The notes under the pieces: model-generated
Told to the model about the DNA's origin: nothing
The model's input: the letters and a program-made list of their open reading frames with translations, nothing else
Database searches by the model: none
Translations under genes and position numbers: made by a program
Shown here: positions 1 through 64,000 of the stretch, piece by piece
How the letters are laid out: every line of letters begins with the position of its first letter
Position numbering within the stretch: position 1 is the stretch's first letter
Assembly (NCBI RefSeq): GCF_029873635.1
Contig: NC_080423.1
Location: forward strand, 106,005,988 to 106,069,987
Direction of reading: 5' to 3'
From: Malania oleifera
Lineage: Eukaryota; Streptophyta; Magnoliopsida; Santalales; Ximeniaceae
DNA length: 64,000 nt

Positions 1-1044
1 AATCCGAAATTCAAATACAAATACATTATTGAAATTCAATTAGATTACAGAAATTTCATATGTTCAGATAACAAAAAAAAATCAAAATTCAAATTCAAAT
101 TCACATACGAATACATTATTCAAATTCAAATTAAAATAAAGAAATTTTATCTGTTCAGATAAAAAATATTAAAAAAATAATCAAAAGCTAAATCTGATTG
201 TGGTGCATGACATCGTGCTGATGTTGTGACAGCTGCAAACCTTATAAATTAAGAATTATAAAAAATATTAGTATACGATTTTTGAACATATATGTATATG
301 CATTATAAGTATCAATGATTTGATAGCAAAATAATCGGGCATTTGGACATAGTTAAAAAAATGATACAATTTTAAATAGTTAAACTTTATCAGTTTAGAA
401 AAATTTTGCTTGCATTTCGTCTGTAAATAGGACATTTTCTATAGAGATATGCTCCAAACTTGGGTGTTTACAATAAACTGTACACAATAATCCAACTAGT
501 AATGAATTTTATGAGTGCACCGGAACTTCATATAATAAGCATTAAATAATGAAATTTTGGCAGCATGCCGTCTGTAAATTGGACATTTTCCCATAAAACA
601 TGTACTTGAAACAGTATATTGTTTTCAGCAAATAAATCATTTCAAGCATGCAATTCACAATATACTGCATCAGCCATGCGGTTGACGTTCAACACAAGCA
701 TGTATTCTTGTAGTTCAATCTACAATTCATATAACATAATACAATCATCTCTTATATTGCAAAAAACATAATAATAAAACTATAATTTTTTTCATTTCTC
801 CACATTTGATTAGATCTCTCACAAGACCGGGATATCACATCAAGCTGAGAAATTCACGACACCCCAACGTTCAATCTTCACTAACTCTACTAGTTTCTAA
901 TATAAAGCACAAATAATTTTATGAGATTGGTTGAACTAAGATCCTAACATGACAATGTACAAGAAGAAGCACCTTATTGTTGCGAAGAGGAGCCACCATC
1001 TGTAAATTGGATATTTTCCCATAAAACGTGTACTTGAAACTTGG
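1..1044. repeat. AT-rich region with short direct repeats
   Basis: No gene seen. Positions 1-60 and 85-160 are diverged copies of a sequence rich in AAATTCAAATTC. A block of about 75 bp at 567-645 (TCTGTAAATTGGACATTTTC onward) recurs at 998-1073, where it abuts the LINE fragment, and a weaker match starts near 420. These look like decayed TE or satellite remnants. Confidence 0.6.
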
Positions 1045-1898
1045 TTGTTTTCAGCAAATAAATCATTTCAAGTATCTGAGGGAGATTTGGAGGTTTGCAT
1101 TGATACTCAAAAAGAATATTATTCTGATCTAGGTAATGGGACAGTGGGTGAATCGGAAGGAAGAAATAAAGATGATGGACAAGCGAGAAAGTCTAAGAGG
1201 TCTAAGGCAATACCTCAAAAGTTGAACCTATGATTGATAAAATTATGTTTTGGAATATAAGAGGGTTGGGCACGTCGAAGAGAAGATTGAAACAAATTTT
1301 GAAGGATCAGAAAGTTTCGATTTTGGCAGTCTCGCAACCTTTTCAAGATATAGAAAAGATACGAAGGTGGGCGATATATTTGCAATTTACTAACTTTTGC
1401 GCTAATGTAGAGGAAGGTGGGAAGATTTGGTTATTCTCGAAAGATGATGTTCAAGTGGATTGGGTGGGTACCTTAAATCAATGTGTGACAGTTTTGTTAA
1501 CAGAGGATAGAGGCTCCCTGCTTCTTACTTTTGTTTATGCTAAATGTTATCATATTGAGAGAAGAGATTTATGGGAACAACTTAAGGGGATGTCGAGTGT
1601 TGATGTGGCTTGGGTTGTTATGGGAGATTTTAATGTAATTCGGTCAGATGAGGAAAGGGTGGGAGGTAGACCTCGCTTGGGTTCGTCTATGGCTGAATTT
1701 AATGGTTGTATTAATAGTTGTGGGTTATTAGACCTCAAATTCGAAGGAAGTCAATTTTCTTGGTGTAACGGCCAACAAAGTTTGAAAAGAAGTTGGGCAA
1801 AATTGGACAGGGTGCGGATTAATCTTGTTTTTTCTATAAATTATGGTGAAGCTAAGACTTCTTTGTTGAAAAACAATGACCCCCCGTATCCTACCTAA
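1045..1898 (+). pseudogene. LINE endonuclease (EEP domain) fragment, 3'-truncated
   Basis: Plus-strand remnant of a plant L1-type LINE. The frame from 1230 (222 codons) has the endonuclease/exonuclease/phosphatase signature: WNIRGLG near the start, MGDFNVI in the middle and WAKLDRV towards the end, in the expected order. The position that is normally Glu in the motif before PF is Gln (SQPF), so a metal ligand appears lost. The short frame 1045-1233 just upstream (charged, Lys-rich end) may be the tail of the preceding LINE ORF. The C-terminal part of the domain and all of the reverse transcriptase are missing: homology stops at about 1867 where the duplicated unit begins, and the last codons are read from unrelated unit sequence. 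Confidence 0.8.
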
Positions 1899-1899
1899 T

Positions 1900-2780
1900 C
1901 GTATGTGAAAAGATACCCCAATCACAAGCTCCCCTTCTGTTCAAGGAACTATAGAGACTCTTGGACCTTCCCAGTTAAGTGGTATATCTGCTCTTCTAAC
2001 AAAGCTTCCCTACTACCCAAGCATAGTTTTAAATCAAATGTCTGCTTTTGGGCCCTCTTATTATTTTCAAATAGCCAACGCAAATCAATGTGAATTGATA
2101 ATAAGCCAAGCCTAGCCCACTCTATCATCATCAACCTACCTTCCATACAAGAAACCCTAGCTGCCTCACTCTTCCTCTTCTCGTCGTACACATGAGAAAC
2201 CCTAGTTGCCTCTGTTTTCAACTACTCTATCGGTAACATAGCCTTCAACGATGTTGATTGTTCTTGAGAAGCTAACTCAATGAACTCCGCTTGTTACCTT
2301 TCCCCACAACAAGCACAACCATCTCCTATATACTCTTAGAAGCTGATCGACCTCCACCACTCCCTATCTTCCAGCAGCAACTTGGCTCCATGACCGATTT
2401 CCCTCCATGTTTTTGCTATATGCTCCATTCAAGCTTGACCAACAAGAACTCTCCAAAGCAACAAAGCCATCCCTAAACTGAGACCACCCTTCCCATTCCA
2501 ACCCTTCAGGAACAAAGATGGAATACTTCTTTCTGCTGTATCCATGTCCTAATTCCAAGAATTTCCTTGCCCTAGTTACATGAATCCCCATCCAATAATC
2601 AACATAACCCACCCTAACTCTTTGAAATCCCTTGCCCAAACTACCAGCAAGATCTAAGAACCTTTGAGAAAACCATAAAGTTTCTCCTAAAAAGAGTTGA
2701 ACCCATCGATTGCACTTCTGATTCTTCTTAGGAATAAATAGAGCTCCAACCTTCCATCGATTGCACACCTGACTAATAAC
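1900..2780 (-). pseudogene. LINE ORF1-like fragment, unit A
   Basis: Minus-strand degenerate coding remnant, open at 1949-2221 and 2364-2763. The second stretch (GETLWFS..., WMGIHVTRARKFLELGHGY, KKYSIFVPEG) has the look of the nucleic-acid-binding first ORF that accompanies plant L1 LINEs; this assignment rests on general resemblance. It matches unit B 31923-34280, where a 1.5-kb solo LTR interrupts it. It lies downstream, in the minus sense, of the RT remnant at 2990-3690, so at least two LINE copies are joined here. Confidence 0.55.
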
Positions 2781-2789
2781 ATTGTAACA

Positions 2790-3690
2790 GAAGAGAGAGA
2801 GAGGAGAGATGAAGGGGTGAATGCACGAGAGAGACCACCATCGCAAGAATGACCTGCCACATACAAGAGTAATACAATCCACTAAACATAAGTTGGTCCT
2901 CAATCATTGGATACAAAACAAATATATCCACAATACGGTCATGAGTCAAGTAAGAGAAAATGGATTTACAAGAAAAATCCCCAAATGCATCTAAGCTCTA
3001 AACCCTCTTACTAGTCCCCAAATGAGCATGAAAATAATCGAGTAACCGAGTTAAAAGGGCCAACTCATTTATCTCTCTCTTATTAATATTTCTCTCAAAA
3101 TGGAAATTCCAAGAAACTCTATCTCCTTGAAAAAGAAGAAATGTAGAAATGGTGGTATCATGAAGAATAGATAACCGAAAGACAAGGAAATGTAATAGGC
3201 AAAGGCATGTGGCCCACCCAAGCAAATTTGCTTCCCATTCCCATTGGCTTTTAGGAAGGGAATAATCATAAATTTAAGAAACAAACTTCCAAGGATGCAA
3301 ATAAGTAGTATTAGTTCTCGCTTTGGCATCCTGCCCATTTTGTAGTATTCTAAACTTACTGTGAATTACCTTATGCCAAAGAGAATTAGCTTCTAAAGGA
3401 AAGCACCACAACCATATCCCCACCAAATAGATGTTTTCGGACACCAAGTTAACAAGACCCAAGCCTCCCTCCCACTTAGGCCGACACATACTCTCCCATC
3501 CTGCCAAATGATCTCTACTACCCTTTCCTCACTTAACCATAAGAAATCCCTCATTAAATTTCTCAAGCATCTGTGCCAAACTCATGGGGATTCTAAAAAG
3601 AGAAATGTAATACAAAGGTATATACGATAAACAAGCATGAATGAGTCATACCCCTAGAGTGAAAAACCTCCTTTTCATGAGTTGAGTTTT
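2790..3690 (-). pseudogene. LINE reverse-transcriptase 3' part, unit A
   Basis: Minus-strand remnant of the C-terminal part of a plant LINE RT. Reading down from 3690: LSYIPLYYISLFRIP (RT thumb type), then CRPKWEGGLGLVNLVSEN and a tryptophan-rich stretch ending LWHKVIHSKF, then WSLDAFGDFSC. Several frameshifts and stops separate these blocks. Catalytic RT motifs are not present. Same element as 34340-35250 in unit B. Confidence 0.8.
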
Positions 3691-3699
3691 TACTTATTG

Positions 3700-4790
3700 A
3701 ATTTTGTGCTAAATACTAAGCACAAGTATTTCTTTTTTTAGAAGCATTGAGGGCATTATTTTATCATTATTCTCATGAATAAACCAAACACGGAAATGCC
3801 ACATTACCAACAATATATCAATAATATAATTCTAAACTAAGCAAGGGAATCCCATAATCCAAGTATTATGATTGCCACGAATCACAATGCCAGAAGCCAT
3901 ACTAAATCCTGAAAACCAAAAGCCACATAAGAGTTGGAATTTTAGGGTTCTTATAATGCTATAGATTCAGCTTTTCATAGATAATAAATTTTCAGATATT
4001 TGAGATTTTTTTTTTTTTTTTTTTGTGATTACAAACCCTGGAAACTCATTCATTCCCTCTTCAATACCTCTGTGTCTGCAGCCAACATTTTGTTATATAG
4101 CTGTTGGAATTCCACATTCAGTCACTACAGATCAACTTTTACTGCCCAATGCTGCACCAGTGATACCAGAAAGATCCTGAATTGCAGGATGCCTATATGT
4201 GTAAGAAGTCAGGGTGAAGGAAATACAAACCAGCAAGCAAATACGGTTGAGATGTACCGTATGATTGAAATCTATAGCAAGCAATGCAGACACTGCAACA
4301 ACTGAAACCTCCAGAAGTCCTTATATTGATCGAAAGTTGTATAGTCTAATGGTTTAGATTCAAACTCATATATACAGAATTCTAAAAGAAAGGCATTTGA
4401 TTTTTATATAAAAACCAACAAGCAAATCAAAATTGACATTTTCTTCTTCCTAATTATTTCTCTACACTGTCTCTCTAAATTGATTCCTTCTTAAAATATT
4501 ATCTAGAAGTTTATATTCTGCATATGCAAATTTCCAACATCTTGACATGTCTATTAAATGTAGGATACCCAGGTTGCTTCTAGAAGTGCAGTGAGCAATA
4601 TAAAGCATAAGCTAAGCTCTATTATTCATTGAGATGATCCACTACAAGGCCATTTGAACACCATTTGGTGGAGTATCTTAAGGAGAATGTTAAAACACAA
4701 TCACCTAAAAGCTTAAGCTGTTAGGTAGAGCAGACCAACAATGTATATCAGGCATTACCACCCAAACTACTGCTCTTTGCTGAATTGAAG
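3700..4790. other. Non-coding stretch, no gene seen
   Basis: AT-rich sequence shared with unit B (35250-36340). It holds a run of about 18 T at 4006-4024 and no open frame with recognisable content. It lies inside intron 1 of the RING gene copy whose first exon is at 6446-6551. Confidence 0.6.
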
Positions 4791-5290
4791 TGTTGGGATA
4801 GAATTTTTGGACACTATTTTATTCCTCTCTTTTCAAACACACCAGAAAATTGTAACAGGAAGGAAAGACAAAGCCTTCTTTTTTTTATTTGTTGCCAAAA
4901 TCCCTCTCCACTCTCCAGGCCCAGACTGCCATCCAACAGATCTAGCGGTAACCCACCGTTGTCCAATTAGAGTCAAATCCACATTCCAAATATTTCTAGT
5001 CCAGCGGCAATGGAGAAGGATATGGTCTACTGATTTTGCCTCAGCCATGCAAAGGGCGCATCTGTTGGCAATGGAGAACCCCCTTCACTGCAAGTTGTCC
5101 AGGGTCAAGATCTTACCATGAGCTACTTCCCAGGTAAAAAAGGCAACCTTAGTAGGGGCTGCTGTCTTCCATAATTGAGACTAAGGGAAGTGAACGTTGT
5201 TTAACTCTCGAAGAAAATGTTTCCAGTAAAAGGATCTGTCAGTGAAAACCCTCTTCTTGTCCAAGGACCAAAAAGGACTTGGCCCCTGCC
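4790..5290 (-). pseudogene. LINE zf-RVT fragment, unit A
   Basis: Minus strand around 5050-4830 reads AEAKSVDHILLHCRWTRNIWN followed by a frame ending in FLPVTIFWCV. This is the zinc-binding region (zf-RVT) at the 3' end of plant LINE polyproteins, with the usual H-x3-HC-like spacing. The frame is short and broken on both sides. It is matched by 36345-36850 in unit B. Confidence 0.65.
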
Positions 5291-5299
5291 TCTATTGTC

Positions 5300-6397
5300 A
5301 TGTTAAAATACCACTTTATCTAAAAGCTTAAGCAATTAGGTTATGGGCCAACAATGCATACAAGGCCTTAACAAAGAACATGTGAAGAAAAATCACAGCT
5401 ATACCAGCCATTATGGATCACTACCATTAGGTAAAGGCTGCTACAAACACGACTATTATGGTTAAAAATATTTTAATCTTTGTACTTTTCTTCTCATTTT
5501 ACCTCTTTTTTTTTTTTCTTTCGTAAATCAATACTCAATTAGCAATGTTACGAGTGGGGGTTAAGATTATAATAAGGACGATAATGATAAAGAACCATGA
5601 TACACATTAATTAATAATTTGATACGAATCATACGATCAATGTTTTATTTTTAAAAAATTGTTTTTATTTTGATAATATTAGTAATTTGATACTTCTTTT
5701 CTATATTGTTCAACTTCAACCTTCTTTTCTTTTTCTAGTTTTTATCTTGTTCAAGTTGTTAATCATGTTCAATTACCCTCACTCACTTCTTAATCCATCC
5801 TTCCACAAAAAGCCCTTCTTTTTCTTACTAAAATGTTTGTAAACTTCTTATACTTAATAGCCAAGTTACTAAGCTAAAGAATTGTCGTAAAATTCCATGA
5901 ACATAAATTATTAATCCTTTACACCTCAACAAGGAGAGAATCCTCAATCCCCTCGCCTCATTACCCAAAACAAAAAAATATAACCGCGATGCATCATCTT
6001 ATTAAAATACATGTCCCCACATCTCTCTATAAAGTATATCCGATTGTGCCCAATAAGTGCTGGAAAACAATTTTTTTTTTTCATATATTCAAGTACACCC
6101 CGGATACGAATAAAAAATTATGGTCGTCCGATACATTTCGGAATTCAACAAGGGGATTTGAAGCATCGATGCTTCTTAGATTTCCACTCGTCGTGATCGC
6201 TTTGCGCGAAGAACCCATTCATTTGATGAATTTGTGCCCTCAAGCCAACTAAAACAAACTAGCATGATTCAATGTCCAACAAAACAACCACACAAAGTGC
6301 AAAAATTTTCGCCTAAAATAAAGAATCTAGCCTTAAAAATACCCAATTCAAGATACAGTTGCCAAAATTTATACATACATATAGATATGCACATAGG

Positions 6398-6445
<48 letters not shown>
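5300..6445. other. Intron 1 sequence of the left RING gene copy
   Basis: No separate gene is supported. The region lies just downstream (minus sense) of RING exon 1 at 6446-6551 and should be intron. Content is AT-rich with T-runs, plus a slightly less AT-rich stretch at 5990-6240 that is open in two frames but has no recognised product. Unit B carries the same sequence at 37649-38721. Confidence 0.55.
6401..6442. repeat. (GA)n microsatellite at the exon 1 splice donor, unit A
   Basis: About 21 uninterrupted AG units. On the minus strand it is a (CT)n tract beginning right after the GTA of the RING intron 1 donor. The unit B counterpart (about 38664-38718) is longer, about 27 units. Confidence 0.95.
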
Positions 6446-6551
6446 GGAAACAGCGATCCAAATAGGATTCCTGAGTAACAGGGCCGAGGCAGATGGGGCA
6501 GGCGACGGTGGCGACGGACGAGGAAGAACAGCTACTGGCATCCTGGCTCAT
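6446..6551 (-). CDS. Topors-like RING E3 ligase, exon 1 (left gene copy)
   Basis: First coding exon (35 codons plus one base) of a RING gene whose later exons are beyond the left edge. It begins ATGAGCCAG and encodes a Ser-rich leader, then CPIC at residues 18-21, the first two zinc ligands, and YLDRCF with the third ligand at Cys34. It ends ...TTTCC|GTAC, phase 1, so a following exon starting AT would supply the His ligand. In-frame extension upstream has only GTG codons, so this ATG is the first available. Compared with the unit B exon 1 (38722-38827) it keeps the first RING cysteine. Gene function as for the complete copy at 16102-38827. Confidence 0.8.
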
Positions 6552-7542
6552 GTTTCGCCGCGAAAACACCACCCGTATTCCAGATCAAATTGTAATCCAA
6601 ATACGAGTTCGGATTCGGGTTCGGGACACAAGGCTACAGAGTACCTCTAACTATCCTCTATCGTTTTATATTATCATTACGGTTTTCTATTTTCTATTTT
6701 TATTTCCAAATATTAAAAATAAATTATAAAAATATGTATTTTTATGGTATCAATTTTCTCTTTTTTTATTATTTGTCAAAATATTTTCCATGCTCATAAT
6801 TAATTTTTTAGATTAAACAATTAATTTTATATGTAATTTTTAAATTAAAATTAGGATAAAATTATCGTAGGAATTTAAAATATAATTGAAATAAAAATAT
6901 TTATAAATTTTCTAAAAAATAAAAATAGTAAAGATCATTACAAAATATTTTTACTATTTTTCAATAGTCATGCATAATAAGATTTTTCTTGTAAAGTGAA
7001 TTTTTCAAAATAATAATTAAGTAAAATAATTATAATAATTAAATTCATATTATAATATTTTTAGTTTCTATTTCTGCTTTTTAGTTTTTATTTTTGATTT
7101 TTATTTTCATAATTTTCTACAATTATACCAAATGACTCCTAAATTTTTCCTTCTTAGTTATTAATTAGAAAAACAATTATAGATTCGATGGGCAAGAGTT
7201 GGGCAATGTTTGGCATCACATATTTCATGTCTAAAATTGAATTTATTATAACTTTAAATTATATTTTATTTAAATTTTATTAAATAATTTTAAATTTTAA
7301 ATTGCAAACTTTTCATGTTCTTAAATATAAAGAAAGAGCATTTTATTTTAATTATCATGGTAATTATTGGACAATTATGGGCATGCTTTGGGTATTTAAA
7401 AATTTAGACCAATTTGAAAAAAAAAAAAAAATTGCATTGTGTGTGATTGAGTAGCACATGTATTGCGACAAAGTTATATCAAGTTCTATCCAATCATATT
7501 TGTCCTCATAGTCGTTGCCCTCATCATGTCTCGCATTTGTCC
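6552..7542. promoter_or_regulatory. Upstream region of left RING gene copy
   Basis: Sequence 5' of exon 1 on the minus strand. The first 100 bp are relatively GC-rich (TTCGGATTCGGGTTCGGG near 6608), then it becomes very AT-rich. No clear TATA box is assigned. Unit B has the same region at 38828-39679 but with the stretch around 6625-6770 replaced or deleted, so the two exon 1 copies probably have different promoters. Confidence 0.4.
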
Positions 7543-7569
7543 TGTAATGACCCAAAATAAATAAATAAA

Positions 7570-7878
7570 TATATATATATATATATATATACATATATAC
7601 GATTAAAGTATAATAATAATAAAATAATAAAAATAATCATTAAGTTAATATTAATACAGATGTACTTTTCTATAGGATCCTTAATTTTATGTTTGATACT
7701 TAAGAAAAACCTTGTTTTAGCGAGTGCTCAGAGACCATTGTAACTCAGTCGCTCCCTCGAGGTTAGCCTGATCAAAATTGAATTTCATAAGATAAACATA
7801 GTAGATAATGCTTGTACACGCAAATAAATACATATATATATAAAATAATATTTTGACTGACATAATTTGTAAAAATAC

Positions 7879-7914
<36 letters not shown>

Positions 7915-8113
7915 TAGGTATCCTATGCGGGCCCACATTACTATGTAGAACCCACATGAGTCATTAAGTCGTGTGGGGTCCACATGAGTTCCAAAGTTGT
8001 GTAGGGCTCATAAGACCGTGTGAGGACTATTGGAGTTATGTAGGACTCACTTGGGTCTCTAAGTTTTGTGGAAACCACATGAATTTTTGAAATTCAAACT
8101 TAATTTTTTTTCA

Positions 8114-8145
<32 letters not shown>

Positions 8146-8155
8146 TAAAACATAG

Positions 8156-8191
<36 letters not shown>

Positions 8192-8200
8192 TTAAAAAAT
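7570..8200. repeat. Microsatellites inside the LTR
   Basis: (AT)n at about 7571-7592 and 8117-8142, and (AAT)n at about 7880-7912 and 8158-8191. Counterparts in unit B (41437-41455, 41702-41730, 41938-41973, 41993-42013) differ in length. Confidence 0.85.
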
Positions 8201-9496
8201 TAATTAATTAAGTAGATTAATTAAAAATTAATTAAATGAAAGTATCGGCAAGCACTCCCATTTTCCCCACATATACCCCATCCTCATCTCATACCTCCCA
8301 ACCCAAGCTCATTCCATGCTCATCTCATGTTTATTCTTTAGTCATTCATTTATTTTTTTTAAAATTATAATTTCACGTCTTTCCCCACACTTTTACAAAT
8401 TTTTTTTTTTTTTCCAAAATTTTTCTATAAATATGAAGCTCTCAACCTTCATTTTTTATAAAAAATTTCCAAAGGAAGAGAAAAATTAGTGAGTGAAAAA
8501 ATTAGTAGTGGAAGGAGATTTTTTGTTATAATTAAAATTCTTACTCACTTACTCTTTTTTATCTCATTTTTTTGAGATATTCATTGTGATCGTATCACAA
8601 GGTTAAGTAAAAGATAAGTAAAAATTTATTATATTAAATTTTTATTTAAAATTTATACCTAATTCTATTTGTGAGTAAATTTTGATTATGTTAGTTATTT
8701 TCATAAAATTTTCCAGAATTTATTCTTACGCATATTTAATTATACTAGTTTTATCTTTAATATACTTGTGTTTATTTTTGAGTTAAGAAATGTTCTAAAA
8801 ACCTCGGGTATTTTATAGTACTAATTTCTATTGAAAAAAATATTTTTAATATGAAAATTGTGTGACATGAGTTTATTTATATGTTGCATATTTCATAAAA
8901 ATATGAGTAAAGATGACATAAGTTGATTTTTACGTTGCGTATTTCACGAAAATATGAGTAAAAATGATATTTTCATGATATCATTTTAATTGTATAAATT
9001 ATATAATAAGATGTTTTCAAAACCTCTCATGGTTCAGACAATACATAAAATTACAAATGTTCAATGCCGTAACTTAAAATTTAAACGGATCAAAGTGCAC
9101 TTATACTTATTTATATAGTGGTTATATATGATAGTGAATTTATTATAAGTGCACACCTGGTTCCGAGTTAGGATTTAATTGGAAAAATCACACTTAATAA
9201 TAATATACGTTAATTTAGTTTAGCCGGTCAGTCAGTTAATTCCAATCTTTGGACCGCACAAACCAATCATAGGGATAAACATGATTTACGGCTAACAGAA
9301 ATATGACTTGCGACTAACAAAAACATGACTTACGGCTAACATACCTAAAGGTGATTTTTATAGTATATGTATATACATATTTAATTACGTGTATAGAGTT
9401 ATTAATGATTTGAAGGAAAAGTATATATTTATGTGAACATGATAATTTTTGTGCCTAAATGATAATCCAAAGGAAACGCGCAAGGAGAAGTATATA

Positions 9497-11024
9497 TGTA
9501 ACGACCTACTTAATTAAATGGATTTTTTTTTCTTTATACTGTAATAATCTACATGCTCTGATACCAAATTAAGGTAAACCCAACCATAAACTTAAGCAGC
9601 AAGAAGCAAAAACTGAATAAACACATGTAAATATATACAATACCAGAGTGCTACATGTTTCACAAAATATAAACATATCATTGTTTCCCAAAATACCATC
9701 AACCATGTTGGGATATACAAAAACACTCCCAAAACATACTCACTCTCTAACAGGGCACCACTAAAGTCCCTCTATCTGCGAGCCTGATATGCTCGCCTAC
9801 CTGGATCACCTGAAAAATGATTCAACATTAGGATGAGTCAACGCTCGGTAAGACGAAATATGTTATTACTAGTGTGTGGCAAATGAGCTACAGTATCGTG
9901 AAATCTGTTTTCGTAAAATCATGTATAACTGGATACGTAAGTACAGTATAAGCAATAAAATACACCACCCATTTTTCCATGTTGCTTAACATAACAGTGT
10001 TGTAGGTTACTATTCAAAATATTTTTAGTGTACATAAGTTATTCCCTGTTTCTGTAAATGTGTATATACGTAATAATAACTAAAAATGTTCCCTGTAGAT
10101 AACTGTGTGTCATGATTTAACCCCTTATGATAGGGTTGTGCAACCCGTAAGCGGGGTTTACCCTAGCTGGCCAATTAGGAATAAATCACTATACTCTATT
10201 GGTCTGATCTGCCCACCTCAACCCATATCTGATGGGCAATCTGTCCACGTCAAGGGCCTAGATGATTGACCTACTATCACGTATTATCTAAATAGGTGGT
10301 TGCACTCATAACGTAACATAATATTTGTAGCAATGGTACCGAACTCTGTAATTGCATAGTCCAATAGAGTCTGATACTATATAATGTATTTCTATATACA
10401 ACTATTTGATTTACCATGATTCTGAAATAATCGTAATAACCATGATGCTGCATAAACTGTACTATAATTCATACGTCGTAATACTGAGAACTGTATAATC
10501 ATAACACTGATATTCGTATAATCATGGTACTGAAATTCATAAAATCATGGTACTGAAATATCATAAAATCAAGATACTGAAATATCATAAAATATATCTT
10601 TGTACTATAATCATATTCACAAACCACACGATACTTTAATACATAATTTTCATCATTTAATAAACTGTATAATATTTTAAAAATACTTAACATAACATAT
10701 TTCCCTTACCTAACTATTGGAAAACCCCTAAACTATTCTGGCCTAACTTCCGTAGGATTTCCTGATCAATACCCTGAAACTGAAAACTTACAGTACTAAA
10801 TTTTAGTATTTCTACGTGTACATCATTTCTTATAACTATCATAAGGCCAAAAATGGGCTAAAAAGCCTTACCCTAAATTTGGGATGAAATTCAACTTTAT
10901 TTCCCTAATGATTCGCTTCGGCAGACTTGCAGAGAACTTCGCCAAGAGTGTTGTGGTAGCCTCAAATCTTCAATCCGGTGAGAAACAGGCCCGGAAAATG
11001 AAGAGAGAAGTGAGAGAGAGACGT

Positions 11025-11055
<31 letters not shown>

Positions 11056-11308
11056 CATGAAAATGTGATAAAAATCAGAATTTTAACTATTTATAGGGTC
11101 AGATTCGTCGACGAGACACGTCTCCTCATTGACGAGTCCTTCAGTAAATTCGTCGACGAACCCCTGTATTCGTCGACAAAATTTAGAGTAATCCAAATCC
11201 GTCTCTCGGTATTTTCTCATTGACGAAGTCTATTGCCTCATTTTGTTCCTATTTTCATTTTCTCTCCCTCTTTATTATTTAAATACTATTATTTTTTGGG
11301 TCACTACA
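9497..11308 (-). mobile_element. Solo LTR (TCGTCGACGA family), unit A only
   Basis: 1812 bp inserted into the older LTR and absent from unit B at the matching site (about 43220). On the minus strand it starts TGTAGTGACCC and ends GGTCGTTACA (TG...CA). The 5-bp duplication ATATA is at 9492-9496 and 11309-11313. In its own orientation it has an array of TCGTCGACGA-type palindromes (about 11240-11100), then TATAAAT (11095-11089), a CT-rich leader, a donor-like GGGTAAGG at 10872 and a branch/acceptor-like block at 9852-9810. No coding region. Related to the LTR at 43481-45812: both share the array phrase GAGAAAATACCGAGAG and a matching leader. Confidence 0.88.
11026..11051. repeat. (GA)n microsatellite in LTR leader
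   Basis: About 13 AG units just downstream (minus sense) of the LTR TATA box, inside the solo LTR 9497-11308. Confidence 0.85.
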
Positions 11309-11859
11309 ATATATGTATATAATTAAATATTATAGTTACAATTTTAAAGTTAAAAGTTTAATTTAACAATTACAGTATATGATTATAAAATTTTACTGTC
11401 GTAGTTGATGGTAAAAGTTTTATGTAAAAATTTTTAAATTCATGTTTATTTTAAAAGCAGTTTTGAAGTTATAATATTAATATTATTTTACGAAAGTATA
11501 ATATTAGTAAAGCTTATTTTTGTCACATACTAATAATAATCTTATTTACTTACTGAGTGTTGTTTCACCCCAATCGTTATTTTTCATTTTAAATAATTTT
11601 GAAGAGTATACCAGAAATCTAGTGTAGCAAGTGCATAAGCGAGAGTTGAAAGAACATAATAGAATAAAAATTTAGTATAATACAATTTAGAATATGTTTG
11701 TATATTTTAGAATTTTAGTAAATTTCATTTTAATAATTGAGACATATATTTGTAATAAAACTAATTAGTACTCTAGTAATAAAAATAATTTAGATTTATG
11801 TGCGTCCGCTGAAAAATTGATATGCTAGAACCCACTTGGGTTCGGGTCCTTACGTGTCC

Positions 11860-13340
11860 TCATCGCCCTCATCTAGTATTGCTTGTGATAATTGATATCT
11901 AGTTTTTTCTTTAAAAAAATAATAATAAGTTTGAAGATCTCACTCATATTCTCTCAAGATTTACTTAAAGAAATAAAAACTTGACAAGATTTTAGCTAGT
12001 CAAATATGAGTTTTTGAAGAGCCAAAATAAGATATAAATATAATCATGATCACAAAATTTTTACAGAAATATTTTGCCAAAGCAACTCAAACAAAATCCA
12101 TTTTTTTTAAATGCAATTATTAATCATACACACATAAAATCTTTATAAGCTTCGAATTGACAGAGTCAAGCATATGCTTATTTTTTACTTAAATCCAAAT
12201 TTTTTTATAAGTAAAAATAATTATGACTTCTTAGATAAATTTCAAATGAATAATTTAAGGGTTTCATCTGTCAATAATTTTTGACATCTAATTGATATGC
12301 AACATGAGATGAATTACTTCTTATTATATATGTGGCTCAAATCGCGTGTGATCTTCTAATAGACTAAAACAAACTTTCATTATAAAATGCATCTTCAAAT
12401 AATATTAACTAATTAGTATTTTTTGTATTATGAAATTATTTGTTTTGCTTCTAAGTATAAGGGTGGGTTTGGCTGTGGAAGATGCTTTTTATTTTTTATT
12501 TTTTATTTTCTCAAAAATTATAAAATTAGCATATTTTTTTAGCTTTTTGAGATTCTATTAAAAAGTTAGAAAATAAAGAATTTGTTTAAATGCGAAAAAA
12601 AATTTCATTTTGTATTTCTAGATTTTAAAATAAATACAGAAAGACAACCTATTTTTCTAATTTTCTAAAAGATTATTGGAGGTTATAACTAAAGTCATAG
12701 ATTTTGAGACTTGAATTTTAGATTTGTGTGTATTTAGAAGAAACTTTATGCATAATCCAAACATATTGAAGTATGATCTCTGAATTCCATGCTTCCATAC
12801 ACAAAATAAGAGTTAGAAATTTAGAAAAATAATGAAAAGTTATTTCCCAAGTTCTATATGTAAATTAATAAAATTGAAAATAAGGTAGTATTTTTTGTTT
12901 TCATTTAAAAAATTAGAAATGATAAATTAAACTATTTTCACAAGAAAATGAAAAGTTATTTCCCATGCTTCATCGCTAGCGCTAATAATAAAAAAGGTCA
13001 CCATAGTAAATTATGAAGACCCAAATGGTAAAATGTTAATAAAACATTTATTTAAATTACCTTCTCAATTAGTATTTTAGGTATTTCATTAAGTATTTTG
13101 AAATTATGGTTTTCGTATACATTTCAACTTAATTAGTTCATTTAATAGAATTTCCTTTTAATTATATTTCTATTTTTAAATTTTTTCTTGAAAAGTTAGT
13201 ATTGAAAATATTGAGTTAGTTTCAGGAAAATAATTACTTTTTAATCATGCTCTCCTAAATTGTTTGAAAGTTCTTTTGATAGGAAATTGCATTTTTCACG
13301 CTCTCATAAATCTTTTTTTTATGTTGTGTGAAATTTTCGA
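11860..13340. other. AT-rich intergenic sequence, unit A
   Basis: No gene seen. Matches unit B 46110 onward, except that A lacks about 500 bp at 12945 present in B (about 47190-47705) and has no counterpart of the 1.4-kb tandem duplication found there. Confidence 0.6.
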
Positions 13341-14045
13341 GATAAAATATTCTTAAAAATGTTTTGAATTGACTCTAAATGTGTACCCATATTCCATCTA
13401 GCATATTCTGAATATTATTAGATGATAAAAATACAAATTATCAAAATAAAATTTTAATATGAATAGTCGTAAAAAGTGTGACAAGCATTAAATTTAGGTA
13501 TTTTTTTTAAGAACGCTTTTAACAACTATAGAAATTTATTAACTAAGAAACTCAATAATTTAAATATATAAAATATTCTTGCAAATGTTTTGGATATACT
13601 TCAAATGTATCCACATATTTTATCTAACATATTATGAATATTATTATATGATAATTTACAAAATATTAAAATTTAATTTGAATATGAGTAGTCTTAAAAA
13701 GTGTGACGAGCATTTAGTTTAGGTGTTTTTCTTGACGAACACATTTCCCAACTATAGAAATTTATTTACTAAGAAATCCAATAATTTAAATATATTGATA
13801 TGTTGCATGAAATTTTTTGAGATAAAATCTCATTGAAAATCTTTGAATATACTCCAAGCGTACCCTCATATTTTTTCTAAATATTACTAGATAATAAATC
13901 ACAAAGCATCAAAATTGAATTTTAATATGAATAGTCTTAAAAAGCGTGATGAGCATTTAATTTAGGTATTTTTCTTGACGAATACATTTTCTTACTATAG
14001 AAATTTATTAACTAAGAAATTTAATAATTTAAATGCATTGATAAC
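13340..14045. repeat. Three diverged tandem repeats (about 235 bp) upstream of peptide gene 1
   Basis: Units near 13340-13565, 13566-13805 and 13806-14045. Each contains, in order, a GATAAAAT start, ATATACTTCAAATGTA-like text, a TATGAATATTATTA segment, GAATAGTCTTAAAAAGTGTGA, and CTATAGAAATTTATTAACTAAGAAA-type ends. Equivalent units lie before the other two peptide genes (about 49440-50110, and 54150-54590 with 54960-55235). Confidence 0.75.
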
Positions 14046-14268
14046 ATTTAACTAATTTAAGTTTGTTTTATTGCCATTAGAATATTTACCTAAAAAAATA
14101 ATAGAAAATGCACATTAAAGTTTTCATGTTATTATAGGGGGCCTAAAAAAGAAAGATTTTTCGTATCATCAATGACAACAAATAAGGAAAAAACTAATTA
14201 TAAAATGGAATAACAGTAAAAATATTAAGAATACAACAAGTGTCAATTTTTTGCAACTACTCCAACCC

Positions 14269-14276
14269 TATATAAA
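14269..14276 (+). promoter_or_regulatory. TATA box of peptide gene 1
   Basis: TATATAAA starting 66 bp before the ATG at 14335. The surrounding sequence, including ATGACAACAAATAAGG about 100 bp upstream, is conserved in all three peptide-gene copies. Confidence 0.75.
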
Positions 14277-14334
14277 CTTGCTCATACCTAAAATTTTCAT
14301 ATCAATTCATTTGTTGTCAAAAAATAAAAGCAAA

Positions 14335-14493
14335 ATGAGTTTCGACGCAACATTGAAGTTTTTCATCTCGATGGTCGATGGCTCCCTCCTCTTGAAGTAT
14401 TTCAAGACAAAAGATTTTTGTTTGAGAGGGCAGAAAGAAGAGTCTTTGCAGAAGAAGGTCCTTGTTCTTGACAGGTCAATGAAAAGCATTTGA
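14335..14493 (+). CDS. 52-residue conserved plant peptide, copy 1
   Basis: Single-exon ORF starting MSFDATLK. I do not recognise the family. The N-terminal half is fairly hydrophobic (MVDGSLLLKYF), the C-terminal half is charged and Lys-rich (KEESLQKKVLVL, then RSMK), with one Cys at residue 29. There is no clear cleavable signal peptide and net charge is positive. It starts at the first ATG after the TATA box; the longer reading frame upstream has no ATG. The stop is TGA at the codon where copies 2 and 3 have TAA and TAG. Against copy 3 I counted 11 synonymous and 11 amino-acid-changing codons, more silent change than drift would give. Followed on the other strand by the RING gene 3' end. 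Confidence 0.7.
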   Translation: MSFDATLKFFISMVDGSLLLKYFKTKDFCLRGQKEESLQKKVLVLDRSMKSI

Positions 14494-14499
14494 CTTGAG

Positions 14500-16100
14500 T
14501 AACAAACATGAATTTTGTAATAGTTTTATATATAAGTATATAGTTTTCAAAATTTATGTTGCTTTTTATTGTTTAATAAGAGCGATTATTCCAAACATTT
14601 AATAAAAATTGAATGATATGTAAGTGAGTTTTATGTTTTCTAAGGCATTTGTTTCTATATTATATGTCTTGACTATCAAAGCTGTTTTTGCTTATTTGTT
14701 GATTATCATCCAAATTTGAGATGAAAAAAATTGCAATACTAATTAGGGTTTTCATTGTCATAATTTTTTTATTGCGAAATACTTAATTTTCACCGCACAA
14801 TATTGTGTAATGTACAACATTTTTCAATGTTTTTTTTTTTAAACGAGGTTTGAGTTATTTGGATTATTATTTTAAAAATCTTAAATTCAATTCTTTTTCA
14901 CATCAAATACCGTGTCGCTAAGTATATTGAAAATAACTAATTAATGGGCTCTTGTGTTATATGTATATATGCATAGTAACGGAATAATTTCAAAAATAAA
15001 ATAAAATAAAAATAGAAAGACATTTAAATTTTATATTTAAGGGGAGAAAATACTGAAGAAAACAGTATATATTTCTCTTACACTGAAAATATCATCATCA
15101 CCAATACCATACTACGTTCTTATTTCTAGTTCCATTTCGCACAATACTGTTCTTACATTATATACATCAAACGTTTGGCTTAAAAAATTGTTTGAGGTGT
15201 AATCACGAGTTCAAGTTTTGTCTGTTAGATTTGAATTTGTATGTCGTATTTATCTAAATCTATTTAAATCTATAGTTAAGCACTCAAAATATTGATTAAT
15301 TAACTCACTCTTTCAGGAACGAAAAAGGAAAAATACACCACAGTTTTGTAGCGATATATATAAATCTAATTTAAAATTAAAACCAATCCACCCAGTAATG
15401 AACAATTTGAAAGTGGATTACTTCCTTAAACCATTTGGTGATGCATTAATCTTACACATTCATAATCTTAACGTTGAGGTAGAAGCACAAAACAACTTGG
15501 TTAATATTGTGGCAATGACCATTTGAAACCTAAATCAAATTAAGATCATAGAAAACCCAAGGGAGAAGGAAGAAAAAAAGTTCCAAGACCCACCTCTAAT
15601 GCCTACAACAAATTGAATGGAATCTCTTATGCATTCTTGAATGCAAAAGAAACTAAAAATATTTATAGCAAGCTTAGTGTTTGTTGAGAGTCTTCATCTT
15701 GAATCATGAGCTGTGCATAAACATGGCTTCTTAAATCATTGAGACTAATTTTTTGGCCAATACAAAAAAATCTAGATCAAAACTTGATTATCTAAAATGT
15801 AATTTTCCAATGCTTGCAAATTTTAAGTCTATTGAAATACTGCAATTAAATTATTGACACCCTAAATTCAAGAATTTGTAAAAGCAAGATTAACCCACCT
15901 TTTTCAGCATAAATACAGCCGTAAATCAATACATTTTAACCACAAGATAAAAAAATTTGGCGAACCATTAACACATTTAACTCTTCTTCTTTGGATCCAA
16001 ATCAAGTTTACACCAATAAGAAAGTACTGATAAGCGAAGAACTGAACGGTTCAAAAAGAAGAAAATAAAAACAAAGTATTATTAAATTTGCAAAGATTTG
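14500..16100. other. Convergent intergenic region, peptide gene 1 to RING 3' end
   Basis: No further gene seen. It should hold the 3' ends of both convergent genes. Up to about 15880 the sequence is closest to the first repeat of unit B (50600-52730), and from about 15907 to the second (57360 onward), a switch discussed under findings. Confidence 0.6.
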
Positions 16101-16101
16101 T

Positions 16102-16393
16102 TCAATTAGTCTCATTGGAGTCCTCTTCAAAGAAATACAAGTATGGAGCGAAGTGCTTGCGTTCATGGGATTCTCCTTCCTTATCCTCACTATTGATCTT
16201 GGGAGTTATCCAACCCAGCTGTTGCATATAAACTTCATCATAAGCTTCTATATTCAATCCTGAGGCAAGGAATAGTTCTATTTCATTGACAAACCGCTCT
16301 GCTCTTCCACTCAGAAAAGGCCTTGCAGCGTCTAAGACCAGAGACTCGAAGGTTTCTTGTTTTTCTTCAGGAGCACTTCTAAGTTGCTCATTT
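16102..16393 (-). CDS. RING gene exon 7 (C-terminal exon)
   Basis: Encodes residues 174-269 and the TGA stop. Acceptor TTATCCAG|A. Contains NEQLRSAPEEKQ, ARPFLSGRAERFVNEIELFL, NIEAYDEVYMQQLGW and an acidic end PYLYFFEEDSNETN. It is the only one of the three exon 7 copies in the window without a frameshift (others at 57568-57858 and 52930-53223). Confidence 0.8.
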
Positions 16394-19300
16394 CTGGATA
16401 ATTGAAGAGTGTAAATCCAATAGCAAAATAATTATAATGGAAAAATGATTCAGTGTTCGCAATATCCTTCACAATTTTTATTGATAGTTTTAATGCCAAA
16501 CTTTAGCATATAACACTATCCAGCAGAATTCAACAGACAATGATTTAAATTTTAATTCATTTTTTAAGGCATGTTATAATAGTAAAGATGCTTCAATTTT
16601 GGATGCATGTTAGAATGCAACTTATTACCTTCTCCTGAATGAGTCAATCACACCAAGTACATGATGCACAATGATGTCAACATCTTCCTCCTACATAGAA
16701 ATATTACGTCAACCATGTAGTTCCGTAACATGAAAGGGAAATCTTACCACATTCAGCTAAAACATGCAGGCATCCTAAAAATGGGTTTAAATTGATCAAA
16801 TATTTTGTAATTGGCAAAATCAGAAGGAAATCAAAAAATCTTGACTACAGGATCTTTATTTCTCCTAAGAAGCATTTTATGCAATTCATTAGAACACCAA
16901 GAGTTTGTGGTTAGGATGTTGAACGTGTAGGTCCAATCCCACCAGAGGAGGTACTGAAAGCCAACATCCCTTTTGTAAGCTTTCTAGTATGGTCCATCTG
17001 TTTTCCAAAGTGAAACCAAGGAAAAGAGTATTAGTTGAGGGTATATTATGGCTTGACACATACTAATTTGACTCCGTATGTGGTAGATGGAGGAAGTTCT
17101 AATGCCAAAAAAAAAGGCCCATATGCCGTTCTTGGATGAGTTCCAATAAGAACACAACATTATCCCATGCAAAGCTGGCTAATAGAAAAATGCACCTAGA
17201 GAAAAAGATGCACGCCTATGAGCAGATGTATTTGCTCTACTACTGGGCTCATTTCTGTTTCTGTAGGGGAGGTGAATTAATGCAAGGGGTGCAAGTATCA
17301 TTATATTTTTGTATGTGCAAGGGTCCATGTTAATTTGTCAAACCTCGTTTGTGTAGTTTGCTAAAGTTTCTTTCAGTTTACTAGTGACTTTGTCAATACC
17401 CTTTTGCCTTCTCCAGATTAAAATTTTTTTTTTTATTACTTGTAAAATTTTTATCAGTTTCATTTGTGATTTTTATTTACTTTTTCTTCTTACTTTAGTT
17501 GTTAGACAAATGGCCCATCCATTAAATATGATTTTATTTTCATTAAACACCATAAACTTCACATTTTTATTATTTTTTATTGGTTAATTCCCTTAAAAGC
17601 ATAAATTTCAAATTTTCATTAATTTTTTCTTCATTTCTCCCCTTATTTTTTTAAAGAAAGCATACACATGATTTTTTATTGTTATAAAGTTAATTTTTTA
17701 AAAAAATTTCTTGAATTCTTATACTATTTTTTCCAATATTTTAAAAGGCTAAGGCGTAAGGTGAGGCGTTTTAACCCTTACGAGGCAAGGTGTAAGCCTT
17801 GAGGAGTTGGGGGCAAAAGCCTTTTGAGAATTTGTTTTTTAGATAAAAATATGTTAAATAAATTATATATTTAAAATGAAGTAAAAATTAATAAAATCAC
17901 AAATATAATGTAAAAAATAAAAACTAGATGTACTATGCAAAAATACTAGTTGGCCATTCAAAAATTGCTAACTTGAATAGGTGACATAAATCATGACAAG
18001 AGATAGCGATACCATCAGAAAGTTCAAACTATTTTCATGATGTAAGATACAACTCTCAATTATTTTGAAAAGGTTGAGGTTCAGGAGTTTTAGAAATAAA
18101 CTCATATTATGACATTCATTTTATACAAACATGTAGTTAAAATTTTCTAACCAATTCTAACTTGAGAATCACACACCCTAAATGCGTAAACCTCAACTAA
18201 AAAGGCACAAAAAGCGTTTTTTTTTTTGTAAAAAATGCATAAGCCTCAGCATAAGATGCATTAGCCTTTTAGGAATTTGGTATTTTAGATTGAGCCTCAA
18301 GGCGTTTTAGACATACCTTGCCTTGAGGCGAGCCTTGATTGAGCCTTTTAAAACACTGATTTTTTTTACTATATCTTAGCTGCCCAGGAGAGCAAATCAG
18401 TTATTTTCCTCAGAAGCCCCTTTGGAAAACAGCAGGTCCTTTGAAGGTTGCTATTCACCTGGGAGGCTGCTCTAGGGAAGATCCTCACCCTTGACAACCT
18501 TCAAATAAAGAGCTTCTCTATCAAGAATAGGTGTTTTGTGTGCGAAGCGGAATTGGAGAACCACATCCTTATTCTTCGTTGCCCCTGGACCACGAATCTC
18601 TGGAACTTGATCATTTCCATGGTCAAACAGAAACAGATCACTGCAGCTTCAGGCGAGGGTAAAATTTGAACTTCTAAAGGGATCTGTTCCACAAGTTCAA
18701 AAGGAGAGCTCTTTCCCTTGTCCCCCTCCCTATTTTTTGGGTGACTTGGAAAGAAAGGAACAGAAGGGCTTTCGATGCAACAGTCCTTCTCTGCAGGCTG
18801 TCATGGAAAACTGGTTATGTATGATCTCTAAGCATAGTGAGGTGCTAGGGAGGGACTTCTGTTATTCTTGACTCCCTGGATGTACTTCAGTGACCGGTGC
18901 ATTGTTTTTGTTATTTGTTGTTTTTGCTGTACTTGAATGGCATCTTCTTGATGCCCTGTCTTTTTCAAATAATATTTCTTTGCTGATCTCCCCCCAAGAC
19001 CAAAAGAAAATCTCTCACAACTCTCTTGAAGTCTCAATATTCCTAGCTAATCCTACTAAGATTTTAAAAATAGACAAGTAAATAAACAGGGATACTAGAA
19101 AGACAAACTTGAATGAGAATGATGCAACCACCTAAAAGAAAATAAAGCACCCTTCGACCCATCCAAACACTTAGACAACTTCTCCACCACAAGATCCCAA
19201 GAACCCACAGACCAAGGATTAGCACCCAACGAACCCTGAATAAGTCAAGAGGTCAATCTATAATATCACATCCAGCTAAAGAAGCCAACTCCAAACATCT

Positions 19301-22300
19301 AGTATCACTTAAATTAATACCAGCAGTTCCACTCTTCCCCAAATCAACCTCTTAAACAAAACCTGCTCAAAAAAGGGTACTATTAAAAAAAGACTCCCCA
19401 TGATCTGGTAAGAAAAAAATAGTGTTCTCAGCAAATTGAAGATGAGATACCATAACCCCTTCAGTCCCCACCCTAATCTCTCTTATAAACCCTAGACATA
19501 ATCGCCCTTACTTTACTCTCTACAAAAAGCCAAGTTATCTGGGCTAGGAATATGGTTCAATTCCAAACCCTCAATCAAAGCCCAACAGATATCACCTTCG
19601 ATAAAATTATTAGCAAAAAAATGTGTAATCTCATTGGTGATCAAACAAGAATCAGAAGTAACCTGCCCTCCTCCCAACTACCCCCAGAAGTACCAATTCC
19701 CTAATCAAGTTCATTAAATCCTCCCTAATAATAAAAATCCATATTTAAAACATTCAGAACAGGAGCCTGGTCCCTCTCCCTCTCCATCCCTACACAACTG
19801 CCTCACTTCACTATCCTCAAAGGCCTCCCCAACCAAGTTACCTGGGCACAAAAAATAGGATTCCATTCCAAACCATCAAGGCATCAATCATAGGCCTACA
19901 AACATCCCTTCAACAAAAAGATTGGCAAAAAATTTTCTAGTCTCATCAGCAGTCAAACTAGAATCAGAAGCAACGCCCCCCCACGCCCCCCGGGCACGCG
20001 TGGCGAGTCCTTGGGCAGATTAACCAACCTATGAAAAATTTGGAATTGTAATCTCTCCCAACACATTTTAACCTTTTCTTTTGCCTCCCATTCCTCACTT
20101 CCCAAAAAATCAGTGCTTCTAACTCATTTTTGAAACACCTCCTCGTACTCCAAAAGCCTCCCTTTCTTTTACCTATCCAACATATCAAGCTCCCCTAGAA
20201 AGCTAGTCTTCTTAGCACTATTGACCCCAAACTTCAATATTCCACTACTTCAACACCTCTTTAAGACGTTTAAGCTTTTCATGAACCTAAACCTTCCTAA
20301 CCCCTCTCATAATGCTCAGTCCAAGAACTCGTAACCAACGATTAAGAAGACCAATGATAAAGCCACATGTTTTAAAACCCAAATAGAGTGGAAACATTTA
20401 ACCTTGCTGGACTTAACAAAAGGAAAACGTCTCACAACGGTCTTAACAATGCAACTTGAGAAGGATGGGAGATTTGTCTTCCCATTCACTATAAAACAAG
20501 AACCAAACCAACTAGCAATTGCTCTTGCTCCACCCACTAACCAAAGAATAAAGCATTATCCCTAAGAAAATCTCTCAAACCATACTCCCTGATAAACTTA
20601 TCAACATACTGCAAACCTAATGTAAATACAACCTCATATGAATCTGTGCGCTAAGCAAATAAAAGAATTTCACAAAAATCCCCAGAAATCGATCTATACC
20701 CTAAAATACCATATACAGCACAACAAGAAGATTCAGTTTCAGCACGACATTCATATGATCCCATATAAACTACGGGTCATGAGGTAACAAAAAACAATGA
20801 CACAAGAGAACAAAAACTAATGAACACAAGCACCTGAGTTAAAGCTTGGATTTCCCTTTCCAACCAATTGTGGAGCCACTGATTTTGTTGAAGATATTTA
20901 TGCGACGTCCAATACCGTGAGACATTGAATTTATCATTTAAGACACCTGATTCAACAGATAAATAACTGAAAAAGGTAGAGAAAACAGTTGGTTTGTCAA
21001 GAAACAACAAAGTAGAAAGCCAATAAGAAGAAAACCAACAAAGAATAAAACTGTAGAGCAGCATGATACCTGATTCAGTGTAGTAGCACTGCAATCTATA
21101 CCTTTGGGCTTTTGAAAGGGAAAAACTGTAGCTGCCATCAATGAGAAGTAAAATTGAACAGCATCTAATAAATATGCAGGGTAAATCAAGTAAAATAAAT
21201 TGACAGTTTACCATACTTATTTCCAATATCCTGGTTAACATAATGTCGTTGGAAAGAGCTTCCATCATACCCATGTATGATAGAAAAATTTTCTGTCTGC
21301 AAATTAGTCAAAATGATTAATCACTTAACTCACAAGGACAGAAGTGCTAAAGATGAATACTAAATTCCACTTAAAAGGAAAATTTACCAAAGCAAACTAA
21401 AAGTACAGTTCAAACATGATTCAGATAGAATCCAAAGGTACTTTGAAATGATGAATTTTCATAATAAGCATATGTATTTTAAAAATGCATCAACTGGCAA
21501 ACACATTACATGAAAAACATCAAACTAAAACCTTGTATCATTAGAATTTTAGCATTCCAGAACAAAAATGTATCACGTCTCAGAACAACTCAACCAGTAT
21601 GTGGTTTGCTAGGGCGTTGATGTTTTCTGGTAAATATAGCTCAGACCTCCAATACTCATCCTCATCCTCTTTTCATGCTGCATTGCATGCATTTTGAATC
21701 ATATATTAAGTGTGTTTTCTGTTGGACATTTTGCATAATGACTCAAATCTAAGTTTCCTAATATACATTTCATAAGGGTAGAAAATTTGGAACCAACCAC
21801 AAATTAGTCAAATTGATGCGAAATTTGTGCGTTCTCTCATTTAAATATGAAAATTATCGTGGTCATGAATAATTTTGCTTGTGAGCCAATCATTGTATGC
21901 CACTTTTATGTTTTACAGCACTCAATTACTGCCAAGTCGAGCACAAGCATTTAAAACTTAAAAAATGATCATGAAGGAGAATCAAACTATTGCCGTGTGA
22001 AAGGATTAAGCTCCTACCAGCATGCCAAGGCATTTCACTATGTTAATCATTAACACATTTTCCACGGCTGTCAAACTCCCGTTTTAAGGAATGTTGAGAA
22101 GTCAATTCTTATTTCAAGGAGTGTTTCAAGCACATGACGTCATTTTATGTCTTTATCCTTATAAATAAACAATTTTAAAAAGGATGCTTTTGAAATCAAA
22201 AGGCCGGGCAAAGTTTGGATTTCCTCTTTCTAATAGTATATGTGTGAAAGAGACAAAGAAGTGTTGCAATAATTTAAAATAATTAAATAATTATACATAA

Positions 22301-25300
22301 AAATATTATTATATGCATACTTTGGAGGCACCTTCAATCCCACAATCTTTTAAATCCAGCTGCTCCCACACACTCACTTTTGCTTAATAAATTAGTTACC
22401 TAGGTTGAGGGTTCTGAAGCAACATTGTAAACTTTTTAGAATAAGTCTAGTAAAAGCACAGAATTTTGATACAACCACATATTGAGATGCATGGCCACAC
22501 GGTGATTACTGTCACCTATTACCTACTATCGCACCAATCAACCCCATCCACCTTTGTCAATAGCTTCCAATATATGAATCCTAGAATCACCCGAATCCCC
22601 AATATCAAGAATAAGAATTCCTAAACACCACTTGACCCCAACTCAACACTAATCCAATACCCATCATTTTGATCTCAGCCATCTCCACCAAATCCCTCAA
22701 TCATGTCTCATTGAGCCCTAATCCCTACTTAAACCCTAAATCCCACACCTCAAAATCAAACCTAAGCACCATCAAGACTACAAGTCCACTGGACAGGTAT
22801 AGTTGTCCTGCCATGTTAAAGCTGCTGAAAATTCCCTCTTGTAAATGTACCCGTCACAAGGATCCTTTTGTCGTCTAACATAAATTGGAAAACTGACGCC
22901 CCTTGACATTCAGAAGCTCAAGCCCCATTCTGTAGTACATGATCTTTGCCGGTTGTTTTTCTTATCCGAAAAAAAGAAATATTATTAAGAAAGAAAAATG
23001 AAGAAGGAGAATATGGAATTGTCTAAGGGGGGGGGGGGGGGGAAGGATCACGATCGATACTAAACAACCAGCGAATCACGTTGAACATCCTCAAAACACA
23101 TTCCCTTGAAACAACCTGCAGCAACAGCCCATTCCAAATTTGGATCTTTTCCGAAACCAAAAATACATCATCTTTGCCAGTTGTTAATGAATGACATTCT
23201 GGGTCAATGCAACAAGGCCCAGAGGCCCCAGCCCTTCCTCCATCCCTTGTGTGCTAGTGCATCGCATCTTCAACCCAAAATTCATCTGGAAGACCTTATA
23301 ACCAGTCCATTTATTCACATATGAATCAATCCATCCAAACCTTTTTAACTTTTTTATTCCATTATTTTAACCCACTTCATAACAATCAAACCACCTAAGC
23401 CTAAATTACTCTTCGACCCATACCAACCTGCAGAGCATATTGCACATTATACCCTTCCTTTACGCAAGGATACAAACTTGCAAGGTTTGCAATTTCAACT
23501 TAAATTGCTATCACTGCCGGTGCCATCATTGCACTATCACCTTCACTAATGCAGCCATTACCATCATACGTAACCTACCATTGCACCAATCAACCCCATC
23601 TACCACTATCGATGGCTCCAATCTCCAAAATCCTCATATCTCCCAAATCCTCAGGAATCCCAAAATCCCAATTTGAACCCTACTCGACATCAATCCAATA
23701 CACATCACCTTGGTCTCAATCAATTGAATATTACTCCTAATCATCACCAAACTAATTCCTCAACCATGTTTGATGATGTAGGACAAACATCAGACAACTT
23801 GATTTTCCAAAAAAAAAAATTATAAACAAGGGCCTTATTATAGGCTTACGATGCTTGGAAACGAGGCAACTAATTTAAGATGCCAAAATAAATCAAAACA
23901 GTAGTTTCTTAGAAAAATGAAATGCTAGGAAACCTGAAAAACTAAAATAATAATTCCTTAAATGATAATACCATAGAATTTTGAAATAAAATGCCAGAAT
24001 TTGAAAAAAGAAAATAGAAACAAAATCCTCCATGTTGACTGCATCCTCTCCCAAGAACTCAATCTCCAGTTAAAACTGTGTGCAATAGACACACAAACTG
24101 AATATTCTAGTGCACTTACAATCTTATCATCAAAGGGGTTCTTACTATGCATAGGCTCAAGGCCCAAATCTTCAATATTCTACTATGGTAACATGAGACT
24201 TTCTACAAAAATTGTCATAAAATCCTTTCTACCCACGATTATGGCAGTCAACCCAAAAGCATTCAACCCGCTTAGAATTCAGGTGGCTAGGGAGGGGCAG
24301 GAGGTGGTTCATGTTGAATGGACAGTCTTACAAGTGTCCTTCCAATACTTATCTTTTTCTCAGCATTCCTAGCAAAGGCAGCAGCTTGATCTGTGGAATT
24401 CATAGGATTCTAGCTCAATGCATCAAAATCAATGCATCAAAAGATTTTAATGCAGGAGCCAATGTCCAGTATCTTAATTCTCAAACCCAATCTGCCTAAA
24501 ACCTAATACATAAGGGCCTTTTATAAGCTTGAAGGGAAAGGCAACTAAACTGAAACCTAATTAAATCAAAATATAAGTTTCTTAAATAAAAATAATAATG
24601 ACTTAAGAGTCTTGAAGATATTCCTAACAACAATATCATAAACAAAAACAAGAAATAAAAATAAAATCCTCCATAAGCTGGCTACATCAACCGCATCATG
24701 CAAGACCAAACATTCAACAACTTCATTCTCAATTCCAATCTCCCTAAAACCTAATAAGAGCAGGCATTTTGTAGGCTTACAATGCTTGAAAGGAAAGGTA
24801 ACTGAATTAAAACCTAATTAAATCAAAATAATAGTTTCATAAATAAGAAAATGACCTAGAATCTTGGAGATATAACCCTAATAGCAATATCATAAATAAA
24901 TAGAATCCTCCATATGCCAGCTGCTTCCCCTTTCATAGGAATCCAAGGAAAAAGAATTAATATTGGGATGATATTTGCAAGAAGATAATAGCTTTAACTA
25001 AGCAAGCCCATGCCCCTACCGAGCCCTCCGATCTAAATGTGTTAGCATTTTGATGTACACAAGGAGGGGTCAGACCATGCCATAGGTGGTGTGCCAGCAC
25101 AATAAGGTAATCCAATCCCATACGAAAGCTGAGAGCTCAATGAGACAAAGGCACAGTCCAATAGAAGGATATGACAACAACGGAGCACTACTTGAGAATG
25201 CACAGGCAAATCAACGGTTGTGGTGAAACCCAAAAAAAATGTGGCAACAATTGACCTCCTAACCGGTAAAAAACACATGCCAAAAGAGGACAAAGAGTAG

Positions 25301-28300
25301 ATTACCGTGTTGATTAGGTTCATGGTGCTAGGGTATATGCTTGGACAGAACAACCAGGTTGCTGATGCCCTGGAGTAGGAAGACAAAGCTGTTAGCATTT
25401 AAGTGTGAAGCAATAGCATCCACTAGCAACCACTAAACTGTTTTTCAGATATGTTAGTAAAGAATATGCAAGAAGTCTTCAGCACCAAGCTAGGAAATGC
25501 AAAACTAGGTTTCAATTGGCTCAGTCACAAAAGGAATTGACCTTTTTTCCCTCTAATCCCTTCTTATTTCTGTATGCCACTAGATGGGAAAGGTGTGACA
25601 CGGCTGAGAAGGGGAATTCTTTTTTCTTTTGTGTGTTTGGGGGGGAGGGGAGAAATAATTTGTTTGTGGATAAAGTGGATCCATGTCTTCCTTGTTCACA
25701 TTAGCTAGGACCAAATTACCACATGATTTCCATTTACTTTCCATTCTCCTCCATTCCTCTAAAACTGATTAAAGAAACAGAAAAAACATAATATATGAGT
25801 GAAAAAGCACTTATCCTATTAACACACCACAAATCCACCTACAAAATTCATGTACTTGCTTCCTTTTATAAGGGTATCCAAAACCACGTTTGGACTACAA
25901 AAGCTTCCCTGCAACTTAATTTTCACTCTCGTTCGAGGAATAATCTTTAAATATGTCATAGCTGTCAAAATATACAAACCTTTGGCTCTTACATGTCAAC
26001 GTGCAATTAGCAAAAGATAAGAAACTTTAAAAGGTAGCATTAATGATGAGCCATCACATTCACAGACAGACAGGATATGGGAATATATTTACAATGGACT
26101 GAGAGAAGCCAAAAAATAGTACAATCAAAACAAACCTTGCATAGAGGACACCTTAGAGAGCACAGTGGGTGACAATGCTTTCCAGCAACCACTTTGGTCC
26201 AATGCACAATGCAGTTGTAGCAAAATTTATCTGCAGAACAACAATGATTACCCTCAGAGTTTGAATAACTACTAAAAAAGGGCAAATGTCTACACCATGC
26301 AGTATGCATATTTCCCAACCACACATCTGCCCTGTCAGTGTGTGTAACTTGGACTCGCCTACTTAGACAGGTGTTTTTTTACTGGCAGAGTTTACAAACA
26401 TACATGCATACACACAAACATATATATGTGCAACTGAAAAAATAAATTTAATCAATTATTTGAGAAAGAAGTCAAAGTGAAGAAAACCTAAATTGGTTAT
26501 GCAATGGGTGCATTTCCAGGTCCAACCATTCATAAGCATATTCCATGTTCCCATATCCACTTTAATGCCATCAGGGGCTGATTTAGGGAGTGAGGGGCCT
26601 CCTCCCCACTCCCCTCCTCTATTCCAATCAAGAAAAGAATAATTTACTCTTAAATTTTTATACTTTCAGTGCAGGAGTATCTAGAGTCCAAGAGATGGCT
26701 AAGTAGGCCAAAATTTACCATCCATGCCAGAATAGCAATTTTCCTGCTCACACACCCATAGTGGATTACTTTTCATGATAATATAGTAGTATAATATTTT
26801 AGGGGCTTCTATGTCTCTTGATTTTGAGTCTTTTCCTTGGGTTATCTTGTCCAAATCTTTTTAAAGATAAGAGGGCCGAGATTAAAACCTAAAAGCTCCG
26901 AAGGGAGATTAATGTATTTGGTGTGCAAACTCAGCCAACAATTCCTGGGAATCTTTTCATTGATTTCTAGAAATAATGTTTGGTTCACATTTTATAGTCA
27001 GGAATCCCACTCTCGAAAATGGTACATATTCCCATAAAGCTCCTTCTTTTTATTTGTTTATTTAATTATGTTTTGATTAAAAAAAGAAATATATTAGGGA
27101 GAGGAGAAAATTACAACAAGAAAAAGGAAGAAGAAAGAAATGGAGAATAAGATATCCTCCCGAAATAAAAGAAGAAGAGCAAAAATAACAACTCCAGAAG
27201 ATAAAGGTTACAAAAACAGCTCTACTCAAGCAAAGCGACCCAGTCTCACTGCAAATCTGACCGAGGAAGATGACAAAAGAAGCTACTTGCCAAAACCCAA
27301 CACCACTCTAATCCAAAACAAGTTAAGAGGGCTGTCCAAGTTTCTAAAGATTATGGCGTTTCTCTCCAACCAAATACACCAAAAGATAGCCATAATCGAA
27401 CACTGCCACAAAGCCTTTTTCTCCTTCTCCTTATAAAACCCCAAAAGTTGAAGCGCAAAATGCCTCCAAGAGGAATGGCAAACCCACCCAATTTTATCCA
27501 AAAATTCCTAATAACTTGTTCCTAAGGGACCAAAAGAAAAGATAATGTAAGAACAAGTGAGAGCAAGTCTCACCATTCTCGAAGCAAAGGACACACAGAT
27601 CAGATGAAAGAGCCTTGTAAGGTTTACGTTTCTGGTGCAAGTCGTTGGTATAAGTTTTTTCCAAGATTGCAATCTACCAAAAGGCCTTAATCTTGGAGGA
27701 AGCTTTAGCTTTCCAGATGGAGTAAGGGACAAAACGAGAAACATTAGGGGGCATGAATCAAATGAGAAAAGAAAGAATTACAAGAAAAGCCCTAGAAGAA
27801 TCCAAACCCTAAAACCTTTTGTCACTCCCCTACCCAAACCGCAAAGAGTTAAGCACATTAAACAAAAGGTCCAGCTCATTGGTCTCTCTCTCATTGAGGT
27901 TCCTAGCAAAATGAAATCCCAACAATGCCCATTCTCTATGCAGAGATAGGAGAATCATTAAGAGAAGATAAACGAAAGAGATAAGGATACACAAAAGCCA
28001 GAGGAGCCTCCCCAATCTAATGATCCTCCCAGAAACAGATTCTCTCCCCATTACCAACACTGAGCCAAACATGAGGGATAAACGAATGGTGAATCTGGGA
28101 CACAAATTTCAAGGACTCAAATAGGTAATATTAACCCCAATTTTAGTGTTCCACCCATTATGAAGAAGTCCAAATTTATTTCAGATAACCTTATTCCAAA
28201 AAGAGCTAGGTTCTAAAGGGAAGCGCCACAACGACTTCCCCATAAAAGAGACAATTTTGGACACCAAGTTAACAAGAACCAAACTCCCTTCCTTTTGAAC

Positions 28301-31300
28301 CAACTCACAGTCACCCAACTAACAAGATGTCTTTATAGTGCTTACCTATTCCCAACCACAAAAAATCTCTCATCAATTTCTCTAGCCTATTAGCTATTCC
28401 TATATGAATTTCGAAAAGAGAAAGGCAATAATAGGGAATAGAAGACAAAAAACCAATATAAGAGTAATGCGACCCCAAAGAGTGATAACCACCTTTCCAA
28501 ATATCCAACTGCTTGGCAATTCTCTAAAAACCTTAATCCCAAAAAAAGAAGCAAGTTACAACCTAAGGAAAGAGCTAAATAGGTGACAAACCAGCTTAGA
28601 ACACCACAACCAACTAGCTTAGAGAAAAAGGACTCGTGTAGATCCCAATACCCATGGTGTCACTCTCAAAGAAGTTGATTCAAAGACTAGACACCTTTTC
28701 AAATAGTTGGAGGTTAATTAACAAATTGGAAAACCTACCCATATAATTCGAAAGAAACAGAACAGTGTTGTGAGCAAATTGCAAATGCAAAACCGGTAAG
28801 CTCCATTGGCCCACCTTAAATCCCTCCACAAAACCTCTATCAGCCCTTTATCAATCATTCTCCTCAAAGTGTCAGTTGCAATAGTGAATAGGAACGAGGA
28901 GAGAGGATATCCCTACCTTAGACCCATAGAGGCGCTAAACTAGGTTTAGTAGCACCACCCCAACCCCCAATTCACTAGCACAAACAAGGCCATAGACAAA
29001 AGGCACCCCTAATCCATTTCCTCCATCCAGCTCCAAAACCTTTTTCATCCAAGAAACCCCAATAAGCTCGATTATAGGCATTTTCAAAATCCAATTTCAT
29101 AACCAAACCCCTTTTATTTCTTACGATGGCATTTTCAACAACCTTATTAGCTATCAAAGCAACATCTATAATCTGTCTATCACCAAGCCGTGAGAGATAG
29201 CGTCCACCAATACAATAGCCAATCCCCCAGACAACACCTCAACTAGGGCTCCTAAGACTGATTGGGGATAAAGGCAATAAAAACGGAATTAATGCTCCTA
29301 CCCACAATCCAATTATGAAAAGTTCGCCAAAAACTTTGAGAAGATCATCCTTCAAAATTCCAACCATCATTTAAGAAAGCCAAAGAAAAACCATCTAGCC
29401 CAAGAGCTCTCTCTGTCCAAATCAAGTACAATGCTTCTTATCTCTTCCTTCTCAAAAGATTTCTCAATCCACTCTACTCTTTTAAAGGGAATAAAGCACC
29501 AATCCAACCCTTCAACCACAACCCTACCTCCATCCTCTTCAATAAAGAGACTCCTCTTATAATCATTAATCAAACTAGCAATGTAATCAAGATCCCTATC
29601 AATCATGCCCCTCTCGCCCTCTAATTCTTTAATAAAATTCCTCCTCCTCCCACTCACCACTTGATCAAAGAGTCTTGTGTTACAATCTCCATCTCTAACC
29701 CAATTTGCTCTAGACTTTTGCCACCAATAGACCTCTTCCCTCTAGAGGACCTACTCAAATTGCTTAGACAACTGCACCCTTTTGCTCACCAATTCTTCTG
29801 AGAGACCTCCTCAGTAAATGGATCTAAGACACATAGATCTTGTAAATTTTCATTTTCCCAAAAGTGCACATCATTGAAAGACTCCGCATTCCAAGGACTA
29901 AGTTTAAGTTTCAAAAAATTCAGCCGTCTCAAAGCTCTTTAATGTCGACATCCCTATTCTCACTTTAAAAGTGGGTATTTGGATTCCTAACTTGTGTGAG
30001 CCATGAAAAAGTACGAAGTGACAAAAAAAACACCCTAGTTATATTCTTAAAGTCCAAAAATGCCATTGCATGTTTATAACATGTTAAATTCCCAATCTCA
30101 ATTACCTCTCCTTCTCCCTCTCCCTCTCCCTCTCCACAACTATTTCTCCCTCATCATCATCCTCATATTTTAATTATTGATTTTTTGGATAAACAAAGAA
30201 AATTTGTTAGAAAGAGCATAATGTACAAGGAAAATAAAAAAGGAAAAAGAAAACAGGGAGAATAAAATCCTCCCTTTACATCAAAGGAGAATAATTACTG
30301 AACTTCCAGACTATACCTAAATCAAATCAATGCAATGGAGCCAACCAGTCCCACTGCATGTCTTCCAAAGAGATATGGCAAAAGAATCCATTTTGCTGAC
30401 ACTCAAAACAACACAAAATACGCCATTCGACTCCAAAGCAAATTATTAGACATAGCCACACCTTTGAAATTCTATGATTCCTGTCCAACCAAACACGCCA
30501 AATAATTGCCATAACAGCACATCACCATAAAGCTTTCCTATCCTTTCCTTGATCAAAACCTCTATATGTGATTGTACAAAACACATTCAATGTGGAGGGG
30601 TAAACCCAATTCTCACCAAATATACTAAATAATTTATTGCAAATAGCCCTCGTTAAAGGGCAATGAAGAAACAAATTTGCACAAGTCTCTCCTCTAAAGC
30701 AAAGGACAGAAATGTCCAGTGACAAGGCTTTATTAGGTCTTCTCTTCTAGAGCAAATCAATGGTGTTGATTCTTTCAAGTATTGTGGTCCAAAAGAAAGA
30801 TTTTACTTTTGAGGGAGCCTTGCCTTGCCAAATTATTGGATTTTTTTTTTCATAATAAAAGAAGATGGATTAAGGTAGAAATGTACAATCAAAGCAAGTG
30901 CACAAAATCCTCACGATAAAATAAATAAATAAATAAAAACAAAACGAAAACAAAAAATAGCAACAGCTAATCAGCCAAGGAATCCCTTCTTTAATCCCTT
31001 CCCATCATGGTTCACCAAAGACTTCAAATTAGCTAACTCCCTCTAACCTTTTTTCACCTTAGATTTTCCACAATCAAGCCTAATTTCATACCTAGGCCCA
31101 AGTCATTCAACAACCTCTCAGTTTCAATGCCCTTCTCAAGAATTTTGTCTAGAATGGGAGTAGGCAGAATTCCATCCTTATAAGTTAAATCTAGTTAAAT
31201 CTCCAAGACGATCAATGGAAGAATCAGAGGAATATCCACATAGTTCCCAAATATGGTCCAATAGCAAACCTTTTTCGCATTCAAAATCATTACTATCTAT

Positions 31301-34300
31301 ACTGTCCTCATTCGCAACATCTTCCCATCTCTTACTTTCCTTACTCAAATTTACCCTCTCCTTGATTGGCTCTTCTCGTATAGTTAATACCCCTTTGGGA
31401 TCTCTCCTTATAAATTTATATGTTTTCTCACCAAAAAATTCTCGCTTATCTTCAATACATTTCCTCCCTTCAAAACCCGTTTGCATTTTCTTTCGACAAG
31501 CATACACCTTACCACTCCTCGAACTATTCAAATAGACTCCCTGTCCAACTTGATTTCCTACCAAACCAAAAATGAGATCCTGATTCTCAAGATCACAAGA
31601 ATTAAAATTCTTAGAACCAGACTGCCCTATTCAAATCCTAGAGATCCCCCTATTGCCATTTCCTTCCAGCCCAGGAGAAGCAACATACATATCACACCTT
31701 CCTCCTTCGGTCTTCTGCACTTTACCTTCATCGGGGCACCCTTCATCATGGCCATCAAAGCTGTTATTAGAAGAAGAACAAAATAATGGATCACCTTGTA
31801 CACCATTCAGAGATGGACTCCGTTCAATTTGTTGCTGATTTGAAGAACAATGACCCCCCGTATCCTACCTAATCGTACGTGAAGAGATACCCTAATCACA
31901 GGCTCCCTTTCTGTTCAAGGAACTATAGAGACTCTTGGACCTTCCCAGTTAAGTGGTATATCTGCCCTTCTAACAAAGCTTCCCTACTACCCAAGCGTAG
32001 TTTTAAATCAAATGTCTGCTTTTGGGCCCTCTTATTATTTTCAAATAGCCAACGCAAATCAATGTGAATTGATAATAAGCCAAGCCCAGCCCACTCTATC
32101 ATCATCAACCTACCTTCCATGCAAGAAACCCTAGATGCCTCACTCTTCCTCTCCTCGTCGTACACATGAGAAACCCTAGTCGCCTCTGTTTTCAACTACT
32201 CTACCTGTTGGCCCAGTTGAGCGTCTAGAGGGGGGGTGAATAGACGTTTTTCGTGGATATGCAAATTTTCTACAAACACAAAAATCTTACCAAGAACAAG
32301 TGTATCATATCACAATATAAAACTAAAACAAAAGGCAATGACTGAGCATTACAAAAGAGAGAAGAGAGAAGAGAAGCTTAACACAACGATATTAACGTGG
32401 TTCGGCACCCCGCCTACATCCACACCTTGAGGCCAACTCAAGGATTCTCAAAATCCACTATACGATCCTCCTTCTGGCAGAGAAGCCTATACACACATCT
32501 GCTCACAAAGAGCTTTTACAATGGTACTCACTTAGTGATACCCTACAATGGCTCACAAAGAGCCTTTCTATACAAGTAGTTGATGAGAGGTAGATACAAT
32601 CATAAATGCTCCTCTTGAGCTGAGTATCACAACAAAATCCTCACAAAGTTTCCTCTTTTTCAATGGAGTAAAACAAGAACAAGAGCAAGAGTAAGAGGGC
32701 AAGTGGTCTGCACAAAGAAACCCTAGAGTGAATGCACAATAAATGATTTCAACAACTAAATGAGCTTCCTTGTTTGAAGTTAATGCCAAGGACCTATTTT
32801 AAACACCAAAGGGGTGAGCTGGGCGCTGGAGAGCCGTTGGGCATTTATTGATATGAGACAAGGTGAAAAATAGCCGTTCCGGCGCATTAATTGTGGTTTG
32901 CAGCCCAACGTTCGTCGACAAGGTCTCGCCTTCGTCGACGAGCTCTTCAGTAACTTCGTCAACGAAGCCCTGCGTTCATCGATGAGTTGCTGGTTCTGAA
33001 TTCAGACAAGTCTCGGTTTCTTTTCGTTGACAAGAACCCTGTGTTTGTCGACGAAATTTGCACAGGCCTCGTCGCCGAATCCCCTGTATTCGTCAATGAG
33101 GGGTGCCCTGAACTTTTAGGTACTCTCAGTATTTTCTCATCGATGAGGACCCTATGTTCGTTGACGAGGGTCTGTGTTGTACTCGTCGACGAAACCCTGT
33201 GTTCGTCGACGAGGCCCCTCTTACTACTTTAAAAATCCTTTTAAGTTCGAAGTAAAAGGTCCTTGTTCATTTATGAGGAATGATCCCTGATCCACTATAA
33301 GATGTCTTAGATTTAGTAAAACATGTTTTGAGGGTTTTTAGACATCTTACGTAGTTTTACTTGTCTTGTTGTGTGTGTGTGGGACTGTGCCTGTTGTTCA
33401 AGTGATGCGTGTGTGATATGCCCATTTCTTGCTTGTTCTATTGAGTCACTCCATATACAAGGGATTTACAAAAACAATCTCTCTAACTCTCACACTCAAT
33501 CTTTAGAACACTTGCATACCATGTAGAGTCCATGAGTGCTTTGGTTTGAGTGGCTGAGCTCTGGTCATGTTACATGTTGCTTTTGGCTGATTTGAAGCTT
33601 GCTTGTTTTGGAGCCATTCTGTGCAACTGAACTGGACTAGAGAAAAAGGTTAGCAATCTTAAAGAACTGCTAATGGGCTGTTGTCATCAAACCAAAGTTG
33701 GAATCAAAGACCCTTGACCACTTGGTCAAACACTACCGATAACATAGCCTTCAACGATGTTGATTGTTCTTGAGAGGCTAACTCAATGAACTCCTCTGGC
33801 GACCTTTCCCCACAACAAGCACAACCATCTCCTATATACTCTTAGAAGCTGATCGACCTCCACCACTCCCTATCTTCCAACAGCAACCTGGCTCCATGAG
33901 CGATTTCCGTCCATGTTTTTGCTATATGCTCCATTCAAGCTTGACCAACAAGAACTCTCCAAAACAACAAAGCCATCCCTAAACTGAGACCACCCTTCCC
34001 ATTCCAGCCCTTCAGGAACAAAGATGGAATACTTCTTTCCGCTGTATCCATGTCCTAATTCCAAGAATTTCCTTGCCCTAGTTACATGAATCCCCATCCA
34101 ATAATCAACATAACCCACCCTAACTCTTTGAAATCCCTTGCCCAAACTACCAGCAAGATTTAAGAACCCATGAGAAAACCATAAAGTTTCTCCTAAAAAG
34201 AGTTGAACCCATCGATTGCACTTCTGATTCTTCTCAGGAACAAACAGAGCTCCAACCTTCCCTACCTTATCTAGCCTCAAATCAAAGGATTTCCCTTCAA

Positions 34301-37300
34301 TTTAGATATAGAGAACCCCTACCATCACACCTTACTAATAACACTGTAATAGACAAGAGAGAGAGGAGAGATGAAGGGGTGAATGCACGAGAGAGACCAC
34401 CATCGCGAGAACGACCTGCCACATACAAGAGTAATACAATCCACTAAACATAAGTTGGTCCTCAATCATTGGATACAAAACAAATATATCCACAATACGG
34501 TCATGAGTCAAGTAAGAGAAAAAGGAATCACAAGAGAAATCCCCAAATGCGTCTAAGCTCCAAACCCTCTTACCAGTCCCCAAATGAGCATGAAAATAAT
34601 CGAGTAACCTAGTTAAAAGGGCCAACTCTCTAATTAATATTTCTCTCAAAATGGAAATTCCAAGAAACTCTATCTCCTTGCAAAAGAAGAAATGTAGAAA
34701 TGGGAGTTTCATGAAGAATAGATAACCGAAAGACGAGGAAATGTAATAGGCAAAGGCATGCCCCCCACCCAAGCAAATTCGCTCCCCATTCCCATTGGCT
34801 TTTAGGAAGGAAATAATCATAAATTTAAGAAACAAACTTCCAAGGATGCAAATAAGTAGTATTAGTTCTCGCTTTAGCATCCTGCCCATTTTGTAGTATT
34901 CTAAACTTACTCTGAATTACCTTATGCCAAAGAGAATTAGCTTTTAAAGGAAAGCACCACAACCATTTCCCCACCAAAGAGATGTTTTCAGACACCAAGT
35001 TAACAAGACCCAAGCCTCCCTCCCTCTTAGGCCTACACATACTCTCCTATCCTACCAAATGATCTCTACTACCCTCTCCCCACTTAACCATAAGAAATCC
35101 CTCATTAAATTTCTCAAGCATCTGTGCCAAACTCATGGGGATTCTAAAAAGAGAAATGTAATACAAAGGTATATACGATAAACAAGCATGAATGAGAGTC
35201 ATACGACCCCTAGAGTGAAAAACGCTCCTTTTCATGAATTGAGTTTTTACTTATTGAATTTTGTGCTAAATACTATGCACAAGTATTTCTTTTTTTAGAA
35301 GCATTGAGGGTATTATTTTATCATCATTCTCATGAATAAACCAAACACGGAAATGCCGCATCACCAACAATATATCAATAATATAATTCTAAACTATACA
35401 CGGGAATCCCATAATCCAAGTATTATGATTCCCACAAATCACAATGCCAGAAGGCATACTAAATCCTGAAAACCATAAGCCACATAAGGGTTGGTATTTT
35501 AGGGTTCTTATAATGCTATAGATTCAGCTTTTCATAGATAATAAATTTTCAGATATTTGTGATTTTTTTTTTTTTTTTTGTGATTACAAACCCTAGAAAC
35601 TCATTCATTCCCTCTTCAATACCTCTGTGTCTGCAGCCAACATTCTGTTATATAGCTGTTGGAATTCCATATTCAGTCACTACACATCAACCTTTACTGC
35701 CCAATGTTGCACCAGTGATACCAGAACGATCCTGAATTGCAGGATGCCTAGACACGTAAGAAGTCGGGGTGGAGGAAATACAAACCAGCAAGCAAAGATG
35801 GCTGAGATGTACCGTATGATTGAAGATCTATAGCAAGCAAGCAGACATTCCAACAACTGAAACGTCCAGAAGTCCGTATATTGATCAAAAGTTGTATAGT
35901 CAAATGGTTTAGATTCAAACTCATATATACAGAATTCTAAAAGAAAGGCATTTGATTTTTATAAAAAAACCAACAGGCAAATCAAAATTTACATTTTCTT
36001 CTTCCCTATTATTTCTCTACACTGTCTCTCTAAATTCATTCCTTCTTAAAATATTATCTAGAAGTTTAAATTCTGCATATGCAAATTTCCAACATCATGA
36101 CATGTCTATTAAATGTAGGATAGCCAGGTTGCTTCTAGAAGTGCAGCGAGCAATATAAAGCATAAGCTAAGCTCTATTATTCATTGAGATGATCCACTAC
36201 AAGGCCATTTGAACACCATTTGGTGGAGTATCTTAAGGAGAATGTTAAAACACAATCACCTAAAAGCTTAAGCTGTTAGGTAGAGCAGACCAACAATGTA
36301 TATTAGGCTTAGCACCCAAACTACTGCTCTTTGCTGAACTGAAGCGTTGGGATAGAATTTTTGGAAACTATTTTATTCCTCTCTTTTCAAACACACCAGA
36401 AAATTGTAACAGGAATGAAAGACAAAGCCTTCGTCTTTTTCTTTGTTGCCAAAATCCCTATCCACTCTCCAGGCCCAGACTGCCATCCAACAGATCTAGC
36501 GGTAACCCACCGTTGTCCAATTAGAGTCAAAGCCACATTCCAAATAGTTCTAGTCTAGGGGCAATGGAGAAGGATATGGTCTACTGATTTTGCCTCAGCC
36601 ATGCAAAGGGCGCATCTGTTGGCAATGGAGAACCCCCTTCACTGCAAGTTGTCCAAGGTCAAGATCTTACCATGAGCTACTTCCCAGGTAAAAAAGGCAA
36701 CCTTAGTAGGGGCAGCTGTCTTCCATAATTGAGACTAAGGGAAGTGAACGTTGTTTAACTCTCGAAGAAAAAGTTTCCAGTAAAAGGATCTGTCAGTAAA
36801 AACCCTCTTCTTGTCCAAGGACCAAAAAGGACTTGGCACCTGCCTCTATTGTCATGTTAAAATACCACTTTATCTAAAAGCTTAAGCAATTAGGTTATGG
36901 GCCAACAATGCATATAAGGACTTAACAAAGAACATGTTTTTGGGTGCCTTGGACAGTTTAATTATATTTTTCTAATAAAAATAGAGACTTCATTTGGCAA
37001 ACATTGAAACATATTAAAAAACATTGGAAAAATCATACTACAATGTATATTGAATAGCATTGGAAAAATAAGCTCATTTTGTCATTCATATACAAGTTAA
37101 GAATTTTGTGAAGTAGAATAATTTCATTTTTTGGTTTCCATCTGAGAAACTAGCACGAAACTCAGACAAGACACGACATGGACGCAACATGTTTAGGCAT
37201 GTTTAGGCTTTTAGGACTTAGGAGCTTATTCCTACACACAAGAGTGGATAAGGTCAATAGTCTGCTCAAGCAAGCATCAATTGATAGGGCCCTAAACTTC

Positions 37301-38658
37301 TAATTTGGAGTGTTGGACTAGGATGATCAAAGATAGATATGCTTGTGGTCAAACATCAACTTAATCTAGTAGCGCTCTAAACTTTGGGGTTAAGCCATAA
37401 TGATCAAACGTAAAATGGTTAATTTTATGAAAAAGCACTCTCTCCCCCATGCTAAGGATTCTTTCCAAGGCATGGGGTGCAAAGGACCATCCTTTGCATG
37501 TCCTTACGACGGATCTATTATCATTGATCAAATCATCGGTGGTAAACATAATTTTAACTTTTAAATGGGGGCTACAACAAATTCATAATGCCATTTGGTA
37601 AAGGATCTTTTGGGGTCCTGATACCGTTTACACATGGCCATATTGATGGAAGAAAAATCACAGCCATACCAGCCATTATGGATCGCTACCATTAGGTAAA
37701 GGCTGCTACAAACACGACTATTATGGCTAAAAATATTTTAATCTTTGTACTTTTCTTCTCATTTGACCTCTCTTTTTTTCCTTTCGTAAATCAATCTCAA
37801 TTAACAATGTTAAGAGTGGGTATTAAGATTATAATAAGGATGATAATGATAAAGAATCATGATACACATTAATTAATAATTTGATACGATCAATGTTTTA
37901 TTTTAAAAAAATTGTTTTTATTTTGATAATATTAGTAATTTGATACTTCTTTTCTATATTGTTCAACTTCAACCTTCTTTTCTTTACCTAGTTTTTATCT
38001 TGTTCAAGTTGTTAATCTTGTTCAATTACCCTCACTCACTTCTTAATCCATCCTTCCACAAAAAGCCCTTCTTTTTCTTACTAAAATGTTTGTAAACTTC
38101 TTATACTTGATAGCCAAGTTACTAAGCCAAAGAATTGTCGTAAAATTCCATGAACATAAATTATTAATCCTGTACACCTCAACCAAGGAGAGAATCCTCA
38201 ATCCCCTCGCCTCATTACCCAAAACAAAAAAATATAACCCAAATGCATCATCTTATTAAAATACATGTCCTCACATCTCTCTATAAAGTATCTCCGATTG
38301 TGCCCAATAAGTGCTGGAAAACAATTTTTTTTTTTTTTTCATATATTCAAGTACACCCCGGATAGGAATCAAAAATTATGGTCGTCCGACACATTTCGGA
38401 ATTCAACAAGGGGTTTTGAAGCATCGGTGCTTCTTAGATTTCCACTCGTCGTGATCGCTTTGCGCGAAGAACCCATTCATTTGATGAATTTGTGCCCTCA
38501 AGCCAACTAAAACAAACTAGTATGATTCAATGTCCAACAAAACAACCACACACAGTGCAAAAATTTTCGCCTAAAATAAAGAATCTAGCCTGAAAAATAC
38601 CCAATTCAAGATAGAGTTGCCAAAATTTATACATACATATAGATATACACATAGGGTT

Positions 38659-38721
<63 letters not shown>

Positions 38722-38827
38722 GGAAACAGCGATCCAAATAGGATTCCTGAGTAACAGGGCCGAGGCAGATGGGGCGGGCAACGGTGGCGATGGCCGAGGA
38801 AGAACAGCTACTGGCATGCTGGCTCAT
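16102..38827 (-). CDS. Topors-like RING-finger E3 ubiquitin ligase, complete seven-exon gene (first RING Cys lost)
   Basis: Coding exons in order: 38827-38722, 26230-26136, 21296-21217, 21131-21070, 20946-20834, 16690-16629, 16393-16102; all introns GT-AG, phases 1, 0, 2, 1, 0, 2, giving 269 aa. The RING lies at residues 18-66 with ligands Cys21, Cys34, His36, Cys39, Cys42, Cys63 and Cys66; the His codon is split C|AT by intron 1. Position 18, the first ligand, is Arg (CGC), whereas the sister exon at 6446-6551 has Cys (TGC). After the RING come HGYDGSSFQRHYV, RYRLQCYYTES, a Trp-rich segment (SRYW, WLHNWLEREIQAL), EEDVDIIVHH, and ARPFLSGRAERFVNEIELFL with NIEAYDE, the order seen downstream of the RING in Topors-type ligases. 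It probably ubiquitinates a nuclear target; the C18R change may cripple it. Intron 1 is 12.5 kb and intron 5 is 4.1 kb, both full of transposons. Confidence 0.78.
16629..16690 (-). CDS. RING gene exon 6
   Basis: Encodes EEDVDIIVHHVLGVIDSFRR (residues 153-172) between acceptor ATGTAG and donor GTAATA. Joins exon 7 in phase 2 to give the Arg codon. Confidence 0.8.
17734..18358. mobile_element. hAT-like MITE, unit A
   Basis: 625 bp with a 17-bp terminal inverted repeat: left end CAATATTTTAAAAGGCT, right end AGCCTTTTAAAACACTG (two mismatches). Flanked by an 8-bp duplication ATTTTTTC / ATTTTTTT. The sub-terminal regions repeat AAGGCG / CGCCTT words on opposite strands. No coding capacity. It sits in RING intron 5, and the same insertion is in unit B (59193-59825), so it predates the duplication. 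Confidence 0.82.
18380..18890 (+). pseudogene. LINE zf-RVT 3' fragment (plus strand), unit A
   Basis: Plus-strand frame 18448-18669 has FTWEAALGKILTLDNLQ, a Cys pair region NRCFVCEAE, and LENHILILRCPWTTNLWN, the zinc-binding domain at the C-terminus of plant LINE polyproteins. Everything upstream in the LINE is missing. Located in RING intron 5. The unit B copy (59845-60340) has the extra residues LE in the Cys region. Confidence 0.75.
19130..20620 (-). pseudogene. LINE endonuclease-to-RT fragment (minus strand), unit A
   Basis: Minus strand, from high to low coordinate: GGARAIASW... and SFSSCIVKTVVRRFPF (end of endonuclease type), then RDYNSKFF (normally N-T-K-F-F before the RT), and around 19440 LQFAENTIFFLPDHGE, where the catalytic A-D-D of the RT reads A-E-N. 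Many stops and frameshifts. A C-rich run at 19976-19990 differs from unit B, which lacks about 45 bp there. Located in RING intron 5. Confidence 0.75.
20834..20946 (-). CDS. RING gene exon 5
   Basis: Residues 116-152, VLNDKFNVSRYW then KYLQQNQWLHNWLEREIQAL and TQ. Acceptor GAATCAG, donor GTGCTT (GT present but weak). Intron 4 before it (20947-21069) is 123 bp, a multiple of three, with no in-frame stop. Confidence 0.8.
21070..21131 (-). CDS. RING gene exon 4
   Basis: Residues 95-114, YSFSLSKAQRYRLQCYYTES. Acceptor GGCAG in unit A; unit B has GACAT at the same place, so the acceptor is lost there. The reading frame was chosen because it alone joins exons 3 and 5 without a stop. Confidence 0.8.
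21217..21296 (-). CDS. RING gene exon 3
   Basis: Residues 68-93, starting TENFSIIHGYDGS, straight after the last RING cysteine. Acceptor TTTGCAG; donor GTATGG. A second possible donor (GTAAAC, five bases later) would shift the frame and is rejected. Confidence 0.8.
21300..22440. other. Start of RING intron 2, conserved in both units
   Basis: No gene seen. AT-rich sequence, well conserved with unit B 62861-64000, apart from small indels near 21850 and 22270. Confidence 0.6.
22500..23770. repeat. Diverged direct repeat in RING intron 2
   Basis: A segment at about 22500-22760 recurs diverged at about 23560-23770. Both start with CACCAATCAACCCCAT (22532 and 23584) and go on to similar text ending in ...CCAATAC.CATCA..TTG.TCTCA. 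The frames open across it look like chance. A G-run of about 14 lies at 23029-23042. Confidence 0.55.
23826..24940. repeat. Three diverged copies of a 110-180 bp repeat
   Basis: Copies at about 23826-23940, 24505-24690 and 24762-24930 share TAGGCTTAC(G/A)ATGCTTG-type starts, AACCTAATTAAATCAAAAT, TAGTTTC.TA and ends resembling AATCCTCCAT followed by GCTGGCT-like text. Probably fragments of a dispersed element; no protein content recognised. Confidence 0.55.
25240..25400 (+). pseudogene. Possible Ty3/gypsy RNase H fragment
   Basis: Plus strand near 25340-25380 reads LGQNNQVADALE, like the end of Ty3/gypsy RNase H (...N-x-VADALSR). The frame is short with stops on both sides. Weak evidence. Confidence 0.3.
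26136..26230 (-). CDS. RING gene exon 2 (second half of RING finger)
   Basis: Completes His36 and encodes KFCYNC, a basic linker and CPLCK (residues 37-67), holding zinc ligands Cys39, Cys42, Cys63 and Cys66. Acceptor TTCTGCAG|AT; donor AAG|GTTTGT, phase 0 into exon 3. Only one copy lies in the window; the unit B counterpart would be beyond the right edge. Confidence 0.82.
27120..29960 (-). pseudogene. Decayed LINE with dead RT (minus strand)
   Basis: In the minus sense: a linker block (29660-29367, FIKELEGERGMIDRDLDYI), RT box KLDFENAYNRAYW near 29100, a box normally RQGDPLSP reading R-stop-GYPLSS near 28900, LQFAHNT near 28780 where the catalytic A-D-D is A-H-N, thumb text SSIPYYCLSLFEIHIG (28508-28311), and a C-terminal zf-RVT-like part MAIFWCIWLERNAIIF (27501-27283). 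Stops and frameshifts throughout. It lies in RING intron 1. Confidence 0.85.
30190..30840 (-). pseudogene. LINE zf-RVT fragment (minus strand)
   Basis: Two broken frames: 30725-30522 with FRGETCANLFLHCPLTRAICN and 30512-30327 starting MAIIWRVWLDRN. Together they are a second copy of the LINE C-terminal zinc-binding region, distinct from the element at 27120-29960. Located in RING intron 1. Confidence 0.7.
30930..31840 (-). pseudogene. LINE ORF1/linker fragment at unit boundary (minus strand)
   Basis: Minus-strand frame 31564-31178 (128 codons, acidic and Lys/Glu-rich, with FECEKGLLLDHIWELCGYS) resembles the low-complexity region between LINE ORF1 and the endonuclease. It abuts the A/B boundary at about 31841, beyond which another LINE ORF1-like remnant continues on the same strand. 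The homologous boundary in unit A (1867) is joined instead to a plus-strand endonuclease. Confidence 0.5.
31923..34280 (-). pseudogene. LINE ORF1-like remnant interrupted by a solo LTR, unit B
   Basis: Unit B counterpart of 1900-2780. The frame 34280-33870 starts with MRLDKVGKVGALF and continues as in unit A; the rest (32195-31923) lies on the far side of a 1527-bp LTR insertion. Not functional. Confidence 0.6.
32206..33732 (-). mobile_element. Solo LTR, unit B only, with TCGTCGACGA array
   Basis: 1527 bp with TG...CA ends (plus strand TGTTGGCCCAG ... TTGGTCAAACA) and a perfect 5-bp duplication CTACC at 32201-32205 and 33733-33737. Unit A has the empty site (CTATC, about 2226). No coding region, so a solo LTR. 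The ends differ from the TGTAACRACCC LTRs elsewhere in the window; the TCTAGAGGGGGGGTGAATAG text near one end is of a kind common in plant Copia-type LTRs (from memory, tentative). About 12 palindrome-like units lie at 32905-33215, and in the minus sense they precede a TATA-like TTTAAAATAGG (about 32804-32794). Confidence 0.85.
34340..35250 (-). pseudogene. LINE reverse-transcriptase 3' part, unit B
   Basis: Counterpart of 2790-3690 with the same blocks: LSYIPLYYISLFRIP, CRPKREGGLGLVNLVSEN, and WSLDAFGDFSC. One frame here (34889-34335) is longer than in unit A (184 codons) but crosses out of the RT-like reading, so it is still a remnant. Confidence 0.75.
36345..36850 (-). pseudogene. LINE zf-RVT fragment, unit B
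   Basis: Same fragment as 4790-5290 of unit A, equally broken. Confidence 0.6.
36938..37648. other. 711-bp block present only in unit B
   Basis: Unit A reads CATGT directly into GAAGAAAAATCAC (about 5383), while unit B has 711 bp between. Apart from a possible ATG triplet at both edges no target duplication or inverted ends are seen. It may be an insertion in B or a deletion in A. No gene in it. Confidence 0.7.
38664..38718. repeat. (GA)n microsatellite at the exon 1 splice donor, unit B
   Basis: About 27 AG units, six or so more than the unit A copy. As (CT)n on the minus strand it follows the GTA of the RING intron 1 donor. Confidence 0.95.
38722..38827 (-). CDS. RING gene exon 1, unit B (first RING cysteine mutated to Arg)
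   Basis: First exon of the complete gene. MSQ start as in unit A. The codon for the first zinc ligand is CGC (Arg) where unit A has TGC (Cys), giving RPIC instead of CPIC. Other differences are D4H and two changes in the Ser/Ala run. Ends TTTCC|GTAC, phase 1. The frame upstream has no ATG. Confidence 0.8.
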
Positions 38828-39679
38828 GTTTCGCCGCGAAAACAACCCCCCGTTTTCCAGAACGTCTTGCCAAATTGTAATCCAAATACGGATTCGGATT
38901 CGGGTTCAGAATTATTTTAAAAATTTTAAATTTAAATTTAAATTTTTTCATGTTGTCAAAATATTTTTCCATGTTCAGAATTAATTTTTTAGATTAAATA
39001 ATTAATTTTATAAGTAATTTTTTTAATTAAAATTAGGATAAAATTATCAGAGGAATTTAAAATATAATTGAAATAAAAATATTCATAAATTTTCTAAAAA
39101 ATAAAAATAGTAAAGGTCATTACAAAATATTTTTACTATTTTTCAATAGTCATGCATAATAAGATTGTTCTTAATAATAATTAAATAAAATAATTATAAT
39201 AATTAAATTCATATTATTATATTTTAAGTTTCTATTTCTGCTTTTTAGTTTTCATTTTGGATTTTTATTTTCATAATTTTCTACAATTATATCAAATGAT
39301 TCCTAAATTTTTCCTTCTTAGTTATTAATTAGAAAAACAATTATAGATACGATGGGCAAGAGTCGGGCAATGTTTGGCATCACATATTTCACGTCTAAAA
39401 TTGAATTTATTATAGCTGTAAATTATATTTTTTTAAAATTTTATTAAATAATTTTAAATTTTAAATTGCAAACTTTTCTTGTTCTTAAATATAAAGAAAG
39501 AGCATTTTATTTTAATTATCATGGTAATTATTGGACAATTATGGGCATGCTTTGAGTATTTAAAAATTTAGACCAATTTGAAAAAAAAAAATTTTGCTTA
39601 GTGTGTGATTGAGTAGCACATGTATTGCAACAAAGTTATATCAAGTTCTATCTAATCATATTTGTCCTCGTAGTCGTTG
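38828..39679. promoter_or_regulatory. Upstream region of the complete RING gene
   Basis: 5' side of exon 1 on the minus strand, ended by the solo LTR at 39680. The proximal 60 bp resemble unit A, then an AT-rich ATTTAAATTTAAATT stretch near 38926 replaces about 150 bp of the unit A sequence. No confident core promoter. Confidence 0.4.
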
Positions 39680-41391
39680 TGTCATGCCCCAAACCTCGAA
39701 TGGGACCCAGGGGTGAAAAAGTAATCTAACCTGTCCCTATATCATACAAAACATCCAAAGATAACGGACAAAGGATGAGGGTCCAACCCAATGGAGTTCC
39801 CAGACACCCTAAACCATATACGCAGTGGAAAGAGGTCATTCTATATATACATGTAGTACCATACCAAAGTCTATATAAGAGCAGAAACAGACTCTAATAC
39901 ACAACATACAATTGGGTGCCCAACACATCCCAAAAAGGCAACCCACCAAAATACAGTCCTAGCACTTACTCAAGCGCTAACCGCAATACACCGGCCACTA
40001 CGCTCCCTGCACCAGGACGCTAATTCTGATTACTCGAAGGACCTGTAAAAATGTACGTACAGTAGGGGTGAGACACCTCTCAGTAAGGAAGAACATATGT
40101 TATATTGGTGTGTGGCATTTAAGTGTTATCATGATACAACATACACGCAGTTAAATGCAATCCAATACTAATTTCACATCAGTGCATACACACACGCACA
40201 CACATGATCAGCAATCCCGGTATCGTCACACCCTTCGGCCCAAAACAGGCCTACAACATACGGCGTTGGTCTGTAGCCAACCCGCATAACACGGCGCCAC
40301 CGGTATATGGTTAGTCCCTGATTCCCATGGCATTGTACCGGTGCTAATTGGTAGATCCACACCCTTCGGCCTGATCTGCCGAAATAGGCTCACGCCCTTG
40401 GATATAGAGTCGGACACTTTTGCCTACATGGCAGGTGATAAACACATGCCCTCAGATATAGAGCCGGACACTCTCAGTACCTAGAACAATTTGGAACCTC
40501 GTTCCTACTAGCATTTCAACAAATCACACACACATGCATGCTCATATAACCAAACAACACTCATTTGGTAATCTAAATCATGGTTTTCCAAACAAATACA
40601 GTTTAAACAAGTCAAGGCACGGTCAAAACTGTAATCATGAAAAACTCATAGTTTTCTCCGTTAGATTCCCTCAAATGAGTAGTCAAAACACACACAGGAC
40701 CGTGAATCACTGTTCCACCGAGTCCAATTTCAAAAATAACGGATACAAACACAGCTCCCCTTACCTTTTCCCCAAATAACAAATCCCGAACTCCAAGACT
40801 CCTAAATAGCGAACCGAGTTCCAAAATCTACAAATCATATATAGAATATACTCACAAGACTATTCTTTACTAAGCTACCAAATCAGAATTGAAAACTGAG
40901 CTTTACCTCGATTTTTCGCCAAAACTCGAAAATCTCTGAAATGGGATTCCAATCCGTAGAACTTGTAAAAAATTCTTCCACAATCCTCATGGTAACTTCA
41001 GATTCACGATTCTAATGACGATCGGCGAAGAAGTCTAGAGAGAGGAAGTGTAGGGAGAGTTCTAGAGAAAGAGAGGGATATGATTTAGTTTTCTTAGTTG
41101 AGAAGTAATGAAATTTGATATTTATAGCCCTTTGACTCGGACGTCTTCATCGACGAGATGGTGTACTCGTTGACGAGGCTCTATAGTCCTCTCGTCGACG
41201 AGACAGTGGATTCGTCGATGAATCCTGATATCATCGGTTCCAGAAACTCCTCGGCTTCTCCTCATCGACGAAAGATGCATAACCTTCGTCGACTAGAGAT
41301 GCATAGTCTTCGTCGACGAAACCTGTTCAAATTCCAGTTTTACCCATCTCTTATTTATTTAAACCCATTTATCACAGTTCGAGTTCTTACA
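39680..41391 (-). mobile_element. Solo LTR (TCGTCGACGA family), unit B only
   Basis: 1712 bp with TG...CA ends: plus strand TGTCATGCCCC ... GAGTTCTTACA. A perfect 5-bp duplication CGTTG lies at 39675-39679 and 41392-41396; unit A has a single CGTTG at about 7513. In the minus sense: an array of seven TCGTCGACGA-like sites (41330-41147), TATAAAT (41126-41120), a CT-rich leader, donor-like GAG|GTAAAG (40906), and CTTACTGAGAGGTGTCTCACCCC followed by TTTTTACAG (40087-40043). No coding region. It lies about 850 bp upstream of RING exon 1. Confidence 0.88.
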
Positions 41392-41934
41392 CGTTGCCCT
41401 CATCGAGTCTCGCATTTGTCTTGTAATGACCCAAATATATATATATATATATATAAAATAATAAAAAATAATAAAAATGATCATTAAATTAATATCAATA
41501 CAAATGTGCTTTTCTGTAGAATCCTTGATTTTATGTTTGATACCTAAAAAAGACATTGTCTCAGCGAGTGCTCAAAGACCATTGTGACTCAGTTGCTCCT
41601 TGGAGATCGGCCTGGTCAAAATGGAATTTCATAGGATAAACAGAGTAGATAATGTTTGTACACGTAAATAAATACATATATATAAAATAATGTTTTGACT
41701 GACATAATAATAATAATAATAATAATAATAATTATATAAGTATCCTATGCGGGGCCCACATTACTATGTGGGGCCCACACGAGTCATGAAATCATGTGGG
41801 ATCCACAAGAATTTCGAAGTTGTGTAAAGCTCATAAGACCGTGTGAGTACTATTGGAGTTACGTATGACTCACTTGGGTCTCAAAGTTGTATGGGGTCCA
41901 CATGAGTTTTTAAAATTCAAACTTAATTCGTTTT

Positions 41935-41974
<40 letters not shown>

Positions 41975-43480
41975 TAAAACATAATTTACAAATAATAATA
42001 ATAATAATAATAATGATTTTAAAATTAATTAATTAATTAAATGGGAGTGTCGGCAAGCACTCCCATTTTCCTACATGTACCTCATCCTCATCTCATACCT
42101 CCCAACCCAAGCTCATCTCATGCTCATTTCTTACCTATTCAATTTTTAAAAAAAAAATTATAATTTCATCTCTCTCTGCACACTTTTACAAATTCTTTTT
42201 TTTTTTTTTCAAAATTTTCCTATAAATAGGAAGCTCTCAATCTTCATTTTTTACAAAAAATTTTCAAATGAAAAGAAGAATTAGTGAGTAAAAGAATTAG
42301 TGGTGGAGGAAGATTTTTTGTGATCGTATCATAAGGTTGAGTAAAAGGTAATTAAATTTGATTATGTTAAATTTTTATTTAAAATTTATACCTGAATTTA
42401 TTTGTAAGTAAATTTTGATTATATCAGTTATTTTCATAAAATTCTCCCGAATTTATTTTTACGCATATTTAATTATATCAATTTTATCTTTAATATACTT
42501 GTATTTTTTTTTTAGTGAAAAAATGTTCTAAATCCCTCGAGTATTTTACAGTATTAATTTCTATTGAAAAAAATATTTTTAGTATGAAAATTGTGTGACA
42601 TGAGTTTATTTATATGTGCATATTTCATGAAAATATGAGTAAAGATAACATGAGTTGATTTTTACGTTACGTATTTCACGAAAATATGAATAAAAATGAT
42701 ATTTTCATGAAATTATTTTAATTATATAAATTATATAATAAGATGTTTTCAAAACCCCTTATGATTCAGACAATACAGAAAATTACAAATGTTCGGTGCC
42801 ATAACTTAAAGATTAAACGGATCAGAGTGCACTCATATAATTTACAGAGTGGTTATATATGGCAGTGGATTTATCCTAAGTGCACACCTGGTTCTGGGTT
42901 AGGATTTAATAGGAAAAATCTCACTTAATAATGATATGCGTTGATTTAGTTTGACCGGTCAATAAGTTAAGTCCAGTCTTTGGACCGCACAACCCAGTTA
43001 TAGGGATAAACATGACTCACGATTAATAGAAACATGACTTACGACTAACAAAAATATGACTTACGACTAACAGGTCTGAGGGTGATTTTTACAGTATATG
43101 TATATGCATATTTAATTACGTGTATAAAGTTATTAATGATTTGAAGGAAAAATATATGTTTATGTGAACATGATGATTTTTGTGCCTAAATGATGATCTA
43201 AAGGAAACGTGTAAGAAAAAGTATATATATATATAATTAAATATTATAGTTACAATTTTAAAGTTAAAATTTTAATTTAACAATTAAAGTATATGATTAT
43301 AAAATTTTACTGCTGTAGTTGATGGTAAAAGTGTTATGTAAATTTTTTTAAATTCACATATATTTTAAAAGCAGTTTTGAAGTTATAAAATTTAATATTA
43401 TTTTACGAAAGTATAATATTATGAAAGCTCATTTTGTCACACACTAATAATAATCTTATTTACTTACTGAGCGTTGTTTC

Positions 43481-45812
43481 TGTAACAACCCGAATTTAGA
43501 ATGATATTTAAATAAAAAAGAGAGGGAAATAGAGACCGGAAACAGAAGGAGGCCTTCGACTTCGTTGACGACATTGAACTTTGGAAGGAAACACGGAAAA
43601 AGGGGATCAGCAAGACTTCGTCGACGAAGGCTTAAAAGAATTCATCGACGAACATAGGGGGCTTATCGACGAGAAAATACCGAGAGGGGTTTTTGAGCCG
43701 ACTGAATTTCATCGACAAGGAGTGTATTTCGTTGACAAAATTTGTAAAGGACTCGTCGACGAAGGATGGGCTCGTCGACGAAATTCCATATTCTATAAAT
43801 ATGGGAAATCCGAATTTTAACTTCCTAATTAAGCTATCTTCATCCTCTCTCTCTCTTTCCCCCCTTCGGTTCTCCCTCTTTCTTTCGTCAATTTCGGGCC
43901 AAATCTTCGCCGGATCGACAATCCAAAGTCACCACGACGCTCCTGGGGAAGTTCTCTCCAAATCTGCCGGAGCGAATCGTTGGTGAAAGTTAGTTGGAAA
44001 TCATCCCAGAGTTGAGGTAAGACTTTTTAAGCCATATCTGGTCTTACGCTAGTTATAAGAAATGTTGTGCGCATGAAAATACTAAAATTTAATACTGGGG
44101 GTTTTCAATTTCAGGGTATTGGTCAGGAAATCCCTCAGGAGACTTGAATACTTTTGGATAAAAACTTTCTACTCAATATTTGGGTTTTTGACAGTTGAGG
44201 AAAGTATTATATGCTTAGAAATACTGAACTTTAATACTGGAAATTTTCATTTTTAGGGTGTTGAGTTGGGAATCATGCGGGTGCGGGGAAGATTTTCTTA
44301 GGGGCTTTGTAGGAATCAGGTAAGGGGATCAACTAAGCTAGTACTTTTTGAAAAATGTTTGAATATTATTATAGAACTCGAATTTCAGGGAAATGAATAT
44401 ATATATTTATATATGATTTATATTTGGGAAAATTCTGTTAAAATGACAGTATGTTGAATATGTGAAAATTTGTTAGTGTGACATGAGTATAGAATGCTAT
44501 GAAATACTGGTTCTGGAATTGTGTTTATGATATGAATTTTTATAATGAGAAAATCGGCGTACGGGCCAATATTTTTATATGTTATATGTTTGCTGGCGTA
44601 CGGGTCGTGCTATGATGTGATTTGCTAGTGTACGGGCTGTGCTATGATGTGGTTTGCTGGCGTACGGGCCGTGCTATGATGTGATTTTCCAGCATACGGG
44701 CTGTGCTATGATGTGATTTGCCAGCGTACGGGCTGTGCTATGATGTGGTTTGTCGGCGTATGGGCCATGCTATGATTAAATGTGTAATACTGGCGTACGA
44801 GCCAATGATTTTCATGATATACGTATATATGCGAAATGATATGATTAATGTGAAAATTTATAATATGAGATATCCATGTATTACGGTTTTAGTATATATT
44901 ATATGATATCAGAACCTGGTTGACTTGGTCTAGGCTAGCACTTGCACGGTACCGCTGCTTTATGTCCATGGTTTTCGTGATCATGATATCTGTGTTAACG
45001 CCGCTATACGAAGTGGTGTGAGATTGGATGGTCGATGTGGTTATTTTCAAGAAGTGTGCTGTTATCGCCCCTAGTGTACGGACCAGGTTTGGCAGACCCA
45101 TTGGACCTACAGACTACTGTTTGACTTCGCAATGGTTGACCAACCATTGTCAGGTCCTGCATTCGGGCCGTACAACCCAGTCATGTGGGGGTAATACATG
45201 ACAACAACTAGTTAACCTACCATGATTGTTTTTATGTTATTATTATGATATGAGATGAGATATGCTTATGAAATGCAGTATGTTCTGCCATATTTTGATA
45301 TACATATGTTTTCCCATATTTGATCAATAGAACTGAATATGTTATATATGATATATATAGAACACAGAATACTCATGTTGTCACACGCTAGTATTAGTTT
45401 ATTTCCCTTACCGAGAGGTGTCTCACCCCTAAATCTTATAAGCTTTTCAGGAGCCCCTGATAGAAGAGCGGGAAAAGCTCCGCTGACCTAGTGTTGGATA
45501 TCTGCCCTTTTTAAGGGTAAGTTTCTTTTGTAGGGATAGTCAGATTTTGTGGGAAATGTCCCTAGATTTATTTTGGGATGTAAATATGGAAATACTGTGG
45601 ACTATAGTAACTCTGATATATTGTAATATATGGTATTGAGATGTACATTATTGTATGTTTTCTGCTGCTAGGACTTCTGCTGTATGTTCTGATATATTCC
45701 TGGTACCCACGGGTCTAGGTGAATTGTGACTTGCTGAACTGAAATATGAGAAATGTGCTACTGATATTATCAAAAAAAAAAAAATTTGTGGAAAAATGAG
45801 CAGGTCGTGATA
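43481..45812 (+). mobile_element. Solo LTR (TCGTCGACGA family), unit B only, with minisatellite
   Basis: 2332 bp starting TGTAACAACCCG and ending GGTCGTGATA, a decayed form of ...TTACA. Target duplication GTTTC at 43476-43480 and 45813-45817; unit A has the empty site at about 11564. Array of TCGTCGACGA-like sites at 43560-43785, TATAAAT at 43794-43800, CT-rich leader, donor-like GAG|GTAAGA at 44017, and CTTACCGAGAGGTGTCTCACCCC followed by CTTTTCAG (45408-45450). Open frames 43581-43986 merely read through the array and leader. Confidence 0.87.
44592..44783 (+). repeat. 32-bp minisatellite, six units
   Basis: Six contiguous 32-bp units starting at 44592, 44624, 44656, 44688, 44720 and 44752. 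Consensus starts GCTGGCGTACGGGCCGTGC and ends TATGATGTGATTT. Single degenerate half-units flank it (about 44552 and 44789). Inside the solo LTR 43481-45812; not seen in the related LTR of unit A. Confidence 0.92.
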
Positions 45813-46793
45813 GTTTCACCTCAATCGTTATTTTACATTTCAGATAATTTTGAAGAGTATACTAAAAATCTGGCGTAGCAAGTGCATGAGTGGGAGTTGA
45901 AAGAACATAGTAGAATAAAAATTTAACATAATACAATTTAGAATATGTTTGTATATTTTTGAATTTTAGAAAATTTCATTTTAATAGTTGAAACATATAT
46001 TTGTAATAAAGCTAATTAGTGCTCTGGTAATAAAAATAATTTAAATTTATGTGCGCCTGCTGAAAAATTTATATGCTGGAATCCACTTGGGTTCGAGTCC
46101 TTACATGTCCTCATCGCCCTCATCTAGTATTGCTCGTGATAATTGATATCTAGTTTTTCCTTTAAAAAAATAATAATAAGTTTGAAGATCTCACTCATAT
46201 TCTTTCAAGATTTACTTGAAGAAATAAAAACTGGACAAGATTTTAGCTAGTCAAATATGAGTTTTTGAAGAGCCAAAATAAGATATAAATATAATCATGT
46301 TCACAAATTTTTTATAGAAATATTTTGCCAAAACAACTCAAATAGAAGCCATTTTTTTAAAATGCAATTATTAATCATACGCACATAAAATCTTCATAAG
46401 CTTCGAATTGACAGAGTTAAGCATATGCTTATTTTTTACTTAAATCCTAATTATTTTATAAGTAAAAATAATTATGGATTCTTAGATAAATTTCAGACGA
46501 ATAATTTAAGGGTTTCATTTGTAAATAAATTTTGACATCTAATTGATATGCAACATGAGATGAATTACTTCTTATTATATATGTAGCTCAAATCGCGTGT
46601 GATCTTCTAATAGACTAAAACAAACTTTCATTATAAAATGCATCTTCAAATAATATTAACTAATTAGTATTTTTTGTATTATGAAATTATTTGTTTTGCT
46701 TCTAAATATAAGGGTGGGTTTAGCCGTGGAAGATGCTTTTTATTTTTTATTTTTTCAAAAATTATAAAATTAGCATTTTTTTTTTTTAGCTTT

Positions 46794-47645
46794 TTGAGAT
46801 TCTATTAAAAAGTTAGAAAATGAAGAATTTGTTTAAATGTGAAAAAAAAATTCCATTTTGTATTTCTAGATTTTAAAATAAATACAGAAAGACAACTTGT
46901 TTTTTCAATTTTCTAAAAGATTATTGAAGGTAATAGCTTAAGTCATAGATTTTGGGACTTGAATTTTAGATTTGTGTGTATTTAGAAGAACCTTTATGCA
47001 TAATCCAAACATATTGAAGTATAATATCTGAATTCCATGCTTCCATACACAAAATAAGAGTTAGAAATTTAGAAAAATAATGAAAAGTTATTTCCCAACT
47101 TTTATATGTAAATTAATAAAATTGAAAATAAGGCAGTATTTTTTTGTTTTCATTTAAAAAATTAGAAATGATAAATTAAACTATTTTTTCAAGAAAATGG
47201 TCGAAATTTTGTTTATCATTGTTCATTTATTTCATATAAATGTTAAAAAATGAAAATTAGTTGATTTTTTTTTTTTACTTTTTTGGAAAACTAAAATGAA
47301 AAATGAAAATTATTTTCTACAACCAAACAGGTCCTTAGAAAGTGTCTATAATTATTTTCTATAATAATATTATTTGATGTTCAATAGTAAGCAAACTTCA
47401 TAAATAATTTCAACTAAAAAATCTTATTACACCTTAAATGTAATTTTTTAATAAATTAAGTGAATAATATTTTTAAAAATAAAAGATGTTTTTACACTGA
47501 AAGTTAAAAATTGTGGATCTAAATTAGGTAAAAAGAGGTATAAGGTGGAAGATGAGCTAACTCTTGTTGTGCAATTCGTACTCAATGCAAACTTTCAATT
47601 GACCAAAAAAAAAATAAAATTCAATTGTCTTAATTAATAAAATTT

Positions 47646-47676
<31 letters not shown>

Positions 47677-48999
47677 TTTGTGTTTAAATTAATATGAACA
47701 CATTGCACATGCTTCATCGCTAGCGCTAATAATAAAAAAGGTCACCATAGTACATTATGAAGACCCAAATGGTAAAATGTTAATAAAATATTTATTAAAA
47801 TTACCTTCTCAATTAGTATTTTAGGTTTCTCATTAAGTATTTTGAAATTATGGTTTTCCTATACATTTCAACTTAATTAGTTCATTTAATAGAATTTCCT
47901 TTTAATTATATTTCTATTTTTAAATTTTTTCTTGAAAAGTTAGTATTGAAAATATTGAGTTAGTTTCAGGAAAATAATTACTTTTTAATCATGCTCTCCT
48001 AAATTGTTTAAAAGTTCTTTTGATAGGAAATTGCATTTTTCACGCTCTCATAAATTTTTTTTATGTTGTGTGAAATTTTCGAGATAAAATATTCTTAAAA
48101 ATGTTTTGAATTGACTCTAAATGTGTACCCATATTCTATCTAGCATATTCTGAATATTATTAGATGATAAAAATACAAATTATCAAATTATCATTTGAGA
48201 TTCTATTAAAAATTTAGAAAATAAAGAATTTGTTTAAATGTGAAAAAAAAAATCCATTTTGTATTTCTAAATTTTAAAATAAATACAGAAAGACAACTTG
48301 TTTTTCCAATTTTCTAAAAGATTTTGAGACTTGAATTTTAGATTTGTGTGTATTTAGAAGAAACTTTATGCATAATCCAAACATATTGAAGTATAATCTC
48401 TGAATTCCATGGTTCCATACACAATATAAGAGTTAGAAATTTAGAAAAATAATGAAAAGTTATTTCCCAACTTCTATATGTAAATTAATAAAATTGAAAA
48501 TAAGGTAGTATTTTTTGTTTTCATTTAAAAAATTAGAAATGATAAATTAAACTATTTTCACAAGAAAATGGTGGAAATTTTATTTATCATTGTTCATTTA
48601 TTTGTTAAAAATGAAAATTAGTTGATTTTTTTTTTTACTTTTTTGGAAAACTAAAATGAAAAATGAAAACTATTTTCTACAACCATACAGGTCCTTAGAA
48701 AGTGTCTATAATTATTTTCTATAATAATATTATTTGATGTTCAATAGTAAGCAAACTTCATAAATAATTTCAACTAAAAAATCTTATTACACCTTAAATG
48801 TAATTTTTTAATAAATTAAGTGAATAATATTTTTAAAAATAAAAGATGTTTTTACACTGAAAGTTAAAAATTGTGGATCTAAATTAGGTAAAAAGAGGTA
48901 TAAGGTGGAAGATGAGCTAACTCTTGTTGTGCAATTCGTACTCAATGCAAACTTTCAATTGACCAAAAAAAAAAAAATTCAATTGTCTTAATTAATAAA

Positions 49000-49042
<43 letters not shown>

Positions 49043-49510
49043 TGTGTTTAAATTAATATGAACACATTGCACATGCTTCATCACTAGCGCTAATAATAAA
49101 AAAGGTCACCATAGTACATTATGAAGACCCAAATGGTAAAATGTTAATAAAATATTTATTAAAATTACCATCTCAATTAGTATTTTAGGTATCTCATTAA
49201 GTATTTGAAATTATGGGTTTCCTACACATTTCAACTTAATTAGTTCATTTAATAGAATTTCCTTTTAATTATGTTTCTATTTTTTAATTTTTTCTTGAAA
49301 AGTTAGTATTGAAAATATTGAGTTAGTTCTAGGAAAATAATTACTTTTTAATCATGTTCTCCTAAATTGTTTGAAAGTTCTTTTGATATGAAATTGCATT
49401 TTTCACGCTCTCATAATTTTTTTTATGTTGTGTGAAATTTTCGAGATAAAATATCCTTGAAAATGTTTTGAATTGACTCTAAATATTATTAGACGATAAA
49501 AATACAAATT
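46794..49510 (+). repeat. 1.4-kb tandem duplication, unit B
   Basis: Copy 1 about 46794-48194 and copy 2 about 48195-49510, both starting TTGAGATTCTATTAAAAA. Shared landmarks include CGCTAATAATAAAAAAGG (about 47722 and 49088) and a (TTA)n tract (47646-47677, longer at 49002-49041). Unit A has a single, internally deleted version (12530-13440). Confidence 0.85.
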
Positions 49511-50364
49511 ATCAAAATATTTTAATATGAATAGTCGTAAAAAGTGTGACGAGCATTAAATTTAGGTTTTTTTTTTTTAAGAATGTATTTCCCAACTATA
49601 GAAATTTATTAACTAAGAAACTCAATAATTTAAATATATTGATACCTCGCTTTTGAGGTAAAATATTCTTGCAAATGTTTTGGATATACTTCAAATGTAT
49701 CCACATATTTTATCTAACATATTATGAATATTATTATATAAAAATTTACAAAGTATCAAAATTTAATTTGAATATGAATAGTCTCAAAAAGTGTGACGAG
49801 CATTTAGTTTAGGTGTTTTTCTTGACGAACACATTTCCCAAATATAGAAATTTATTAACTAAGAAACCCAATAATTTAAATATATTGATATGATGCATGA
49901 AATTTTTTGAGATAAAATCTCATTGAAAATGTTTTGAATATACTCCAAGCGTACCCTCATATTTTTTTCTAAATATTATTACATAATAAATCACAAAACA
50001 TCAAAATTGAATTTTAATATGAATAGTCTTAAAAAGTGTGATAAGCATTTAATTTAGGTATTTTTCTTGACGAACACATTTTCTTACTATAGAAATTTAT
50101 TAATTAAGAAATTTAATAATTTAAATGCATTGATAACATTTAACTAATATAAGTTTGTTTTATTGCCATTAGAATATTTACCTAAAAAAAAAATAGAGAA
50201 TGCACATTAAAGTTTTCATGTTATTATATTATAGGGGGCCTAAAAAAGAAAGATTTTTCATATCATCAATGACAACAAATAAGGAAAAAACTAATTATAG
50301 AATGGATAACAGTAAAAATATTTAGAATACTACAAGTGTCAATTTTTTGCAACTACTCCAACCC

Positions 50365-50372
50365 TATATAAA
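50365..50372 (+). promoter_or_regulatory. TATA box of peptide gene 2
   Basis: TATATAAA starting 66 bp before the ATG at 50431, as in copy 1. Confidence 0.75.
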
Positions 50373-50430
50373 CTTGCTCAGACCTAAAATTTTCATATCA
50401 ATTCATTTGTTCTCAGAAAATAAAAGCAAA

Positions 50431-50589
50431 ATGAGTTTCGACGCAACATTGAAGTTTTTCATCTCGATGGTCGATGGCTCCCTCCTCTTGAAGTATTTCA
50501 AGACAAAAGATTTTTGTTTGAGAGGGCAGAAAGAAGAGTCTTTGCAAAAGAAGGTCCTTGTTCTTGGCAGATCAATGAAAAATACTTAA
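50431..50589 (+). CDS. 52-residue conserved plant peptide, copy 2
   Basis: Nearly identical to copy 1 (14335): amino-acid changes only at D46G, S51N and I52T, plus silent changes. Stop is TAA at the same codon. TATA box, leader and about 130 bp of upstream sequence are conserved. Downstream on the minus strand lies the RING 3' fragment 52930-53515. Function unknown. Confidence 0.7.
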   Translation: MSFDATLKFFISMVDGSLLLKYFKTKDFCLRGQKEESLQKKVLVLGRSMKNT

Positions 50590-52222
50590 GTTGAGTAACA
50601 AACAGTTAATTTTGTATTAGTTCTATAATTAAGTATATAGTTTTCAAAATTTTATGTTGCTTTTTATTGTTTAATAAGTGTGATTATTCAAAACATTTGA
50701 TAAAAATTGAATGATATGTAAGTGAGTTTTATGTTTTCTAAGGCATTTGTTTCTATATTATATCTCTGGACTATCAAAGCTGTTTTTGCTTATTTGTTGA
50801 TTATTATCCAAATTTGAGATGAAAAAAATTGCAATACTAATTAGGGTTTTCATTGTCATAATTTTTTTATTTCGAAAGACTTAATTTTCACCGCACAATA
50901 TTCTGTAATGTACAACATTTTTCACTGTTTTTTTTTTTTTTAAAATGAGGTTTGAGTTATTTGGATTATTATTTTAAAAATCTTAAATTCAATTCTTTGT
51001 CACATCAAATTCCGTGTCGCTAAGTATATTGAAAATAACTAATTAATGGGCTCTTGTGTTGTATGTTTGTATGCATAGTAACGGAATAATTTCAAAAATA
51101 AAATAAAATAAAAATAGAAAGACATTTAAATTTTATATTTAAGGGGAGAAAATACCAAAGAAAACAATATATATTGCTTTTACACAGAAAATATCATCAT
51201 CACCAATACCATACTGCGTTCTTATTTCTAGTTCCATTTCCCACAGTACTGTTCTTACATTATATATATATATCAAACGTTTGGCTTAAAAAATTGTTTG
51301 AGATGTAATTAGGAGTTCAAGTTTTGTCTAGTAGATTTGAATATGTATGTCGTATTTATCTAAATCTATATAAATCTATATTTAAGCACTCGAATACTAG
51401 GAAATATTGTGTGTGGGAGTAGTGGTTTCAAGTTTTCAATTTCAATAGATTCAAGGGAAATTTAGTATAGCTGCATATTACACTTTATTTAAGTATATAC
51501 ATTTATGACCCAAATTGAAATATGAATAAAATTGAATTAATTAAAAGTAAAAACTTTACGTGTTTAGTTTGATTAGCGAAGTGAACTTTTCGGTGCTGAA
51601 ATATTGTGTAATATACAATATTTTTTACATCATGTTTACTTTGTGGCATAAAATGGGAGAATGAAATAAAATTTTGAATGAAATGTATGATAAAATCAAG
51701 TGATAGGAATGCTTTCTTTTAACATATGGTTCAAAATTTTTGAATGAACAGTTCTAACACTTTAAATTTGATTATTTGTCACATGAACACGTGTCGCTTA
51801 GTATCCTGAAAATAATTAATTAATGAGCTCGTAATATATTTATGTATGTATGTAAGTACACATAAAATAATAGGATAATTTTTTTTAAAAAAAAAAGAAA
51901 AAAAAAAACACAATATACATTTCTCATACAAAGGAAATATCATCATCACCAACCTGTGCTCTTACGGAAAATATGCATTATAATTCATATATCACAATCC
52001 GAAATATTGATTAATTAACTCACTCTATCTTTCTGGAACGAAAAAGGAAAAACACACCACAGTTTTGTAGCGATATATGTAAATGTAATTTAAAATTAAA
52101 ACCAATCCACTCAGTAATGATCAATTTGAAAGTGGATTACTTCCTTAAACCATTTGGTGATGCATTAATCTTACACATTCATAATCTTAACGTTGAGGTA
52201 GAAGCACAAAACTACTTGGTTA

Positions 52223-52387
52223 ATATTGTGGCAACGACCATTTGAAACCTAAATCAAATTACGATGGTAGAAAACCCATATTGTGGCAATGACCATTTTA
52301 AACCTAAATCAAATTAAGATGGTAGAAAACCCATATTGTGGCAATGACCATTTGAAACCTAAATCAAATTAAGATGGAAGAAAACCC
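52223..52387 (+). repeat. 55-bp tandem triplication, unit B
   Basis: Three contiguous 55-bp units starting ATATTGTGGCAA at 52223, 52278 and 52333. Unit A has one copy (about 15503). The three copies differ at a few bases. Confidence 0.93.
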
Positions 52388-52929
52388 AAGGGAGAAGGAA
52401 GAAAAAAAGTTCCAAGACCCACCTCTAATGCCTACAACAAATTGAATGGAATCTCTTATGCATTCTTGAATGCAAAAGAAACTAAAAATATTTATAGCAA
52501 GCTTAGTGTTTGTTAAGAGTCCTCATCTTGAACCATTAGCTGTGCATAAACATGGCTTCTTAAATCATTGACACAAAATTTTTGGCCAATACAAAAAAAT
52601 CTAGATCAAAACTTGATTATCTAAAATGTAATCTTCCAATGCTTGCAAATTTTAAGTCCTATTGAAATACTACAATTAAATTATTGACACCCTAAATTCA
52701 AGAATTTGTAAAAGCAAGATTAACCCACCTTTTTCAGAATCAATGCAGCCGTATATCAAAACATTTTAACCATAAATTCAAAATTTTGGCAAACCATTAA
52801 CACATTTTACGCTTCTCCTTTGGAACCAAATCAAGTTTATACCAATGAGAAAGCACTGATACGCAAAGTACTGAAAAGTTCACAAAGAAGAAAATAAAAC
52901 AAAGCATTACTAAATTCACGAAGAATTGT

Positions 52930-53515
52930 TCAATCAGTCTCATCGAAGTCGTCATCAAAGAAATACAAGTACGGAGCAAAAGGCTTGCCTTCATGGGATT
53001 CTCCTTGCGCAGCCTCACTATTGATCTTGGGAGTAGTTATCCAACCCAGCTGTTGCATATAAACTTCATCATAGGCTTCTATATTCAAGCCTGAGCAAGA
53101 AATAGTTCTATTTCATTCACAAACCCCTCTGCTCTTCCAGTCTGAAAAGGCCTTGCAACATCTAAGACCAAAGACTTGAAGGCTTCTTGTTTTGCTTCAG
53201 GCACACTTCTAAGTTGCTCATTTCTGGATAATTGAAGGTTAGTGTAAACACAGTATGCAAAATCATTATAATGGAAAAATGACACTGTATTCACAATATC
53301 CTTCACAATTCGTATTGATAGTTTTAATGCCAAACTTTAGCGTGTAACTTATAAGCCAGCAGAATTAAAAGTCAGTTAACAATTTAAATTTTATTCCATT
53401 TTGGATGGCAAGTTATTATAGTAAAGATGCATCAATATTGGATGCATGTTAGAATGCTAATTATTATTTTTTCCTGAATGAGTCAATTACGCCAAGAACA
53501 TGATGCCAACATCTT
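52930..53515 (-). pseudogene. RING gene 3'-end fragment (exons 6-7), broken
   Basis: Exon 7 homologue at 53223-52930 reads NEQLRSVPEAKQEAF..., VARPFQTGRAEGFVNEIELFLA, then a 1-bp deletion (GCCTCAGG reduced to GCTCAGG) brings a stop two codons later. A 3-bp insertion lies further on. The exon 6 remnant (about 53515-53470) has lost about 16 bp including its acceptor, and its donor. No exons 1-5 accompany it. It came from the local peptide-plus-RING-end duplication in unit B. Confidence 0.85.
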
Positions 53516-54069
53516 ACATAGAAATATTGCATCAACCATGTAGTTCTGTAAGATGAAAGGGAAAACTTACACACATTCAGCAAAAACATGCGGTCATCCT
53601 GATAATGGGTTTAAATTGATCAAATATTTCGTAAATGGGCAAAATCAGAAAGAAATCTAAAAAATATTGACTACAGGATCTTTGTTTCTTCTAAGAAGCA
53701 TGTTATGGATTTCATTAGAACACCATGATTTTGTGGTAGGATGTTGAACGTGGAGGTCCAATCCCACCAGACGACATACTAAAAGCCAACATCCCTTTCG
53801 TAAGCTTTCTAATATGGTCCATCTGTTTCCCAGAGTGAAATCTAGGAAATGAGTATTTGTGGAGCAGCATGATGCAGCTGTAACTGTGGTGCTGTTGTTG
53901 GCAATTATTTACGAGCAAAATAAGTTATCCAACCGTGAGATTTGCCAAAACAATGCAGACCTCCTCGCATTTGAAAAATGACTCTACTCTTGGATGAGTT
54001 CCAATAAGAACACAACGTTATCCCATGCAAAGCTGGCCAATTGAAAATGCAACTAGAGAAAAAGATGCA

Positions 54070-55490
54070 CAAAATTTATCAAAATAAAATTTTAGACAAA
54101 CTAAATTTGAATATTTTATTTTATTCAAAATTTATCAAAATAAATGATAAAAAGATGCTCTAGCATATTCTGAATATTATTAGATGATAAAAATACAAAT
54201 TATCAAAATAAAATTTTAATATGAATAGTCGTAAAAAGTGTGACAAGCATTAAATTTAGGTATTTATTTTTAAGAACACTTTTCCCAACTATAGAAATTT
54301 ATTAACTAAGAAACTCAATAATTTAAATATATTGATACGTCGCTTTTGAGGTAAAATATTCTAGCAAATATTTTGGATATACTTCAAATGTATCCACATA
54401 TTTTATCTAACATATTATGAATATTATTATATGATAATTTACAAAATATCAAAATTTAATTTGAATATGAATAGTCTTAAAAAGTGTGATGAGCATTTAA
54501 TTTAGGTATTTTTCTTGACGAACACATTTTCTTACTATAGAAATTTATTAACTAAGAAATTTAATAATTTAAATGCATTGATAAAATATGACTTTTTGTT
54601 GGAAAAGCCAAGCATGTGCTCATTTTTTCAAAAATCTAAATCTTAATTTCTTTGGGCCCCGTTTGAAGCTTGGAAAATATAAGGAAAAGGAAAGGAAAGG
54701 AAATGAGAATATAAAGGAATCTAATTTCTCATGTTATCAAAGAAATAAAAAAAAATGTCAAATCAATGAACAAAAATTTGATTTTTATGTTTAATTTTCC
54801 TTAATTTTTAATTATATCAAAACAAATTTGTATTTTTAGTAGAATTTGATATAAAGAGAAAAATATAATGGAAAGTGAGTTTCCTTCTTAATTTCCTTTC
54901 TCCACCAAAATGCTTAATCCAAACAAATCTTAATTAAGTGAAAATGAATATGACGTTTTTTGTAAGTACCCTCATACTTTATCTAATATATTATGAACAT
55001 TATTAGACGATAAAATTACAAATTATCAAAATTGAATTTTAGTATGAATAGTCTTCAAAAGTACGGCCAACTATTAACTTAGGTGTTTTTCTTAACAACA
55101 CAAATTTTTTGAACCAATGGATAGTCTTTAAAAGTGTGATGAGCATTTAATTTAGGTGTTTTTTTTATGGACACATTTTCTTATTATAGAAATTTATTAA
55201 CTAAGAAATTCAGTAATTTAAATGTATTGATAACATTTAACTAATATAAGTTTGTTTTATTGCTAATAAAAGAAAATATACATTAAAATTTTCATGTCAT
55301 TATAGAGAGCCTCAAAAAGAAAGATTTGTTGCATCATCAATGACAACAAATAAGGAAAAAGGCTAATTATAGAGTGGAATAATGGTAAAAATATTAAGAT
55401 TTTAAAATTTTGCAGCTATTCCAATCCTATAAAAACTTGCTTGTGCCTAAAGTCTTTCATGCCATTTTAGCTGTTTTCGAAAGATAAAGG
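54070..55490. repeat. Restart of the peptide-gene repeat block, unit B
   Basis: From about 54157 the sequence returns to that of 13400 and 48160 (CTAGCATATTCTGAATATTA), running again through the 235-bp repeats and the peptide promoter. It is interrupted at about 54590-54990 by unmatched AT-rich sequence. The junction at 54068-54156 repeats AAAATTTATCAAAATAAA twice. Confidence 0.7.
55428..55434 (+). promoter_or_regulatory. TATA box of peptide gene 3
   Basis: TATAAAA starting 67 bp before the ATG at 55495. The flanking promoter, including ATGACAACAAATAAGG, is kept although the surroundings are much diverged. Confidence 0.7.
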
Positions 55491-55494
55491 TAAA

Positions 55495-55653
55495 ATGAGT
55501 TTCGACGCAACATTCAAAATTCTCATGTCAATGGTGGATGGTTCTCTTCTTTTGAAGTATTTCAAGAGGAAAGATTTTTGCTTGGGAGGACAGAAGGAAG
55601 AATCTTTTCAGAAGAAGGTCATTGTTCTTGGCAGGTCAATGAAAGACACTTAG
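55495..55653 (+). CDS. 52-residue conserved plant peptide, copy 3 (most diverged)
   Basis: Starts MSFDATFKILMSMVDGSLLLKYF and ends RSMKDT, with TAG at the same stop codon as copies 1 and 2. Changes are mostly conservative: L/F, F/I and I/M in the N-terminal part, T25R, R31G, L38F, L43I. There are no indels over 159 bp, although the flanking non-coding DNA has many. A recombination history separates it from copies 1 and 2, yet length, start, stop and Cys29 are kept. Function unknown. Confidence 0.72.
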   Translation: MSFDATFKILMSMVDGSLLLKYFKRKDFCLGGQKEESFQKKVIVLGRSMKDT

Positions 55654-55659
55654 ATTATA

Positions 55660-57430
55660 TAAATATATATGCTTTATAAATATGTTGTTTTCACAATTTT
55701 TTTTCGCTTTTTATCTTATATTTGGAGATGTCTTAAATCTAAAATTGTATTGTATTTGGATAAGATATAATACAAATTTGTATTGAAATTTTCCAAATCC
55801 ACTCAAATTCAAACCCATGGACCGAAATCCATACTCCCAAGCATTACCTTATAAAACAAATACAAATTTGTATTTGGAGATGTCTTTTATGTTTTTTTTT
55901 TTTTTTTTGCTTCTTTTTTCATTATTCTTAAAAGGTGACACTGTTGACTCTCTTACTGGTTTATTGGAAACAACATTCTCAACTTTGATGTTTTTGGTTT
56001 GACATATAATCACTAGGAATATTTAAATGGAAAAAGAAAAAAATGCTTTACTTATTTGTGGTTATAATAGTAACCAGGGTTTTGATTGTTATAATTTTTT
56101 TTTCATTGTGCAAAGCTACATTTATACAGTTAAATACTGTGTTATGTATAATTTTTCCTTTATGTCATGTTCGATTTGTGAAATAGAATGGGGTAATAGA
56201 GAAATGGTATGAAAATTTGAATAGAAAATATAATTAAATCAATTAATAAATTTGATTTAATTTCATTCTCTTTTGATTACACCAAATGTTCAATAAATGT
56301 TTTCTTTTAACATGCAGTCTGAGTTTTTAAATCATCACTTATAATAACACTTTAAATTTTATTTTGTGCCACATCAAACATCGTGGCTTCAAATCAACAT
56401 ATCAAGAAATCAATTCCAAGTAATTAATCAATTAAGCTAAGTACGAATCGCTTCATCCCCGGAGGGTTATCTTCTATATTTTCTTTTTCTATAATAGAAG
56501 ATTTTGGAGACTTTTTGATTTAATTTTTAAAGATGTAAAAAATGTCTTTTGAATTTTTTTTTTTTTTTGGTTGGAATTGTTTTGAGGTTGTAGTTGCAAA
56601 TTTAGGTTTCAAGTATTAAACTTGAATTTGTATATTGGATTGTTCTAACTCTCTATAAATTTAAATTAAAGTTCTTGAACATTGGGTAATATCGTTTTTA
56701 TTGATTTCAAGTTTTGAATTTTGGTGGTTTCAGATGAAGTTTAGTTTATTTGTATATCACAGTTTATTTAAATAAATATGAACTTAAATTTATGACCAAA
56801 TTGAAAAATGAATAAAATCAAACTAATTAAAATTAAAATCTTTATGAATTTAGTTTGATTCGCGAAGTGAATTTTTAGATTAAAAAATATTAATCCAAAA
56901 TCATACCCCACAATCCAAAATATTGATTAATTAACTAACTTGATATGTAATTAAAAATATAGGAAAGGTTTTGTAGTTAACAATGGGGAACTCTGAGGTT
57001 ACATTTAGTTTGTAAAATATCTATTCTTAATAGGTTAGTTAAAATTAGTGATATAAGAAATTATCCAGTATTTAACAAATACAATAACTGCAGCTATTAC
57101 TATTCATTAAGAAAGTGTACCAAATTTATCGATCAGTTTTTCAATCAGCCAAGCATCATTAATGCAACCGCACTCAGAACACCATCGTCTTACATGCTTC
57201 AAGCTCAGTACGGCGTTGAATTTTAAAAATTCTCATCACAAGCCCAACCAAAACTTGATTATCTAAAATGGAATCTTCCAATGCTTGCAAATTTCAAGTC
57301 TATTGAAATACTGCAATTAAATTATCGACGCCTTAAACTCAAGGATTAAAAGCAAGATTAACCCACCTTTTTCCAGTATAAATACAGCCATAATCCAAAC
57401 ATTTTAATCACAAGATAAAAAATTTGGCGA
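55660..57430. other. AT-rich intergenic region, unit B
   Basis: No gene seen. Diverged from the other two intergenic copies (14500 and 50600); T-runs at about 55892-55909 and 56559-56569. The last 200 bp regain similarity to the RING 3' flank. Confidence 0.55.
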
Positions 57431-59192
57431 ACCATTAACACATTTAAATCTTCTTCTTTGGAACCAAATCAAGTTTACACCAATAAGAAAGTACTGATAA
57501 GCGAAGAACTGAAAGGTTCACAAAGAAGAAAATAAAACAAAGTATTATTAAATTCACAAAGAATTGTTCAATCAGTTTCATCGGAGTCCTCTTCAAAGAA
57601 ATACAAGTATGGACCAAAGTGCTTGCGTTCATGGGATTCTCCTTCCACATCCTCACTATTGATCTTGGGAGTTATCCAACCCAGCTGTTGCATATAAACT
57701 TCATCAAAAGCTTCTATATTCAATCCTGAGGCAAGGAATAGTTCTATTTCATTGACAAACCCTCTGCTCTTCCAGTCAAAAAAGGCCTTGCAGCGTCTAA
57801 GACCAGAGACTCGAAGGCTTCTTGTTTTTCTTCAGGAGCACTTCTAAGTTGCTCATTTCTGGATAATTGAAGGTTAGTGTAAATCCAATAGCAAGATAAT
57901 TATAATGGAAAAATGATTCGGTGTTCGCAATATCCTTCGCAATTTTTATTGATAGTTTTAATGCCAAACTTAAGCATATAACATTATCCAGCAGAATTCA
58001 ACAGACAATAATTTAAATTTAATTCATTTTTTACAGCATGTTATAATAGTAAAATGCTTCAATTTTGGATGCATGTTAGAATGCAACTTATTACCTTTTC
58101 CTGAATGAGTCAATCACACCAAGTACATGATGCACAATGATGTCAACATCTTCCTCCTACATAGAAATATTATGTCAACCATGTAGTTCCGTAACATGAA
58201 AGGGAAAACTTACCACATTCAGCTAAAACATGCAGTCATCCTGAAAATGGGTTTAAATTGATCAAATATTTTGTAATTGGCAAAATCAAAAGGAAATCTA
58301 AAAATCTTGACTACAGGATCTTTATTTCTCATAAGAAGCATTTTATGCATTTCATGAGAACACCAAGAGTTTGTGGTTAGGATGTTGAATGTGTAGGTCC
58401 AATCCCACCAGAGGACTTACTAAAAGCAAACATCCCTTTTGTAAGCTTTCTAGTATGGTCCATCTGTTTTCCAAAGTGAAACCAAGGAAAAGAGTATTAG
58501 TTGAGGGTATATTATGGCTTGACAGACTAATTTGACTCCGTATGTGGTAAATGGAGGAAGTCCTAATGCCAAAAAAGAGGCACATGCCGTTCTTGGATGA
58601 GTTCCAATAAGAACACAACATTATCCCATGCAAAGCTGGCTAATAGAAAAATGCACCTAGAGAAAAAGATGCACGCCTAAGAGCAGATGTATTTGCTCTG
58701 CTACTGGGCTCATTTCTGTTTCTGTAGGGGAGGTCAACTAATGTAAGGGGTGCAAGTATCATTATATTTTTGTATGTGCAAGGGTCCATGTTAATTTGTC
58801 AAACCTCATTTGTGTAGTTTGCTAAAGTTTCTTTCAGTTTACTAGTGACTTTGTCAATGCCCTTTTGCCTTCTCCAGAATTTTTTTTTCTTTATTAGTTG
58901 TAAAATTTTTATCAGTTGCATTTGTGATTTTTATTTACTTTTTCTTCTTACTTTAGTTGTTAGACAAATGGCCCATCCATTAAATATGATTTTATTTTCA
59001 TTAAACACCATAAACTTCACATTTTTATTATTTTTTATTGGTTAATTCCCTTAAAAGCATAAATTTCAATTTTTCATTAATTTTTTCTTCATTTCTCCCC
59101 TTATTTTTTTTAAAGAAAGCATACACATGATTTTTTATTGTTATAAAGTTAATTTTTTAAAAAAATTTCTTGAATTCTTATACTATTTTTTT

Positions 59193-59825
59193 CAATATTT
59201 TAAAAGGGTGAACGCGTAAGGCAAGGTGTTTTAACCCTTAAGAGGCAAGGTGTAAGCCTTGAGGAGTTGGGGGCATAAGCCTTTTGAGAATTTGGTTTTA
59301 AGATAAAAATATGTTAAATAAATTATATATTTAAAATGAAGTAAAAATTAATAAAATTACAAATATAATGTAAAAAGTAAAAACTAGATGTACTTTGCAA
59401 AATACTAGTTGGTCATTCAAAAATTGCTAACTTGAATAGGTGACATAAATCATGACAAGAGATAGCTATACCATTAGAAAGTTCAAACTATTTTCCTGAT
59501 GTAAGATACAACTTTCAGTTATTTTGAAAAGGTTGAGATTCAAGAGTTTTAGAAATAAACTCATATTATGACATTCATTTTATACAAACATGTAGTTAAA
59601 ATTTTCTAACCAATTCTAACTTGAGAATCACACACCCTAAATGCGTAAGCCTCAACTAAAAAGGCACAAAAACGCATTTTTTTCTTTTATTTTTGTAAAA
59701 AATGCATAAGCCTCAGCATATGATGCATTAGCCTTTTTGGAATTTGGTATTTTAGATTGAGCCTCAAGGCGTTTTAGACATGCCTTGCCTTGAGGCGAGC
59801 CTTGATTGAGCCTTTTAAAACACTG
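59193..59825. mobile_element. hAT-like MITE, unit B
   Basis: 633 bp, same insertion as 17734-18358, with CAATATTTTAAAAGG and CCTTTTAAAACACTG ends. Near the left end AGGCTAAGGCG has changed to AGGGTGAACGCG, so its terminal repeat is more decayed. Confidence 0.8.
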
Positions 59826-59844
59826 ATTTTTTTTACTATATCTT

Positions 59845-60340
59845 AGCTGCCTAGGAGAGCAAATCAGTTATTTTCCTCAGAAGCCCCTTTGGAAAACAGC
59901 AGGTCCTTTGAAGGTTGCTATTCACCTGGGAGGCTGCTCTAGGGAAGATCCTCACCCTTGACAACCTTCAAATAAAGAGCTTCTCTATCATGAATAGGCG
60001 TTTTGTGTGCCTAGAAGAAGCAGAATTGGAGAACCACATCCTTATTCTTCGCTGCCCCTGGACCAGGAATCTCTGGAACTTGGTCATTTCCATGGTCAAA
60101 CAGAAACAGATCACTGCAGCTTCAGGTGAGGGTGAAATTTGAACTTCTAAAGGGATCTGTTCCCCAAGTTCAAAAGGAGAGCTCTTTCCCTTATCCCCCT
60201 CCCTATTTTTTGGGTGACTTGGAAAGAAAGGAACAGAAAGGCTTTCGATGCAACAGTCATTCTCTGCAGGCTGTCATGGAAAACTGGTTATGTATGATCC
60301 CTAGTTAGCATAGTGAGGTGCTAGGGAGGGACTTCTGTTA
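59845..60340 (+). pseudogene. LINE zf-RVT 3' fragment (plus strand), unit B
   Basis: Counterpart of 18380-18890: FTWEAALGKILTLDNLQ, NRRFVCLEEAE, LENHILILRCPWTRNLWN. The first Cys of the pair is Arg here. Confidence 0.72.
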
Positions 60341-60634
60341 TTCATGACACCGTGGATGTACTTCAGTGACTGGTGCATTGGTTTTGTTATTTGTTGTTTT
60401 TTCTGTACTTGAATGGCATCTTCTTGATGCCCTGTCTTTTTCTAATAATATTTCTTTGCTGACCCCCTCCCCCCCCACCGCCCCCCAAAAAAAAAAAATA
60501 ATAGACCAAAAAAGAAAATCTCTAACAACTCTCTTGAAGTCTCAATATTCCAAGCTAATCCTACTAAGATTTTAAAAATAGAGAAGTAAATAAACAGGGA
60601 TACTAGAAAGACAAACTTGAATGAGGATGATGCA

Positions 60635-62060
60635 ATCACCTAAAAGAAAATAAAGCACCCTTCGACCCATCCAAACACTTAGACAACTTCTCCACCACAA
60701 GATCCCAAGAACCCACAGACCAAACATTAGCACCCAACAAACCCTGATCACATCCAGCTAAAGAAGCCAACTCCAAACATCTAGTATCACTTAAATTAAT
60801 ACCAGCAGTTCCACTCTTCCCCAAATCAACCCCTTAAACAAACCCTGCTCGAAAAAGGGTAGTATTAAAAAAAGACTCCCCATGATCTGGTAAGAAAAAA
60901 ATAGTGTTCTCTGCAAATTGAAGATGAGATAACATAACCCCTTCAGTCCCCACCCTAGTCTCTCTTATAAACCCTAGACATAATCGCCCTTACTTTACTC
61001 TCTACAAAAAGCCCACCCAACCAAGTTATCTGGGCTAGGAATATGGTTCAATTCCAAACCCTCAATAAAAGCCCAACAGATATCACCTTCGATAAAATTA
61101 TTAGCAAAAAAATGTGTAATCTCATTGGTGATCAAACAAGAATCAGAAGTAACCTACCCTCCTCCCAACTACCCCAAGAAGTACCAATTCCCTAATCAAG
61201 TTCATTAAATCCTCCCTAATAAAAAAAATCCATATTTAAAACATTCAGAACAGGAGCCTGGTCCCTCTCCATCCCTACACAACTGCCTCACTTCACTATC
61301 CTCAAAAGGCCTCCCCAACCAAGTTACTTGGGCAAAAAAAATAGGATTCCATTCCAAACCATCAAGGCATCAATCATAGGCCTACAAACATCCCCTCAAC
61401 AAAAAGATTGGCAAAAATTCAACCAACCTATGAAAAAATTTAGAATTGTAATCTCTCCCAACACATTTAAACTCTTTCTTTTGCCTCCTACTCCTCACTT
61501 CCCAAAAAATCAGCGCTTCTAACTCATTTTTCAAACACCTCCTTGTACTCCAAAAGCTTCCCCTTCTTTTACCTATCCAACATATCAAGCTCCCCTAGAA
61601 TGCTAGTCTTCTTAGCACTATTGTCCCCAAACTTCAATATTCCACTTCTTCAACACCTCTTTAAGACGTTTAAGATTTTCATGAACCTAAACCTTCCTAA
61701 CCCCTCTCATAATGCTCAGTCCAAGAAATCCTAACCAAAAATTAACAAGACCAATGATAAAGCCACATGTTTTAACCCAAATGGAGTGAAAACACTTAAC
61801 CTTGCTGGACTTAACAAAAGGAAAACGTCTCACAACGGTCTTAACAATGCAACTTGAGAAGGACGGGAGATTTGTCTTCCCATTCACTATAAAACAAGAA
61901 CCTAACCAACTAGCAATTGCTCTCGCTCCACCCACTAACCAAAAGAATAAAGCATTATCCCTAAGAAAATCTCTCAACCCATACTCACTAATAAATGTAT
62001 CAACACACTGCAAACCTAATGTAAATACAACCTCATATGAATCTGTGCGCTAAGCAAATA
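60635..62060 (-). pseudogene. LINE endonuclease-to-RT fragment (minus strand), unit B
   Basis: Counterpart of 19130-20620, with GGARAIASWLGSC, SFSSCIVKTVVRRFPF, RDYNSKFF and, at the low end, VVEKLSKCLDGSKGALF. Equally broken. Confidence 0.72.
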
Positions 62061-62077
62061 AAAGAATTTCACAAAAA

Positions 62078-62249
62078 TTCTAATAACAATATAAAAAAAT
62101 CATTCGCTAATTTTGAACAATTTTTCAGTGTTGGAGTCATTTGATTGAATTTGCTAGATAAAAGAGATTCTCCCAACATAGAATGAGGATGCATTTTCAT
62201 GTATGTTAACTCATTGCATCCTACGTCACATTTAGAGCTTTATAAATAT
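62078..62249. other. 172-bp block present only in unit B
   Basis: Unit A reads CACAAAAAT directly into CCCCAGAAATCGATC (about 20680); unit B has about 172 bp in between, AT-rich, without clear ends or duplication. Lies in RING intron 5. Confidence 0.65.
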
Positions 62250-62869
62250 CCCCAGAAATAGATCTATACCCTAAAATACCATATACAGCACAACAAGAAG
62301 ATTCAGTTTCAGGACGACATCCATTTGATCCCATATAAACTACAGGTCATGAGGTAACAAAAAACAATGACACAAGGGAACAGAAACTAATGTACACCTG
62401 AGTTAAAGCTTGGATTTCCCTGTCCAACCAATTGTGGAGCCACTGATTTTGTTGAAGATATTTATGTGACTTCCAATACCGTGAGACATTGAATTTATCA
62501 TTTAAGACACCTGATTCAACAGATAAATAACTGAAAAAGGTAGAGAAAACAGTTGGTTTGTCAAGAAACAACAAAGTAGAAAGCCAATAAGAAGAAAACC
62601 AACAAAGAATAAAACTGAAGAGCAGCATGATACCTGATTCAGTGTAGTAGCACTGCAATCTATACCTTTGGACTTTTGAAAGGGAAAAACTGTAGATGTC
62701 ATCAATGAGAAGTAAAATTGAACAGCATCTAACAAATATGCACGGTAAATCAAGTAAAATAAATGGACAGTTTACCATACTTATTTCCAATATCCTGGTT
62801 AACATAATGTCGTTGGAAAGAGCTTCCATCATACCCATGTATGATAGAAAAATTTTCTTTCTGCAAATT

Positions 62870-64000
62870 AGTCAAAATGATTAATCACTTAATTCACAAG
62901 GACAGAAGTGCTAAAGATGATTACTAAATTCCACTTAAAGGAAAATTTACCAAAGCAAACTAAAAGTACAGTTCAAACAGAATTCAGATAGAATCCAAAG
63001 GTACTTTGAAATGATGAATTTTTATAATAAGCATATGTATTTTAAAAATGCATCAACTGGAAAACACATTACATGAAAAACATCAAACTAAAACCTTGTA
63101 TCATTAGAATTTTAGCATTCCAGAACAAAAATGTACCACGTCTCAGAACATCTCAACCAGTATGTGGCTCGCTAGGGCGTCGATGTTTTCTGGTAAATAT
63201 AGCTCAGACCTCCAATACTCATCCTCATCCTCTTTTCATGCAGCATTGCATGCATTTTTGAATCATATATTAAATGTTTTTTCTGTTGGACATTTTGCAT
63301 AATGACTCAAATCTAAGTTTCCTAATATTCATTTCATAAGGGTAGAAAATTTGGAACCAACCACAAATCAGTCAAATTGATGCGAAATTTGTGCGTTCTC
63401 TTATTTAAATAATTTTGCTTGTGAGCCAATCATTGTATGCCATTTTTATGTTTTACAGCAGTCAATTACTGCCAAGTCAAGCACAAGCATTTAAAACTTC
63501 AAAGATGATCATGAAGGAGAATCAAACTATTGCAATGTGAAAGGATTAAGCTTCTACCAGCATGCCAAGGCATTTCACTATGTTAATCATTAACACATTT
63601 TCCATGGCTGTCAAACTCCCCTGTTTTAAGGAGTGTCGAGAACTCAATTCTTATTTCAAGGAGTGTTTCAAGCACATGACGTCATTTTATGTCTTCATCC
63701 TTATAAATAAACAATTTAAAAAAGGATACTTTTGAAATCAAAAGGCCAGGCAAAGTTTGGATTTCCTCTTTCTAATAGTATATATGTGTGAAAGAGACAA
63801 AGAACTTTTGCAATACACACACACACATAATTTAAATTAAATAATAATATATATAAATATTATTATATGCACACTTTGGAGGCACCTTCAATCCCACGAT
63901 CTTTTAAATCCAGCTGCTCCCACACACTCACTTTTGCTCAATAAATTGGTTACCTAGGTTGAGGGTTCTAAAGTGAGCAAAAGGAAGCAACATTGTAAAA
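62870..64000. other. Intron 2 of the right RING copy, to window end
   Basis: No gene seen. Matches 21300-22440. Contains a (CA)n tract at about 63815-63826 that unit A lacks. Confidence 0.6.

Follow-up and report, generated by a model that had tools for sequence, protein, structure and literature searches.

Known families of small plant proteins

Lineage-specific plant families encoded by small open reading frames (sORFs) combine a short single ORF with its own promoter, duplication in clusters and the lack of a known domain. The family that we describe here is alike in each of these respects, but differs in comprising at least 218 loci and in having a tail that switched reading frame between subfamilies. 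The NCR and other cysteine-rich peptides, which are secreted and carry at least four conserved cysteines, also form very large families in clusters, their small proteins having a conserved front and a variable back. The present family shares this layout, yet it lacks a run of residues resembling a signal peptide and has only one conserved cysteine. In plants, PROPEP and prosystemin are short proteins in which no signal peptide is obvious, as is the case for the proteins considered here; the kept part of these precursors is the C-terminal active peptide, whereas the better-conserved part of the present family is N-terminal. The DVL/ROT-FOUR-LIKE proteins are likewise small and without a signal peptide, but no DVL match was found in Pfam for 26 members of the present family at E up to 1.

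Three related reading frames in the window

The window, which is the whole stretch of 64,000 nucleotides analysed here from Malania oleifera, holds three forward-strand ORFs of 52 aa at 14335..14493 (copy 1, stop TGA), 50431..50589 (copy 2, stop TAA) and 55495..55653 (copy 3, stop TAG). Their length alone is unremarkable, there being 90 ATG ORFs of at least 52 aa on the two strands of the window. A first-pass annotation, made from the letters of the sequence, had noted that the three copies keep the same start, length and stop position while using different stop codons, and translation bears this out at all three places. It had also noted that no indel falls within the ORF, and we confirm this with 300-bp flanks, where gap events upstream, within the ORF and downstream number 3/0/3 between copies 1 and 2 and 5/0/6 between copies 1 and 3. 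The 11 synonymous and 11 replacement codons that had been counted between copies 1 and 3 were exact on recount (NG86 dN 0.10, dS 0.58), and copies 1 and 2 differ by 2 synonymous and 3 replacement codons. Because copies 1 and 2 are partners within a long tandem duplication, the pieces of which (D10-D20) recur 30 to 41.6 kb away with 95-98% identity, they are nearly one observation and not independent; copy 3 is a diverged copy. Nucleotide identity between copies 1 and 3 is 0.844 upstream, 0.836 in the ORF and 0.505 downstream, and the ORF is not set apart from its upstream flank by nucleotide identity alone.

Family size and genomic distribution

The description of these ORFs as a three-copy family proved to be a large underestimate, as protein searches identified at least 218 distinct loci in the genome to which the window belongs (1.494 Gb in 510 contigs). 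This count is the union of searches from three members, each giving the best 150 of 214-221 candidates, with the places new in the second and third searches picked by eye; it is a lower bound for loci rather than for working genes, most of them being known as matches only. Searching the genome at the DNA level gave at least 41 matches (40 best candidates scored), and the same kind of search with a divergent copy, L039, gave at least 41 matches (again with the 40 best candidates scored), 38 of which were absent from the first. Among the best 150 aligned stretches of one protein search, 130 were free of stops, though many span only the core of the protein. The reversed peptide found 2 candidates and no match at E up to 10 in the same genome search, where the forward peptide gives 150, an empty answer that shows little by itself. 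When places at most 300 kb apart are chained, the 218 loci fall into 72 groups, including 20 with at least three places (159 loci) and 45 singletons, and they are spread over contigs C1 to C13 and four others.

Intact frames and purifying selection

We assembled 42 copies, namely the three of the window and genome matches that include L039, here assigned to a second subfamily; L001 and L002, being duplicates, were left out, as was one short fragment. An ATG and exactly 52 codons are present in 32 of the 42, in a sample that favours intact copies, having been collected through its similarity to an intact ORF. The remaining 10 of 42, together with 7 of 20 copies of the second subfamily, are broken or of other length, and for this reason many of the 218 loci may be pseudogenes. 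Frameshifts in most homologues, which the first-pass annotation had named as evidence against a selected gene, were not seen among the examined copies, where 32 of 42 and 13 of 20 frames are kept. Nor was a dN/dS near 1 seen over more copies, omega being 0.50, 0.41 and 0.25 in the three sets described below.

For the 31 intact copies of the first subfamily without L039, a codon model gave an omega of 0.500 (lnL -1683.29), compared with a lnL of at best -1698.53 over six kappa values when omega was fixed at 1 (twice the difference being about 30). Including L039 gave an omega of 0.479 (lnL -1846.67 vs -1863.84 at omega 1); IQ-TREE warned that the parameters outnumber the sites. The estimates of omega, of the two halves of the ORF and of gaps were redone without L039 and with a wider kappa grid, with the same conclusion. 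Without L039, the NG86 ratio of sums was 0.27 over the whole ORF, with codons 2-31 at 0.18 and codons 32-52 at 0.38 (464, 458 and 453 of 465 pairs usable, respectively). Codon positions 1, 2 and 3 accounted for 27%, 22% and 52% of the pairwise differences.

Frame retention and the scarcity of gaps tell a similar story. Frames were intact in 31 of 38 copies (four partial or divergent ones having been dropped), as against a mean of 5.4 and a maximum of 18 in 300 neutral simulations along the ORF tree, which allowed substitutions only and used a kappa of 3 where the fit gives 6.5. Across 120 sampled pairs without L039, 422 gap events fell in the 200 bp upstream and 356 in the 150 bp downstream, or 778 in the flanks together, and 3 fell in the ORF; with L039 in the pool, 120 sampled pairs gave 422 upstream, 9 in the ORF and 355 downstream. 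The stop codons of the 32 intact copies stand at one position and comprise 20 TAG, 9 TAA and 3 TGA. As for the other frames over the ORF in these 32 copies, +2, -1 and -3 are open in none, +3 in 14 and -2 in 12. The earlier proposal of a small-protein gene under purifying selection is thus supported by omega, by frame retention and by the scarcity of gaps within the ORF, and we consider the core very probably to be translated into a protein on which selection acts.

A conserved core and a frame-switched tail

The kept core comprises the first ~30 residues, MSFxATLKFFxSMVDGSLLLKYFxxKDFCL. Among 20 copies of the second subfamily that were fetched as relatives of L039, 13 keep a frame of 50-52 codons; in six the frame is either shorter or longer, and the remaining copy lacks an ATG at this position. 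The core of this subfamily has an omega of 0.248 (14 copies including L039; lnL -351.62 vs at best -359.92 at omega 1), and that of the 31-codon core over all 45 copies is 0.408 (lnL -1184.53 vs at best -1201.37 at omega 1). Between the subfamilies, the NG86 ratio of the core is 0.108 (375 of 434 pairs usable).

The tails differ between the subfamilies, partly as homologous DNA read in another frame. Tail DNA is alignable between them (nine copies each), and past about codon 38 the second subfamily is longer by 14 or 11 bases; the stretch reads VLVLGRS in the first subfamily, and the homologous DNA reads SLFLAN and then a stop in the second. The letters GRS occur in both tails, and we rejected their homology because the DNA alignment shows an origin by frame switch. 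The second tail is kept in its own frame, the last 12 codons having an NG86 ratio of 0.35 (14 copies, 91 pairs); one of the two other frames of this stretch is also stop-free in 14 of 14 copies, which weighs against a clean-cut story. Other tails again follow the same core in L080 (47 residues) and L081 (60 residues). Because the tails vary in these two members and in the second subfamily, we read the core as the part held by selection across the members examined. The first-pass annotation is supported as regards the gene and its selection, and missed the scale of the family, its clusters and the frame-switched tail.

Promoter and flanking sequences

A TATA box 66 or 67 bp upstream of each ORF had been reported for the window, and all three elements were found on the forward strand, at 14269..14277 (66 bp before the ATG of copy 1), 50365..50373 (66 bp before that of copy 2) and 55428..55436 (67 bp before that of copy 3). 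More generally, the element lies 61-69 bp before the ATG in 29 of 32 intact copies, and 86-96 bp before it in 16 of 19 copies of the second subfamily. Mean identity is 0.775 in the proximal promoter, as compared to 0.81 in the ORF.

Farther out, parts of the region upstream of copy 1 (12958..14334, forward strand) have counterparts at 10 of the 11 other places fetched when compared in translation, and they match at the DNA level too. The longest ATG ORF in this region has 45 codons and the longest open stretch 53, and the region holds about three direct repeats of ~230 bp (13320-13565, 13568-13800 and 13799-14034). A 541-bp query from the region gave 71 matches in the genome, and by eye all of these lie within ~1.5 kb of an ORF match, with the exception of those at C4:113.449 Mb. 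Along the short 3' flank of copy 1 (14494..14640, forward strand), similarity drops soon past the stop: among the 11 other places, 10 match in the bin 14500-14599 and 6 in 14600-14699.

Weighing alternative explanations

A third objection named in the first-pass annotation is a longer spliced gene, to which the ORF would contribute only the opening coding exon, its stop lying in an intron after an AG|GT donor near codon 47. Of the 32 intact copies, 20 do have AGGT within codons 45-50. It is missing there from the other 12, however, and from all 13 second-subfamily ORFs from base 121 on, and the stop position stays constant while the stop codon changes. In translated comparison, moreover, each 100-bp bin from 14700 to 17200 is matched by 3 of the 11 other places at most, although a weakly conserved or farther exon could escape such a comparison; we judge a spliced gene to be very unlikely. 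We give still less credence to a non-coding RNA gene or regulatory repeat in which the ORF is incidental. Conservation in parts of the ~1.4 kb upstream, with its ~230-bp repeats and, in copy 1, no ATG ORF above 45 codons, would fit such a unit, as would a proximal identity near that of the ORF. The codon-position pattern and an omega well below 1 in two subfamilies speak for coding instead, as does the near absence of indels from the ORF alone, and the window has no Rfam match at the gathering threshold. Both readings are accordingly put lower than a coding family.

If the protein were processed, as in the PROPEP/systemin type, to release a signalling peptide, this would agree with its size, with a large clustered family and with a variable part beside a conserved one; since it is the N-terminal part that is kept more here (NG86 0.18 for codons 2-31 vs 0.38 for 32-52) and the tail is frame-switched between subfamilies, we find this unlikely. 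Spread of the gene as cargo of a mobile element appears somewhat less likely again. It draws on three dispersed copies, at C8:30.04, C13:53.25 and C5:13.40 Mb, which carry ~2.7-3.2-kb blocks in common with the C8 or C4 cluster, and on the C13:53.25 Mb copy, which seems to sit inside a Ty1-copia remnant, its flanks presumably being copia. One of the three copies is bordered by an 11-bp repeat, which we interpret as copia flank plus filler. The ends of the shared blocks lie at differing distances from the ORF, with no common termini seen in the three copies examined, and 159 of the 218 loci stand in groups of at least three, which argues against a mobile carrier. From the sequence evidence, we consider it likely that the ORFs code for proteins and form a large, expanded gene family behind conserved TATA promoters.

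Predicted protein and a possible mechanism

In a rough test, the longest uncharged run of the family consensus is 6 residues, and on this basis we identified no classical signal peptide or membrane helix. Given the negative outcome of that test and the single conserved cysteine, C29, an identity as NCR-type peptides was rejected. A PROPEP/systemin-type identity is likewise not favoured, as the C-terminal part is less conserved and frame-switched. An AlphaFold2 model from 32 members is mostly helical but of low confidence (mean pLDDT 66, pTM 0.27), matched no fold when compared with the PDB, and has a first helix of low hydrophobic moment. On present sequence evidence, a family of non-secreted small proteins is the best reading.

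The unit that emerges from the sequences consists of a TATA proximal promoter, an ATG, a 52-codon frame under purifying selection and a freely changing 3' flank. Such genes multiplied in clusters, and some copies were transferred to other sites within blocks of genomic DNA, together with the promoter. The mRNA would be short and unspliced, and its product, given the absence of a long uncharged run, would be a small protein of the cell interior. We hypothesize that the activity resides in the first ~30 residues, which probably fold into two short helices around a VDGS turn and may bind one conserved partner. The tail, variable and once recoded through a switch of frame, would modulate the stability of the protein or its choice of partner. 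This mechanism of non-secreted, core-binding proteins is put forward tentatively, at rather less than even probability. A link to stress or defence, suggested by cluster growth and the many broken copies, is only a guess.

Database searches and significance

The first-pass annotation knew of no family for the peptide, and this holds within Pfam, NCBIfam, the PDB and open-licence papers, none of which gave an acceptable match. Two window peptides matched no Pfam family at E up to 10, and 26 members searched at E up to 1 gave a single stray match (DUF6235 at 0.016, in one member); an identity as DVL/ROT-FOUR-LIKE or another Pfam family was therefore rejected for want of an acceptable Pfam match. 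The same 26 members found nothing acceptable in NCBIfam, with one stray match at 0.056, and neither the PDB sequence search nor tblastn against plasmids returned an acceptable match. Peptide strings of the family occurred in no paper of an open-licence library, and topical searches there brought up no paper with the family in its title or the opening of its abstract.

The chances seem to us about even that these loci represent a superfamily, so far undescribed, of plant micro-proteins that number in the hundreds and act inside the cell, with a selected core of ~30 residues. A length change of 11 or 14 bp would have recoded the tail, such that one subfamily reads the homologous DNA in another frame, and both tails would then have been kept. 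With at least 218 tiny loci, a protein core under selection and no acceptable match in Pfam or NCBIfam, the family suggests that a gene family among the larger ones of a plant genome can be hidden by length cut-offs. Transcriptomes, Ribo-seq data and peptidomes can be queried with the core motif, and the tail with its switched frame provides a natural test of which half of the micro-protein matters.

Among ten other ORFs of the window, the sole Pfam match was that of a LINE-like ORF to Exo_endo_phos.

Tandem duplication within the window

Much of the window (1-64000) consists of a long tandem duplication, and the matched pieces of its self-comparison, D10-D20, share 95-98% identity between the duplicates, with partners offset from one another by 30 to 41.6 kb. 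On the minus strand, both duplicates retain an open frame, of 176 codons at 20777-21307 and of 174 codons at 62347-62871; a Pfam search of the 176-codon frame gave no match. The window also carries, on the plus strand at 1206-1895, a LINE-like endonuclease ORF with a Pfam match to Exo_endo_phos.

Copies elsewhere in the genome

The dispersed copy at L057 (C13:53249001-53259000, about 3509-6767) has GCAGATATTTT at each edge and is surrounded by what we take to be a Ty1-copia remnant. This copy looks like the outcome of a capture, or of break repair with a filler copy.

At L023 (C13:81117717-81120094), three copies of the 52-codon small-protein ORF lie head to tail at a spacing of ~220 bp, with starts near 781, 1001 and 1219 of that locus, and none of the three has the exact ATG and 52 codons. 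At L009 (C7:105961005-105963629; match start 1001), unrelated sequence stands in place of ORF codons 1-10, while the matched remainder that follows has a DNA identity of 97%.
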